Position numbers and translations under genes: made by a program. Of a stretch of 64,000 bases of DNA, positions 1-64,000 are shown piece by piece. Source of the DNA: Paramacrobiotus metropolitanus (taxonomy: Eukaryota > Tardigrada > Eutardigrada > Parachela > Macrobiotidae); the NCBI RefSeq assembly GCF_019649055.1, contig NW_026570279.1, positions 868,001 to 932,000 of the forward strand, written 5' to 3'. The notes under the pieces are model-generated. The model had not been told where the DNA came from, did no database searches, and saw only the letters and a program-made list of their open reading frames with translations. Every line of letters begins with the position of its first letter. The first letter of the stretch is position 1.

Positions 1-1458
1 GAAGATGAACTCCATAATAAGGAGGACCAGACGGCGAGACGAAAACAGGAATATCAAGAGAGGCTGACATCGCTTGAAACCCGGCTGTTTGAGTTGGAAC
101 AACAACGGGGTTACTTGGAGAGCACAGCAGAGGAATGGAAAGTGAAGTACGAAAAGCAAAGGGAACTGGCCGAAGAGTACTTGAAAATGGTTGATGACAG
201 AGAAATGGAAGGTCATCTTGCGGTCAGTGAACTTAACGAGAGTATGTCCGAAGAATCAGCTGAAAGGTCACGGCACATAGCCGAATTAAAGGACGAATGT
301 GACTCACTGAAACTAAAGGTCACCGAAACTGAAACGAAAAGAGATGAATACGCAACCAAACTCGCCGAAGTTACTCAGCGGTTGTTGACGAACACCACTG
401 AAGTCTTCAAGCTCAGGAATGACCTGAAGCTCCGTGACGAGAATATCGGGACCCTCCAGAAGGAGTCATACGATCACCAGAGAAGAGCTGATGAAGCCGC
501 TAAGGTGGCAAAGGACTTGCGAGATCTTACAGCCACCGAAGGTGTACGGCTGAAGAATGAAATAAGACAGGTGATGCAAGAGAACAAGGTGTTGAAGGAG
601 GACAACAAAAAGGTCACCGATGAGATCAAAGAGTTGAAAGAAGCCGCCAAGACAATTGCCGAGCAAGGCAAGAGGTGGGAACATGAGGCACACCTCCTGG
701 ATGAAAAGGTCACGGTGCTCGAGTTGAAAGATAAAGAGTGGCAACAGACAGTTCATCAGAAGACACAGGAGATCATTAAACTCAACACGGAGTTGATCGA
801 TATGACCCAAACAGCAATGACAAGAGAAGATGAGGTCAATCAGACAAAAACCCAGCTGAAAGCGGCAGCCGATGAGTACTCGAAACTGGAACGAGATGTG
901 ACCCAGTTGGCGGAACACATTAGGAAAGTGGAAAACGATACCGAAAAGGTCATCCAAGACAAAACGCTTCAATTGCATCAGCAAATGTCGAAGGTCAACC
1001 AAGAGAACCAGAACCTGAAGAATGAGAAAGAACAATCCGATTTAAGGATTAAGCGCCTCGAAGATGAGAATAAAGCTCTTCAAATGTCCAACAAACATAA
1101 AGACGAACAGCTCCTACAACACGGAGTCAGAACAGCAACAGTGGAATCGCCCCTACCCAGTTACAGCAAGGCGCATGAAACGGGCACGGGCAAAAGTTTC
1201 CACTTTGAGATGCCGCTACGAACCGGCACTGGTAAGGGAAGCGTTAAAAACGAAAGAGATGGCGAAAAGGTCACAGATGACAAAGAGCCACCTTCAGAAA
1301 GCTACCCGCATATGAGTCGAGGTGACCCTTCACAATTTCCCCCGCACATTGAAACGAATGTGTTTATCGATGAAGGACGACGAGACAGACCCCCCCAGCC
1401 GGCAGGAACGTCCGAGGAAGTCCCGTTATGGAAAGGCGCAACGAACTCAAAACGATGA
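1..1458 (+). CDS. gag: Element A Gag N-terminal coiled-coil region (partial)
   Basis: The frame is open from base 1, so the true start is upstream. It encodes a long, highly charged Glu/Lys/Gln-rich protein with heptad-like spacing of Leu/Val/Ile over about 380 residues, typical of an extended coiled coil. A Pro/Ser/Thr-rich linker follows (SPLPSYSK near 1150). In element B the matching region runs in one frame into the Gag core. Here the two lie in different frames and overlap at 1322-1458, so A probably has a frameshift in that overlap. The coiled coil plausibly serves Gag multimerisation (inference); it is far longer than a usual Ty3/Gypsy Gag N-terminus. Confidence 0.8.
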   Translation, partial: EDELHNKEDQTARRKQEYQERLTSLETRLFELEQQRGYLESTAEEWKVKYEKQRELAEEYLKMVDDREMEGHLAVSELNESMSEESAERSRHIAELKDECDSLKLKVTETETKRDEYATKLAEVTQRLLTNTTEVFKLRNDLKLRDENIGTLQKESYDHQRRADEAAKVAKDLRDLTATEGVRLKNEIRQVMQENKVLKEDNKKVTDEIKELKEAAKTIAEQGKRWEHEAHLLDEKVTVLELKDKEWQQTVHQKTQEIIKLNTELIDMTQTAMTREDEVNQTKTQLKAAADEYSKLERDVTQLAEHIRKVENDTEKVIQDKTLQLHQQMSKVNQENQNLKNEKEQSDLRIKRLEDENKALQMSNKHKDEQLLQHGVRTATVESPLPSYSKAHETGTGKSFHFEMPLRTGTGKGSVKNERDGEKVTDDKEPPSESYPHMSRGDPSQFPPHIETNVFIDEGRRDRPPQPAGTSEEVPLWKGATNSKR

Positions 1459-3040
1459 AGGAAGTAGCGAAGAAGACGATGACCGGAGAGCAGAAAACAC
1501 AGCTGTACAATTGACAAAAGCACTCAATTCAATGGCTCGGAAAACGCCTCTCATGACCTTCGACGGCAGTCGCGACACTGTGAGTGGATGGACACGGTTG
1601 GTAAAGGAAACCCAAAGGACTTACCAGCTGACGGACGACCAAATTATGATCGAGATAGCCAGTGCAGTGAAAGGTCCTGCAAAAACATGGTTCGAAGGAG
1701 AAAAGGACATCGCAGCCGAAGATGGAATTGAATACTCAATAACAGAGTGGATGGACAAATTCAAAGACGAATACGGTGATCGAGATGAAGAAGTCTTAGG
1801 TTTACGTGAGGCCTATGCAAGGAAATTTGAACTCGGAAAAGAATCGCTGGACCAGTATTATCAGGCGATGATGCGATTCAAAGCTAAAAGAATCATCACG
1901 GAGAAACAAGCAGTCGGATTCTTAATTGAAGGATGTAGAGGAGACAATGAACTCTACAAGGCATTGCGGATACTAAAGTGCAAGACGCCAACGGACGTGA
2001 AGGACTTCTTCCGACATTGGGCCACCGGCGAAGAGAAATATAAGGCGCCTAAATGTCAACGTAATCAGGAATACGTGACCATCCGCCAAGGCCAAGTCGA
2101 AAATGTGCCGCAACAGAGAATGGCAGCTACACCAATTCAGCAACCAGTTGAATACCGAGTGGAGACTCCGGTTAGAGAGGTCACGGAAAAAGTGACCTTT
2201 ATCGACAGCCAGACAGGACAACCGATAACGTACGCAATGGTAGCGGCGATACAAGCGGCAGCTCAAGTGAGACCGATACCTCAGAATGTGGCTCCACCAG
2301 CACCACAGAATGTGGCCCCTATGAATATAGGGTTACCACAACAGGGAGCGGGTAATGGAAATTTCGGTGGAAACGGATATGGAAATGGTAACTGGAACGG
2401 AGGTCAAGGAAACTTCCAACAGAACCAAGGTCAAGGTCAAGGAAACTTCAGAGGGAATCAACAGCAACAAGGGTCACGAACAGAATTCAAGTTTCAGTTA
2501 ATTGACGGATGGGTAGCAAACGGAGTGCAGATGTGCCAACAGTGCATGTATGGCAATCACCAAACACAGGGATGCAAGTTCGCCAACACACCACCGGACC
2601 AGAACCCGAACTTGTTTGCGTTCAACGAGTGGCAACGACTGCGCGGGCTTGGTGGTTGGCGCCTAGCGGTGAATAATGGATATGACCTCATCACCCAATG
2701 GTATCAGCACAAAGCAAACTTCCAAAACCAGAATGGGAACGGTAATTATGGAAATGGAAATGGTGGCCAAGGCGGCGGCTATCGTGGCGGTGGCTTCGGC
2801 CGCGGCGGCTTCAGAGGAAGGGGCAGAGGCTTCGGCCGCGGAAACTTCAGAGGAGGCCAGAACAATGGAGGTGGCCAAGGAAACTACCAACAGGGCGGCG
2901 GACAAAATAATGGTGGCGGCCAGAACATGGGAAACGGACAGAACCCTAACCCGGCAATTGGTAACGGACAACAACAAGGCAATGTGCAAGGCGCGCAACA
3001 AGGAGGGGCGCCGGTTCAGGGAAACGGGCAAGATCAGTAG
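1322..3040 (+). CDS. gag: Element A Gag core with CCHC knuckle and RGG tail
   Basis: The codons before about 1450 are probably out of frame; homology to B begins near 1500. Residues about 70-230 resemble the retrotransposon Gag domain (motifs ATFDG/TFDGS, KTWFEGE, FKDEYGD, LGLREAYARKF). Next comes a Gly/Asn/Gln-rich stretch, a zinc knuckle CQQCMYGNHQTQGC (CX2CX4HX4C, about 2534-2575), and an RGG-box tail (GRGGFRGRGRGFGRG) typical of RNA-binding proteins. It ends at TAG 3038-3040, just after a slippery GGGAAAC. Expected role: particle assembly and RNA packaging. Confidence 0.9.
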   Translation: MTLHNFPRTLKRMCLSMKDDETDPPSRQERPRKSRYGKAQRTQNDEGSSEEDDDRRAENTAVQLTKALNSMARKTPLMTFDGSRDTVSGWTRLVKETQRTYQLTDDQIMIEIASAVKGPAKTWFEGEKDIAAEDGIEYSITEWMDKFKDEYGDRDEEVLGLREAYARKFELGKESLDQYYQAMMRFKAKRIITEKQAVGFLIEGCRGDNELYKALRILKCKTPTDVKDFFRHWATGEEKYKAPKCQRNQEYVTIRQGQVENVPQQRMAATPIQQPVEYRVETPVREVTEKVTFIDSQTGQPITYAMVAAIQAAAQVRPIPQNVAPPAPQNVAPMNIGLPQQGAGNGNFGGNGYGNGNWNGGQGNFQQNQGQGQGNFRGNQQQQGSRTEFKFQLIDGWVANGVQMCQQCMYGNHQTQGCKFANTPPDQNPNLFAFNEWQRLRGLGGWRLAVNNGYDLITQWYQHKANFQNQNGNGNYGNGNGGQGGGYRGGGFGRGGFRGRGRGFGRGNFRGGQNNGGGQGNYQQGGGQNNGGGQNMGNGQNPNPAIGNGQQQGNVQGAQQGGAPVQGNGQDQ

Positions 3041-3061
3041 GCACCGGTGAGCCTACTGATC
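3019..3061 (+). promoter_or_regulatory. Gag-Pol -1 frameshift signal, element A
   Basis: GGGAAAC at 3019-3025 lies in the Gag frame exactly as G GGA AAC (X XXY YYZ). A 6-nt spacer follows, then a perfect 11-bp stem (GATCAGTAGGC at 3032-3042 with GCCTACTGATC at 3051-3061) closing an 8-nt loop. The Gag stop lies within the 5' arm. The pol-like frame downstream is the -1 frame. Element B has the same layout. This is the classical architecture of programmed -1 frameshifting. Confidence 0.85.
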
Positions 3062-3107
3062 GTCCCGACCCTAAACCACCGGATAAAAGGGAAAGGTCAC
3101 CACTGCA

Positions 3108-3968
3108 GTGAATGTGACCACTGCAACGGCTATACGGATGCCGTCAGCGCAAAAAGAAACGGCTAAATGGATGCCGCCTCAGCAAAATGAAACGGCTATA
3201 TGGATGCCGTTAATGCAAAAAGAAATTGGAACGGTTATAAGGATACCGTCACAGCAGCAGAATCAAAGGTCACCGCAGAATGGTACTGCGAGTGGAAACG
3301 TTCAAGCTGATAAAAGGTCACCGCAGAATGGTACTGCGAGTGGAAGCGCGCAACAGGACCAAAGGTCACCGCAGAATGGTACTGCGAGTGGGAATTGTCG
3401 TGACGGTAGCGCGACACTGCAAAAAGTGCAGCAAAGGTCACCGTATTGCAACGAAGAAGTGTTAGCGCAACGACGCGCAGAACGGAACGCGAAGATTCAA
3501 CAAGCGCTGCGGAACCAAAAGAAACCACAAACTGATACTGCGGAAGAAATAGAAATGCACCACGAGTGGTTCCGGAAACAAAGGGCGACAAATGAGCAAA
3601 TTTCACCTCCGCAGAACGACACTGCGGATGGACAAGAGGAAAGGTCACCTTCTGTTGGAAAAGTTCAAGTGAGAGGTCAAGGAGCGAGTGCGAACGCGAA
3701 AGGTCACGGCGACAGCGTCGTGTTGAAAGGTCAAGAAACAAACATGACACTGCGAACTGCGCAGCAAAAGAATAATGAAATGGCACAGAACTCCGACGAC
3801 TCACTTGTTGACGCAGTAACTCTGCAACAGAAGGAAAAGGCAAAAAGTGGCCTACAGACCGAATGGCAATCACGGGATGTGGATACCCGTAACGCCGAAA
3901 GCGAAGCAGAAAGCGCGAATGTCACAAGAGGATTACTGGGACATGCAAGAACTGCGAACGCAACATGA
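3108..3968 (+). CDS. pol: Element A Pol N-terminal extension, segment 1 (repeat-rich)
   Basis: Low-complexity Gln/Asn/Ser/Thr-rich protein made largely of repeats such as SPQNGTASG (copies near 3265, 3325 and 3370) and ETA-x-WMP. It aligns with the start of the long Pol frame of element B, where the same repeats occur. Relative to the frame entered by -1 shifting, a TGA at about 3106 interrupts A, so this segment is in a different frame and A is probably damaged here. No catalytic motif. At DNA level each repeat is a small hairpin preceded by AAAGGTCACC. Confidence 0.55.
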   Translation: MNVTTATAIRMPSAQKETAKWMPPQQNETAIWMPLMQKEIGTVIRIPSQQQNQRSPQNGTASGNVQADKRSPQNGTASGSAQQDQRSPQNGTASGNCRDGSATLQKVQQRSPYCNEEVLAQRRAERNAKIQQALRNQKKPQTDTAEEIEMHHEWFRKQRATNEQISPPQNDTADGQEERSPSVGKVQVRGQGASANAKGHGDSVVLKGQETNMTLRTAQQKNNEMAQNSDDSLVDAVTLQQKEKAKSGLQTEWQSRDVDTRNAESEAESANVTRGLLGHARTANAT

Positions 3969-4653
3969 GAGGAGAAGATTAGAAGAGTTGGTTACCGGGA
4001 AACCAGCGCAAGGGTCACCGAACCCAGTCCCAGCATTCGACCCAGCTGAATATAAGAAGGCATTCGCTGACGAAAATTTTAAAAGAAATGCACCGCCAAA
4101 CGATAAACCGTTAAATTATGGAGAAAAAGTCCCCATACAAAAGTTGACAGGCGGCGGATTTGTCATGAAGCGCAACGAAAGGTCACAGGACTTAGCGCAA
4201 AATGAACAAAAAGGAAGGTCAAATGAGAGGGCGCAAACGCAACAGAGTGGCGCAACCGAAAGGTCACGGGACTTATCACAAGCACTGCAAAAGGATGCCA
4301 ATGACAAGTCACCAGCCCGAACAGACGGGATATCTTCGCAAATTGACCCAACGAAAACGAACAATGAAGTATCTGCAAAAGTGATGCAATGGATGACCGA
4401 AAAGGGATATGACATGGTTACATATGAAAGGTCACCAGATGAGCTGAAAGACAGTGAAGCAGATGAACTGAAGCAAGCCGACCAAATAACAAGCGAAGTC
4501 ATTGAGAAGTTGCGAGATAAACGAAATGAAAACCGTAAAGAGGAACTGATCCACCAAACGATAAATGAAGTGACAAAAGGTCACGGGGATAGCACAAAAG
4601 CAAACGAGCAAGTGCAAAATGCCGAAAAGGTCACCAGCAGTAAAGATTCCTGA
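3847..4653 (+). CDS. pol: Element A Pol N-terminal extension, segment 2
   Basis: Overlaps the previous segment in another frame. B encodes both parts in one frame, so A carries a frameshift near 3845. The sequence is polar and Lys/Glu-rich, with conserved blocks shared with B: APPNDKPLNYGEKVP, SPARTDG and MVTYERSPD. Repeated ERSRDL-type peptides are the translation of AAAGGTCACGG motifs. No known domain recognised. It stops about 60 codons before the protease motif. Confidence 0.55.
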   Translation: MAYRPNGNHGMWIPVTPKAKQKARMSQEDYWDMQELRTQHERRRLEELVTGKPAQGSPNPVPAFDPAEYKKAFADENFKRNAPPNDKPLNYGEKVPIQKLTGGGFVMKRNERSQDLAQNEQKGRSNERAQTQQSGATERSRDLSQALQKDANDKSPARTDGISSQIDPTKTNNEVSAKVMQWMTEKGYDMVTYERSPDELKDSEADELKQADQITSEVIEKLRDKRNENRKEELIHQTINEVTKGHGDSTKANEQVQNAEKVTSSKDS

Positions 4654-5160
4654 GAAGCAAACAGACAAGAAAGAGACTCGGAAATTTTACGATGTTCGGA
4701 CTGACGTGCCACACAGGATCGATAAGTTGAGCGAGATACTGAAAGGTCACAGTACTCAACGAAAGGATAAACGCCCCCTGACATGGATCCGGGACCAGTA
4801 TCACTTATTCCTGTGAAATGTAAGATTCACACATTGAAGATTCAAAACGGAAAATTGCCCAAGAATCGAAGCATACACATGAAGTGAAAGTGGGAGACAT
4901 AAAGGTCAACGCAATGTTGGACACCGGCGCTGAGACGTCGCTGATCAGCAAACCGTTTTGCGAAAATGGATTGCCCCATTACCACCAGATAGACTGGTGA
5001 AGATAAACGGATAGCGGAACGTCAGGATCAACGTGAAAGTGGGAAGACAGAAGCGAACAACGCCAGTGTTGGACGTACCGGTTCGACTATGAGACGTACG
5101 GTGATCGACAGAACCGTTTTGGATAACGAAAGGAGAACCGATTGCAACGTCTCACCGAAC
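4619..5160 (+). pseudogene. pol: Element A retropepsin-like protease remnant
   Basis: The conserved block preceding protease (FYDVRTDVPHRID) is at about 4683-4722. The aspartic-protease active-site motif LDTGAETSLIS is readable at about 4917-4950, in a different frame. After about 4960 the similarity to the intact B protease (30260-30540) breaks up through several indels and stops. The flap and C-terminal Gly-rich strand cannot be followed. This copy is very unlikely to make an active protease. Confidence 0.75.
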
Positions 5161-5199
5161 TAAAGACAAACCCAGACCAGACACCGGGAAACGAAAAAG

Positions 5200-8100
5200 A
5201 TGGCGCAAAAAGAATTGTCACCATTTGAGCAGTTGCGAATGATTCAACAGGAAATCGAAAACACATTGAATCGGTCAATGCTGATGCAACAGGGAAGAGA
5301 GAAGGTCATCTCAGTACCAGAGACACTGGAGAAGAAAAGCGAATGCACAAAAGTCGACGAAAGGAAGAAGGAACTGCTCGCGCCAGATATGGATGAGGTG
5401 ATCATATTTCTCCCGGACGGGAGAAGTATGATCGCAGACGACAATGAACAAGGAGCTACAGAAAATGGAAATGTCGAAAAAGCTATCCCAGTACCAGAGG
5501 CACTGGAAACGAAAAATGAAAACGGAAATGCTGAAAAAGTTATCCCAGTACCAGAGGCACTGGGAAATAAAGATGTAAGGTCACCGACGAGACGAGTTGA
5601 GGATAGCCGTGAGGTAGCAGAGCGCACCTCCCAAAAGGAATCCTTTTTCGAACCACGATCTGCTACCAAAGATGAAACCGAAGAAAAAGAATTGCAAAGA
5701 ATACCAGAGCGTACTACTAACGATGAAAGGTTTCCAACACTTGAAGAGATAGTTGCCACACAGAAAGAAGCGGCAGCTGCGGCGAAACAATCGCTTGTGC
5801 CAGGCATGGAGTGGGCAAAACCTATCCCAGTACCAGAGGCACTGGGAATAAAGACGGCTAAAGTATGGAAGGATAAAAAGAGTGAAAGGTTACGAGTACT
5901 GAAACGAATAGCCGAAGAAGAACAGATGTTTACAAGTGAAATTCGTAACAAGGCGTTGGAGCAGCTGAAAGGTCACCGGACAAATAAAGAACCAGAGGTC
6001 ATCGAAATATCCTCTGAAGATAAAAGCGCGACTCCAATTGAATGTGAGGAAGATACCACAGCACAGGAAGAGGTTAAACCTCAAGCGAGCCAAAGGACAT
6101 TAACTCCAGAAGAACGAGCCGGGAGTTGTCACCACGGTTACTTTGAGGACCCGTGCAGAGTACAACCACAATGGGAATGTGCGGAATGTTGCGAAAATGC
6201 CTCCCAAGATGACCCTTCACAGTGGCCGAAATGTAATGCCGCATTAGCAGACCTTAAAGGTCATGTCCAAAAGGAAGTGAAAAGCATCATGCGGACAAAC
6301 GAAATGTGGAAACCACACATCGAACGATATCATTGGAATAGATATCGAACATGGCTATCATGTGTGGAAAGCTTTATAATCGGGAGAGGTAAATGGTTAA
6401 ACCACTGGTTAAAACGTGTCGAAAAGGGGATCCAAGACCCCCTTGATCCGGTAGCAACCGAAAAGAGATTTGAAAGAGAGATAGAAGAGATGAACGAAGA
6501 AGGGGAGTTGTGGGAAGAAGCGAGAGTTGACCTTTTCTGGGACTTTCGCGTAAACCACATGTATAAAGGTGAAGGAAGAACGATTATTTTTCCAGCAGGA
6601 CTTGGCACACCTGTTTATGAATCGCTCCAAGTATACTACGACGCGTTAAAAGAGGGAAATGAAGAGCAATTTGAAAGATACTGGGAAAAATTTGAAAGAG
6701 AAATTCCCACATTTGATGTCAAAGACATGAGAGAATTACAGGTAACCCGGAGAAGAAGGTTACCGGGATTAATGCAGAAGAAAAAGGTGACCTTTGCACC
6801 AGATCCAGACGGAGTGGATTACCCAGAACGAGGCGGCGACACGTGGTGCATGTATGAAACGATTCCAGATGATGAATGGGTCACCGAGGAATTGATGGCA
6901 AACTGTATCTTCGTCGGTCCCAAACGACCTAAAGGTTACGGAATGGTTCAACAGGATAAAGCTCATAAAGAGACTACAAAAGGAACAGAACAAGAGGAGC
7001 TGGTTAAAGAGATAGTCGAGGGAGGATCGAATGAAACGGAAGAAAGTTCAAGGTCAGCATTCGACATTGCACAGATGCTAACGGATAGAGGTGAAATGTG
7101 GAAGAAGTTCAAAGAAGAAGTGGACCGAATAACGAATGAACAGCAAAACCCAGTAACTGAGGCAAAAAACGGGGAAAGGTCACTCGATAACGGTGAGGAA
7201 TGTCCGCCGGTCGAGTTGACCGAAAAGCCATTAACAAACCTTGAAGAAACAAATGAACGGGAAAAGTCGAAATCGGACGAAAGGTCAGACTCCGATCAAT
7301 CAGAAAGGTCACCAACGAGAATCCGAGTAGCAAGGAGTCACCCGAGAGTCGCTGCACGAAACGGGCGAAAGGCAAAAGAGGGGGACAAACCTCTGCTCAA
7401 AAATTCGAAAGCGAAAAAACTTAGCGATTCACGGGAAAATGAAAGTGACCTTTCATCAGAAGATGAAGGAGTTGATGAACGCCCACTCGAAAAGGCTGAC
7501 AAAGGTCAAGTCACTGCACAAGAATACGAGAGCAGTAATTCGGACTCGGAATGGACGAGTTCAAGTGATAATTCAACGACTTCGGAAGATTCAGGTGTAA
7601 GTGACCTTTCGGAGCAAGAGGATTTAATGGACTTGGATGAAGACGACGAAGTGGATGAAGAAAAAGAAAAGGATATTAAAGTCAGAAGATTGAAAGTAGA
7701 AAAGGCCAGAATGTCGAAAGATGTAATCAAAGTCTACAGTGATCAAAGAATTACACTGAAACCGTCCAACTGCACACGCGTAAAGGTCAAGATGGGAAAA
7801 TACGCACCGGCCCAAAACAAGCTGATGTTTACACCGGTCCCACAAGTGGAAACTGAAGTGCAACCGTTGGCAGGAGTGACGGACCACAGGGGAAAATACT
7901 TCGAAATCGTCATCGCGAATCACAGTAGCAAATATCGGATCGTGAAGAAAAATCAACTTCTCGGCTACGTTGAACCGTATGAACATATGGAGAATGTAAA
8001 GGTCAACGCAGGGACAGTAAAAAACGTACTCGAAGACCCTGATGTGGACGATACAACGAAAGCCGAACTTACAAAGATAATTGAAAATTTGAAACTAGGA

Positions 8101-8292
8101 CCTGACCTCACTGAAGAACAGAAGAACGACGTGTATAACGCGTTTTGGGAATTCTGGAAGGTTTTACCCACATCAGAGAAACCATATGGAGATGTGAAAG
8201 GGGTCACTCACGTAATTGATACGGGAGACGCCAAACCAGTTAAATGCAACCCGGCCAGAACGAGTTGGACAGGCCGCGAGTTTATAACATAG
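5200..8292 (+). CDS. pol: Element A Pol spacer region to RT N-terminus
   Basis: About 1000 codons between protease and RT, where most Ty3/Gypsy elements have few. Seen: repeats of IPVPEALG (5486, 5543, 5825), each encoded by a near-identical DNA hairpin; an ERTSQKESFFEPRSAT repeat (about 5620); a Cys/His cluster (CHHG...CRVQPQ...CAEC) at about 6125-6240 conserved in B and possibly metal-binding; and acidic Ser-rich tracts (7440-7650). The end matches the start of RT (KPVKCNPARTSW). It stops at TAG 8290-8292, where B reads AAG, so a nonsense change cuts A's RT. Confidence 0.75.
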   Translation: MAQKELSPFEQLRMIQQEIENTLNRSMLMQQGREKVISVPETLEKKSECTKVDERKKELLAPDMDEVIIFLPDGRSMIADDNEQGATENGNVEKAIPVPEALETKNENGNAEKVIPVPEALGNKDVRSPTRRVEDSREVAERTSQKESFFEPRSATKDETEEKELQRIPERTTNDERFPTLEEIVATQKEAAAAAKQSLVPGMEWAKPIPVPEALGIKTAKVWKDKKSERLRVLKRIAEEEQMFTSEIRNKALEQLKGHRTNKEPEVIEISSEDKSATPIECEEDTTAQEEVKPQASQRTLTPEERAGSCHHGYFEDPCRVQPQWECAECCENASQDDPSQWPKCNAALADLKGHVQKEVKSIMRTNEMWKPHIERYHWNRYRTWLSCVESFIIGRGKWLNHWLKRVEKGIQDPLDPVATEKRFEREIEEMNEEGELWEEARVDLFWDFRVNHMYKGEGRTIIFPAGLGTPVYESLQVYYDALKEGNEEQFERYWEKFEREIPTFDVKDMRELQVTRRRRLPGLMQKKKVTFAPDPDGVDYPERGGDTWCMYETIPDDEWVTEELMANCIFVGPKRPKGYGMVQQDKAHKETTKGTEQEELVKEIVEGGSNETEESSRSAFDIAQMLTDRGEMWKKFKEEVDRITNEQQNPVTEAKNGERSLDNGEECPPVELTEKPLTNLEETNEREKSKSDERSDSDQSERSPTRIRVARSHPRVAARNGRKAKEGDKPLLKNSKAKKLSDSRENESDLSSEDEGVDERPLEKADKGQVTAQEYESSNSDSEWTSSSDNSTTSEDSGVSDLSEQEDLMDLDEDDEVDEEKEKDIKVRRLKVEKARMSKDVIKVYSDQRITLKPSNCTRVKVKMGKYAPAQNKLMFTPVPQVETEVQPLAGVTDHRGKYFEIVIANHSSKYRIVKKNQLLGYVEPYEHMENVKVNAGTVKNVLEDPDVDDTTKAELTKIIENLKLGPDLTEEQKNDVYNAFWEFWKVLPTSEKPYGDVKGVTHVIDTGDAKPVKCNPARTSWTGREFIT

Positions 8293-8304
8293 CATATCGA
8301 AGAG

Positions 8305-8571
8305 ATGTTGGCACAAGATGTAATTGAGCCGTCAGATGCCGAATGGAGTTTCCCAGTCGTATTGGCAATAAAGAAAAATGGCGACGGAACAATGGGAACG
8401 AGATTTTGCGTCAATTACATCATGCTTAACAAGTTAACGAGGAAAAATGACTACCCGCTGCCGAACCCGGATGAGTTGCTCGACGCGTGCGCAGGCAACA
8501 AATATTACGGGGAAAATGGACTTGCAAAGTGGATTCTGGCAGATCCCAATGGATCCAGCGTCAATCAATAA
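8305..8571 (+). pseudogene. pol: Element A RT N-terminal fragment
   Basis: Same frame as the previous segment, resuming after the TAG. It contains RT fingers/palm motifs (DVIEPSDAEWSFPVV, RFCVNYIMLNKL, YPLPNPDELLD). Compared with B, one extra base near 8512 (GGGGAAAATGG against GGAAAGATGG) throws it out of frame. True RT coding continues in the overlapping frame from about 8513. Confidence 0.85.
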
Positions 8572-11500
8572 GACGACCTTTGTAACACAGGACGGAATGT
8601 ACCGGTTCAAAAGGATGCCATTTGGAGTTTGCAACGGACCAGCAACATTTCAATTGTGCATGGACAAGGTACTTTCGAAAGCGAAAAGAAAGGGATGCGT
8701 CTTCGGATACATTGATGACGTGATTTTCGCCGGAAAAACTTGGGAAATTTTCATGCAGAATTTGAGGAATGTCTTAATGAGTCTGGTTGAAGCGGGATTC
8801 ACGATTAAACCAACCAAGTGTGAATTCGGGATAAGACAAATGGGATTTCTGGGTCATATACTCAGCGAAGATGGAATTCGAATGGATCCGGAAAAGGTCA
8901 CCGCGGTCTCAGAATTCAAACGACCTCAAACAGAAAGGCAGTCAAGGTCATTCCTCGGACTGGCGAATTATTATCGCAAATTCATAATGGGATATGCACA
9001 GAAGACTTCCCACTTATATGAGTTGCTGAGACAAGACAAGCACGTGAAAAAGGACTGGACGAAGGTACATGAAGATGAATTCAACAGTTTGAAACAGTTG
9101 TTATGTGAAGGTCCAGTACTGGCAAAGTTTGACCCAACAAAACCGACCGTCATTGAATGCGACGCAAGTAAAGAAGGAATCGGAGCTGTATTGTCACAAG
9201 ACGGACATCCGATCGCGTACGCCAGTCGCGTCTTACATGGAGCGGAGAAAAATTACGGTGTGACGGAATGGGAATGTCTGGCAGTTGTGTTCGCTGTCAG
9301 GAAATTTAAGCCGTACATTGATTACGCAGAATTCACCGTAAGGACGGATCACCAGGCGCTGACCAACCTGCTAAGGTCAGAGACGAACAAAGTTGGAATG
9401 AACCCGCGTTTGACAAGATGGGCAATGGCACTACAAGGCCACCAGTTTAAAATTGAATATAAACCGGGGAAATATTGCGACAATGCGGACGCGTTATCAA
9501 GAGCGCCAATTGAAGGCCCGACGTGTCACGAAGAGGAATTTGATGAGATTCCAAACTTCGAGGATTACAAGAAGGAATTTGACACGAAGGAACCAGCTAT
9601 CGAAATTGGCCAGTTGTTTTTACAGATGGTGGAACAGAGAGATAAACGCTTAAAGGTCATTTCAGCTACGGCGAATGAGTCGGCTGAAATTGAAGCTAAT
9701 GTGAACCGTGTAAAAAGTTGGTTACCCACCGTTAGCGACTTAAAGGTCACCGGACTTGACGCGGAATCCAAGATGCAGAATGGAAAGGTTACGGAACTTG
9801 ACGAAGCAGCGGAGAATAGAGATGACCTTTGGGAAACGGACAAAGTTACACAAGCATTGAATGAGTGTCCGATTAAGTTGCTGAGATTCCCAAAACAGAC
9901 GAAAAAGAGGTATAAGCCGTTACCACGCTGTAAGGTCATCAGAGACTGGAACGAACTCAGTACAGCGACAGTCCGCATCGTTAACCTGCAAGGTGACGAA
10001 GAAGAAGTGGATGACTCGAACTTACAACTGCGAAACAAACAGTTGAAAGATCCCCATCTGGCCATGATTATAGATGAGTTGGAACATCTACCAGATGCGG
10101 AAACAAGATCGAAATTCGAAGTTCATTATCAGCTATGGAACGGCATATTATACCGAGTCAAGGATAAAAATGGCAAACTTGAAAGGTCATATGTCGTACC
10201 GTTGTCAATGCGAAGAGCGATAATCCACGCATTGCATGATGAGAAAGCAGCGGGTCATTTGGGATTTGAAAAGACATTGTCAGCAATAAGATTACGGTAT
10301 TATTGGGATCGAATGAGTACCGATGTGAAGAATTACATACTCGCGTGCCAAGGTTGCCAGTTCCGCAAGACACCAAGAAAATGCCCACCTGGAAAATTAC
10401 AAGAAATTAAAGTTGGACATCCGTTCTTCCGAGTGTACGCTGATCTGAAAGGACCGTTGTTACCGACGAAGAAACGTGGATACAAGTATATAGCGGTATT
10501 CATCGACCAACTGACGAAATATGTGATTGCGGTACCAATGAAAACGGCGACGGCTAAAGAATTCGCTAAAGTGTTCGTGAAGCACGTGATACTGGTACAC
10601 GGTGCACCGCACATCCTTCATACGGACCGCGGACGACACTTTACAGCAGAAGTACTGGCAAAGGTCACCAATGTGTTTAAAATTAAACACACATTTGGAA
10701 CGGCGTATCACCCAGAAGGTCAAGGCCAAGTGGAGAGACAGATGCAGACGATCGCCGATGGCCTGGCGCAATACCTGAAAGCGGGAAATGAGCGAAAGTT
10801 TAACAAGTACCTCCCATATGTCATTTCAGCGATGAACAGAGTTGTACACGCCACAACCGGATACTCGGCATATTATATGTTACACGGCAGAGAAATGACA
10901 ATGCCGGAAGATGTGGTTACGAAAACGAATATACCCGATGATTATGGGACTCCAGACGAATGGGTGGAGACTATGAAAAAGAACTTGACCTTTGCCGAAG
11001 AAGTGGCGAGATGTAATATCAAAGATGCTTATGAGAAAAACGCGGAAATTTACAACAAGAAGAAGTCGGAACCGAACTTCAAAGTGGGAGATTTTGTATT
11101 GATACGGTTACCAAAGGACACGAAACAAGGGAAGAAGGAAAATCAATCGGACTTTAAATCAAAATACGATAAAGTGTGGAAGATTCTCAGTTTCCCGCGA
11201 CCAAACGAAGCCGAGCTCATTAAGCAGAACCCGAAGAAGGAAGCAGACTTAAAGGTGGTTTCGATCGACCGGTTGAAACCATGGCACCCTCCATTACCAG
11301 ATGAGGAAAAGGTATCAGAGCGCACTCAAAAAGATTCGGAAAAATCTTTTTTCGAACCACCTCTGCTACCCGAAACGGGGAAAGCTAACGGAAACGAAGA
11401 CGAATCAGAGCGGAGTCCGAAAAATGACTCAGTCACACAAGAGAAGCCATTTTTCGAACCACCTCTGCTACCTGAAATGGGAGAAGGTCAAACGAACGGG

Positions 11501-11944
11501 TTAAACGGGGATAAACCGAGAAAGAAAAGAGGAAGAAAAAAGAAAGAGGATAAGGACTTTGTAACTGCGGTCACAATAAAGTTGAACGCAGAAGCTGGGA
11601 ATTTGGCAGAAAGGTCACCGGACGATCTTTCGAAACCGCGAACTGATGTCGACTTACCAGAGCGTAATTCAAAAAAGGATTTGCAACAACCCTTTTTCGA
11701 ACCACGCACTGCTACTGACAACGAAAGCGACCTCATAGAAAAGCGAAAAGAGGAAATCGAGGCGGTCAAATCGAGAGCTGAACAATTGGGCCGCGATATA
11801 GCGAAAGCAATTAATGACCGAAAGGTCAAGCAGAAGAAGAAGAAACCAACTCCTACGGAACTGCTAACCCAGAAAGGCGAACCTGAGGATGCAGCCGAAA
11901 AAGAACTTCTTGATCGGATAACTAAAGGACGCGGAAACAAATAA
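8447..11944 (+). CDS. pol: Element A reverse transcriptase - RNase H - integrase
   Basis: Real RT coding starts near 8513. RT palm YIDD is at 8708-8719, with FGVCNGPATFQ before and FLGLANYYRKF after. RNase H has ECDASKEGIGAVLSQ (about 9157) and RTDHQAL (about 9340). Integrase has an HHCC finger (ALHDEKAAGHLG ... CQGC, about 10220-10360) and DDE residues in VYADLKG (about 10434), HTDRGRHF (about 10620) and QGQVERQM (about 10724). The C-terminus (VWKILSFPRPNE, DRLKPW) resembles the GPY/F-type integrase tail. After that come three copies of the FFEPP repeat (11311-11716) and a Lys-rich tail ending LLDRITKGRG. No chromodomain. RT-RNase H-IN order places it in Ty3/Gypsy. Confidence 0.95.
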   Translation: MTTRCRTRMSCSTRAQATNITGKMDLQSGFWQIPMDPASINKTTFVTQDGMYRFKRMPFGVCNGPATFQLCMDKVLSKAKRKGCVFGYIDDVIFAGKTWEIFMQNLRNVLMSLVEAGFTIKPTKCEFGIRQMGFLGHILSEDGIRMDPEKVTAVSEFKRPQTERQSRSFLGLANYYRKFIMGYAQKTSHLYELLRQDKHVKKDWTKVHEDEFNSLKQLLCEGPVLAKFDPTKPTVIECDASKEGIGAVLSQDGHPIAYASRVLHGAEKNYGVTEWECLAVVFAVRKFKPYIDYAEFTVRTDHQALTNLLRSETNKVGMNPRLTRWAMALQGHQFKIEYKPGKYCDNADALSRAPIEGPTCHEEEFDEIPNFEDYKKEFDTKEPAIEIGQLFLQMVEQRDKRLKVISATANESAEIEANVNRVKSWLPTVSDLKVTGLDAESKMQNGKVTELDEAAENRDDLWETDKVTQALNECPIKLLRFPKQTKKRYKPLPRCKVIRDWNELSTATVRIVNLQGDEEEVDDSNLQLRNKQLKDPHLAMIIDELEHLPDAETRSKFEVHYQLWNGILYRVKDKNGKLERSYVVPLSMRRAIIHALHDEKAAGHLGFEKTLSAIRLRYYWDRMSTDVKNYILACQGCQFRKTPRKCPPGKLQEIKVGHPFFRVYADLKGPLLPTKKRGYKYIAVFIDQLTKYVIAVPMKTATAKEFAKVFVKHVILVHGAPHILHTDRGRHFTAEVLAKVTNVFKIKHTFGTAYHPEGQGQVERQMQTIADGLAQYLKAGNERKFNKYLPYVISAMNRVVHATTGYSAYYMLHGREMTMPEDVVTKTNIPDDYGTPDEWVETMKKNLTFAEEVARCNIKDAYEKNAEIYNKKKSEPNFKVGDFVLIRLPKDTKQGKKENQSDFKSKYDKVWKILSFPRPNEAELIKQNPKKEADLKVVSIDRLKPWHPPLPDEEKVSERTQKDSEKSFFEPPLLPETGKANGNEDESERSPKNDSVTQEKPFFEPPLLPEMGEGQTNGLNGDKPRKKRGRKKKEDKDFVTAVTIKLNAEAGNLAERSPDDLSKPRTDVDLPERNSKKDLQQPFFEPRTATDNESDLIEKRKEEIEAVKSRAEQLGRDIAKAINDRKVKQKKKKPTPTELLTQKGEPEDAAEKELLDRITKGRGNK

Positions 11945-12072
11945 CCCACATAAATATGATTAAGGAAATTATCGGCAATACAAATAGGAGTTGGGAAGGT
12001 GTAAAAGAAAGGTCATCACCGTGCAAAAGTTAATCAAAATTATTTCGTTATTACAGAAGGTAAGCTCAGTTA
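11945..12072 (+). promoter_or_regulatory. Pol-ORF3 spacer with conserved splice-acceptor-like site
   Basis: Short spacer with TTATTTCGTTATTACAG ending at 12056, followed at once by AAGGTAAGC. This is an acceptor-like sequence with a donor-like GTAAGC 4 nt on, 17 nt before the ORF3 ATG. Element B has the same arrangement (TTCATTCTTATAG then CAGGTAATA before ATG 36908). It suggests ORF3 is expressed from a spliced subgenomic mRNA (inference). Confidence 0.5.
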
Positions 12073-13224
12073 ATGGACAGATTGGAACGACAGAATTCAG
12101 ATAATTCGGATTCGGAAAGTATTGGAAACCCACTAAAGACATCGACACCAATAAGAATGGAAGGGGAATACGGTTACGACACCTCATACGGTGAAGGATC
12201 GACGTAGTCAGTGGGAACGGCTCAGAATGAACCCGGAACAGTTCAAGGTGGTTACTATGGCGGACCGGGGTACTACGCGTATCACGATCCAGGACAGCAG
12301 ACGAGTTACCAGGACACGGTTAACTGGGTGCACCACGGCTCACCTGCCGGAACCCAGTATTCGGGACAAGCAACGGGCGCCCCCTACCAGCCGTACCCGG
12401 GATCGTATACCCCACCGATGGGACCACCGCAGGTGATGATGGGACCGGCAAGAATGCTGATGCCGCCACCGCAACAGACCACACCGAGTCGATTTATGGG
12501 ACATGGTGGATTCAGCGGAACTCCACCACGATCACAAAGGTCATCTCCGATATTACCACCTTTTCCAGAGACGAGAGGTCTGTCATTATCGGACATAGGA
12601 ACGCCCCTCATGCGCACACCGCAGCAACTGGGAGCGCAGCGTCCCCATCGTAATTCGCCACACAGAGGAGGAAGGCGACCGAGAGGCATTCTACCGTCAC
12701 TGGGTCCAAACTTGGACGAGACTGGACCAGATGGTTTACGGCTTACGCCTCCAGGTGAACCTTCAATACACGCATACGCACCGAAGCTTCCTTTGGATTT
12801 GAGAGAGGACGACGCAAGCTTAAATATGATTCCGAATAAGGAGGACAAACTGACGGAAAACGACTTGGAAGCTATCCGAGAATTTAATCGGAAACGCCGC
12901 GAACTTTATAGAATTCGCATGCGAGTTGAAGACGAGCACGCATGGTACGGAAAGTTAATCAGCCTGGAAGCCGTTATTAAACCATGTCATATCGCCCTGA
13001 AGGAAAAGACAAAACTGATCGAAAAAGAGCGCAGGGAATACGCGATAAAAGTTGCGTCGATGTGGCAATACCACCCGTCGCTAAATGGTAGGCCATGGCC
13101 TTCGATCGTCGAAAAGATCCTTAGGTATCTTAAAGTGTTCCCGGAAACAAGACAGATGCATCCTACCAGCGTCGCGGACCATCTAAACCCAGAGCTGAAA
13201 AAGATGCCCCGGTTGATGAAATGA
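12073..13224 (+). CDS. Element A ORF3 N-terminal part (in-frame TAG)
   Basis: Starts at ATG 12073 with RQNSDNSDSESIGNP, matching B ORF3. TAG at 12205-12207 interrupts the frame, which then continues open to 13224. The protein is rich in Pro, Gly, Tyr, Gln and Met (PPMGPPQVMMGP), then has a conserved charged helix-forming section (DLEAIREFNRKRRELYRIRMRVEDEHAWYG overall, about 12865-12950). No known domain recognised. Near 13200 the frame is lost relative to B; the correct continuation is in the next entry. Confidence 0.65.
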
Positions 13225-14210
13225 CGGACGAGGACCTTTTGGCCACAAAGCAGAAGATTGATGCCGTATTAACGGAACGAGCAGAAAGGTCACGGGCCAG
13301 CTCGGTTGCAGGATCAGGACGTGGACGTACTAGTTCGGTCACAGAACCATCCAGTGGCACCACGAAGAGTGGAAAAAGAGTGAGATCACCGACGACAAGC
13401 CCAAAAGAAACTGATAAGAAAGGGCAGCGAACAAAGAAGCCCACAGAAAGCAAAGCAACACCAGCTGAGCCGGCAAAGCCACAAGCCCCGATTCCAGTGG
13501 GTAGAAAGAGTGTACCACCCACGCCGAAAGGAACGGAAGGTCAGATTCGATTCCCGAAGTGCAGAAGTTTTACGGCCAAATACACTGGGACAGACCATAA
13601 AGAACGAAAGGTCACCGCGCGTATTGTTGATAGGAAAACGAATAAAGAAATCGACTCTTATAATCCTCTTGCGGATAAGTCAGTCAAGGATGCCATTGGG
13701 GAACAGTCAAAAATGTTAGTCAATGAGGCGTTACAGCTTATTCCCCCAGAGGAACGTCACAATCCAAGAGTTCTCATTCAGATGCTGAAGCATGTGGTAT
13801 CTAAAGTCGCGATCGAAGAAGATGCATGGATCCGTATCAAAGTGGGCACAAATGGCGACCACCTGGCATACACGTATACAACGGACGGCAAATTGTTGGC
13901 CAAGGAGAGAATTCGCGCAAAGCCGACGGCGAATCCTGACCCGAAAAAACGATCGTCAGATGATTATGAGACGGTCCCGAGATATACAGATGCGGCAAGT
14001 AGAAAGGTCACCCTCCGAATTTTCGCCGGCAATGGAGAAGTTGTGGAGACCATAACCGCAGTGATTGTTGACCCAATAACCGGTGACCCGATCCCACACG
14101 CTCCATGGGACGTATCAGAAGAAAGCGCCCAAAACGCGAACCAGGTGGCCCTTGATCAATTATACCGGAAAGTGACCGCACAGATGCCGTGGTTCAAGCG
14201 AGTACACTGA
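13221..14210 (+). CDS. Element A ORF3 middle part (conserved core)
   Basis: Aligns with the middle of the single 1192-codon B ORF3. Opens with EMTDEDLLATKQKIDAVL, then a Ser/Thr/Lys/Pro-rich linker. A globular-looking conserved core of about 210 residues follows (FTAKYTGTDHKERKVTARI; DHLAYTYTTDGKLLAKER; RKVTLRIFAGNGE). The alternating beta-like pattern and repeated 'TDG(K/E)(L/M)LA' suggest a two-repeat beta fold. I do not recognise the family. Confidence 0.65.
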   Translation: MTDEDLLATKQKIDAVLTERAERSRASSVAGSGRGRTSSVTEPSSGTTKSGKRVRSPTTSPKETDKKGQRTKKPTESKATPAEPAKPQAPIPVGRKSVPPTPKGTEGQIRFPKCRSFTAKYTGTDHKERKVTARIVDRKTNKEIDSYNPLADKSVKDAIGEQSKMLVNEALQLIPPEERHNPRVLIQMLKHVVSKVAIEEDAWIRIKVGTNGDHLAYTYTTDGKLLAKERIRAKPTANPDPKKRSSDDYETVPRYTDAASRKVTLRIFAGNGEVVETITAVIVDPITGDPIPHAPWDVSEESAQNANQVALDQLYRKVTAQMPWFKRVH

Positions 14211-14677
14211 TCAGTATAATGCGGTATCGAGCAGAAAAAGACGAAGCACACTACCGGCTAACGAGACGAATGGAAGATGGAGCATATAAGACGACGTTTT
14301 ATGATGCAAAGAATGAACCCTTGTGGGAGATCGTCTCAAAGGGACAGACGAAAGAAACACCACACTTGGAAATTCAGGACAAACAGCCCCCGGCACAGGA
14401 AGGTGGAGCCGGAGAAATGGAAGAGACCTCAGTCACAGGAGTCGAAGAAACTGGAGGCGCCAGACGTTCGTTGCAAAGAGTACTCGAGATTGCTCAAGGA
14501 AGCCAGGATCACCTTCAGTGTGACGAACCAAACTGTGCCCATTGCAACCCACCTGGTGACGCTGAACCAGAGTCGGAAGATGAGAACTCAGTTGAAGATG
14601 AAGAAGACTCAGATGAGGAAATGGTGGACAAACACAAAAAAGCCCTCAAAAGAGGCGACACCGAGAAAAGCGCCTAA
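14189..14677 (+). CDS. Element A ORF3 part with conserved Cys cluster
   Basis: Matches B ORF3 around its residues 790-950. It contains RRSLQRVLEIA and the Cys cluster CDEPNCAHCNPP (B: CNDVNCDRCHPP), spacing C-x4-C-x2-C, possibly metal-binding. An acidic Glu/Asp run follows. A frame change from the previous segment lies at about 14190-14210. Confidence 0.55.
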   Translation: MVQASTLISIMRYRAEKDEAHYRLTRRMEDGAYKTTFYDAKNEPLWEIVSKGQTKETPHLEIQDKQPPAQEGGAGEMEETSVTGVEETGGARRSLQRVLEIAQGSQDHLQCDEPNCAHCNPPGDAEPESEDENSVEDEEDSDEEMVDKHKKALKRGDTEKSA

Positions 14678-15047
14678 GTTGGAAGAAGCTATGAACCGTG
14701 AGAAGCCTAAGAAAGGGGACTTCCTAAAGAAACGAAGGGAAGCAGAAGAGAGGAAGAAAAAGAGCGGTGATGAAAGCGAGAGCACAAGCACCGAGAAAAA
14801 GAAGACGGAGGGGAAGAAGAAAGAAAAACCGTCATCTCATGATGTTGAAATACTGGACGAATCAGTTGGCGAAGTTGAAGAAAGATCATCGACACCTACA
14901 ACCTCAAAGAAAGTCATCCAATCAGCTACATCAAAAGCAAAGGTCACTGAGCCTGAGTCGCCAAAACCCAAAGCAAAGGTCATAGCAGTGAAACAGGTTG
15001 TCCCCATTGTCATTTCGGCATCCACGCCGAAAAGGGCGCAGGGATAA
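14640..15047 (+). CDS. Element A ORF3 Lys/Glu-rich tail segment
   Basis: Readable in the frame 14277-15047, but similarity to B starts only near 14640. Lys/Glu/Ser-rich, disordered-looking, with KKVIQSATS and an SDE-type acidic patch (EILDESVGEVEE) shared with B (EVLEIDESL). Frame broken again near 15030. Confidence 0.45.
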   Translation, partial: KPSKEATPRKAPKLEEAMNREKPKKGDFLKKRREAEERKKKSGDESESTSTEKKKTEGKKKEKPSSHDVEILDESVGEVEERSSTPTTSKKVIQSATSKAKVTEPESPKPKAKVIAVKQVVPIVISASTPKRAQG

Positions 15048-15192
15048 ACAGACTCGGGAAAAAGCAAAGCGCGAGACGTCCCGTGAGTCAGAGGCATCGG
15101 AAGTGAGCCTTCCAAGCACTTCGACGGTTAGCGCGAGGTCACATACGCATTCGAAAACGCACGGTCCAGGACCACAGAACCAAGAAGCCTAG
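14998..15192 (+). CDS. Element A ORF3 C-terminal end
   Basis: Useful coding begins near 15045 with KAKRETSRESEASEVSLPSTST, matching B KGKRETSRESTASEASRPSTST; the earlier codons are out of frame. It ends at TAG 15190-15192. The ORF4 frame is the -1 frame relative to this one, the same relation as in B. Confidence 0.45.
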   Translation: MSPLSFRHPRRKGRRDKQTREKAKRETSRESEASEVSLPSTSTVSARSHTHSKTHGPGPQNQEA

Positions 15193-15200
15193 CCGAGGCT

Positions 15201-16961
15201 TTGGATAAAGGGAAAAAAGCAAAGAGCGAACCCGTTAAGACCAAAGGAAAGGGCAAGGCAGCCACAAAAATCGATGCATTGGCGATGATTAATTATACTG
15301 AACCAGATGGAGAGAGCGAGTTGGACTTCACCTCGGATGAAGAATTTGATGCTCCCGACAACGATAATTTGACCACCGTCGATGAAATCATCAATGCGTA
15401 TAACGGAGCGGAGAAAAATTTCACACGAATAAGGACAGCATCAGTGACATCGAAATTTAAGGCGGGCCTGAAGACATACTTGAAGAAACAGCGTCGTAGC
15501 TTCACTAAACGAAAGTTCGACGTCGTATTGGAATTTGCGCGGAACGCAGGGAAACTTATCCAGAAGCACCCGAGTTTTTCGTATGAGGCTAAGTTGTTCA
15601 GACCAGCCAGCTCGGATAAAGCGCTGACAACTCCGAATGAACCGGTCCCAATGCGGGTAGAAAGGGCAATCGCAGGAATGACAAGCCCGTTAGGGTCAAC
15701 AAGTCACCGGATCAGCCAATACATTAACGCAGTTTGGAACGATGGAAATGGAATGATAAAGGAACTCGACGTGGCAACTGAGCGTGTATTGCCAAGAATG
15801 ATAAAACAGAACGTCCTTGCCACGACAAACGCACATAAAGGACACCCGATCCGATACACGAGAGTTGGTCTAATACCACCGGAAAGACAGATCCACTGTA
15901 ATATGTCCGACAGTCAGGATATGGAAAAGGTCACAGTTTCATCGAAGACAAAAGGCCCAATGGATTCGGAATCGGAAAGCGACGACGACGCTACTATAAC
16001 GGCTCCTTCTGGACTTACGACAGAAAAAGACGAACAGTCGAAAGGTCAAGACACATCGGGAACTGTCGCAGAAGTCCTACCGAAAGGTCACGAGACTTCG
16101 GACAAGCAGGAGAAAGAAAAGGTCATGCTCCCCATGGAAAAGGCAGCAGCAGAGGCGGAAGCAGCGGCAGCCTCTGCGCGACAAGTGTTTCAGAAATCAC
16201 TGTTCACGCCATTAAAGGAGGTTTTTGAAAAAGAGCGATCGAAATCGGCAAGCGAAGTGGGAGGTCACGAGACTACGCCACAAGAGGAAAAGAAAACAGT
16301 TGAACCGAAATCGGCGGGGTCATCATCAGGATCACTGGCAAAGCTGAGGATCGACGAGACAGCGACGGCTGACCCAACGGACTCGACATCCTCCCAGAAA
16401 AGTAGCGGTACACCGGCAAAGGAGGCTACAGATTACATGTTAGGGCCGGCATTGGACGTGAATAATCGTACATGGAACGAAGTCCAGAACGCGCTCCAGA
16501 TCATCCGAGAAAAAGAGATGCTTGGTACAGATCTGAAGAGACAAGTGGCAATAAATTCAAACGGAAGGTCGTCACTTAACATGACTGAACGAGTCTTGAA
16601 ACGAGCTTATAAGGAAGGAAAGTTGGGATGTAAATATAACAAGGACAACAAAGTCGTCTACTACCTTCCGAAACAGGGCACGGAACGAACGCCCAGACTG
16701 AAAATGGAACTGGAGGCCTGGAAGATAGCCATCACAGATGTGGCTCTGGACGCCATTGGCGGCACTAAGGGGGCGTCATGGAGCGACCTTTCGAATTTCA
16801 TGGCCGTTCACTATGAATTGGGAGAGCTGAATATTGAAAGCGATAAAGAGTGGATTAAGAATGCCGTCGAAGCCTTGATCGCAGACGAAGTGCTTCATCT
16901 TAACCCAGATGGTCGAATTGACTTCAAGCCGTATAAACCACCGGCGAAGGAATCCGAGTAA
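15201..16961 (+). CDS. Element A ORF4: linker-histone/winged-helix-like nuclear protein
   Basis: 586 codons, open from about 15170, with no ATG before about 15286; possibly expressed by -1 frameshift from ORF3. The N-terminus is Lys-rich (KGKKAKSEPVKTKGKGK). Three segments look like winged-helix/H15 folds. One is SPLGSTSHRISQYI followed by VLPRMIKQNVLATT with a KGHPIRYTRVG wing (about 15680-15870). A second is LKRAYKEGKLG with a VVYYLP wing (about 16600-16670). The third is GASWSDLSNFM with IKNAVEALIADEVL and GRIDFKPYK (about 16770-16935). The middle is acidic and low-complexity with GHE(T/S) repeats set by AAAGGTCA motifs. Proposed: DNA- or chromatin-binding accessory protein. Fold assignment is from pattern only. 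Confidence 0.7.
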   Translation: MDKGKKAKSEPVKTKGKGKAATKIDALAMINYTEPDGESELDFTSDEEFDAPDNDNLTTVDEIINAYNGAEKNFTRIRTASVTSKFKAGLKTYLKKQRRSFTKRKFDVVLEFARNAGKLIQKHPSFSYEAKLFRPASSDKALTTPNEPVPMRVERAIAGMTSPLGSTSHRISQYINAVWNDGNGMIKELDVATERVLPRMIKQNVLATTNAHKGHPIRYTRVGLIPPERQIHCNMSDSQDMEKVTVSSKTKGPMDSESESDDDATITAPSGLTTEKDEQSKGQDTSGTVAEVLPKGHETSDKQEKEKVMLPMEKAAAEAEAAAASARQVFQKSLFTPLKEVFEKERSKSASEVGGHETTPQEEKKTVEPKSAGSSSGSLAKLRIDETATADPTDSTSSQKSSGTPAKEATDYMLGPALDVNNRTWNEVQNALQIIREKEMLGTDLKRQVAINSNGRSSLNMTERVLKRAYKEGKLGCKYNKDNKVVYYLPKQGTERTPRLKMELEAWKIAITDVALDAIGGTKGASWSDLSNFMAVHYELGELNIESDKEWIKNAVEALIADEVLHLNPDGRIDFKPYKPPAKESE

Positions 16962-17314
16962 ACGGGATGAGTGTAATATGCAGTGAGTAATGAACCCTGC
17001 ATATTACAGAAAAAGCATAAAACAATACAAAACGAAAGAGAAAGCGTTACGGGAAATGGGAACAGGAAAAGTTTAACTTGAACAGCGATTAGACTAATAG
17101 AAAAGGTCACAGTAGTCAAAGAGCGCTGATAACGTGAGAAAGGTCACCACGTTACAGTGATAGAAAGGGCAGCAGGAGCTAGGAAAGTCTCAGCTCAGTA
17201 ACGGAATAGGCGTAAAAATGATAGAAAAGCCTTGATACGGATAGGAATGGAAAGATTGACGTGGAAAAGGTTACTATGATGGATTGTTTTATAATTGCAG
17301 ATTGAAGCGGAAAA
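16962..17314 (+). promoter_or_regulatory. ORF4-ORF5 spacer with conserved hairpins and acceptor-like site
   Basis: Contains an 11-bp hairpin GTAATATGCAG/CTGCATATTAC (16973-17007). B has GTGATGTGCGG/CCGCATATCAC at the same place, different bases but still paired. A second hairpin AACGTG/CACGTT (17131-17153) has AAAGGTCAC in its loop; B has ACATGG/CCATGT around the same loop. A third is GAGCT/AGCTC near 17178. TTTTATAATTGCAG ends at 17300, 14 nt before the ORF5 ATG, and B has TTAACATTGCAG there: a likely splice acceptor. Confidence 0.65.
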
Positions 17315-20053
17315 ATGGCACAAAAAGGTCAAGCCACTTCCAAACGTTCAGGAACGGCTACAGACATTGATCGGTTTACGGGCTATAATCCAAAGTGTCC
17401 GGACTGTCTACGTAATAACAAGAAAGTTGATAAGAAATTCCCATGCTACGCTTGTATTCACAAGTTGGAGGACCCGCATATGGTTTCACTCGTTGGGGTC
17501 TCGGAAGCTAAACGTGGGAACCTGGACGTCTTCCGCAACTTGATAAGTGCAAGGAATTACGGCAGCATCCCAATGGAAGAGCGAATGCTACTCGAGGATC
17601 GCTACCGGGAAGCGATCCGGAACAACGAACCCGGTTGGGATGATACCTTGGAACCGTTGAAATGCCCACAGACAGACGCGTATCGAAAGAAGTTCGAAGA
17701 AGACCAAGAGAAGATGCGAGTCAAACAAATGGAAGATGAAATTCGGGCAAAAATCAATGCGGAAAATAAAAGGGCAAGTGAACAGGCTGCACGAGAAGCA
17801 TTGCCCAGCACATCGAGTTTAGCTGCACCCACGGGCATGTCCAGCCTAAACGAAGACGAAATGCAACTCGTACGACAGTCGCTCATCATTCAGATTGATA
17901 CGCTGATAAGTGATCCGACCGCCATGCAACAGGACTTATTCGATGCGCTGTTGCGGGAAAAGTTGAGATTACAGAAGGGTTTCGCGCCAGCACCATACTT
18001 ACGGAAAGAAGTTGAAAGACGGATGGAAGAGAAACGCAAATCTCGCCAAACCGAAAGCGATGTGCTCCAGGCGCTCAGAAGCTTTAAAAGAAGCGAAGGT
18101 TTTGCTCGACCTCCATCACCTCCGCATAGAGAAAGGTCACGCGGACATTCACGCGAACATGAGCGGACTTCTGAACGACAGAGAGAAAGGTCACGCGAAC
18201 ACTCCCGTGAAAGGACACGTGACTACCGCAGCGAAAGGTCACGCGAACGTTCCCGCGACCGAGATTACCGTGGCGGAAGAGGATGGGTGCGCCGCGGAGA
18301 TGAAATAACGGAAATGTGTATCCAGCGAAAGATCGATACGGCAAAGATTCTGGCAGCGACCAGAGAACGCGAAGAGAAACGGCGTGCGGAGACGTTCCGT
18401 ACAGAACCTGAAAAGGAAGGACATCAGGTGCCGATGGGAGTGGCGTTCTGTAACCGCAACGTCAGAATGTCAACACCCGAAAGGTCATGGGATAAAAGAC
18501 GCGAACATACGCGAAATCGAACGCCTGACCCACGCGATAAGAGATGGCAACAGAGGGCTGCATTCTATGCGACCTTTGACTCGGGCGCAAGCAAAAGGTC
18601 ATCGAGTGCGGAGAGGGAAGACACACCCCCAAAATATCAGCGAATGGAGTCAACAGTTCACGTAGTGGATCCCATTGTGAGTGCCGTACAAGAAGATAAT
18701 GCGATGGAAGGCACTGGCTCAGTCGTCGAAACCACGTCTCAAGAGAATGTGACTCATCGACGAAATGTGATCTTGGATAGTGACCTTCAACCGGCTTCAT
18801 CGACGAGTAATGAACCGTCGCAGCCAGCATCAGCAGACCAACATGAACCAGAAGGTCAACGCGAACCGGACAATCGTCGTCAAGCTGAGAAGCGACAAAA
18901 CTCAAGATTCGATAACCGACAACCTGATACCATCGATATGGGATACAATATGAATGACATTGACGAGCAAACGGTTGAAATTTGCCGATATTTTGGGATT
19001 AAATCAGATTCGGCCCAAGCTAATAGGATTAGCACCATCTTGAATCAGTTGCGCCAGTTCTTACTCGATTCGGGCTACGCGGCTGAGATTATAGAAGGTT
19101 TACGTGAAGGGACTTTCCGTCGGTTATTCATCCACCGCGACTCGGCGAGAGATTGTTATCTCCCTATCAGACGGAATGGGCTACACAGTTTAGTGGATTT
19201 GAGTTTATTGGATGTACCATTGGATACAACTGACCCAATCGGAATGACACAGTTCTATTATCGCGATTACCCTGAACGACAAGAATATGTTCTACGCTAC
19301 GTGAATCCGGCTTTCAAGTTGCTTGCAGCAAGAGCATCGGTAGGACTGCAAGTGGATAGGAAAGATTACGCCGCAAAAAGGATGGGGCAAAAGGTCTTTG
19401 CTGCACGACTGGCACATTACAAGACACAGAACCAGCTGGTATCGAATACGATGAGAGACGACATCCCACCATTTTTCCGACCTCACGTCGCTAAATTGGG
19501 ACAACCGTTGGAACACATCAGCATAGCCCATAATGCTCGGAAGGAGCTGAAGAAATGTAAGACACGGATGGAAAAGGGGAACTTGACACAGCGCCATGCC
19601 TCCCAAGTTGAAGAGAGGATAAATAAGATCAAAGATTCTCTGGGAAGTGACTATGTGGAACCGGTAGACGGAGTCGAGACTTACATTGAGGAATTCTTGG
19701 TGAAGAAAAGTGACCGTCGTCCGGAACGTGCTCCTAACCAGATGGGACGACGTGGTATACGGAACCAACAACTCCGAGATAATCTCGCTGACGTACAACG
19801 GCGACTGGCAGCTGACCCTAATAACCGAAGACTGCGGTTAGAGGAGAACGACGCACGGCACCAACTTGAGAGAGTTAAGCGAAGCCGTCAAGGGAAAGGT
19901 CGTGGCCAGCGTCAGGTTGACCCGGTAAAGGCCATGGGAGTTGATTCAACGGAACCAGTTGATCGAACATCCGACCGTAATCAACCCGAAAGCGCTGAAA
20001 AACGCCCGCCAAGAGATGGCGAGGGCGATTCGAATGAAATGGAACAGTGTTGA
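17315..20053 (+). CDS. Element A ORF5: zinc-finger + RS/RE-rich accessory protein
   Basis: Intact 912-codon ORF with ATG 17315 following an acceptor-like site. N-terminus: FTGYNPKCPDCLRNN...CYACIHK gives CxxC-x(14-15)-CxxC, likely zinc-binding and conserved in B. The middle (about 18120-18300) is Arg/Ser/Glu/His-rich with ERSRE(H/R)SRERT repeats like SR splicing factors, again built on AAAGGTCACGCG. The C-terminal 300 residues are conserved (HSLVDLSLLDVPLDT; RYVNPAFKLLAARAS; EENDARHQLERVKRSRQG) and mostly helical-looking. No known family recognised. Possible RNA-binding or splicing regulator of the element (inference). It ends 38 bases before a 3' UTR tract. Confidence 0.8.
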   Translation: MAQKGQATSKRSGTATDIDRFTGYNPKCPDCLRNNKKVDKKFPCYACIHKLEDPHMVSLVGVSEAKRGNLDVFRNLISARNYGSIPMEERMLLEDRYREAIRNNEPGWDDTLEPLKCPQTDAYRKKFEEDQEKMRVKQMEDEIRAKINAENKRASEQAAREALPSTSSLAAPTGMSSLNEDEMQLVRQSLIIQIDTLISDPTAMQQDLFDALLREKLRLQKGFAPAPYLRKEVERRMEEKRKSRQTESDVLQALRSFKRSEGFARPPSPPHRERSRGHSREHERTSERQRERSREHSRERTRDYRSERSRERSRDRDYRGGRGWVRRGDEITEMCIQRKIDTAKILAATREREEKRRAETFRTEPEKEGHQVPMGVAFCNRNVRMSTPERSWDKRREHTRNRTPDPRDKRWQQRAAFYATFDSGASKRSSSAEREDTPPKYQRMESTVHVVDPIVSAVQEDNAMEGTGSVVETTSQENVTHRRNVILDSDLQPASSTSNEPSQPASADQHEPEGQREPDNRRQAEKRQNSRFDNRQPDTIDMGYNMNDIDEQTVEICRYFGIKSDSAQANRISTILNQLRQFLLDSGYAAEIIEGLREGTFRRLFIHRDSARDCYLPIRRNGLHSLVDLSLLDVPLDTTDPIGMTQFYYRDYPERQEYVLRYVNPAFKLLAARASVGLQVDRKDYAAKRMGQKVFAARLAHYKTQNQLVSNTMRDDIPPFFRPHVAKLGQPLEHISIAHNARKELKKCKTRMEKGNLTQRHASQVEERINKIKDSLGSDYVEPVDGVETYIEEFLVKKSDRRPERAPNQMGRRGIRNQQLRDNLADVQRRLAADPNNRRLRLEENDARHQLERVKRSRQGKGRGQRQVDPVKAMGVDSTEPVDRTSDRNQPESAEKRPPRDGEGDSNEMEQC

Positions 20054-20232
20054 TCGCTAGGATCACACTATTAAAAGGACGTCTACGGCATTTTGTCGGT
20101 ACGTCACAAAGATGAAAATGGTGTTGTATAAAGGGCGTGACATGTGACATATTAATATTAACTGCATTTGTGTATTTGTTGTTTGCAGCGTTTATAGCAC
20201 AGAATTGCCTAAAGAAATCATGTGGAATCCTA
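20054..20232 (+). other. Start of element A 3' UTR
   Basis: AT-rich non-coding stretch between the ORF5 stop and the hairpin array. No gene or clear element seen. Confidence 0.5.
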
Positions 20233-20684
20233 TTGGGGTTGAATTTGATTCGGTCTATAAAGCCGGCCCCAAGGGAGTTGTTACGGCAGTTAGCCGGCTC
20301 TCCCCTCTAAGCGACTCAGTGTTATAAATGCACAAGAGAAACTACGGTAATCAAGCCGGATCTCTTGAATACGAAACGGGGCCACAAGCGGTAAAAAAGA
20401 GAAAGACAACAGGTGGAATACTGATGAGGTTAACTTAATGCGGCAACCAGCCGGCCTCATTAGAGTTGTTACGGTAAACTGTGCCGGCACTCTCCTTAAG
20501 CGATTCAGTGTTAGAATTGAAACGAGAAAAACTACGGTAACCGAGCCGGATTTCTCGTAATAATACTAGCCACAAGCGGCGAACAAGAGTTAAAGATTAA
20601 ATGTGGAAATTTCATGGGGTAAAACTCAATGCGGTAACTAGCCGGCCCCATCAGAGATGCTACGGTAAACTTGCCGGCACTCTG
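20233..20684 (+). repeat. Array of eight hairpins with conserved CGG...CCG core and variable stems
   Basis: Eight hairpins in 452 bases: 20233-20272 (TTGGGG/CCCCAA), 20273-20304 (GGGAG/CTCCC), 20333-20367 (CAAGAGA/TCTCTTG), 20424-20460 (ATGAGG/CCTCAT), 20462-20493 (AGAGT/ACTCT), 20523-20557 (CGAGAAA/TTTCTCG), 20614-20651 (ATGGGG/CCCCAT), 20652-20684 (CAGAG/CTCTG). Each contains a conserved inner ACGGTAA-like then GCCGG core (CGG paired with CCG), while the outer stems differ but are complementary. The set recurs, with mutations, in element C (58760-59170), and two units remain in B. Confidence 0.85.
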
Positions 20685-21448
20685 GCCGCTCGAGGCATGT
20701 TGAAGTTGGATGTGCGACGGAAAGGTCAAATCAAGTTCTTACCGGGGAGGCAAGCAAAGAAGTGCTTGAAAGCCGCAGAAAATCGGCTAAGTTCCTCCAT
20801 GACCTTTAATGGAAGTTTGCAAGGAAGTCGGATGACCTTTGGGATCATCAATTGCCCAACAGAGTCACGTAATGGAATTCAAGTCGCATGACCTTTGGGA
20901 CTACTAACCCAAAATGAGTCGCACATCGCAACGGATCATCTCAACAAATGATGACCTTTACCAGGGAGGAAGCGAACTACGCTTGTCTATATGGCGTCCC
21001 TCCATGACCTTTATGGATCTCATTTGAAGTCGTACAAATGATACGCACCATATTCCAAAGATGAAGCAGTATTCCTAAGTCGTACTTGATACGCACCTGA
21101 TTCTCAAGCGGATTGTGATGAAGTCGCATTACGGATGCGCAGGATTGCTCAACAGAGCGGAATGGGCCAAAGTGCAGAAAACGGTGGACAGGACCTGTGA
21201 CCTTTACGAGTCAGAAATAGAGGATCCTAGTCTACATTTGATTAATACTTTTGTTGATTATTTTTGTAATTGGATCTCTTTATTCACATCGTGTTAAAAT
21301 GGAATTGTGCCTTATGGAATTGATGTGATATGATAAATGGAATAAGAGAATTTGATGTTTTCGAGCACACACAGACATCGGCGACCGTCTTTTCGTGGAT
21401 TCGGGAGTGTGTCCAGCCTCACAGGAGCTCGGCATCCCCCCAGAGGCA
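20685..21448 (+). other. Element A distal 3' UTR (structured, TGACCTTT-rich)
   Basis: Non-coding. TGACCTTT recurs (about 20801, 20834, 20890, 20952, 21004, 21197). Further small hairpins: GGGAGG...CCTCC with inner AAGC/GCTT and GCCG/CGGC (about 20745-20800), GGGAGG/CCCTCC with AAGCG/CGCTT inside (20965-21003), TTTGGG/CCCAAA (20895-20913), CGTA/TACG pairs near 21031 and 21081, and CGCAT/ATGCG (21125). It ends in CAGAGGCA directly before the LTR; all three elements share this end. Confidence 0.65.
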
Positions 21449-21803
21449 TGTGAGACGAGGCTTCACTAGCGTTCACGCCCGTGGCGCTAGGCGCTACGCC
21501 TTTGGATTACGGTCTGTGTTGTGTCTCGCTTCTGATTGGCTTGTGTTTTGTTAGTGGGCGCGGCATAGCACGTGCTGCACAGTGTTACACACTGTTGAAT
21601 GGGCTCCACGTTTTACGATCGAGCTGCGCCGATCATTATTGATTTTCTGTTGTCTAGACTTTCAATATTATTAAAAGTCAGCGATTTACGGTGCGACGTT
21701 TGTGTTTCCGCATAGCTCGCGACCCATATCGTATCGCTCGCTTCTACGGGATAGATTCCGTTTCTGTCTCCGTCTGTGGATCTATTCTGGATCTACCATT
21801 AGA
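21449..21803 (+). repeat. Element A 3' LTR
   Basis: Starts TGTGAGACGAGG after CAGAGGCA. The right end is set by where similarity to the element C LTR stops (TGGATCTACCATTAGA), so it is uncertain by 2-3 bases. Contains an inverted CCAAT box (GATTGG, about 21534) and ATTAAA (about 21669) as a possible poly(A) signal. No second LTR in the window for this copy. Confidence 0.75.
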
Positions 21804-22771
21804 ACAGGTAGAATAACCGACCGTCAACGAGGTTTACTCAACTGTCAACGACTTACTGTATCCGGATCGGTGGCATTTCTGCATAAGTAAAGCAGTCAAG
21901 TTTTACAAGTCGAATTAGAAGGCGAATGAATGCAATGCGGTCCAAACGTTAAGGAAATTTAATGTCTGTCAAAATTTTTAATACCTGAATGACCTTTAAA
22001 AATGTTGACGAACTTCTGCGGAAATGAGATGACTCTTAGATGATGGTTGGCGAACTTAGGTAGAAAGGCAGACGACCCTTTAAGATGGTGGAAGAATTTC
22101 GGTAGAAAAATGGAAGGATCCAGCAGAAACGGGATCACCTTAAGGAAAAATTAAAAGTGAACCGGCAGAAAGGTGGATGACCTTTAAAAAGATGAATGTA
22201 ATCCGGCATAAGGGTGGATGACCTTTAAGGAAGGTGGATGTGATCCAGCAGAAAGGTGGATGGCTTCTCCACCAATCTGCCGAAGGTCGGCAGATTGGTG
22301 GATGCGATTTCATTGAACATCCACCATTTTGCCGGCTACATGCGTACCGTGGGCGAATGGCTGTTGATTAGCTGACCAAGCAGTTGTAAATCCGCTTTAA
22401 TCTGCCGGCACAAAGCTTACAGGCGAACCGCAGACAGGCAGGCTCATACTCATACTTCATGCAGCTTTGATGGTTAACGTCTTTAAAGAACACTGACATT
22501 CTTCTCCAATTTTTCTGAATTCTTTCTTGTGATATCATAGCGCTGCACGCCACATGCGATCGTAGTTAGTGGTGAACTGACAGCGCACGCTAGCCTATAC
22601 GGAGCAGAGTAGCCTGTTTGCAATCAGCCAATTTTACTTATCGGATTCTGAGAGTATTACTGTACGTGAGGGAAGTATGTCCAGTGTGTTCCATCCTGAG
22701 TGAAGCGTATGTTTTAGTGCGATCGCCAACGCTCCCATCCCAGTACATGCAGCCCCGATTCAACCAGCAGA
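21804..22771. other. Flank between element A and the F-box gene, with TGACCTTTAA-bearing degenerate repeats
   Basis: No convincing ORF. From about 21985 to 22330 an imperfect repeat of roughly 45-60 bases recurs, with CGGCAGAAAGGTGGATGACC-like cores (near 22165, 22210, 22250). It may be a remnant of another family-A-like sequence. The last 300 bases are probably the F-box gene promoter and 5' UTR; no firm TATA box seen. Confidence 0.4.
22269..22301. repeat. 13-bp perfect inverted repeat
   Basis: CCACCAATCTGCC at 22269-22281 pairs exactly with GGCAGATTGGTGG at 22289-22301, closing a 7-base loop. Lies in the degenerate repeat zone beside element A. Confidence 0.8.
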
Positions 22772-25700
22772 ATGAGCTCCTCACCACGTAAACATCCATC
22801 AGCCGATGAAGCAGCCCGCAGCGCAGCGTACGTGACGGTGATGTTTCGCGGGAAGAATGGTCTGCTGCTGCGTGGACGAGTGGTGTCCGCCACGGACGAA
22901 ACCCTCACCCTTTATATGGGAGACGCTTGTGAAGAACCGATTAAGCAGGTTCCTTACGACGAGGTCTACTATGGTCCTCCTGTGGAATCCTACCTGCGAC
23001 GGGTGGCGTACAGACCGGGTAAGTTCCACACTAAAAGAAGGATGATTAGAACTTCGAGGACAAGCTGTTTGTTCTGGTTATAGGTGATCCAGTGGAAGTG
23101 TTGATGCGTATGGATCCCCGTGGGCCATGGAAGTGGATTCCGGCGACGGCGATCGAAACGTTCTGCCCGTATTTCTTCGGCTTCGTCAATATCGTTACAT
23201 CCCAATCGGCAGTTAAGCTGGTTCTGCCCGGGCATCGGGTCCGTGCCATTCCGACCGCCGAGCGCCTGCAGGAAATTCTCGTGAAAAAGGAGGATTTCTA
23301 TCGCACACGTTACTGGGAAGCCGGATTCGATGGGGTAACCATCTGTGAGGCGATGGCTCCCCTGCGTCCACCTTAGTGACGCTACTGGAGTTGGGGGAGT
23401 GCTTCGTTGCACTACGCACTGGGGATTCCCCATGGAATTACCGTCTGTGGCGTGTCTCTTTTCTGATTGGCTGACGGCTGCTGTTCACTGTGTTCACTAT
23501 GCGCCGTGCAGTTTGTATGCGAGATATTGGGTAGACGTTAGCTCACTGAGCTCATTGAACGTCAGTGTGTTTTGATGATCGATTGAAGCCACTAATAAAC
23601 TGTATAACGTAGACTGGATATCGTGCGTTGTGCATTTCATCCCAAGTGAGTCACGTTCTACATTACACGGAGTCCTGTCAGTCTGGGCTTCCGTCCTGGA
23701 CTCTTTCACAGTCCACGGTGATATGGTAGCAGAGCCGTGAACAGACGGTTTCTGAGTAATCTGTTTGGCGAACGGCCATATTGATCTGGATCATCTTGAT
23801 CTTATTGATCTCATTTCACCAGTAAGGCACTGGTTTTTCTCATTTGAAGCAAGGCGCACTCAGCGACTGGATTGCCAGCATCCAAGACTGCACCGACTAG
23901 AGAGTCTCCTGTAGGAGAACTCGTCGTGCACATCCAAGTCAGACGGCAGAAGGCCGCGGGCAAGAGCTCTCCTGTCGGAGAACTTGTGCTGTTTCCTCTG
24001 CTAGGCAGCGGGCACCTCTTGTTGGGGTCAAGGCTGTCGGGCACCAGCGCCGAGAAGCCACGAGTTGGCAGCACCGAAGGAGGTGCCAAGAGTCAGTTTT
24101 TCGCGCTCCATCAAATTGGTTGTAGAGCGACCTGCTGGTAGGCTTGACAAGCCCAGCAGAAGGCTGATTAGGTCGGACAGGAAGGCGCCAAACCGTGCGG
24201 AATACGGCTGCGCGGGATCGGACTGTGGAGAAGATCACCTGGATCATCTTCATCATCTGGATCATCTTTTCGTGGGATCGGAACGGTAGACAGGTAAAAA
24301 CCGTTATTAATTATCGGATTGGTTGAAGCGTAGAAAGCGCAATTCTCATTGGTCCGTATTGAGCTGAGCTAGACATAGGCGCAGCTTTTGCACACGGCGC
24401 GCAAGTCTGGCCGTTGATCTGTGAAGTCAGGCAGGTCAGAAAATTTCAACGGATAAACGTGATTGGTCAGTTAAACGGTTTCCGATTGGTCAAAATTTTT
24501 AACGGAGAAATCGATCTGAACGATCTCATAACGATCTCGCCAGCATTTAAATCGAACTAATTTCACCGAAAACGATCTAAAATCAGTTAAAGGAAGCTGT
24601 TTTTAATTGAACTGAGTTGACGGAAAAGTGACCATCTCGGAGATCGATCATCTCGAGATCATCAGTGACGTTTGAGATCAGATCAGATCAGATAGTGACC
24701 TTTACAACCGAGCTGAGACCATCTATTTTAACCAAATACGAACTTTAAACGATCTTTCCAGCAGTTTTATCGATATTGAACAGTTGAACGAGATCATTTC
24801 TGAAGCAAACCTCTCGATCTTTTTGTCAAAAAAGTGACCTTTACAAACGAACTTGACCGAATCAGATCGGCTAAAAAGTGATCTCAGGGATTTAAACCGA
24901 TCTCATAATAACGTGTGTGTGAGCAAAACCAACAGGTGCGTCACAGTTATGCGATCACAATGGACAAAGAAACAATTGAACCGACATCGAATAGTAGTCA
25001 GGGGAGCCGTAGCTCTCACGGGTCACAGCAAGGTGCACATAACCCGTATAAGAAGGACTTATACCCGTTCTCACGCCCAGTTGAACATGGGCGAAATACT
25101 CGAGCACCAAAAATCCCCGTGAAGAAAGATTCACGTGGGTCGGAAGCAACATACCAGAAGGCACTCGAAGCAGTGTCAGCTCAGGAGAGCTCCAGCGACG
25201 ATCCAAAACGATCTTCCGCGTCTGCGGCGGGAAGCAGTGAGGTGAACCAGGAGGTCACCAAAGAAGGAACGAACTTGGAAAAAGCTGCGGAGATGAATCT
25301 GACATCGCAGAAGGACATATCAGACCAAGATAAGAAGGAGAACCTGGTCAAAACCGATCTCACCGAGCAGCCAAAGATCACATTAGATGATCTCAATGAA
25401 CTCAGGCTAGACGATCTCACACATGGAGATGAAACCGGAAACGAGGATCTCTTCGAGAGCCCAATGGCATCTGATGAGATGATCTCCAATCGCGGGAACG
25501 AGGAATTGTACTTCACCGATGACGAGATGACATTGAACATGTCGTTTAAAACGGCCATGAAGGAAGCTGATCGAGCCCAGGGATTGACACCCTTTGAGGA
25601 CATCCCCGAAAGTCTGATTGAAAGGAATCAGACATAGAAGATCGTCAATGTACGATCTCCATCTCCGAACAGTCTCACTTCGAACCTGAAAAAACGAGTC

Positions 25701-28700
25701 AGAGAACTTGAAACCTCATTGGAAGAAAAAGAGGCACAAGTCATCAAAAAGAAACAGGAATATCAGAGCAAATTGGGATCGCTGCAGACGCGCATATATG
25801 AGCTGGAACAACTAAACAAGGCGTACTGGAAAGTTCAGCGGCAGAGTGGAAAGTTCGATATGAACGTCAGGTGCAGATCGCCGAAGAATCGGTGAAGATA
25901 GCCGATGACAGGGAAATGGAAGGCTACATAGCTGTGAACGAACTTAACGAGAGCATGTCCGAAGAGAAAGCCGAAAGGTCACGGCACATAGCCGAACTGA
26001 AGGATCAGTGCGATGAACTGCGTAAAAAGGCGGATGAAGCCGAAGCGAAACGAGACGAATATGCAAACAAATTAGCGGAAGCAACCAAACGATTGTCAGC
26101 GATGAACAGGGACGTATTCAAGCTCAGAGATGACCTGAAGCTTAAAGATGGGAACATTCAAACTCTTCAAAGGGAATCGGAAGATCATCAGAAACGAGCT
26201 GATGATGCTTTTAAAGTGGCACAAGACCTGAGAGATCTCTTAGCTACTGAAGGTGGACGACTTAAAGATGAGATTAAGCAGGTCACTGAGGAGAACGCGC
26301 AGCTCAAAGAAGCTGGTCAGAAAGCGGCCGAATGGGGCCAAAGATGGGAAGATGAAGCGAGACGATTGGATATAAAAGTGACCAAAGTCGAGCTGGAGAG
26401 CAAAGAACATCAGAGAAAGATCCGTGAGCTGACAGATGAAAACATCAAGCTCAACACGGAACTAGTCGATATGACACAAACGGCGATGACCCACCAAGAT
26501 TAAGTTACTCAATCGAGAAATCAACTGAGATCGGCAGCTGATGCGTATGCTCAACTGGAACAGCAGATGAATCAGCTAATTGAACAGATTAAAGCGAGAG
26601 AGACGGATGAAAAGGAATTGAATGAAGAAACGATCCAGCGGCAGAACTTTGCACACATGCTCAAACAGGAACGAGATCAGCTGAAAAGGGAGAATGAGCA
26701 GCTCAACCTCAGAATCAAACATCTCGAAGATGAGAATAAAGGGTTGCAGGTAACGAATAAGCACAGAGAGGAGCTACTCCTGCAAAAAGGAAGTGGAAAG
26801 AGAGATACGGCCGACACGCCCCCGCCCAGCTACAGTAAGGCACAAGAAGCGGGCGGGAGCTTCCACTTCGAGATGCCGCTACGAACTGGTGGCGGCACAG
26901 GAGGCTTTAAAGCGGAAAAAGATGGGGAAACCTCGGACAAAAGAAATCCATCGGGCAGTCGCCAACCCCATATGAGCGCCGATGACCCTTTACAGTTCCA
27001 ACAGCCCGATGAAACTGGGGCCCGAGACGACGCAAATCGCGATGCACGATCTCCCCGACATGAACATGACGGCAGATACTTCGGGGGATACCGAAATGAA
27101 CGAAATGATAGAAACGAACGCAACCAACGAGACGATCGAAATGAAGATCGAGGACAACGGGAATTCAACAGATCCATCAGAAATATGGGCCACAAAACTG
27201 ATCTCGCGACTTTCGACGGTAATCGTGATGCAGTAAGCGGATGGATCCGGTTAGTAAGAGAAACACAACGGACATATGACATGACCGATGATCAAATACT
27301 GATCGACATCGCCAGCGCTGTCAGAGGACCAGCTAAGACATGGTTCGATGGCGAACGAGACATCGAAGAAGCTGAAGAAGAAGTCTATACAGTAACGGAA
27401 TGGTTAAACAAGTTCAGAGATGAATTTGGAGATCGAAATGAAGAAGTCCTTGGCTTACGTGAGGCCATGAATAGGAAATTCAAACCCGGAAAAGAGACGC
27501 TTGAGCAGTTTTACCAAGCGATCATGAAATTCAAGGCTAAGAAAGCCATTACCGAATTGCAAGCAGTTGCATTCCTCATCGATGGATGCAGAGTCGACAA
27601 CGATCTCTATAAGGCGCTGAAGACGAAGGGGTTCAGGACGTCTACAGAGATCGAGGACTTCTTCCGATCTTGGGCAGCTGGGGAAGACAAATATAAGGTT
27701 GTCGAACGCCAACGAAACCAACCGGATTATGTGACCATCCGCTCGGGCCAAGTTGAGATGGCACAGAGACAATACGCGGTTTCACCTTCCCAAGGGGAAT
27801 ATCAGACGAGATCGCCAACTCCAACTCATAAGGAGATGACTTTTATCGACAGCCAAACTGGGCAACCGATCTCATATGCCATGGTCGCCGCAATACAAGC
27901 GCAGGCGCAGGCAAGGCCAATGGCCCCGGCTAATGTAATGCCGAGTCCCCTGAAGGGAGGGGTGCCCCAACCACAAGGAAGGTCCAATTATGGAAACGGA
28001 AATGGAAACGGAAACTGGAATGGTGGCCAACGAAATGGCAACTTTAACCGAAATCAGGGGCAGGGCAACTATCAGCCCAATAACAGACAAGGGAACTACC
28101 AACAGAATCGCGGCAACTATCAGCAGCCGCAGGGTTCCCGAACAGAATGGAAATTCGGTCAAATTGATGGATGGATCGCCCAGGGCGTGCAGCTGTGCCA
28201 GAATTGTGGATTCGGTAACCACGATGCACAGAACTGCATGTTCGCTGGCATGCCACCAAATCGGAATCCGAACTTGTTCGTCACCCGAGAATGGGAACGG
28301 CTGCGAGCCCAAGGCGGCTGGCGCCAAGCAGTAGCGAACGGCTATGACTTGGTAGCGCGATCGGCCGCGTTCAAGCAAGGGAACGGTGGCGGCGCCGGCC
28401 AGGGCAATGGAAATGGTGGCGGCGGCGGATACAACGGCGGCGGAAGAGGTGGCTTCCGCGGACGAGGTCGCGGCAACGGACGCGGCGGATATGGGAATGG
28501 CGGCGGCAATGGACGCGCCAATAACAAGGGTGGCGGCGGCGGCCAGAATAACGCCGGTGGCGGCGCGAACGGCGCTGGCCAGGGAGATGAGCAAGTCCAG
28601 CAGCAACAGCAGGTCCTGGACCAGGGAAACGGTCAAGATCAGTAGGCGCCGGTGAGCCTGCTGATCTCCCCGAACCAAAACCACCGGATAAAGGAGGAAC

Positions 28701-31700
28701 GCAGAATCGGACTGCGAAGGAGATGGCTAATAAGATGCCATCATCAGTGGGCAAAGTACCACAGCCACAGAATCGGACTGTAGGCGGGACGGCTAATAAG
28801 ATGCCGTCATATCAGCTGAAAGAGATGGTTCATAAGATGCCATCACAAGTGGACAAAAGGCCACTTTCGCAGAATGGTAATGCGAAGTCACCACAGAATG
28901 GTACTGTGAGTGAGATGGCTCAAAAGATGCCATCACAGGTGAAGAAAGGACCACCTGCGCAGAATGGAACTGCGAAAACACAGCAGAATGGTACTGCTGG
29001 TGATCAGCCGAATAACAACGGGAAATGTAGCGCCGAAAAGCTAAAAGAACGGCGCGCTCAACGAAATGAGATCATCCGAAAAGCGAATTTGAAAAAGAAG
29101 ATGGAAGAAAAAGAAGCTGAGGAGCAGCATGCAAAGTTCCGGGAGCATCTCCGTAAACAGGGAAATGACCTATCACCATCTTCTGTACCAATGAGAGATC
29201 GTGGAGTAAGTGCTGACGCTAAAAGCGACAAAAAGATTGTTGCACCAGGTCAGGAAAAGGAACTGACACTGCGAAAAGTGCAGCTTAAAGAAAGCGAACG
29301 AGCACAACAGATCTCCGATGACTCACTGGATGACGCAGAGATGCTACAGCGGAAGGAGATCTGGCAAAAGGTGACATATCGCCCAGATGGAAACCATAGC
29401 ATGCGCAAATCGGCCGAAGAGTCGACGAGCTATGTTCCCAAATTTAATGAGATGGAATATAAAATGACACTCGCTGATCGAAATCGAAATGCTCCCCCAG
29501 CTGATAAACCGTCAACTTACGGAGAAAAAGTTCCGTTACAGAAGCTGCCAGATGGTGGATTTTCCATAAAACGAGCTGAAAGATCACGGGACTTAACCGC
29601 AGCACTGCAAAAAGATCCCAATGATAAATCACCAGCTCGAACAGATGGGATGTCTTCACAGACTGATCCAACGAAAACGAATAACCAGGTATCTGCGAAG
29701 GTGATTGAATGGATGACCCAAAAAGGATATGAGATGGTCACATATGAGAGATCACCAGATCAACTGAAAGATAGCAAAGAAGATGAGATGAAACGAGCTG
29801 ACCAGATCACAGATGAGATCATCGAGCATCTGCGTGATAAACCAGATGATGCGGCATTGCATCAGACCATCTCCGAGGTGATCAAAGATCACTCGGAAGT
29901 TGCGAAAGGGCAACCAAACGAGATTAAAAAGATCATTAAAGATGATAAAGCTGCAAAGGAAAAGGGGTGTGAGATGACAAAAAGCTCAAAAGATGCAAAG
30001 AAGAGACCATTCTACGATATCCGAACTGATGTCCCACACAGGATCGATAATCTGAGTTCGATATTGAAGAAGAATAGCACCGTAGTGAAGGGGCAGGTGC
30101 TATCTTCAGCAGTCGACATGGACCCAGGATCTGTATCGCTCATCCCAGTTAAATGCACTATCCGCACGCTTAAAGTGCAAAACGGGTCGAAACATAACCT
30201 GCCAAAAAGGATCGAAGCGTATACACATGAGGTGAAAATTGGCGACATAAAGGTCTTGGCGATGTTGGATACCGGTGCGGAAACATCGCTGATCAGCCGA
30301 CCATTTTGCGAAAAGAACGGACTGCATGTTCTACCGCTACCACCAGATCGATTGGTGCGGATAAATGGAATCAGCGGGACATCAGGCTTTAATGTAACGC
30401 ACTATTGCGTAGCACCAGTAACATTGCGGAAACGGACCAGTCAACACTCCTTCTACGTACAACCTAAAACGGATGATGTACAAGTTCTACTGGGACATGA
30501 TTTTCTGGCGACAAAGTTCGTCCTGATCGATAATCATGGAGAGAAGGAAGTTGAAGATGAGCCGAAATCAGCTGTCAAAGTCCAAGCTGGAAAGGTCACC
30601 AGACTTGTAACAGCTAAACCGGATCAAAAGGCTATCCCAGTACCAGAGGCACCGGGAAAGCAGATGATGAACCAAAGAAGGGGAGGTTCACCTGCTCAGC
30701 CGTCGACAATCGAAAAGATGGCAGCTATCCAAAACGAGATCGCGACCCGATTGGGGAGATCATCAGTTAAACCGAAAGAGCGGGCTAACGTCGTTCTCCC
30801 AGTACCAGAGGCACAGGGAACGACGAAAGATAACCAAAAAGTAGCGGATAAAGATGTTATCCCAGTACCAGAGGCACTGGGAACGAACGATGAAACTCCG
30901 TTAACAATGGAGCAGATCGCAGCCATAAAAAAGGAAGCAGCTGCTGAATCGAAACGATCTCTCGTATCGGGAATGGAGTGGGCAAAGTCTATCCCAGTAC
31001 CAGAGGCACTGGGAATAAAAGTTGCCAAAGTATGGGACGATAAGAAGTTCGAAAAGGAACTAGACGCTCCGAAAAAGATGACACAAGATGAACAGATACT
31101 CTTAAGCGAGATACGAGATGGAGCGATTGAACAGCTGAGAGATCATCGAACCGAAAAACAACCGGGGATCATCGAAATCTCATCTGACGAGATTAAACTG
31201 ACATCGAATCATGGGTTTTCGAATAAGGAAATCGACGATACCAGTAACCCGTTCGCTTGCCTCGATAAAGTGACACTGGAAGAACGTATTAGCAGTTGTC
31301 ATCACGGTTACAATGAGAACCCGTGTCGAGTGCAACCTCAAGGAAGATGTGAGGAATGTCGTGGAGATGCTTGTCAAGATGATCTCAGAGATTGGCCAAG
31401 CTGCAATGCGGCAATCGAAGAGATGAAAAACCATGTCCAGAAAGAAGTGAAAAGCATTAGCAGGACAAACTCAATGTGGAATCAGCACATCGAGCGCTAC
31501 CATTGGCAGCGATCTAAGGAATGGCTATCCTGCGTTCGAAACTTCATCTTAACAAGGGGACGATCCTTACTTCATTGGGATAACACGGTCGACAGCTCGA
31601 TTGCGAACTTAGGAGATCAGACCCGAAAGTTAAGCAGCTCCGATTGAAACTTAACCGAGAAATAGTCGAGGTGTTCGATGAAGGAATCATGTGGGAAAAG

Positions 31701-34700
31701 GCCAGGGAGGATCTCTTCTGGGACTTCCGCGTTAATCACCTCTATAAGGGAGAGGGCACAACGATAATCTTCCCAACTGGACTTGGTACACCAGTCCACG
31801 AGTTGTTCGAAAGGTTCTATAAAGTATCGGAAAGGGGAGATGAAGAATCCTTTGAGGAATATTGGAAAGAGCTGGAAGCAGAATTTCCTCCACTGCCAGA
31901 TAAGGATATACTTGAACTAAAAGTATATCGGAAACGAAGAGAAGATGAAGTAGCTGGTTACACGGTCAAGAAGAAGGTGACTTTCGCACCAATCCCAGAT
32001 GGAGATGAGTACCCGCAACGAGGAGATGATAAATGGTGCATATACGAGATGAACCCAAAAAACGAACTCCTCGCTGAAAACTTAAATGCGAATTGTGTCT
32101 TCATTGGGAACAAAAGACCCATCGGATATGAGGAGGATACAGATGAGGAGATGATCGCAGCAGATGACGAGAAATCACCAACAGCATTTGAGATCTCGCA
32201 GATGATCTCAGAAAGGGGAGAAATATGGAAAAAGTTACAAGAGGAGCTTGAAAAGATCTCTGCGGGGCAACAAGACCCAGTAACAGAGGCAAAAAGAGAT
32301 GAAAATGTATGCGACACGGGTGAGGAAGGTCCACCGGTCGAAAATAGTAAATTAATGAGCTTAGAGGAGATCGATCAGCTCGAAGGAACAGTTCCAGATG
32401 ATCAGAGATCGATTTCAGCCGAACAAAGGTCATCACCGAAAGTGCGAGTTGCGCGTAGTCATCCGAGAATTGCAGCGAAATATGGAAAAAAGGCAAAGGA
32501 AACGGGCAAACCTCTGCTCAAAAATTTGAAAACGAAAAAACTTAGCGATTCTCAAGGTGAGGAAAGTGACCTTTCATCTGAGGAAGATGAAGTTGACGAA
32601 AGGCCACTTGTTAAGAGCGCTGCAGCTAACGATGAGAGCAGTGACTCAGATTCAGATTGGACAAGCTCGAGTGACAACTCAACAACTTCAGAAGACTCAG
32701 GTGTAAACGATCTCTCAGAACAAGAGGATCTCCTCGATCTCGACGAAGATGACGAAGTTGATGAAGAAAAGGAACAGGACATTAAAGTGAGAAGAACGAA
32801 GGTGCAAAGGATGAAATTGAACAGAGAGACGATAAGAGTCTATAGCGATCAACGGATTCTTTTAAAACCATCTGTTTGCACTCGTGTTAAAGTCAGAATG
32901 GGACGATTTGTACCAGCTAAAGAGAAGCTGATGTTCACGCCCGTTTTTCAAGTGGAAACCGATGTTCAACCGTTAGCAGGAGTGACCGATTATAGAGGAA
33001 GGCACTTTGATCTGGTCATCGCTAACCACAGCATAAAACGGCAGGTGGTTAAAAAGGGTCAGTTCCTCGGCCACGGTGAACCGTACGATCACATGGAAAA
33101 TGTTCAGATCAATACTAGCACAGTAAAGAACGTGCTTTTTGATCCCGAAGTGGACGATCTAACGAAAACCGAGCTGACGAAGATCATCGGAAACTTGAAA
33201 CTCGGACCTGATCTTACACAAGAGCAGAAAAACGATGTCTACAACGCATTCTGGGAGTTCTGGAAGGTGCTTCCCACATCAAAAAAACCGTATGGTGATG
33301 TAAAAGGAATCACCCATGTAGTTGACACGGGAGATGCGAAACCGGTGAAGTGCAATCCCGCCAGAACTAGCTGGACAGGTCGCAAATTTATAACGAAGCA
33401 TATCGAAGAGATGCTTGCGCAGGACGTCATCGAGCCATCAGATGCCGACTGGAGTTTTCCAGTCGTGCTGGCTGCGAAAAAAAATGGTGACGGAACTATG
33501 GGCACAAGATTCTGCGTCAATTATATCATGCTGAACAAGTTAACGAAGAAAAATAACTATCCGTTACCGAACCCAGATGAATTGCTAGATGCATGTGCAG
33601 GCAACAAGTACTACGGAAAGATGGATCTGCAAAGTGGATTCTGGCAGATACCGATGGATCCAGAATCGATTAATAAAACGACTTTCGTAACGCAAGATGG
33701 CATGTATAGATTTAAAAGGATGCCATTCGGAGTATGTAATGGACCCGCGACATTTCAACTGTGCATGGACAAAGTCCTATCCAAGGCAAAGCGAAAGGGC
33801 TGCGTTTTCGGATACATCGATGATGTCATTTTTGCTGGAAAGACTTGGGAGATTTTCCTGCAGAACATGAGGAATGTCCTTCAAAGTTTGGTTGAAGCAG
33901 GTTTCACCATTAAACCGACAAAATGCGAATTTGGAATGCGAGAGATGGGATTCCTGGGTCATATACTCAGAGAAAACGGAGTTCGAATGGATCCCGAAAA
34001 GATCACCGCAGTATCCGAGTTCAAACGACCTCAGACTGAACGACAGTTGAGATCATTTCTCGGATTGGCGAACTACTATCGGAAGTTCATAGCTGGATAC
34101 GCGCAGCAAACCTGCCACTTATATGAGTTGTTGCGAAACGATAAACATGTGCGAAAAGACTGGACAGAAGTTCACACGAAAGAGTTTGATAATTTGAAAA
34201 AGTTGCTATGTGAAGGTCCAGTCTTAGCGAAATTTGATCCAGCTAAGCCAACAGTAATCGAGTGTGACGCGAGCAAAGAAGGAATTGGGGCAGTACTATC
34301 ACAAGAAGGTCATCCAATTGCCTATGCGAGCCGCGTCCTACATGGAGCTGAACGGAACTACGGTGTAACCGAATGGGAGTGTCTGGCGGTCGTGTTTGCC
34401 GTCAGAAAGTTTAAATCGTTCATCGATTACTCCGAGTTCACCGTACGGACAGATCATCAAGCACTCACGAATCTGCTGAGATCGGAGACGAACAAAGTCG
34501 GCATGAATCCGCGACTTACGAGATGGGCGATGGCATTACAAGGTCATCAGTTCAAGATCGGTTACAAACCCGGAAAGTACTGCGATAACGCGGATGCATT
34601 ATCAAGGGCACCAATTGAAGCCCCGACATGCCATGATGAAGAATTTGATGAGATCCCGAACTTCGAAGATATAAAGAAAGAGTATGACATAAAAGAACCG

Positions 34701-37700
34701 GCAGTTGAAGTATGGCAGCTGTTCGTACAGATGGTCGACGAACGAGAGAAGCGGATAAAAGATGATCCGGCTACGGCGAATGAGCCGGCTGAATCAACGA
34801 TCAACGTTAACCGTGTACGAGCTCTAACTGAATGTCCGATCAAACTGCTGAGATTTCCTAAAAAGAAGGATAATCGATATAAACCGTTACCTAGATGCAA
34901 AGTCATCACGGACTGGAACGTCTCAGCACCGCGACTGTTCGCATCGTCAACTTGCAAGGAGATGAGGAAGAAGAAGATGACTCGAACTTGCAGCTCCGAA
35001 ATAAGCAGCTAAAAGATCCTTACTTTGCAATGATTATCGATGAACTCGAACATTTAGCAGATGCCCAAACGAGATCGAAGTTCGAAGTACATTATCAGCT
35101 GTGGAACGGAATCTTGTACCGAATAAAAGATAATAAAGGGAGATTAGAAAGGTCATACGTCATACCACTGTCGATGAGACGAGCGATTATCCATGCGCTA
35201 CATGATGAGAAAGCAGCAGGTCACCTTGGATATGAAAAGACGTTAGCAGCAATAAGACTGCGATACTATTGGGACAGAATGAGTACGGACGTTAAGAATT
35301 ATATACTCGCATGTCAAGGATGTCAGTTCACCAAGACACCACGGAAATGTCCACCCGGAAAACTGCAAGAGATCAAGGTGGGACATCCTTTCTTCCGAGT
35401 ATATGCCGATCTGAAAGGACCTTTATTACCGACAAAGAAACGAGGATATAAATACATAGCGGTATTTATCGACCAGCTGACGAAATACGTGATAGCAGTA
35501 CCAATGAAGACGGCAACAGCGAAAGAGTTTGCCAAAGTCTTCGTGAAACATGTGATACTGGTACATGGAGCACCGCACATCTTACACACAGACCGTGGAA
35601 GGCACTTCACAGCGGAAGTCTTATCGAAAGTCACCAATGCGTTTAAAATTAAACACGCGTTCGGAACGGCATACCACCCTGAAGGCCAGGGCCAAGTCGA
35701 AAGACAGATGCAGATCATCGGAGATGGTCTTGCACAGTATATGAAAGCGGGAAACGAACGGAAATTTAGCAAGTACCTCCCGTACGTGGTTTCGGGAATG
35801 AACAGAGTGGTACATGCTACAACCGGCTACTCGGCATATTACATGCTACATGGAAGAGAGATGATTATGCCAGAGGATGTGGTGACAAAAACGAACTTAC
35901 CAGATGATTATGGTACTCCAGACGAATGGGTGGAGACCATGAAAAAGAATCTGATATTTGCTGAAGAAGTTGCCGGATGCAACATAAAAGATGCTTACGA
36001 GAAGAAAGCCGAGGTTTATAATAAGAAGAAATCGGAACCGAACTTCAAAATCGGTGACTTCGTACTCATCCGACTACCCAAAGATACGAGGCAAAGAAAA
36101 AAGGAAGTTCAATCTGATTTTAAGAAAAAGTACGATAAAGTATGGAAAATCCTCAGTTTTCCACGACCAAATGAAGTCGAAGTTATCGAAATAAACCCGG
36201 TTAAAGAAGCGGATTTGAAAGTCGTCTCCATCGATCGATTGAAACCGTGGCATCCGCCATTGACGGAAGAATTAGAGGACGGTCAGGAACCAACGGTCCG
36301 ACAGAGATGAAGAAAAAGAAACGAGGCAGATCGAAGAAACAGGATAAGGATTTTGAAACGGCAGTAACAATCAAGTTGAGCGAACAAGCTGGCAACTTAG
36401 CGGAAGTTGCCGAACCGGCAAGCAACGACGATGATGTCACCGTAGCAGACCGTACTTCGAAACAGTCTTTCAGACCACGCGATGCTACCAACGTTAATAA
36501 TCAGCAGAAAGATGCTGAACTAGCAGATCGTGTTTTTCCAGAAGATTCGATTCAACAGTCTTCTTTCAAACCACGCTCTGCTGCTGCCGATAGGCAACAG
36601 CAGCTCGAAGCAGTGAGAGCAACAGCTGCACAGTTGGCAAGTGACATTGCCGCTGCTATCGAGCAAAGGAAGGTCAAAAAGACAAAGTCGAAACCCACTC
36701 CTACGGAATTCCTAACGCGACAAGGAGCTGATGAAGATGCCGCCAATACGGGACTCCTTGATCGGATAACTAAAGGGCGCAAAATACAAAATAAATACTA
36801 AAAAGGGCGTTATGATACATGCACAGGAGTTGGGGAGGTGTAAAAGTTAACCGTTGTAAACTGGCTAACAGATATCGTTTCATTCTTATAGCAGGTAATA
36901 AAAGTTAATGGAAAGACTGGAACGGCAGAATTCAGAGAATTCCGATTCGGAAAGTATCGGAAATCCACTAGAAGCACCGACGCCAATAAGAATGGAAGGC
37001 GACCATAGCCAAGGCACTCACTATGGAAATGAGTCCACATCGTCTGCAGGAATGGCGCAGAACGAACCGGGACCGAGCGATCAACCGGTCTATGCGGCCG
37101 GCGTCCAGGCATACTATCCGTACCAGGACCCTACGAGCTATCAGAGTACACAGAATTGGTTGACCTACGGCCATCCGGCAGGACCAACTCAATATCCGGT
37201 ACAAAACGACCCATTTCAATTGTTTCCTGGAACACAGACTCCACCGATGTATGGATCTGTGCAAATGCCGATGGGACCACCGCCGGTACCCAATTTCCCG
37301 ACGGGACATGGTGGATTTGGCCGGATGCCATCCACACCTGTGCGACATGGGGGACTTGGCGGAATGTCAGCGTCGCCCGTCCGACATCACGGATTTGGAG
37401 GCCCAACGTCAGTACCAGTCCGACATGGCGGGGCAATTGGCGGATCGCCGCCGGGATCGGTGCGTGGCGGAAGGGCGCCAGCACCAGTCTCATCATCTTT
37501 CCCATCATTGTTTCCCGAACGGAGTGAGACACCACCTATGAGGGCACATCATCCGTTTAACAGATTCGACAGACAATCTCCGAACCAAAGAGGCGGAAGA
37601 TCGCGACATGGCAATCGTAACTCACCTCGGCCACGAGGAATGCTGCCCCCATTAGGCCCACAGATGGAGACGATAACAATAAGCCCTCCAGGTTCACCTT

Positions 37701-40700
37701 CCAGATATGTACCAAGATTGGCGGTGAACGTCAGTGAAGCAGATGATCGGCTCAACATGATTATAGGAGCCGAGGAAGAGCTCACCGCAGATGACCGGAG
37801 GGCCATTCATAACTTTAACCGTCTGTGTCGGGACTTCTATCGAATGCACGAAAGAGTGAATGACGAGCAGCTCCTCTACGGATATATGATAGAACAGATG
37901 CCCGTAACCGATTCGGGGCACAAAGTGCTTAAGGACCGGAAAGAGAAGGTTCAAGAAGTACGAAAAGATCTCGGAATTAGAGTTGCCACAATGAAGACAT
38001 ACCATCAGGCGCTGACAAACAGGCCGTGGCCAGAAATGATTGAAAAGGTTCTGAGATGGATCGACAAGTTTCCCGAAGAAGTCGCACAACCTGAACCCAT
38101 TGTAGCTGGTCCATCACAGATGCAACCACCGGGGAGCGGCACACCAAAAACTGATCCGACGACTGCGAAGCCAGTTGAAGAGATGACAGACGCTGACCTA
38201 AAAGAACAGAAGAGACGAATCGACGAAGCTATTGAGCAACGAGCGCGATCACGAGAAAGTTCGACGGCAGATTCATCTCGTGGCAGCGTTAAACGGAACA
38301 GATCGCAGACGACAAGTCCTAAATCAACGGAAAAGGGACATCAGACTAAAAAGTCGACGGCGAGTAAGGAACCGCCGAAAGAAAAAGAGATGCCGATCCC
38401 AGTGAAGCCCACGGCGAGTAAGGAACCGCCGAAGGTGCAGGAAAAGTCAGTTGTACCAGTGAAGCCCACGGAGAGTAAGGAACCGCCGAAGGGCCAAGAG
38501 ACGTCGGTAGTTCCAGCGAAACCCTCGGTGAGTAAGGAACAACCGAAGGAGCAGCAAGTCGCTGTACCGGCGGGGAAAAGCTTGACTCAACTGCCCCCAC
38601 CACCAGCAAGAACTCCGATGATCATACCCCAGGTTCGGGCATATACCGTGACATACTTAAGGTCGGAAGGACCTCCGAATAAGGTTACTGCCCAGATTAT
38701 CGACAAAGTCACGAACGAAGAGATTCCCTCATATCACCCCACTACATCGACGGAAATCAGAAATCAGATCACCAAACAGTCGAGACATGAGGTGCAGGGG
38801 GCGCTACTCAGGATCGTGCGCGAGGAAGATCGTGCAGATCCACGAATCCTCATTCAGACGTTAAGACAACTGATCACGCCAATAGCCGTGAAAGAGAAAG
38901 CTTGGATCTGTATACGAGTGGGAACACACGACGACCACTTTGCGTACATGTACGCAACTGACGGAGAGATGTTAGCAGTTGAGCGACATCGATTGAAAGA
39001 GGGGGTCGAATCAGATGGTAAAACGAAGCCGAAAGAGGCATACGATACGACCTACCTGTACCAGGACATGACCTGTCGAGTCTTCAAATTGGGACTCCAC
39101 TGTACGGTCGGATTGCCAATCGTGATGATCGCCGAAATTGTCGCTCCTATATCAGGAGATCCCGTCCCATTTGCGCCTTGGTTCATATCGAAGGAAGAAA
39201 AGGAATACGCTAAAATGGAGAACGAAAAAGCGTTGGCGAATCTGCACAACATGTTGCCAGAAGACAAGAAAAAAGATGTTCAAGCCAACAGAAATGGAAT
39301 TCTGAAGATTATGAGTCATCGAGCCGCCGACGACGGAGCCTACGTCAGAGTGACAGTTACATATACTGATGATGGCCAACTTCGTACGCGAGTCTACACA
39401 CCGCATTACCAGATGGTCTACGAGATGGAGACTCCGAAGAAGCATCTTAAGGCAGCGGCCAAAATCCATGAAATTTATGTCCAATCCAAACAGGCTGAAG
39501 AGGAAAGCCTTGCCGGTGAAGATGAAGGTGATGAACAGATGGAAGCCGAAGATGATCCATCAGGTGAAAATGCTCTCCATGCTGAAGATGAACCCATCGA
39601 TGAGAACAACCCCAGACGATCAATGCAACGAGCGATCGCGATCATGATGGGAGCAGATCACAAGACATGCAACGATGTGAATTGTGATCGATGTCACCCA
39701 CCTGCAGAATCTGAAGAGGAAGAAGATGACGATGAGGAGGATAGGGTTCAGGAAGAATCAGAAGACGATGATCCAGCGCCAAGATCGCCCAAAGACGAAT
39801 CCAAATCCAAATCGTCTAAAGAGGAGTCGAAACCAAGCTCATCTAAAACTGATACAAAGTCAAAGAAATCGGAGACATCAGACAAAGGGACTGATAAACC
39901 CGGAAAGACGGGAACGGAAAAGTCCAAAGGGAAATCTCAGAAAGATCAGAAACACAAAGGGGGAAAAAGGAAGGACCAATCCCCATCCGACGACAAAGAG
40001 ATGAGCGAGGAATCAGAGGACGATGACGAAGTCCTCGAAATTGATGAGAGCTTGAAATCGTCGACGACCACAACGAAAAAGGGTGTTATACAATCAGCAA
40101 CCTCGCCGGAAGAAAAACCGAAATCGATCGCAATAAAAAGAGCGATTAATATGGGACAGATTATGGCAGCGTCGACTCAAAAGGAACGTCGAGAGAAAGT
40201 TCAGAAGGAAAAAGGGAAACGCGAAACATCCCGCGAGTCGACAGCATCAGAGGCAAGTCGTCCAAGTACATCGACGGTCGCTTCGAAGTCGAAACCCAAC
40301 ATTTCGGTTCGGGCTACACGAAGTCAGACGGGGGAGAGCCGAAGGTGGCACCCAATAGCTTGGAAGCGACGTTGGAAAGACAGAAACAGGCAGCGTTGGA
40401 AAAGAAGAAGAAAAGCGCGAAGAAAAAGAGCGCTAAGAAGAAGTCAAAACCTGCAGCAGTTCGACGCATCGATGAAGTCGGATTAGCACAATACACCAGG
40501 AGACAGGGCAATAGCGATTTGGAATATTCGGAACCAGAAGATGAAGAACCTTTTCCTGACTTCGAGGAATTAGAGGATGATAACGATACCTTGACAGAGA
40601 ACGATCTGATTGAGGCTACAAATTTCGCTATGGCTACATTTCGCACGCGAGGTGATACCTCGGTGACAGTAAGGTTCCAGATCCGCGTTAAAGAATGGTT

Positions 40701-43700
40701 GAACAAACGGAATCGACGTTTGACTCCATCGAAGTTGGATACGATCATCGACTACGCCTTGAATTCGGGTAGGATGATCAAGAAACATCTCGATTGGTGT
40801 TGCAAGTCGAAGCTGATTAGAACTAATGGAATCGACAAAAAGTTATTCGAAAAGTCCGCTGATAGGAGACGACAGATCGAATCGGCCATTGCAGGTCTGC
40901 GAAGTCCTGTAGGTTCTACTCGACACCGTATTAGCCAATATATGAATGGATTATGGCAAGGCGGAATGGGTAGGATCGCTGAGATCGAAGCGGGAAACGA
41001 GACGATGTTGACACAGATGCTTCAAGAGGGTAAACTCCTTACTACTAATGCTTATGAAGGATCTCCGATCAGGTACACCATGTTGGGGTTCATACCGGAG
41101 GAACTGCACGATTACTGTAATTTCTCCGACAAAGAAGTGATGGAAAAACTACCAATTCCTCAGCGAAATGATCCGGAAACTCCCATGTTGAATGTGATCC
41201 TACAGAAAGGAGATCAGAAACGAGCTGCCAGAAAAAAGATAGAGGCAGATAAATTGAAACAATCGTTAACACCGAAGGACATCATGGAATTCGATTATGA
41301 ATCGGATAACGAACCAAACAACATGCACCTTCGACGTCGGGACAACAGTCACATGGTGAGAAAACGAAGGCCGTAACTCCCATGGATAAGCTGACAGCAC
41401 AAACCGAAGCGGAATTAGAAGAAATGCGCCGTCGTCGACAACAGGCATCGCTGTTGCCACCATCGAAACAGGCTAAGACCAGCGGCGGCAAGTCAAAAAC
41501 CGATCTAACTCCCCAAGAAGAAGGCAAAACTGCTGAGAAAGCATCGAAAGATGATGAGACGGACTCGGCTCCCACCCAGAAAAGCGAACCGAAATCGACC
41601 AAGTCATCGTCAAGTTCAATTCCGAAACTTTCGATCGATGGAAAGGAATCTGCGTCAGAAGATCGCGACTATATGCTCGGATTACCATTGGATAATCAGA
41701 ACCCCGCCTGGTGTGAACTTAAGAACATTTTGGCGAGGCAACCATTTCAAACGATGACCCAAAGAGATCTTAAATCGGTCATATGCGCTAACCGAGTTCT
41801 GCGCTTATCCGGTATGAGCTTCGAAAGGATGACTAAAAGAGCCTACAAAGAAGGAAAGTTGGGCTTCTGTTACTCGGATACTAACCGATGGTCATGTTAT
41901 TTACCACAGTCAATGCTCCCTCCACGACTGAGGATGGAATTGAAGTTCTGGAAAATTGCCATCATCGATGCGGCGATGCCGAGACTTGGTGGATCGATAG
42001 GAGTCACATGGGACGATCTATCAAACTTTTTCGCTGTGAATTATGAGTTGGGAACTTACAACATTGAAAGTGATCGGGAGGTGATTAAGATGGCAGCCGA
42101 AAGTTTAATCGATGACAAACTGCTGGAAATTAAAAATGGCCGCATCTTTTCAAAATCTGAGGAGCCTACGGATGATACTCCAGAGAAAGAGATCGTGGAT
42201 TCGGCGAAGATTCCGGCATCTCAAGAAGTTACTTTGGAATCGCAACAGCCGACATCGGCCGAGCCCGCAGCTGGCGATGCTCAAATGAAATCAGCAGAAA
42301 CTGGAGATGCGGTGTCGGCAACGACTGAAGCAACAGAGTCGGCTGACACATCAGTTCAAGAGTGAATGAGAGATGCGTGATGTGCGGTTAGGAAGGTCCA
42401 CCGCATATCACAGACGAAAGCGAAAAGTTGAAATAACTGAGATGGAAAACGTCGAAACAGATGGTTGAGATAACTTAGCGAATGTGCTAAACGAGATGAG
42501 AAGATGAGATAACCACATCAGTCAGATAGGCGAATGAGCTTGGAACTGATAACATGGAAAGGTCACCATGTAACAGTGTTAAAAACGTCGTCATGAGCTA
42601 GGAAGGTCTCAGCTCAGTACGGGAATAGCCTAACATAGGCGTAAAAGCTGATAAGAAGGATCGTGAGATGATCGTGAGATGATATTTTGACATGTCTTAA
42701 CATTGCAGACTGAAAAAGGAGATGGCGGAAAAAAGTCCGACCAAACCGACTCCTCAAGCGGCGGCACCGGCGGTGAGAAGTCAAGCAGCACCAGCAGCCG
42801 CGAATAATCAATCTGGATCTGCAAATGGAAAATCTCAAGTAGTACCATCATCCACACGAAGTCAGGCGGCGCCATCTACAAGTCAGGCAGCACCTGCGCC
42901 TCAGAAGAGTCAAGCCACACCGACAGCTACGAAGAGTCAAGCGGCGACTGTGCCCGCGAAGAATCCAGCTGCTCCCACTAACGTTCGAAGTCAACCCGTG
43001 CCGGCACCCCCGCGATCCCAACTTGCGACCGCACCTGCCGCGAACTAGCCAAAACCATGGATTGATCCGTTTACGGGCTATAACTCGAAATGTCCGGACT
43101 GTATCAGAAACAACAAGGTTGAAAAAGGAGATTACCCTTGCTGGTTCTGCATCTTTAAAGAACCGAATCGAACTCTGGTGGCATATACTGAAGCTATTCG
43201 CGGGAATAAAGATGTTTTCCGAGCTATAACATCAGCAGAAGCATGGAAGACAGTTCCACCACGAGAAAAGATGCTGATTGAAGATCGATATCGACAAGCG
43301 ATCAAGAATGGCGAAATCGGTTGGGATTTTACTTATGAACCTCCTCAAGATGATCTGTGCGATGCCTTTCGCAGAAAGTTCGAAGCAGATCAGGCAAGGA
43401 TGATGGAGGAGAAACGACTGAAGGATCTGGCAGATGAGATGACAGCCAGCAGGAAACGCGCCGAACAACGGGCAGCCCAGGATTACCGAGAAAGGTCGGT
43501 GCAGGGCAAAGCCCCTATTCCTGTGGCTCAATTGAATGCAGCTGAAGCGGAGGTTAGAGTGAAGGCCATTCTCCTCCAGATCGATGAATTAATTAAGGAA
43601 CCGTCAAAGATCCGCGCAAGCACATTCGAACTCCTCCTACGAGAAAGATGAGGCTGGAAAGAGGCGAACCACTTAAACCTGATACAAAGATGCTCATCGA

Positions 43701-46700
43701 AAAGATGACCGAGGAGGTTCGAAAGACACATGAAATGGAACGGGATGTTATGAAAGCATTTCAAAGCTTTCGGCGCGATGAAGGTTTCCAACGACCTCGA
43801 TCGCCAGTGCGAAGGGAACATCAGAGATCACGAGAGTATTCACATGAACGAAATTACGACTCTCGAAATGAAAGGTCAAGGGAACGTTCCCGCGAACGAA
43901 CTCGTGACTATCATAACGAAAGAGATAATAGATCACGTTCGCGCGATCACGATTACCGTGGCGGCAGATCATGGGTGCGACACGGAGATCAAGTAATTGA
44001 GACCAGCGCACATCGTCGCCATGTACCAGCTGACCGACGACGAGATGAACCTCGTCAAGATGAAATGCGTCGAGATGAACCTCGTCAACAGATACCGATG
44101 GGAGTTGGTTTTTGCCACCCAAAAGTCAGAGGCTTCACACCGGAACGACGAGAAGGAACCTTAGCGGGACCTGCCCGAAGTCGCAGCCCATACGATAAGG
44201 GATGGCAGGATGATATGAACCACTTTGCTGACTTCGAGATCAACCAGCCTAAGAGAACTTCAAGTGGAGAACGAGACGATACTCCACCGAAACATATGAA
44301 AGTGAAGTCAGTGGTTCACATGGTAGAGCCATTAGTAGTAACGATGGATGAAGATGAGCCGATGGAATTGTCATCTGAGAGCATCGTCCATAAAAGAAAT
44401 GTGGTATTGGACCGCGATCTTGAACCATCGACATCGTCGCGACGTGAGCAGGAAGGCCCTCACGAATCGCAGAAGGAACCGGAAAACCGATATCAACCCG
44501 AACGCCAACGTCAACAGGAACAACCTGATCGACGACGCGAAGATGGTCACCGGAGAGATCACTCTCGGTTTGATAATTCACGACGAAGATTAATCAGCAA
44601 GATGTACGATATGGATGACATCGAAACCCAAAGGGCGGAAATCTGTCGCTACTTCGGATTGGAAATTGAATCGGAGCAATCAGTGATGATACACGCGCAG
44701 CTCCATAACCATACGGGATTCTAATTATGAAACGGATCTCAGAGAGAGTAACCTCGGTCGCCTGGAGATCACCACCGAATCTGCGATGGTGTGTTACACA
44801 CCAATCCGACAATGTGGCTTACCGAGTCTCCTCGACTTGAGCCTATGGGAAGTCCCATTGGATACAATCGACAACACGGGACTTACACAGTTCCGCTACC
44901 AAGAAATTAAGGAGCGAAGTTTATATGTGGCACAATTTGTGCTACGTAACGTGAATCCGGCATTCAAGGTTCTTGCGGCACGAGCAGCCATTGGACTGAC
45001 GGTTGACCCTACCGACTACAAATCGCGGGTTTTCGGTCAGAAGGTCTTCGCTGCGAGATTGGGCCATTTTCCGACACAGAATCAGTTGTTTTCGGACTTT
45101 ACGAAGGGGAAAGTTCCGTCTGTGTACCGGGAAAAGGTTGCTAAATTAGGAATGCCGTCGAGACATCAGGAGATCGCACGTAAAGCGAACGACGGATTGG
45201 CGATCTGCAAGAAGCGATTTGATGACTGCAACCTTCACGAGATACATGACTCACAGTATCAGGAGCGGCTCAATCGTATTCGAGATACTATGGATACGCC
45301 GTATATCGAACCGCAAGATCGAGTTCATGAATACATTAAAGATCACCTGGAATGGAAGGGACCGAAAAAACCGACCACTTCCAGTGTTCCGAATACACCG
45401 GGCAGACGAGCTCGAAACCAGAACATCCGGAATCAGTATGAGGATGCCAGACAGCGACTAGCGGAAGACCCTCAGAATCGTAACCTGCAGCGTGAAGAGA
45501 ATGACGCACGACATCGTTTGGACGCGATTAAACGTTCGCGACAAGGAAAAGTTCGTGGTCCACGACACATTGTCTTACGAGTTCAAGCGGAAGAAGACGT
45601 CCCGGCTGGATCAGCTGCACCAGTTGATCGGACTTCTGACAGAAATCAGCCGGGCCCAACTCGAAAACGTCCACCGCGAGACAGGGACGATGGAGATGGG
45701 TCGAATGAGATGATATGATAAGAGTTGCTACGGCTTATGTCGGCATCCCTATCAATCGACTCATCTTAGTTAAGAGTAGCTACGGTACATTTGGCCGGCT
45801 CTCTAAAATAAGGTTGAAGAGATGGATTGTGCGACGAGATGAATTTTACCAGGGAGGCAAGCTGAGATGAGCTTGGGAGCCGAAAAATGGCTGAGTTCCT
45901 CCATGACATATGCTGAATTAACCTTACCAGATGATGTCGCACATCCATGATCAGAAGGATGATCTTACTAGGGAGGAAGCGAACTTCGCTTGTCTACATG
46001 ATGTCCCTCCATGACTTAACCGGATCTCATTATAAAAGTCGTACAATTGATACGCATCTATTCCAAAGCTGAAGCAGTATTCCTAAGACGTACATTCGAT
46101 ACGCACCTTATTCCTACAAGCGGATGTGATGAAAGTCGCACAAAGCTGCGCAACATGCTCAAGATGGAGCGGAATGGGCCAAAGAGATGCGGAAAAGCGG
46201 TGGACAGGATACCTGTGACCTATGCAAGTCGAGTGGAGGATCCTAGTCTACATGTTCATTTAACCACTTTTGTTGATCTGTTTTAACTGTTGATCTGTTT
46301 AAATGGAATAGTATTTTTATACAGATCTCTTTATTCACATTGTGCATTTGGAATTATGTGATAAGAAGGATTAAGAGAATTTGATGTTTTTTTTTACGAG
46401 CGCCCGCACAGACCACCGACCGGAACGAGACGGAATGGACTTAGCCTCGGCGGAGCTCGGCCTCCCACCCAGAGGCATGTGAGGCGATGGCTCCCCTGCG
46501 TCCACCTTAGTGACGCTACTGGAGTTGGGGGAGTGCTTCGTTGCACTACGCACTGGGGATTCCCCATGGAATTACCGTCCGTGGCGTGTCTCTTTTCTGA
46601 TTGGCTGACGGCTGCTGTTCACTGTGTTCACTATGCGCCGTGCAGTTTGTATGCGAGATATTGGGTAGACGTTATGCTCACTGAGCTCATTGAACGTCAG

Positions 46701-47522
46701 TGTGTTTTGATGATCGATTGAAGCCACTAATAAACTGTATAACGTAGACTGGATATCGTGCGTTGTGCATTTCATCCCAAGTGAGTCACGTTCTACATTA
46801 CACGGAGTCCTGTCAGTCTGGGCTTCCGTCCTGGACTCTTTCACAGTCCACGGTGATACATCTTTTTCATTTAAAATCATATTATGGCGTCGCACTAGCG
46901 ACACTAAGAATTTTGCTTCAGGACTAAAATGTAGTAGAGACGTCTTTTTAGCGCATAATGCGTAAATTAGTACTTGTACTTTTGTTTGTCGACCAGGCGG
47001 ATGGAAATATGGGATGTGTTCGGGTTAGCAATAAATCTTTTAGTGCGAACCAATTAGCCCTTTTCCAGTTTTTTGTCCTATTGCCTGCATAATGCTGATC
47101 TAGCATCATGCTAAGAAGCCCGGCAATAAATTGTTAAGCGTTCTTGGCAATTGCAGAGAGCCACAGTCAAGCCAAATCAATCTGGCCGATTTCGGATGTT
47201 GTACTTTATGGAGCCGGACGAAACCCGCATCCAGCAGTTGCCCAGCGAGATCCTGTCCCAAGTACTGCAGAATCTGGACTCCCTCCACCGTTGCGACATG
47301 CGTACCGTCTGCCGCGCGTGGAGCTATATCCTAACCACGTTGGATATCAGCACACAGTTGTACTTGGTTTACCACGGCCGGTTCCTCTTAGACGACTCCA
47401 TGCCCGACGTCTACCGGAACGCAGCCTGTGCCAGTCAGCTCTGGGGCCGAACCATCGTGCTGACGGGTCGCCGGTGCCCGGTCCCGTACCGGAATCCAGT
47501 TAGCGTGACCATTTCTTTTTGA
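22772..47522 (+). CDS. Host F-box protein with Tudor/Agenet-like N-terminus, split by element B
   Basis: Exon 1 is 22772-23018 (ATG SSSPRKHPS...), with donor G|GTAAGT. A 65-base intron follows; exon 2 is 23084-23334, ending G|GTAACC. Exon 3 is 47157-47522 after ATTGCAG. All three join in frame (82+84+121 codons). Exons 1-2 hold two small beta-barrel-like modules (VMFRGKNGLLLRGRVVS; DPVEVLMRMDPRGPWKWIPA), reminiscent of Tudor/Agenet. Exon 3 has an F-box (QQLPSEILSQVLQNLDSLH, then MRTVCRAWSYIL), the SKP1-binding motif of SCF ubiquitin ligases. It may continue by splicing past 47522. Element B fills intron 2, otherwise about 300 bases. Exon joining is inferred. Confidence 0.7.
23344..23723 (+). 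repeat. Element B 5' LTR
   Basis: Starts TGTGAGGCG and ends CACGGTGATA, 380 bp. Repeated at 46478-46858. Contains an inverted CCAAT box (GATTGG near 23465) and AATAAA at 23594-23599. The next base starts the primer-binding site. Ends are TG...TA rather than the usual TG...CA. Confidence 0.93.
23724..23735 (+). promoter_or_regulatory. Primer-binding site (initiator Met tRNA type)
   Basis: TGGTAGCAGAGC immediately follows the 5' LTR. TGG complements the tRNA CCA end. The 12 bases complement the 3' end of animal initiator methionine tRNA (from general knowledge of that tRNA's acceptor stem), the primer used by many LTR retrotransposons. Confidence 0.8.
23736..24959 (+). other. Element B 5' leader, GATC-rich, with small hairpins
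   Basis: Non-coding, about 1.2 kb. Dense in GATC from 23770 and again 24480-24960 (e.g. GATCAGATCAGATCAGAT near 24676). Hairpins include CCAGT/ACTGG (about 23820-23835), CTCC-TGTA-GGAG (about 23905) and TCTCC-TGTC-GGAGA (about 23970), in two units of roughly 65 bases with the same plan. A packaging or dimerisation signal and a splice donor are expected here but not identified. Confidence 0.6.
24960..25637 (+). CDS. Element B ORF1 / Gag N-terminal leader protein
   Basis: ATG 24960 begins a 225-codon ORF, Ser/Glu/Asp/Lys-rich and disordered-looking (SNSSQGSRSSHGSQQG; LDDLNELRLDDLTHGDE). It ends in TAG 25635-25637, but the same frame stays open afterwards into the coiled coil. ORF1 and Gag may therefore be one protein interrupted by a nonsense codon or read-through site. 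No known domain. The matching part of element A lies outside the window. Confidence 0.6.
   Translation: MDKETIEPTSNSSQGSRSSHGSQQGAHNPYKKDLYPFSRPVEHGRNTRAPKIPVKKDSRGSEATYQKALEAVSAQESSSDDPKRSSASAAGSSEVNQEVTKEGTNLEKAAEMNLTSQKDISDQDKKENLVKTDLTEQPKITLDDLNELRLDDLTHGDETGNEDLFESPMASDEMISNRGNEELYFTDDEMTLNMSFKTAMKEADRAQGLTPFEDIPESLIERNQT
25638..26503 (+). pseudogene. gag: Element B Gag coiled-coil region (frameshifted, stop)
   Basis: Homologous to 1-900 of element A. First in the ORF1 frame (LKKRVRELETSLEEKEAQVI), then, after loss of one base near 25829, in the frame 25830-26503 (NESMSEEKAERSRHIAEL and onward). TAA at 26501-26503 replaces a Glu codon of A. Charged heptad coiled coil. As it stands, Gag could only start downstream. 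Confidence 0.75.
26504..28645 (+). CDS. gag: Element B Gag (coiled-coil end, Gag core, CCHC, RGG tail)
   Basis: Frame open from 26504, first ATG 26567, to TAG 28643-28645. Order: end of coiled coil, linker (PPPSYSKAQE), Arg/Asn/Asp repeats (RNERNDRNERNQRDDRNED), Gag core (ATFDGNRDAVSGWIRLV; KTWFDGE; FRDEFGDRNEEVLGLRE), Gly/Asn/Gln-rich linker, CCHC knuckle CQNCGFGNHDAQNC (about 28197-28238), and RGG box (GRGGFRGRGRGNGRGG). Shows the coiled coil and Gag core fused in one frame, unlike A. Structural and RNA-packaging role. Confidence 0.9.
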   Translation, partial: VTQSRNQLRSAADAYAQLEQQMNQLIEQIKARETDEKELNEETIQRQNFAHMLKQERDQLKRENEQLNLRIKHLEDENKGLQVTNKHREELLLQKGSGKRDTADTPPPSYSKAQEAGGSFHFEMPLRTGGGTGGFKAEKDGETSDKRNPSGSRQPHMSADDPLQFQQPDETGARDDANRDARSPRHEHDGRYFGGYRNERNDRNERNQRDDRNEDRGQREFNRSIRNMGHKTDLATFDGNRDAVSGWIRLVRETQRTYDMTDDQILIDIASAVRGPAKTWFDGERDIEEAEEEVYTVTEWLNKFRDEFGDRNEEVLGLREAMNRKFKPGKETLEQFYQAIMKFKAKKAITELQAVAFLIDGCRVDNDLYKALKTKGFRTSTEIEDFFRSWAAGEDKYKVVERQRNQPDYVTIRSGQVEMAQRQYAVSPSQGEYQTRSPTPTHKEMTFIDSQTGQPISYAMVAAIQAQAQARPMAPANVMPSPLKGGVPQPQGRSNYGNGNGNGNWNGGQRNGNFNRNQGQGNYQPNNRQGNYQQNRGNYQQPQGSRTEWKFGQIDGWIAQGVQLCQNCGFGNHDAQNCMFAGMPPNRNPNLFVTREWERLRAQGGWRQAVANGYDLVARSAAFKQGNGGGAGQGNGNGGGGGYNGGGRGGFRGRGRGNGRGGYGNGGGNGRANNKGGGGGQNNAGGGANGAGQGDEQVQQQQQVLDQGNGQDQ
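28624..28667 (+). promoter_or_regulatory. Gag-Pol -1 frameshift signal, element B
   Basis: G GGA AAC (28624-28630) in Gag frame, a 5-6-nt spacer, then an 11-12-bp stem GATCAGTAGGC (28637-28647) with GCCTGCTGATC (28656-28666) and an 8-nt loop. Compared with A one pair becomes a T-G wobble, so pairing is kept. The pol frame (-1) is open through this point. Confidence 0.88.
28646..31647 (+). CDS. pol: Element B Pol: repeat extension, protease, spacer
   Basis: Open in the -1 frame from upstream of the Gag stop (first ATG 28723, but a frameshift product is expected). Starts with hairpin-coded repeats (ANKMPS, PQNGT). Charged extension follows. Retropepsin: MLDTGAETSLISRPFCE (about 30262) with DVQVLLGHDFLATKFVLID (about 30475-30530), the usual ALIGxD-like strand. 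Then IPVPEALG repeats (30635, 30797, 30860, 30992) and the Cys/His cluster CHHGYNENPCRVQ...CEEC. The end is frameshifted near 31620 relative to A; the last seven codons are not homologous. Confidence 0.85.
31644..35012 (+). CDS. pol: Element B Pol: spacer, reverse transcriptase, RNase H
   Basis: Continues Pol after the frameshift. Acidic Ser tract (about 32560-32780). Complete RT from about 33330 (KPVKCNPARTSWTGRKFITK), YIDD at 33813-33824, FLGLANYYRKF, RNase H ECDASKEGIGAVLSQ (about 34259) and RTDHQAL (about 34447), ending where integrase should begin. The RT is uninterrupted here, showing that the TAG and 1-base insertion in A are lesions. The last 30 codons are out of frame after a 1-base loss near 34915. 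Confidence 0.93.
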   Translation: MKLNREIVEVFDEGIMWEKAREDLFWDFRVNHLYKGEGTTIIFPTGLGTPVHELFERFYKVSERGDEESFEEYWKELEAEFPPLPDKDILELKVYRKRREDEVAGYTVKKKVTFAPIPDGDEYPQRGDDKWCIYEMNPKNELLAENLNANCVFIGNKRPIGYEEDTDEEMIAADDEKSPTAFEISQMISERGEIWKKLQEELEKISAGQQDPVTEAKRDENVCDTGEEGPPVENSKLMSLEEIDQLEGTVPDDQRSISAEQRSSPKVRVARSHPRIAAKYGKKAKETGKPLLKNLKTKKLSDSQGEESDLSSEEDEVDERPLVKSAAANDESSDSDSDWTSSSDNSTTSEDSGVNDLSEQEDLLDLDEDDEVDEEKEQDIKVRRTKVQRMKLNRETIRVYSDQRILLKPSVCTRVKVRMGRFVPAKEKLMFTPVFQVETDVQPLAGVTDYRGRHFDLVIANHSIKRQVVKKGQFLGHGEPYDHMENVQINTSTVKNVLFDPEVDDLTKTELTKIIGNLKLGPDLTQEQKNDVYNAFWEFWKVLPTSKKPYGDVKGITHVVDTGDAKPVKCNPARTSWTGRKFITKHIEEMLAQDVIEPSDADWSFPVVLAAKKNGDGTMGTRFCVNYIMLNKLTKKNNYPLPNPDELLDACAGNKYYGKMDLQSGFWQIPMDPESINKTTFVTQDGMYRFKRMPFGVCNGPATFQLCMDKVLSKAKRKGCVFGYIDDVIFAGKTWEIFLQNMRNVLQSLVEAGFTIKPTKCEFGMREMGFLGHILRENGVRMDPEKITAVSEFKRPQTERQLRSFLGLANYYRKFIAGYAQQTCHLYELLRNDKHVRKDWTEVHTKEFDNLKKLLCEGPVLAKFDPAKPTVIECDASKEGIGAVLSQEGHPIAYASRVLHGAERNYGVTEWECLAVVFAVRKFKSFIDYSEFTVRTDHQALTNLLRSETNKVGMNPRLTRWAMALQGHQFKIGYKPGKYCDNADALSRAPIEAPTCHDEEFDEIPNFEDIKKEYDIKEPAVEVWQLFVQMVDEREKRIKDDPATANEPAESTINVNRVRALTECPIKLLRFPKKKDNRYKPLPRCKVITDWNVSAPRLFASSTCKEMRKKKMTRTCSSEISS
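34895..36310 (+). CDS. pol: Element B integrase
   Basis: Homology starts near 34925 (LSTATVRIVNLQGDEEE). HHCC finger HALHDEKAAGHLG...CQGC (about 35187-35325), catalytic D in VYADLKG (about 35398), D in HTDRGRHF (about 35585), E in QGQVERQM (about 35690). C-terminal strand VWKILSFPRPNE and DRLKPWHPPL. Almost identical in protein to A through the catalytic core. Frame ends at 36310 after another shift near 36290. Confidence 0.92.
   Translation: MQSHHGLERLSTATVRIVNLQGDEEEEDDSNLQLRNKQLKDPYFAMIIDELEHLADAQTRSKFEVHYQLWNGILYRIKDNKGRLERSYVIPLSMRRAIIHALHDEKAAGHLGYEKTLAAIRLRYYWDRMSTDVKNYILACQGCQFTKTPRKCPPGKLQEIKVGHPFFRVYADLKGPLLPTKKRGYKYIAVFIDQLTKYVIAVPMKTATAKEFAKVFVKHVILVHGAPHILHTDRGRHFTAEVLSKVTNAFKIKHAFGTAYHPEGQGQVERQMQIIGDGLAQYMKAGNERKFSKYLPYVVSGMNRVVHATTGYSAYYMLHGREMIMPEDVVTKTNLPDDYGTPDEWVETMKKNLIFAEEVAGCNIKDAYEKKAEVYNKKKSEPNFKIGDFVLIRLPKDTRQRKKEVQSDFKKKYDKVWKILSFPRPNEVEVIEINPVKEADLKVVSIDRLKPWHPPLTEELEDGQEPTVRQR
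36247..36801 (+). CDS. pol: Element B Pol C-terminal tail
   Basis: Homology begins near 36305 (KKKKRGRSKKQDKDFETAVTI). Lys-rich patch, then two ADRT...F(R/K)PR repeats (36450-36590) related to the FFEPP repeats of A, and a helical ending LLDRITKGRK. Possibly nuclear-targeting tail of integrase (basic patch; inference). Separated from integrase by a frameshift near 36290. Confidence 0.65.
   Translation: MASAIDGRIRGRSGTNGPTEMKKKKRGRSKKQDKDFETAVTIKLSEQAGNLAEVAEPASNDDDVTVADRTSKQSFRPRDATNVNNQQKDAELADRVFPEDSIQQSSFKPRSAAADRQQQLEAVRATAAQLASDIAAAIEQRKVKKTKSKPTPTEFLTRQGADEDAANTGLLDRITKGRKIQNKY
36802..36907 (+). promoter_or_regulatory. Pol-ORF3 spacer with splice-acceptor-like site
   Basis: TTTCATTCTTATAG ends at 36891, followed by CAGGTAATA and, 13 nt further, ATG 36908. 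Same position and order as in A (acceptor-like AG, then NAGGTAA, then ATG). Confidence 0.5.
36908..40486 (+). CDS. Element B ORF3: 1192-residue accessory protein
   Basis: Single ORF. N-terminus RQNSENSDSESIGNP, then Pro/Gly/Met-rich with four VRH(G/H)G repeats (37340-37440). A helical charged block follows (DDRRAIHNFNRLCRDFYRM). Next come four tandem repeats of SKEPPK(E/V/G)-x-(V)VPVKP (38353-38550). The conserved core is VRAYTVTYLRSEGPPNKV; HDDHFAYMYATDGEMLAVE. C-x4-C-x2-C cluster CNDVNCDRCHPP (about 39669). The tail is very acidic, then Lys/Ser-rich. Large, mostly disordered; no family recognised. The last 140 bases overlap ORF4 in the -1 frame. Could be nuclear or particle-associated; function unknown. 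Confidence 0.75.
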   Translation: MERLERQNSENSDSESIGNPLEAPTPIRMEGDHSQGTHYGNESTSSAGMAQNEPGPSDQPVYAAGVQAYYPYQDPTSYQSTQNWLTYGHPAGPTQYPVQNDPFQLFPGTQTPPMYGSVQMPMGPPPVPNFPTGHGGFGRMPSTPVRHGGLGGMSASPVRHHGFGGPTSVPVRHGGAIGGSPPGSVRGGRAPAPVSSSFPSLFPERSETPPMRAHHPFNRFDRQSPNQRGGRSRHGNRNSPRPRGMLPPLGPQMETITISPPGSPSRYVPRLAVNVSEADDRLNMIIGAEEELTADDRRAIHNFNRLCRDFYRMHERVNDEQLLYGYMIEQMPVTDSGHKVLKDRKEKVQEVRKDLGIRVATMKTYHQALTNRPWPEMIEKVLRWIDKFPEEVAQPEPIVAGPSQMQPPGSGTPKTDPTTAKPVEEMTDADLKEQKRRIDEAIEQRARSRESSTADSSRGSVKRNRSQTTSPKSTEKGHQTKKSTASKEPPKEKEMPIPVKPTASKEPPKVQEKSVVPVKPTESKEPPKGQETSVVPAKPSVSKEQPKEQQVAVPAGKSLTQLPPPPARTPMIIPQVRAYTVTYLRSEGPPNKVTAQIIDKVTNEEIPSYHPTTSTEIRNQITKQSRHEVQGALLRIVREEDRADPRILIQTLRQLITPIAVKEKAWICIRVGTHDDHFAYMYATDGEMLAVERHRLKEGVESDGKTKPKEAYDTTYLYQDMTCRVFKLGLHCTVGLPIVMIAEIVAPISGDPVPFAPWFISKEEKEYAKMENEKALANLHNMLPEDKKKDVQANRNGILKIMSHRAADDGAYVRVTVTYTDDGQLRTRVYTPHYQMVYEMETPKKHLKAAAKIHEIYVQSKQAEEESLAGEDEGDEQMEAEDDPSGENALHAEDEPIDENNPRRSMQRAIAIMMGADHKTCNDVNCDRCHPPAESEEEEDDDEEDRVQEESEDDDPAPRSPKDESKSKSSKEESKPSSSKTDTKSKKSETSDKGTDKPGKTGTEKSKGKSQKDQKHKGGKRKDQSPSDDKEMSEESEDDDEVLEIDESLKSSTTTTKKGVIQSATSPEEKPKSIAIKRAINMGQIMAASTQKERREKVQKEKGKRETSRESTASEASRPSTSTVASKSKPNISVRATRSQTGESRRWHPIAWKRRWKDRNRQRWKRRRKARRKRALRRSQNLQQFDASMKSD
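40345..41376 (+). CDS. Element B ORF4 N-terminal part (linker-histone-like)
   Basis: Frame open from about 40150, lacking an early ATG (first at about 40630), so expression by -1 frameshift from ORF3 is possible. Lys-rich start (KKKKSAKKKSAKKKSKP), acidic stretch (EPEDEEPFPDFEELEDD). Then a winged-helix/H15-like segment SPVGSTRHRISQYM with MLTQMLQEGKLLTT and GSPIRYTMLG (about 40905-41090). Frameshift near 41350 separates it from the rest of ORF4, which is one frame in A. Confidence 0.65.
   Translation: MAPNSLEATLERQKQAALEKKKKSAKKKSAKKKSKPAAVRRIDEVGLAQYTRRQGNSDLEYSEPEDEEPFPDFEELEDDNDTLTENDLIEATNFAMATFRTRGDTSVTVRFQIRVKEWLNKRNRRLTPSKLDTIIDYALNSGRMIKKHLDWCCKSKLIRTNGIDKKLFEKSADRRRQIESAIAGLRSPVGSTRHRISQYMNGLWQGGMGRIAEIEAGNETMLTQMLQEGKLLTTNAYEGSPIRYTMLGFIPEELHDYCNFSDKEVMEKLPIPQRNDPETPMLNVILQKGDQKRAARKKIEADKLKQSLTPKDIMEFDYESDNEPNNMHLRRRDNSHMVRKRRP
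41382..42365 (+). CDS. Element B ORF4 C-terminal part (two winged-helix-like segments)
   Basis: Matches the second half of A ORF4. Ser/Lys/Glu-rich linker, then DYMLGLPLDNQNPAW, LKSVICANRVLR, KRAYKEGKLG with a short wing, then GVTWDDLSNFFAVNYELG with IKMAAESLIDDKLL and a GRIFSK wing. The pattern (small helix, helix, recognition-like helix, two-strand wing) resembles linker histone globular domains. Ends in an Ala/Thr/Glu-rich tail. Confidence 0.65.
   Translation: MDKLTAQTEAELEEMRRRRQQASLLPPSKQAKTSGGKSKTDLTPQEEGKTAEKASKDDETDSAPTQKSEPKSTKSSSSSIPKLSIDGKESASEDRDYMLGLPLDNQNPAWCELKNILARQPFQTMTQRDLKSVICANRVLRLSGMSFERMTKRAYKEGKLGFCYSDTNRWSCYLPQSMLPPRLRMELKFWKIAIIDAAMPRLGGSIGVTWDDLSNFFAVNYELGTYNIESDREVIKMAAESLIDDKLLEIKNGRIFSKSEEPTDDTPEKEIVDSAKIPASQEVTLESQQPTSAEPAAGDAQMKSAETGDAVSATTEATESADTSVQE
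42366..42721 (+). promoter_or_regulatory. ORF4-ORF5 spacer with covarying hairpins and acceptor-like site
   Basis: Hairpin GTGATGTGCGG/CCGCATATCAC (42377-42411) and ACATGG/CCATGT (42552-42571) with AAGGTCA in the loop, a rare AAAGGTCA kept in family B; TGAGCT/AGCTCA near 42595-42618. TTAACATTGCAG ends at 42708, 13 nt before ATG 42722. Confidence 0.65.
42722..43651 (+). CDS. Element B ORF5 N-terminal part (in-frame TAG)
   Basis: ATG 42722 starts an Ala/Pro/Ser/Gln-rich stretch with (R/K)SQ(A/P) repeats, absent from A ORF5. TAG at 43046-43048 interrupts, and the same frame continues with DPFTGYNSKCPDC...CWFC, the CxxC...CxxC finger shared with A, and a helical region (LIEDRYRQAIKNGEIGWDF). Ends 43651 by a frameshift near 43640. 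TAG may be a mutation or a separating stop. Confidence 0.6.
43648..44724 (+). CDS. Element B ORF5 middle part (RS/RE-rich)
   Basis: Continues A-like ORF5: RDVMKAFQSFRRDEGFQRP, then RS/RE/RD repeats (NERSRERSRERTRDYHNE), DYRGGRSWVRHGD, and IPMGVGFCHPKVRGFTPERR, closing with DIETQRAEICRYFGLEIESEQ. SR-protein-like low-complexity domain. Frame lost near 44700. Confidence 0.65.
   Translation: MRLERGEPLKPDTKMLIEKMTEEVRKTHEMERDVMKAFQSFRRDEGFQRPRSPVRREHQRSREYSHERNYDSRNERSRERSRERTRDYHNERDNRSRSRDHDYRGGRSWVRHGDQVIETSAHRRHVPADRRRDEPRQDEMRRDEPRQQIPMGVGFCHPKVRGFTPERREGTLAGPARSRSPYDKGWQDDMNHFADFEINQPKRTSSGERDDTPPKHMKVKSVVHMVEPLVVTMDEDEPMELSSESIVHKRNVVLDRDLEPSTSSRREQEGPHESQKEPENRYQPERQRQQEQPDRRREDGHRRDHSRFDNSRRRLISKMYDMDDIETQRAEICRYFGLEIESEQSVMIHAQLHNHTGF
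44786..45718 (+). CDS. Element B ORF5 C-terminal conserved domain
   Basis: Aligns with the last 300 residues of A ORF5: PSLLDLSLWEVPLDT, RNVNPAFKVLAARAAIG, GQKVFAARLGHFPTQNQL, EENDARHRLDAIKRSRQGK. Well conserved, mostly helical, function unknown. Ends PPRDRDDGDGSNEM, like A. Confidence 0.7.
   Translation: MVCYTPIRQCGLPSLLDLSLWEVPLDTIDNTGLTQFRYQEIKERSLYVAQFVLRNVNPAFKVLAARAAIGLTVDPTDYKSRVFGQKVFAARLGHFPTQNQLFSDFTKGKVPSVYREKVAKLGMPSRHQEIARKANDGLAICKKRFDDCNLHEIHDSQYQERLNRIRDTMDTPYIEPQDRVHEYIKDHLEWKGPKKPTTSSVPNTPGRRARNQNIRNQYEDARQRLAEDPQNRNLQREENDARHRLDAIKRSRQGKVRGPRHIVLRVQAEEDVPAGSAAPVDRTSDRNQPGPTRKRPPRDRDDGDGSNEMI
45719..46477 (+). other. Element B 3' UTR (structured)
   Basis: Shorter than in A. 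Keeps two CGG...CCG core hairpins (about 45723-45752 and 45774-45805, AGAG/CTCT). Also GGGAGG...CCTCC with AAGC/GCTT, AAGCGAA/TTCGCTT in a second GGGAGG/CCCTCC unit (about 45971-46012), and CGTA/TACG and CGCA/TGCG small hairpins (46038-46155). The A motif ATGACCTTTACCAGGGAGG reads ATGATCTTACTAGGGAGG here. Ends AGAGGCA before the LTR. Confidence 0.7.
46478..46858 (+). repeat. Element B 3' LTR
   Basis: 381 bp, near-identical to 23344-23723: one base change (T to C near 46590) and one inserted base (near 46674). AATAAA at 46729-46734. Followed by the target duplication CATC. Confidence 0.94.
46863..47156 (+). other. Remainder of F-box gene intron 2
   Basis: AT-rich non-coding DNA between the target duplication and the acceptor ATTGCAG (ends 47156). 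No gene seen. Confidence 0.5.
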
Positions 47523-47935
47523 AGTTCTACAGCAATCCAGAATCGAGGCACTACCTTCGGCAGAAGCTTGCGCTTGTATCCGTTCTGTTTTAGTTGCGAA
47601 TATGAAGTTATGTCGAGTATTGTATAAAACTTAAATTCTTGATAAATGTTTCTTAGTTTTAAAAGGTACACCTGGATTTTTAACGTCAGCAAAACAATTC
47701 AACGACATGAGTGTGTGAAGTACGGTCCTTCCATTTGGGACAGATTCATTTGAATGTGCTTTTGTGAACGCTCGCCTGTACATTGACAATCCCAGTACTG
47801 ACAAAACACGAAAAAACCCGGCGCCGTACGAACGGCAGTCACAGTAAGAAAAAAAAAGACACATAGGCTGACATAGCAATAACAGAACAATTCCCAAGAG
47901 ATCATAGGAATTTTTTTCAGAAACTGAGAAAATAT
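47523..47935. other. Convergent intergenic/3' UTR region
   Basis: Lies between the 3' ends of the plus-strand F-box gene and the minus-strand helicase gene. Probably 3' UTRs. No ORF of note. Confidence 0.45.
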
Positions 47936-50900
47936 TCAGGAGAATAATTTCTCCTCCTTCTTGCGCTTGGTCAGCACCGTGCCCGGCTTGTGCTGCGCAT
48001 CGGGGTGGCGGTCCAGTTCGGGCGGGCAGTGCGAGACGGGGCTGTTCTTCAGCACTTGCCGCAGATCGAAGAATAAATGACTGTCCTCCTTCGTCAGAAA
48101 CGAGATGGCAATTATTTTCACAATTAACAGAAATTTTATTAAAACAAATTCACATTCACAATTTCAGACATTTTGCATTTCGCACCTGGAATCAAATCAT
48201 TTCATAATTCAAACCGCACTTCATGCATGTCATTTGTTTTAAAAAAAAACTGCTATATTTCTAGGTGGAGACTGGAGAGCTAGGTCAAATTTAATGCCGG
48301 TTTATGAAAATTCAATGAATTAATTGCTGAATAATAATAATATAAATACCTAAAATTTATTTTAGCAAATTTTTCTGCTTAAAACGGAAAAATTTGGGAA
48401 ATAAATTTTAAAATACTGTATTTATTTTTTTCAACTTAAATTTTACTGTGCTTCAGATCATGCCAAAATCAAACCAGGCCTCCAGCATCTGCAAGTTTTC
48501 AATCAATTACGAGTACAATTTTTACGATCTATTATTTCAATATTTTTCCAGTGAAAATTAATCAACCAAAATGCCGGTCATTTTAAATTAAATTTCAAAT
48601 GACCAATATATTTATAGATAAAACCTTTTAATAAAATTATACTTTACTGGATTAACCGATTGGAAATGGCGGCACAACGATTTCGTTTATTTTCTTCCGT
48701 TATTAGAGAAGTCAATAGTCGGGAAACCAATCTAAAACCTGTTTTTAAAATAGCAAAAAATGTGTGTTTTCTTATGAATAATCGGAAAGCAATGAATTTC
48801 AGCCACAGTCTTGCCTTTTATTGCCGGCGCGACCGGTGCGGCCGATGCGGTGCGTGTAGTCCTCGATGCTCTTGGTCATGTCGTAGTTAATCACCAAGGA
48901 CACATCCTGGATGTCGATGCCGCGTCCCGCCACGTCCGTCGCCACCAGGATGTCCTTGCTCCCGTTCTTCAGCGAGGCCAAGGCGAACTCGCGCTGCTCT
49001 TGCCCTTTCCCTGTATTACACACCAACAGCTATAATAAATCAAGCAGACAAATAAAGTAAACCGCAACAAATGAATGGCAATGTTTCAGGAAATATTTTG
49101 CGGTCAATTTAAAGAATTATAGATAAACAATTATACGTGTTGGAAGCATAATTTAAAGAAGCACTTCAATGTTTTCCCAAAGAAATTAACAAATTTTAAA
49201 TATTTTTATAATACGGAAAAATATTTAGTTAATTACACAGCAAGAATTTAATGTGCAGTAATAAGAAAGTCGATTCAAAACTGACCTAAATCAAGACCAA
49301 ATTCAATTTAAACTTCATGTACAAGACACGATCGTACTCCAAATTTATTACGTAAATAATAATTTTAAATCCAAAAATTAATACGTAAATTTAAAAATTC
49401 ATCAAGTAACTTCAAAATTTATTATGTAATTAATTGCGTAATTTTACTAATTTATTCAAAATTTATTACGTAAATAATAATTTTAACCAAATATTAATCA
49501 AAATTACGATTTGCGAAATAAATTTACCATAATTGATTAAGCAAGTTTAATTATTTATTCAATTTTGTAAGTCAACAGGTAACTGTAAAATAAATCTCTG
49601 ACGCATACTGACCGCCGTGCAGGGTGGTAGCCGAGTAATTGCGCTTCTCCAGACCTTTGGCCAGCACATCGGCACCCTTCTTCTGGTTGACAAAGATGAT
49701 AATCGGCGGCTCGAATCCCCCTCCATCCAGCACCTGCAGTCAATTCGTCGTTTAATCATATTTTCAAATGTCAACTATAGATCCCCATTATTATTTCTCC
49801 CTGATTACCCTAACTGCTGTAATTCAGTCTTTTATTAAAATTCCCAATTAATAACAACAATCATAATAATGAGAGTTTTTCCAATTTACCTGCATGATTT
49901 TCTTCCTATTTAACTGTGTCTTTGATATAGTTTTTAATAACTTATAATTATTATTATTTCTTTCAATTTGTCCGCAGTAGTTTAGTCTTTTATTAATAAT
50001 TCAATTAATTTTATTACAATAATTACCAGTATTTCTCCCCATTTACCTGCAGCAGTTTGGCCCTGTATTAATAATTTAATATTTTTAAATTACTAATAAT
50101 TATTAAAACTTCTCCTTGCCTGAATAATTTGGTCGTTTATTAATATACTAAAATTACTAATAATAGATCTAGATATTTCTCCTTCTTTACCTGCAGTAAT
50201 TTGGTCTTCTTCTCCTGCTCGGAGCACATGTACACTAGCTGCTCCACGCGGTCCACCGGCTTCCCCACGGTCCCGATGTTAACGATGACGGGACGGCGCA
50301 GATAGGTCCGGGCCAGCCGCTCCACGGCCGGCGGCATGGTGGCCGTGAACATGACGGTCTGCCGGTATTTGCACTGACTGCGCAGATTCCGGATCAGCAG
50401 CGCCTCGTCCTCGGCCTCGTCCGTGTCCGGCTTCTGATTGCTCACCGGCATGTGCTCCAGGATCTTCTGCACATCGCCCTCGAAGCCCATATCGATCATG
50501 CGGTCCGCTCTGATCAAATTACAAACAGCCTGAGAAATTTTTATTATTTATTCAATTATTTTATATGGATTTATTTTCCAAGATTTTCTTAAGCTGTTAC
50601 TATTTATTAATTCAGTTATTTTGTAGAATTTTTACGGATTCATTTTCTAGGATTTCTTATTCTTTAACTATTTAATTCAATTATTATAGTAGAATTTTTA
50701 CGGATTTATTTTCTAGGATTTTCTTATTCTTTTGCTGTTTATTAATTCAATTATTTTTGTCGAATTTTTATGGATTTATTTTCCAGGATTTTCTTATTTT
50801 CTACTATTTAACTTTTAATACACAACATTTTATTTTTACATAATATCACCATTTTATTTTTTTTTAATGACGGTTGTTTCAGTTTGTAACACGTTATCTT

Positions 50901-53900
50901 TTTTCATGTTACTGTGTAGTTTATTGGATTTTATTTTTTAATATTCCTGTATTAATCCTGTTTTATAATGTTTCGTTTTACTTTAATTCACACGTCGCCC
51001 GCGAAGTCCATGTCGAACGTGGTCTGCTGTGATCAATTAATAACAACCTTGTATTTTTATAATTATTATTCGACATTATAAGAATACTAAGAAATTATTT
51101 TAGACGACGTTAGGTATCATTTTATTCTTATACTTTTCTCAGGTTATTTCATGTTAATTTATTTTCAGTAACAACATGAAATTTTCGTTATTGCGATTTT
51201 TAAAATTTTCTTACAAATCGTTCTATTAAGTAAATAATATTTTTCTTTTTACAAAGTAACCGGGTTTGCAATTTAAGCAGTTCTGGACCAAATTTAATGC
51301 AATTCAATCAAGAATTAAATTGAGGAAAAAATGAATTTTTAAAACATTTCTCCCAAGAAAAATTTTCTGATAAAACAGAAAAAAAGAAATGATAGCTAGT
51401 GCATGTACCGATGTTCTTAATTGAACTGTTAACAGTACGTACTCGTCCAGGACGACGTAGGAGCGATGGTTGAGCACCAGATAGCGGTTCTCCAGGACGT
51501 CCAGCAGACGACCCGGCGTGGCGATGACGATCTCGCAGCCCTGACGCAGCTTCAGGCCCTGATCCTCACGCGACAAACCTGCGGTATTAACAATCACATT
51601 ACTTACATTACAGAAACTTCCCCGGCATCGCAGCGCTGCACGCTAAAATTTCCCACAGACACACGACATACACAATCCTATTTCACCGCTTCAAGTACTA
51701 ATAATAATAATAATATGGGAAGTATTTTCTCACCGGGCCAAATTTGATTCTAGGCCGGACTGGTAAGATTTTCATGAGAAAACATCTGTACTGCACTAAT
51801 TCAATCGGCATTCAAGATGTTCAAATTTCACCATTTTAAAATTATTCCAATAATTTTCTTGAAAAAAAAATTTTGGTTCACAAGAATCACAACGTTACAA
51901 ATGCTCAAAGCCCGGTTTAATCTTGAACTAATTTGACCTGGAGCCGGCAATGTAAAGCATATGAAACTGTGATTTAAATTTCTAGAAATACTATTCTGGT
52001 TTTTCTGAAATTTCTAAAAGTGATTTAACTTATTCCTAATAATTTATTCTTAATAGCTTATGTTTCTAATTTTTAATCTCGAAAAATACGAACATTTCCA
52101 ACTTTCTAATTTCATATTTCCAAGAACATTTCCCGCGTATGAACCAGTGTGAACGACTACTACCGACCGCCGATGACGGCGACGGTGCGGACGTCCAGGA
52201 GCGTGCCGAACTTGATGGTCTCCTCCTCGATCTGCTGGGCCAATTCGCGCGTGGGCGCCATAATGATGGCGTAGGGACCCTGGTCGATGTCCTCGTAGTC
52301 ATGGCGCTCCCTCTTGGGCAGGGAGGTGATCCACGTCAGCAGCGGAATCAAAAACGCCGCCGTCTTCCCGCTGCCCGTCTCCGCCACGCCGATAATGTCC
52401 CGGTTCTGCAGGCCCACCGGGATGGCCTGCCGCTGGATCGGGGTGGGCGAGGCGTAGCCCACTTCCTTAATCACTTTTTGGATTTCCTATGAAATATGCC
52501 CAATTAATTTCTGTGCAATCAAATCCAGTAGGCGTTTTCCGGAAAACTAATCCTAATTTCCACTACCACCTTATTATTATAAACTGGCTTTTTACCCACA
52601 ACAAAATTATTTGCAATTATTTAAAGAACAAACTAGTTAATAATAAATTTAATTTTTCGAAGAAAGCTATTAAAAATTAATTTTTCCAGCAGATTTATAC
52701 CACCACATTCTCCTAAACAGTTATCCCAAATTATTAATATTCTGTCTATTCAAAGTGTTCCACCAAATCTGTTTAAAAAAATTATTTTAATTAATCTTCC
52801 GGGAAATAATTTCATTGTTATTAAATTTCTGCCAAATTAAAAAAACAGACTCACAAAATAAAACAGAAAATATACTGTAGCTGGCAAAAATTCGCCACTG
52901 GAATTCAAAACATATAAGAAGTGAAAACGTACAATTTCACAGACCGAATTGAAATTGTTACGTTATAAACTCCACTAGCGTTATGTGCTGCCCCAGGCAG
53001 TGTACGTAGCTAAGTCTAACGCAGAAATCCCGATGTGGATTTTGAGGCTTTATTTACGAAACACAATTCAAGTGACTGCTAGATGACTTCCAGTGGACTA
53101 AACCAGAGTGGACCATCTAGCATTAGCAAGCTTGGCGCTTATATAGCCACATTTGAGTAAACATCCTCATTAAGAAACTTCTGGAAACTTTCAAAGCCTT
53201 GGATTACTCAATAACAACATTAAAACGATATAACAAGAGATACAGAGAAGACTGGAAATCTGTCAATTCCCCGGTTCTACGGCAAGCAATTTTTTGACGT
53301 GCTTTAGACATCGTCTGAGCACAACACGCCGTCTTTAGAACGGCATGTTTCAGTATACTTATGGAGCCCCTTTTTATGTACATTTTCACGTCTAAAATAC
53401 TTGGTCTTCGGAACTATATTGTGGCTTTTTTAAACTCAAAAAACACCCATCCAAAGGACATCTTTTGGATGAAGAATACATGGGTGCTTTTTTCTCGAAT
53501 AGAACCGGGTTCAGGCCTTATCAACTTATGCCCAAATATAGAACTAAATGAAATTCTCTCAGTTCTCTTTGCGGCTAACGATCTTGTTTACGCCAGCCTG
53601 TATCTTAAAATAGCTCACACGGGGCTGTGTGGCTGGTAACAAAATTTCTCCATAAAATTATTAAAGGTGACTACTCCGTACACAACCTTTTGCACTACCT
53701 TTCATACCGTGCACAATGTTTACGTGAACCACCTTTTACTCGGTGCACTACCACACTTTTAATTAAATATCCATAAAATACATTAATAATATTACTTCAG
53801 AAAAGCAGAAATCGATGCGAAGAACACCGGCACACGGGCGCCTAGAATTATTTATAACTGCCGACGATGATTTGAATTATGCAGCAATAACAGCTGTTCA

Positions 53901-56736
53901 CGAAAAAACGGCAGTTCGCGATCGGGAAGTAAATTTACTGTGAAAACATTTTCGAAATAATAGGTAGTGCACACAGATGAAGGTAGCGCCGATTGGTTGC
54001 GTACGGAGTCAAAGTCAGCGCTCAAAATTAGTCAAAAAGATAGTATATCGTAACCGTAAGAAAGGTAGCGCAAAACGTACGGAGTAAAAGTAATGGAAGG
54101 GTGTGTAGGGAGTGGTCACCTTTATTACATGAGGCCCGATGCGACGTGAACGCGGAGCGAAACCAGTCTGACACAAAGCCACTGCACTACGTTACTTGGC
54201 TATTAGCATTTCCGAGCATACTTTCCTAATTTCCCTAATTTCTCAAAAAATTTATCTTTTCCTTAAAATTTCTTCCCTGTTTGTTTTCTTTTCTGTTTTT
54301 TTTCTAAGCGGAATTTATAGCATCGGGTGGGGCAAAGCAAACAGGGTCCGATAACCCAGACGATCTCTCGAGTAATTAACAATAATTTTCAATAAAAACT
54401 TCTAAAGAAAAAACCTATTTTTTACCCACCTGTTTTTCAACCTACCTATTTTTTTTAAACCTACCTATTTTTTTCAAAATTATCACTGACTGTATTATTA
54501 TGAATTTATTAAACTTTTTATATCTTTTTAGCGATGTATGTATATCCACTGACCGGCGGGACGTTGGCCTCCTCCCAGGAGCGGATGGGGTTGGGCACGC
54601 GGCCGTTCTTGACGATGATGTTGAAGTCCTCGCGGAAGATGCGCCAATCTCTCTCGTTCATCTCGTCCGGACCCTTCTCCGACCAGTGCCGGTCGTCGAA
54701 GCGCTGCTTGGCCTCGCGCTGCCGGATGTTGGCCTCGTGCACCTGGGCCTGCGCCTTCTCCTCGTGGTTGCGCCGGTGCTCGATCAGATCCTGCTCCGGC
54801 AATTAAAAAAAGGAATAAGAAAACGGATAAGCAATTTCCAGTTACAGATGCAAAATAATAACTACAAAATGTTCGTAATGGTTATTAAAACATTCTCAAT
54901 GAAGGCAGTTGTACTTTATTAACTATTTATCAATTATCGTGCGCCAGCATTAATCAAATAAATAGATAAGAACTATCCGCTGTCAATTACAAATAATGAA
55001 AAAATAATATCAAATAAAATGTCCAATATGTTATCAAAATATTCTTAGAAATGCCGACGTACTACTAATTTTACTATAAACTGCAAAAACGGAAAAAATT
55101 TAATTATTAATACATTATAAGAATAATTCCGATCAATAATGTCAAAAATAATGATCACCGGATATAAATCAACACGTTTTAAAACCGAAAAAGTGAAATA
55201 ATAAATTCTGGATTTGTTAATTAAAACGATGCAGCTAAAATTGTAAGTAGACAACCGAAAGACATCAACAAACGAACGTACTGCGAGCATCACTAAAAAT
55301 AGAAAAAAATTTTGAGTTACAAATAATTTTGATAAAAACGATAATATTATTAAGAAACTGAGTATAATGACAATGAATCAGTGATCAATCGTAAATTCGG
55401 CGCGCACCTGGTAGAATTTGGCGTTCTTCTTCTGGCTCTTGATGTCGATGCCGCCGATGTGGCTGCGGCCGAAAAACTGCACCTGGTGCTTGGCTTTGTA
55501 GATGGGATTGGAGTCCAGCGAGGTGTCCTCGCCGGCGTCCCAGTCGAAGACGAATTTGCGCTCGTTCAGACGGCGCTGACGCCCGCCGTCGCTGCGTCGC
55601 ACCCAGATACCTGACAATCAAATTACAGGAGTTATTGTAATATTCCACACGATTTTTTCATCTAATTTCCATATTTTGAGTGTTTTCCGACAATTCAAAG
55701 ACGGAAACAAATAACATACATTAGTATAAAAAAAACGCAGTCACTGCACAATAAATCTCTGTCCAGGATGGCCGGTTTTTCCATCAATATTTGTATCGAA
55801 TTCTTCCTGATTTTCAGCAGAAGTTACAAATACCCGGCAACGTTCAAAAGCTAATTTTTAAAAAAAGAAATGAGCTTCTTAGAATAATCTACAAGCACAA
55901 AACTATCTATTATTATAAAGAAAACCAATAAAAACAAATAAACAAATAAAAAAATCAAATAAAAAGCGAAAATACAGATAAAGAAAACGAAACCCGATAA
56001 GTAAACCGGAAAAAAACACATACACCGATTGAAAAAGATTAAGTAACTAAATAAATCGGAAATACAAAAGGCAAATAAATCCAGCGAAGAAAAATAAATG
56101 GAACGGATTAGAAAAGTCAAAAAATCATGTACAGAAACCGCACATGATAAATGCATAAATCGAACGAAAAAAATTAAACGGCAAAGGCTGAACCTACCAA
56201 ATCGAAAAAATTAAATCATTATACGAGGCAAGAATTGCGTAAGAAGTGAAGAAGAATAAAAAACAACACCACTTTCTTCCCATAGTCAGCAGGTAAGCAA
56301 CGAAATAGACGCAAAGAATAAAAACATTTTATAATACATTATTAAATTACACTAATTATTCCTGAATAAAATACATTAATCAGAAAATGTATTAATAAAA
56401 AGCCGCTACAACTCCGCATGAGAAACCCGGCGCCCATACCTCTTTGATGGCTTGTTCCTCCTTATCCGCGTCCTTCTCCGCGTCGCCTTCCGCTCCGACG
56501 TCCCGCCGCTCCGGATCGGAGTCGTCCGTCTCGCTGAAGACCTCCTCGCGGCGCTCCCGTCGCTCCCGTTCACGACGTCGGCGTTCCCGTTCGCGGCTGT
56601 TGGAGCGCGAGCGCAAACGCCGCTGACCGCGTTCCCGCTCGCAACTGCCGCCGCGGCGCCCTGTGCGGCGGGCATCTTGCTCGAACTGCTCGCGCTTCTT
56701 CCGCTCCTCATCCAGGCGGGCACGCATCGCGTTGGC
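47936..56736 (-). CDS. DDX23: DDX23/Prp28-type DEAD-box RNA helicase (5' exons outside window)
   Basis: U5 snRNP helicase that exchanges U1 for U6 at the 5' splice site (family knowledge). Exons read 5' to 3': 56736-56440 (Arg/Glu/Ser-rich), 55610-55408 ([14 protein letters not shown]), about 54794-54552 ([21 protein letters not shown]), 52486-52168 (Q motif TPIQRQAIP, Walker [17 protein letters not shown]), 51578-51443 ([10 protein letters not shown]..), 50509-50191 (..AD completing DEAD, motif [16 protein letters not shown]), 49733-49613 ([20 protein letters not shown]), 49010-about 48821 ([31 protein letters not shown]), and about 48115-47936 (FLTKEDS to stop). Most junctions have GT/AG. 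The last intron has no clear sites (see findings). Upstream N-terminal exons are not in the window. Confidence 0.92.
49880..50215. repeat. Degenerate intron repeats copying an exon-end/donor sequence
   Basis: The sequence at the 50191 exon end (TTTACCTGCAGTAATTTGG on the plus strand) recurs as diverged copies near 49887, 50044 and 50117 inside the adjoining intron, with TTTATTAAT spacers. Looks like local tandem duplication that copied the 5' splice site. Confidence 0.5.
50555..50815. repeat. Tandem repeat, about 68-bp unit, four copies, in helicase intron
   Basis: Units share GGATTTATTTTC(T/C)AGGATT then TTCTTATT...CTATTTA...TTCAATTATT. Starts near 50566, 50635, 50700 and 50770. AT-rich, non-coding. 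Confidence 0.75.
53661..54126. mobile_element. MITE-like element with long imperfect terminal inverted repeats
   Basis: The left end AAAGGTGACTACTCCGTACA with TTTTGCACTACCTTTC further in is mirrored at the right end by GGAGTGGTCACCTTT preceded by GAAAGGTAGCGCAAAACGTA. Inverted repeats of roughly 50-75 bases enclose about 465 bases. No coding capacity seen. ATTA-like flanks on both sides are compatible with a short duplication, but its length is unclear. Lies in the intron between helicase exons ending at 54552 and starting at 52486. Confidence 0.65.
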
Positions 56737-56911
56737 CTGAAACGATGCACCATAAATCTAAACTGAATTCATAATTTAAATTCATAATAAATTAAAAAAT
56801 TATAATATCCGTATCCGATAATCCGGATTGTAAGTTTGTAACCAATCCGGATTATTTACATAATACCGTCGGATCGTTAGTTGTTTGTTTCGTATCCGGC
56901 GGTATCCAATC

Positions 56912-56993
56912 GTTTATTTATTTATTTATTTATGTATTTATGTATTTATGTATTTATGTATTTATGTATTTATTTATTTATTCATTTATTTAC
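56912..56993. repeat. (TTTA)n / (TATG TATT)n microsatellite
   Basis: About 80 bases of TTTA and GTATTTAT repeats in non-coding DNA upstream of the first visible helicase exon. Confidence 0.9.
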
Positions 56994-57690
56994 CCGTTTC
57001 TGGATAATAAACTGTCAGATTTCCAATTAAATATACATTACAATTTTGCGTTGGGTTTAGTTTTACTTGCAAAAATTTCGATAAAAACCGGCTGAAATAA
57101 AACGAAACTATAAATCAAGAATACACAATACAAACACTGTACAGAATACCCGTAGATCAGTGGTCTAATGGCGAGCACAAAAGCCACGGCGTCAAATTAA
57201 TGCCCATACACTACGCCATCATCACATTCGGCAACAAACAACAGCTGCCGATCGGACAGTCGAAAAATAATGTCATCCCATTCCCACCTACTTAATTACA
57301 CCGTCAGTTCAGCTTAATTCATCTTCCAGCTAATCCACCTCAGAAAACATAATAAATTCATTAAAGAATAATGAAGATTTATTGAGCAATAGCCACTCGA
57401 ATAATTATAACTGCAAGCGCTGACGCACTACTTACTTCACGGTTAAAATTTAAACATTAAAAAAACAACCAAAATCTCTGTAATACGAATAATTAAAAAT
57501 AACAATCTCTATTATAGGATAATAAAGAATAATTGATTAACTATTATACATTTAAATTTTAAATAACTAAAAAAGGAAAACAATGAAACACAAACGTTTT
57601 TTCCAAAATTAAGCAATAAATAATGTGCTGTTTACATTGATAAAAACGGCAATAAAATTCAGAGAGAATTGTAATTAAAATTTATCGTTA

Positions 57691-58051
57691 TCTAATGGTA
57701 GATCCAGAATAGATCCACAGACGGAGACAGAAACGGAATCTATCCCGTGGAAGTGAGCAATACGATCTGGATTGCGAACTATTGCGAAATCACAAAACGT
57801 CGCACCGTAAACTGCTGACTTTTTAATATTGAAAAGTCTGGAGAACAGAAAATCAATAATGATCGGCGCAGCTCGATCGTAAAGCGTGGAGCCCGTTCAA
57901 CAGTGTGTAACACTGTGCAGCACGTGCTATGCCGCGCCCACTAACACAACTCAAGCCAATCAGAAGAGACACAACACAGACACGTAATCCTAAGGCGTAG
58001 CGCCACAGGCATAGCGCCACTGACGTGAACGCTAGTGATCCCGGTCTCACA
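57691..58051 (-). repeat. Element C 3' LTR
   Basis: Reverse complement begins TGTGAGACC after CAGAGGCA, and ends near CTACCATTAGA, where similarity to the A LTR stops. About 360 bp, with small indels relative to 21449-21803. Confidence 0.75.
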
Positions 58052-59330
58052 TGCCTCTGGGGATGCCGAGCTCCTGTGAGGCTGGACACACTCCGAATCC
58101 ACGAGAAGACGACGGTCGCCGGTGTCTGTGCGTGCTCAAAACATCAAATTCTCTTAATCCATTTTATCACATCAATTCCGTAAAGGCACAATTCCATTTA
58201 ATACAATGTGAATAAAGAGATCCAACTATAAAAATACTATCAAATCATTAGGAACAGATCAACAGTAACAGATCAACAAAAGTTTTAATCAAATGTAGAC
58301 TAGGATCCTCCATTTCTGACTCGTAAAGGTCACAGGTCCTGTCCACCGTTTTCCGCACTTTTAATCCATTCCGCTCCGTTGAGCAATCCTGCGCATCCGT
58401 AATGCGACTTCATCACAATCCGCTTGAGAATCAGGTGCGTATCAAGTACGACTTATGAATACTGCTTCATCTTTGGAATATGGTGCGTATCATTCGTACG
58501 ACTTCAAAATGAGATCCAATAAAAGTCATGGAGGGACGTCGATGAAGACAAGCGTAGTTCGCTTCCTCCCTGGTAAAGGTCATCCTTTGTTTAGATGATC
58601 CGTTGAGATGTGCGACTCATTTTGGGTTAATGGTCCCAAAGGTCATCCCACTCGTCAAAACTTCCATTAAAGGTCATGGAGGGACTTAGCCAATTTTCTG
58701 TGGCTTTCAAGCACTTCTTCGCTTGCCTCCCTGGTAAAATTTGCAGTTTGACCTTTCCGTCGCACATCTTCAGATGGGGCCGGTTAGTTACCGCATTAAG
58801 TTCCCCATGAAATTTCCACCTTAAATCTTTTACTCTTGTTCGCCGCTTGTGGCTACGTTATACGAGAAACCGGCTTGGTTACCGTAGGTTTTCTCGTTTC
58901 ATAGATTTTGTCACTGAATCGCTTAACTAGAGTGCCGGCAGAGTTTACCGTAACAACTCTAATGAGGCCGGCTGGTTGCCGCATTAAGTTAACCTCATCA
59001 ATATTCCACCTGTTGTCTTTCTCTTTTCGCCGCTTGTGGCCACTTCGTCTTCAAGAGATCCGGCTTGATTACCGTAGTTTCTCTTGTACATTTATAACAC
59101 TGAATCACATGGAGAGCCGGCTAACTGCCGTAACTACTCCCTTGGGGCCGGCTTTATAGACCGAATCAATTTAAACCCCAATAGATGCTCCATGATTTCT
59201 TTATCCTTTCGATTCTGTGCTATAAACGCTGAAAACAACAAGTACACGAACGCGGTTTCAGTAATATGTTACGTGACCTTTATACTTTACCATTGCGCCT
59301 AGTTAGGCTATACCGTACTGAACTGAGACT
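58052..59330 (-). repeat. Element C 3' UTR with hairpin array
   Basis: Seven of the eight A-type hairpins are readable on this strand: ATGGGG/CCCCAT (about 58783-58810), CGAGAAA/TTTCTCG (about 58862-58896), AGAGT/ACTCT (about 58929-58960), ATGAGG/CCTCAT (about 58961-58998), CAAGAGA/TCTCTTG (about 59051-59087), GGAG/CTCC (about 59110-59138) and TTGGGG/CCCCAA (about 59140-59180). AAAGGTCA copies are also present (58325, 58566, 58640, 58670). Confidence 0.75.
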
Positions 59331-60600
59331 TTCGCATTCAATTCTGATTCTGATGACCATTCGTTACTTTAACGTGATGACCTTTCCCGTGCTATTTTTC
59401 AGTTCAATCGTCTCATTCTAACACGGTGACCTTTCACGTTTTTGACGTTTCCACCAGTTCTCCAGCGATAACTAATTAACATTCAACTGTTTCTGATCTG
59501 TTCGCCATTATTCAAGTAGAAAGTTCTTCCAGCTTGTTGACAGCCTTGTAACTCAAAAGGTCATGTCGTTCCATTTAATCGACATATATTATCCATTGTC
59601 GCATTGGTTATGACCATTCTCCACGCATTTTGTTGAGCTCCGGCAGCATTTTTCATTTCGCTGGTGTACCGCACGTTTCCGGTTTCTGGGGAATGCCGAG
59701 TCCGTTGGTTCGTTTCTCATCGATTGTCTATCTCGCTAATGATCCAAACGAAGACTGAGTCGATTTCGGTTCGTCAGTCTTCTCTTTTGCGGCTAAGTCT
59801 CGTGACCTTTGGTTTTTCGGTCGTCAGTGGAATCTCCTGACCTTTCGGTTTCTCCGTCGCTGAAGCCTGTTTCAATAGTGTAAACAACGATTTTTGAACC
59901 ACCTGTCGCGCTTAGTCCGCTTCTGCATCTGCTGCAGCTTTTTCCATGGGAGCATGACCTTTTCTTCCCACCTTCTTTCAGTCTCGTGACCTTTCGGTAG
60001 TTTCGTAGACACGGAACTCTCTTGACCTTTAGGTTGCGCCCTTCTCTACGGTTCCAGACGTCTCTTGACCTTTAGGCTGTTCGCCTTTCTGTCAAAATCC
60101 GTGACCTTTCACTCGGTCTGCTCTTGACCTTTCACTGACACTTGGTTCATTTGGCATCTAACTTTTAAGTTCATTTGCGCTTGACCTTTGGGTCAATGGT
60201 CACTTGACCTTATGGTTTCGGTGATCTGGCTTCACAATCTCGTCTGATGACCTTTCATTTTGCTGATCAAGATCTTTCGTGACCTTTTGGCTGATCTTTT
60301 TGGATTTCTGCCGGAGTCTCTCACCCTTTCGATTGACCTTTCTCTTCTTCCGCTTTTGCTTCAATCGACGTGTGCCCTCCATTTGTACTTCAGTCAGAGT
60401 CCGATGACCTTTCGACTGGAGGACCTTCCTGTTGACTTTTCATCCATGATGACCTTTCTGGTGTCCATTTCGATGACCTTTTGACCTTTTAACAATTTTG
60501 ATGACTTTTCGTCAGAGTTTGGTGACCTTTACACTATCAACGAAAACGATAACGATTGGCTGGTGTACTTTGTATGACCTTTACACCTTCCGAACTTCTA
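59331..60600 (-). repeat. AAAGGTCA-saturated remnant of accessory region, element C
   Basis: By eye about 22 AAGGTCA/TGACCTT sites in 1.27 kb, nearly all in one orientation (TGACCTT on the plus strand). Traces of ORF4 (an EKAAAxAEA-like stretch near 59930) and of the ORF4-ORF5 spacer (near 59380-59440) are recognisable, so internal deletions joined these parts. No intact ORF; a 60-codon Lys-rich frame at 60382-60200 is a remnant. Confidence 0.7.
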
Positions 60601-60639
60601 TTTTTAGTGCCATTGATCCCATTAATCATGTTTATGTGG

Positions 60640-63600
60640 GTTATTTGTTTTCGCGTCCTTTAGTTATCCGATCAAGAAGTTCTTTCTCGGCTGCGTCCTC
60701 AGGTTCGCCTTTCTGGGTCAATAAGTCCGTAGGAGTTGGCTTCTTCTTCTGTTTAACCTTCCGCTCGTTAATTGCTTTCGCTATATCACGGCCCAATTGT
60801 TCAGCTTTTGATTTAACCCCTATTTCTTTTCTCTTTTGTATGAGGTCATTCTCATCGCCGGTAGCAGTGCGTGGTTCGAAAAAATCGGGTCACGCTCTGA
60901 TATCTCAGCGTCCGTTCGCTGTTTCAAAAGGTCATCTTATCTGCGGTAGCAGTGCGTGGTTCGAAAAGGATTGTTGCAAGTCCTTTTGGAGGTACTCTGG
61001 TACTTTAGACTCGTTCCTGGTATCTTTTCCAGTGACCTTTCTGCCAAATTACCAGCTTCTGCGTTCAACTTAATTGTGACTGCAGTTTCAAAGTCTTTGT
61101 CCTCTTTCCTTTTCCTTCCTCGCTTCTGTTTCGGTTTATCTCCGTTTAACCCATTCGTTTGACCTTCTCCCATTTCGGGTAGCAGAGGTGGTTCGAAAAT
61201 GGCTTCGTTGTGTGACTGAGTCATTTTCGGACTCCGCTCTGATTCGTCTTCTTTCCGTTAGCTTTCTCCGTTTCGGGTAGCAGAGGTGGTTCGAAAAAAG
61301 GTTTTCCGAATCTTTTTGAGTACGCTCTGTTGCCTTTTCTCATCTGGTAATGGAGGTGCCATGGTTTCAACCGGTCGATCGAAACCACCTTCAAGTCTGC
61401 TTCCTTCTTCGGGTTCTGCTCAATGACTTCGGCTTCGTTTGGTCGCGGAAACTGAGAATCTTCCACACTTTATCGTATTTCGACTTAAAGTCCGATTGGT
61501 TTTTTCCCTTGTTTCGTATCCTTTGGTAGCCGTATCAATACGAAATCTCCCACTTTAAAGTTCGGTCAGACTTCTTCTTGTTGTAAATCTCCGCGTTCTT
61601 CTCATAAGCGTCTTTAATATTACACCGTGCCACTTCTTCTGCAAAGGTCAAGTTTCTTCATGGTCTCCACCCATTCGTCTGAGTCCCATAATCATCGGCA
61701 TATTCGTTTTGTAACCACATCTTCCGGCATTGTCATTTCTCTGCCGTGTAGCATATAGTATGCTGAATATCCCGTTGTGGCGTGTACGACTCTGTTCATC
61801 GCTGAAATAACATATGGGAGGTACTTGTTAAACTTTCTTTCGTTTCCCGCTTTCAGGTACTGTGCCAAACCATCCGCGATCGTTTGCATCTGTCTTTCGA
61901 CTTGACCTTGACCTTCTGGGTGATATGCCGTTCCAAATGTGTGTTTAATCTTAAACACATTGGTGACCTTTGCCAATACTTCTGCTGTAAAGTGTCGTCC
62001 GCGATCCGTATGTAGGATGTGCGGTGCTCCGTGTACCAATATCACGTGCTTTACGAACACTTTGGCGAATTCTTTAGCCGTTGCCGTCTTCATTGGTACC
62101 GCAATCACGTATTTCGTCAGTTGATCAATGAAAACCGCTATGTACTTATATCCGCGTTTCTTCGTCGGTAGCAAAGGTCCTTTCAAGTCGGCATACACTC
62201 GGAAGAACGGATGTCCAACTTTAATTTCTTGTAATTTTCCAGGTGGGCATTTTCTTGGTGTCTTGCGGAACTGACATCCTTGACAAGCGAGTATGTAATT
62301 TTCTTCACATCGGTACTCATTCGATCCCAATAATACCGTAATCTTATTGCTGACAATGTCTTTTCAAATCCCAAATGACCCGCTGCTTTCTCATCATGCA
62401 ATGCGTGGATTATCGCTCTTCGCATTGACAACGGTACGACATATGACCTTTCAAGTTTTTTATCCTTATCCTGACTCGGTATAATATGCCGTTCCATACT
62501 GGATATGCACTTCAATTTCGATCTTGTTTCCATCTGGTAGATGTTCCAACTCATCTATAATCATGGCCAGATGGGGATCTTTCAACTGTTTGTTTCGCAA
62601 TTGTAAGTTCGAGTCATCCACTTCTTCTTCGTCACCTTGCAGGTTAACGATGCGGACTGCTGTACTGAGTTCGTTCCAGTCTCTGATGACCTTGCAGCGT
62701 GGTAACGGCTTATACCTCTTTTCGTCTGTTTTGGGAATCTCAGCAACTTAATCGGACACTCATTCAATGCTTGTGTAACTTTGTCCGTTTCCCAAAGGTC
62801 ATCTCTATTCTCCGCTGCTTTATCAAGTTCCGTAACCTTTCCATTCTGCATCTTGGATTCCGCGTCAAGTCCGGTGACCTTTAAGTCGCTAACGGTGGCA
62901 ACCAACTTTTACACGGTTCACATTAGCTTCGTTTCAGCCGACTCATTCGCCGTAGCTGAAATGACCTTTAAGCGTTTATCTCTGTTCCACCATCTGCAAA
63001 ACAACTGGCCAATTTCAATAGCTGGTTCCTTCGTGTCAAATTCCTTCTTGTAATCCTCGAAGTTTGGAATCTCATCAAATTCCTCTTCGTGACACGTCGG
63101 GCCTTCAATTGGCGCTCTTGATAACGCGTCCGCATTGTCGCAATATTTCCCCGGTTTATATTCAATTTTAAACTGGTGGCCTTGTAGTGCCATTGCCCAT
63201 CTTGTCAAACGCGGGTTCATTCCAACTTTGTTCGTCTCTGACCTTAGCAGGTTGGTCAGCGCCTGGTGATCTGTCCTTACGGTGAATTCTGCGTAATCAA
63301 TGTACGGCTTAAATTTCCTGACAGCGAACACAACTGCCAGACATTCCCATTCCGTCACACCGTAATTTTTCTCCGCTCCATGTAGGACGCGACTGGCGTA
63401 CGCGATCGGATGTCCGTCTTGTGACAATACAGCTCCGATTCATTCTTTACTTGCGTCGCATTCAATGACGGTCGGTTTTGTTGGGTCAAACTTTGCCAGT
63501 ACTGGACCTTCACATAACAACTGTTTCAAACTGTTGAATTCATCTTCATGTACCTTCGTCCAGTCCTTTTTCACGTGCTTGTCTTGTCTCAGCAACTCAT

Positions 63601-64000
63601 ATAAGTGGGAAGTCTTCTGTGCATATCCCATTATGAATTTGCGATAATAGTTCGCCAGTCCAAGGAATGACCTTAGTTGCCTTTCGGTTTGAGGCCGTTT
63701 AAATTCTGAGACCGCGGTGACCTTTTCCGGATCCATTCGAATTCCATCTTCGCTTAGTATATGACCCAGAAATCCCATTTGTCTCATTCCAAATTCGCAC
63801 TTAGTTGGTTTAATCGTGAATCCCGCTTCCACCAGGCTCATTAGGACGTTTCTCAAATTCTGCATGAAAATTTCCCAAGTTTTTCCAGCGAAGATAACGT
63901 CATCAATGTACCCGAAAACGCAACCCTTTCTTTTCGCTTTTGAGAGTACTTTGTCCATGCACAACTGGAATGTTGCTGGTCCGTTGCACACTCCGAATGG
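60640..64000 (-). pseudogene. pol: Element C Pol remnant (RT, RNase H, integrase, tail)
   Basis: RT readable from 64000 down to about 63440 with YIDD (about 63910-63899). RNase H and chain up to about 62918, where a TGA replaces a Gly codon near 63438. Integrase HHCC and DDE core about 62440-61700, tail with FFEPP-type repeats (61334-60865), ending ITKGRE before 60640. At least eight frame breaks relative to A. Not functional as written. Confidence 0.88.

Follow-up and report, generated by a model that had tools for sequence, protein, structure and literature searches.

Why does one eight-base word recur along the whole body of a giant retroelement, genes included? Mobile elements are usually viewed as having regulatory sites at either end and coding sequence between them. 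In contrast, the octamer AAAGGTCA runs through the entire body of element A of the tardigrade Paramacrobiotus metropolitanus, and each of the listed ORFs contains at least one site. A is a young Ty3-type LTR element of about 24.4 kb that lies partly in the 64,000-nucleotide stretch analysed here (the window). It runs beyond the window: the 5' LTR begins 2.56 kb before base 1, and some 2.2 kb of internal sequence also lies ahead of the first letter. The end that a sequence-only reading had placed at base 21803 coincides with the end of the 3' LTR. Paired LTRs and the order reverse transcriptase, RNase H, integrase in pol make A a member of the Ty3/gypsy group; the pol domains occupy residues 14-142 (RVT_1), 207-333 (RNase H), 587-645 (H2C2) and 677-759 (rve). 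A Pfam search of the Gag-like ORF matched no family. The two extra ORFs have at least nine (ORF8) and at least ten (ORF9) relatives, every one from P. metropolitanus among the matches listed.

Table 1. Elements of the window, their parts and their octamer sites.
Feature	Position in window	Strand	Description
Element A	1..21803 (complete G000:C59:865440-889803, 24,364 bp)	+	Ty3-type LTR element
A, body sites	263..18601	+	55 sense AAAGGTCA (263 to 18594) and 7 antisense TGACCTTT (2193 to 10986), in ORFs and spacers
A, Gag-like ORF	1316..3040	+	Gly-rich C terminus; named by position; 55% identity with the ORF of B
A, pol ORF	8438..11944	+	RVT_1, RNase H, integrase zinc-binding and core domains, Ty3 order
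A, extra ORF8	15132..16961	+	609 aa; predicted winged helix at residues 439-516
A, extra ORF9	17306..20053	+	915 aa; N terminus CxxC...CxxC; middle RS-rich
A, 3' UTR	20721..21205	-	6 antisense TGACCTTT (20800, 20833, 20889, 20952, 21005, 21198); 1 sense (20721)
A, 3' LTR	21449..21803	+	355 bp; identical (100%) to the 5' LTR, which lies outside the window; no motif sites
Element B	23344..46858	+	Sister family; LTRs 23344-23723 and 46478-46858, 381 bp, 99.5% identity
Element C	57691..64000	-	A-family copy, reversed, cut at window end; 28 own-sense and 8 antisense AAAGGTCA
C, middle	59300..60640	-	Extra ORFs lost (18-24 stops per frame); 20 sense and 1 antisense AAAGGTCA in 1,341 bp

The word is both abundant and exact. 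Within bases 1-21803, A holds 56 copies of AAAGGTCA and 13 of TGACCTTT, a total of 69 sites, and its seven-base core AAGGTCA occurs 71 times in sense and 15 times in antisense. The sequence-only reading had counted 27 AAGGTCA or TGACCTT sites by eye in bases 1-5000, and a recount gives 28 (26 sense, 2 antisense). Across the whole window AAGGTCA occurs 144 times, against a mean of 8.5 and a maximum of 17 in 100 dinucleotide shuffles, and the stretch at 46859-57690, host-like by eye, has none. In A the exact octamer is enriched about 40-fold over expectation, whereas the best single-mismatch versions reach only 4- to 8-fold. A following G is avoided (2/95 in A and 4/87 in the related family D, versus 51/242 and 22/141 after other GTCA). 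Judged from these counts, the full site is AAAGGTCA followed by any base except G. In A (1-21300), A2, D1 and D2, pairs of sites less than 24 bp apart are absent where 2.4-4.8 are expected (P 0.005-0.07), and gap variation is otherwise random. A strict spacing is not claimed, as gaps of 18 (D, after pol), 20 and 21 (5' UTR array) and 8 (C) occur.

In principle, such a word could arise without any binding function, from a mutational process, from low-complexity repeats in the proteins, or from a bias in codons or peptides. The peptides ERS, KVT and KGH are enriched, and part of the D sites fall within repeated units. This explanation is very hard to credit, however, and a codon or peptide origin can be rejected. 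The coding DNA of A (ten ORF stretches, 17,649 bases) holds 48 sense and 7 antisense octamers, whereas 500 synonymous-codon shuffles, which preserved protein sequence and codon usage with every residue kept, gave 4.9 sense (maximum 11) and 0.25 antisense (maximum 3). The shuffle was one of two checks that could have overturned the sequence-only reading, and it did not reproduce the count. As that reading had stated, the motif occurs in all frames: the sense coding sites fall 9/21/18 in frames 0/1/2 and write the peptides ERS, QRS, KVT, KGH and KGQ. Three lie in the RS-rich middle of ORF9 (18132, 18186, 18234). It also occurs, again as stated, in non-coding DNA and as the reverse complement. 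The ORFs hold 55 of the 69 sites, and the other 14 (8 sense, 6 antisense) lie in 4,151 non-coding bases. The ORF-less segment of C is another carrier, at one site per 64 bp versus one per about 320 bp in the coding part of A.

Constraint was measured at 14-15 sites round the reverse transcriptase. In 30 A copies, diversity there is 0.0115 within octamers and 0.089 in the flanking sequence; third codon positions give 0.016 inside the motif and 0.224 outside, a 14-fold difference. The presence of the word in other copies was the second check, and it came out the same way: the 29 other A-family copies hold 12-15 of 15 sites apiece, and 13 of 14 window sites are retained in at least 26 of these 29, compared with 10% for background octamers. 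Where measured, the octamer is more tightly constrained than the codons that overlap it. The claim that the motif shapes protein composition, and not the reverse, is thus borne out by the synonymous shuffles and by third-position diversity. On elements of this kind, codon-based tests of selection would give misleading results as long as the overlapping DNA code is left in. Antisense sites seem to be constrained much like sense sites, on the basis of three to four testable antisense sites. Three are present in 29, 29 and 24 of 30 copies, with a core diversity of 0.017 versus 0.010 for 12 sense sites, and one D copy retains 3/4 antisense and 21/24 sense sites. The octamer is common to A and D. 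At 28 aligned A-D sites upstream of the reverse transcriptase, D keeps 22/28 and 23/28, compared with 7-8% for random octamers, whereas B, F and G keep 0-3, though they are nearer to A than D is. Similar constraint on both strands, together with a site-dense derivative that has lost the extra ORFs, suggests that the word is bound as double-stranded DNA. The pattern suggests that A may serve some DNA-binding protein as a long landing strip.

Which protein would read it? The NR4A monomer site, the NBRE, is AAAGGTCA (PMC6912296, PMC4777543). The octamer of A is identical to it. The host has a gene at C45:296809-298433 with DNA-binding domain exons, the P box CEGCKG and the extension RTDSLKGRRGRLPTKPK, KGRRGRLPTK, whose pattern matches once in the genome. 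We take this gene to be NR4A-type. The genome has 63 zf-C4 matches, and FTZ-F1-like and ERR-like genes are among them (subfamily names by eye). Another host factor, such as ERR, FTZ-F1, another half-site receptor or a non-receptor protein, could therefore be the reader, but this is quite improbable. The known sites of ERR and FTZ-F1 begin with TCAAGGTCA, and CAAGGTCA is scarcely raised in A (4 versus 1.6) or in D (4 versus 1.8).

The reading that we favour, with about as much confidence as doubt, is that the octamer forms a body-wide array of double-stranded DNA binding sites, read most likely by the host NR4A-type receptor, which would keep the chromatin of the element active. The 69 sites in 21.8 kb (more when the 5' UTR is counted) would make up an array that spans both coding and non-coding DNA. 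Its reader would be a sequence-specific protein, most likely the NR4A-type nuclear receptor, and binding along the element would keep its chromatin open and transcribed. The purpose may be anti-silencing, or a switch for activation in the germline or at a time of stress. Several observations speak against this favoured reading. A plain enhancer does not obviously need some 70 individual sites. Families B, F, G and E share the host yet have few or no sites, and the loss in B is not clean. Nearly all sites of the 5' and 3' UTR arrays are antisense, and a model blind to strand must attribute this to duplication. The predicted winged helix of ORF8 may be an element-encoded DNA binder.

The sequence-only reading had offered three mechanisms: a host receptor, an element-encoded binder, and RNA self-pairing. 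The host receptor has gained support from the exact NBRE, the NR4A-type gene and the behaviour of the element proteins. An element-encoded binder, such as the winged-helix ORF8 or the CxxC ORF9, would de-silence or mark its own family in the manner of VANC, with the B clade having moved to GAGATS; we regard this as rather unlikely, though a serious contender. In its favour, ORF8 models as a winged helix, a common DNA-binding fold, with a second, similar helix/strand run behind that region in the structure model. B has raised words of its own (GAGATS, 95+41 versus 34+14) and often shows AGAGATC or AAAGATCA where A and D keep the octamer; of 93 common hexamers, GAGATG shows the strongest constraint across 12 B-clade copies. 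However, the word of B is loose and weakly constrained, with a core/flank ratio of 0.46 versus 0.12 for the octamer of A. The excess of G-to-A changes in B at motif position 5 over position 4 is not significant (Fisher p 0.10). A clean motif switch is only suggestive, given that test and the 9 AAAGGTCA (6 sense, 3 antisense) left in B, where 1.0 is expected between the LTRs. Nor is AGATGATC, a word enriched in B, conserved in B-clade copies (0.354 core, 0.298 flank).

The three element proteins compared also speak against such a binder. The ORF8 winged-helix region is 45-51% identical to A beside B-clade reverse transcriptases and 30-42% beside those of D (6 matches), and the ORF9 N terminus is 44-52% in the B clade and 36% in the one D copy compared. 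The protein preceding the reverse transcriptase is 48-64% in B, F and G (one G piece 75%) and 47-49% in D. All three follow the element phylogeny and none tracks the motif, as A is closer to B, F and G than to D, the reverse of motif sharing; the comparison with D extended to these three of the element's proteins, which also include a coiled-coil ORF, Gag and ORF5-ORF7. Even at 30-40% protein identity DNA specificity can be preserved, which leaves an element-encoded reader as a candidate.

A role in RNA is improbable. The octamer would be a packaging, export or stability signal, or AAAGGUCA in the ORFs would pair many-to-many with UGACCUUU in the UTRs. Body sites are 55/62 sense, 3' UTR sites are 6/7 antisense, and the 5' UTR array of L054 is antisense as well. 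RNA export factors are encoded by LTR elements, for example CERV in Cer1 (PMC10309623). The sense bias in ORFs, however, is expected from composition, with 0.79 sense and 0.08 antisense octamers in codon-order shuffles. Constraint on the antisense sites in or near pol, only 3-4 in number, is not predicted by single-strand recognition, and it disfavours a sense-only signal. Sense/antisense pairing, one option of the sequence-only reading, is conceivable, but the reversal in the UTRs is also explicable by duplication of units with common flanks, such as GTGACCTTT; orientation may then reflect few events.

Octamers occur at other loci too. Three loci were picked for holding clusters and were kept out of the evidence. 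L051 has clustered octamers in a promoter-like stretch before a small ORF, and L052 belongs to an inverted-repeat family with 21-bp units, whose perfect 17-mers occur 77+69 times genome-wide versus 0 for controls; both may be chance. L053 is the 5' part of another LTR family and has 7 sites, and sites are absent from L077, a 3.5-kb piece that includes its pol. A further sequence, P0003, resembles an E-type element by eye.

Were the reader a nuclear receptor, a stress-tolerant animal would offer a direct link from a host signalling receptor to the licensing of a 24-kb retroelement. Were it element-encoded, A would be a candidate for an anti-silencing system in an animal, the motif turning over between sister families (A/D versus B). 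The contrast of A and D with B and E within one genome is a natural experiment. A literature search covering titles and abstract openings, receptor sites in retrotransposons included, returned nothing on A or on the motif in tardigrades.

Several known systems share some of these features. In the gypsy Su(Hw) insulator, an LTR element carries about a dozen binding sites of a host zinc-finger protein, clustered in one non-coding region; the clustering resembles A, but it is not known to be body-wide. Alu repeats are short and are not known to have such arrays, whereas A holds 69 sites in one element. Alus are like A in that they are mobile elements that spread AGGTCA-type receptor sites (PMC3252374, PMC1785376). 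Like Burro and Ogre, giant Ty3-type elements (PMC6431247), A is an LTR element of more than 20 kb with extra ORFs or domains. Burro and Ogre are not known to have a dispersed constrained word, and the tardigrade LTRs are short, at 355-381 bp. The likeness to the NR4A/NBRE system lies in the exact octamer, here a predicted binding site, and the NR4A-type gene of the host. NBREs are described as sites in the promoters and enhancers that control target genes (PMC6912296, PMC4777543), unlike the dozens written through the coding DNA of A. An analogy already drawn in the sequence-only reading is with VANDAL and VANC of Arabidopsis, and it holds for behaviour and not for membership. VANC proteins have short words (YAGTATTAY for VANC21, AGTTGTCC/AC for VANC6) repeated in VANDAL families, the proposed purpose being sequence-specific escape from silencing (Hosaka et al. 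2017, PMC5735166). As in A, a short exact word runs through one mobile family and differs in relatives. Unlike in A, VANC sites there are non-coding and often tandem repeats, and the tested coding probes were without sites (PMC5735166). VANDALs are plant DNA transposons, whereas A is an animal LTR element with a reverse transcriptase, a word in its ORFs and an only putative reader. Two giant LTR families may have made their whole length, genes included, an array for a stress- and signal-responsive NR4A, with selection keeping sites also where they fix the amino acid and with receptor-addressed chromatin along the full element. This would be an animal whole-body counterpart of VANDAL/VANC; we lean slightly towards doubt on the proposal.

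The window contains the word AAGGTCA 144 times, compared with 8.5 in shuffles, and 86 of these occurrences (71 sense, 15 antisense) belong to element A. Within A, the octamer AAAGGTCA, which contains this word, is present 56 times in sense and 13 times in antisense, against 1.5 and 0.2 expected under an order-2 Markov model. The sequence-only reading proposed that the motif shapes the protein composition of A, and that its enrichment would exceed codon-based shuffles. Both proposals hold. The coding sequence of A carries 48+7 octamers (sense + antisense), against 4.9+0.25 in shuffles preserving each protein exactly and 0.79+0.08 in codon-order shuffles. Peptide composition therefore explains a small part of the count, and is itself moved by the motif. 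Since the relative excess in the coding sequence is at least as large in antisense as in sense, the sense bias of these purine-rich ORFs is mostly due to composition. Exact octamers number 102 against 2.5 expected in A (window part plus the extracted locus L039), and the top six words with a single mismatch reach 4-12 sites (0.9-2.5 expected). A G directly follows the octamer in 2/95 cases in A and 4/87 in the related family D, compared with 51/242 and 22/141 after other GTCA. This makes the recognised unit AAAGGTCA with any base but G after it, mostly C. Across the genome (169.8 Mb, 533 contigs; the window is C59:868001-932000), there are 21,195+21,367 octamers in total against 7,593+7,929 for the reversed control, and 1,568+1,569 close octamer pairs against 30+22.

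Ty3-type LTR elements in the window
Element	Position	Strand	Description
A	1-21803	forward	Ty3-type LTR element
B	23344-46858	forward	Ty3-type LTR element, two LTRs present
C	57691-64000	reverse	Ty3-type LTR element, A-family copy

The full span of A is 24,364 bp, and its insertion is young because its two 355-bp LTRs are identical. The pol of A matches a predicted Paramacrobiotus metropolitanus protein at 94% across 83% of its length. Despite this youth, the gag-pol frame of A is broken at 8292-8438; several other copies, unlike A, have single open gag-pol frames of about 3,000-3,100 aa. A and B share eight copies of a repeated stretch around CCCAGTACCAGAGGCACTGG, coding IPVPEALG (at least 60% alike; 5462-5860 and 30611-32310). 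By eye, ORFs at 22718-23083 and 50140-50547 resemble host-gene exons, the latter helicase-like.

The octamer is not confined to coding sequence. In the middle of element C (60640-59300) the extra ORFs are gone, with 18-24 stops per frame, and what is left of ORF8 is only 66% similar to the winged-helix ORF8 of A. This 1.34-kb region retains 20+1 octamers, which separates the motif from any protein it might encode. The 3' UTR of A has six antisense octamers and one sense octamer, and its LTR has none. In an A/D-type 5' region (L054), the first 1,560 bases hold 14 antisense and no sense octamers, 13 of which read GTGACCTTT, spaced 20-119 bp apart. The post-pol stretch of one D copy has 20+6 octamers; no octamer occurs in the 8.1-kb post-pol stretches of families F, G and E, each represented by one copy.

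The sites are constrained within the A family. An alignment of 3.9 kb around the reverse transcriptase covered 30 copies, including A and C; they were the 30 top-ranking of the 131 that were scored out of 1554 candidates. It contains 15 sites present in 24-30 copies each, and one private site. Twelve sense sites are carried by 27-30 copies, and three antisense sites by 29, 29 and 24. For sites picked for presence in at least 15 copies, diversity is 0.0115, lower than in any of 5000 randomly drawn octamer sets; it is 0.089 in flanks of 12 bases and 0.094 in the rest of the alignment. Without that choice, the 14 sites that the window copy carries are each retained, on average, in 27.5 of the 29 other copies; for 3,683 background octamers the average is 12.7. 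At third codon positions, diversity is 0.016 within the motif (41 positions) and 0.224 outside.

Reverse-transcriptase identity to A is 95-100% in A-like copies, mostly 89-92% in a B clade that includes F and G, 85-87% in D and 71% in E. In 7-kb pieces 5' of the reverse transcriptase (eight loci and two window stretches), the A pieces carry AAGGTCA 28+6 and 33+6 times and the D pieces 43+8 and 36+9 times; pieces of B, F, G and E carry it 0-3 times. A is 60-63% identical to D, and 65-70% to B, F or G. Nevertheless, 28 of 33 octamer sites in copy A2 align gap-free to D; D1 preserves 22 of these and D2 preserves 23, compared with 7.0% and 8.2% preservation of random octamers. The same sites are kept in 3/22 cases in B, 0/27 in F, 1/27 in G and 0/24 in E; the corresponding rates for random octamers are 8.4%, 10.3%, 9.0% and 2.1%. 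Because 22-23 of 28 sites persist in D as opposed to 0-3 in the others, the common ancestor of A and D most likely already carried the motif, which is maintained in both and largely lost in the B clade, with the family order (D, then A with B/F/G) taken from pairwise identities. Some octamers remain in B (9 against 1.0 expected).

At sites shared by A and D, B often reads AGAGATC or AAAGATCA. GAGATS occurs 95+41 times in B against 34+14 expected, and AGATSATC 20+10 against 2.6+1.6. Of 93 hexamers common in 12 B-clade copies, none is more constrained than GAGATG, but with a core-to-flank ratio of 0.46 its constraint is weak, and AGATGATC is not constrained. A shift of the B clade to another site through motif turnover is possible. 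Family D (L043, L044) has a second word, AAAGTAAC, with 17 sense and 0 antisense occurrences (0.4 and 0.1 expected); one of its contexts, GCAGAAAGTAACTGCGAG, sits between two octamers. Family E (L045, L046) is raised in GGGCCA (33+12 against 9.3+7.5) and GTCCAA (28+13 against 10.1+6.3), and perhaps has a word of its own.

Copies of GGTGGATGACCTTT lie right outside the 3' LTR of A (21986-22260), and in L052 this unit forms 21-bp repeats in an inverted arrangement. Exact AAAGGTGGATGACCTTT occurs 77+69 times in the genome, and controls 0. Another LTR family (L053, C1:2894000-2896500, and L077), with pol 37% identical to that of A, has seven octamers in the 5' part of L053 and none in L077, a 3.5-kb piece with pol. 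At L051 (C1:276000-279000), three GGTGACCTTTATA words stand directly upstream of a short ORF starting like a secreted protein; the stretch may be a host promoter with NR4A monomer sites (NBREs).

The motif is constrained on both strands, is used whatever the frame and in coding and non-coding DNA alike, and avoids one flanking base, which suggests that its reader is a protein on double-stranded DNA. If the reader were element-encoded, its A and D versions might well resemble each other most. For the ORF8 winged-helix region, identity to A is 45-51% in matches beside B-clade reverse transcriptases, whereas six matches beside D reach 30-42%. The N terminus of ORF9, another extra ORF, gives 44-52% in the B clade versus 36% in D; for the pre-RT protein the values are 48-64% (75% in one G piece) versus 47-49% in D. 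These three proteins, the ones compared for D, are less alike between A and D than between A and the B clade, the opposite of that expectation; A Gag has no match in the examined D pieces. On these sequence comparisons, a reader common to all families, i.e. a putative host protein, is favoured. PMC6912296 and PMC4777543 give AAAGGTCA as the NGFI-B response element, the site of the NR4A receptors. The genome has 63 zf-C4 matches. Only one place in the genome fits a degenerate pattern built for the C-terminal extension of NR4A, and it adjoins two of the zf-C4 matches. Three pieces at that locus translate to a 69-residue part plus VVRTDSLKGRRGRLPTKPK, which we take to be NR4A-type.

If the sites were redundant enhancer sites, not every one would have to be conserved. 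The retention of almost all tested sites suggests an effect that grows with local coverage. Octamer coverage may, for example, keep each stretch of the 24-kb element unsilenced or passable for transcription. This step would be analogous to the action of VANC, the anti-silencing proteins of VANDAL transposons in Arabidopsis (PMC5735166).
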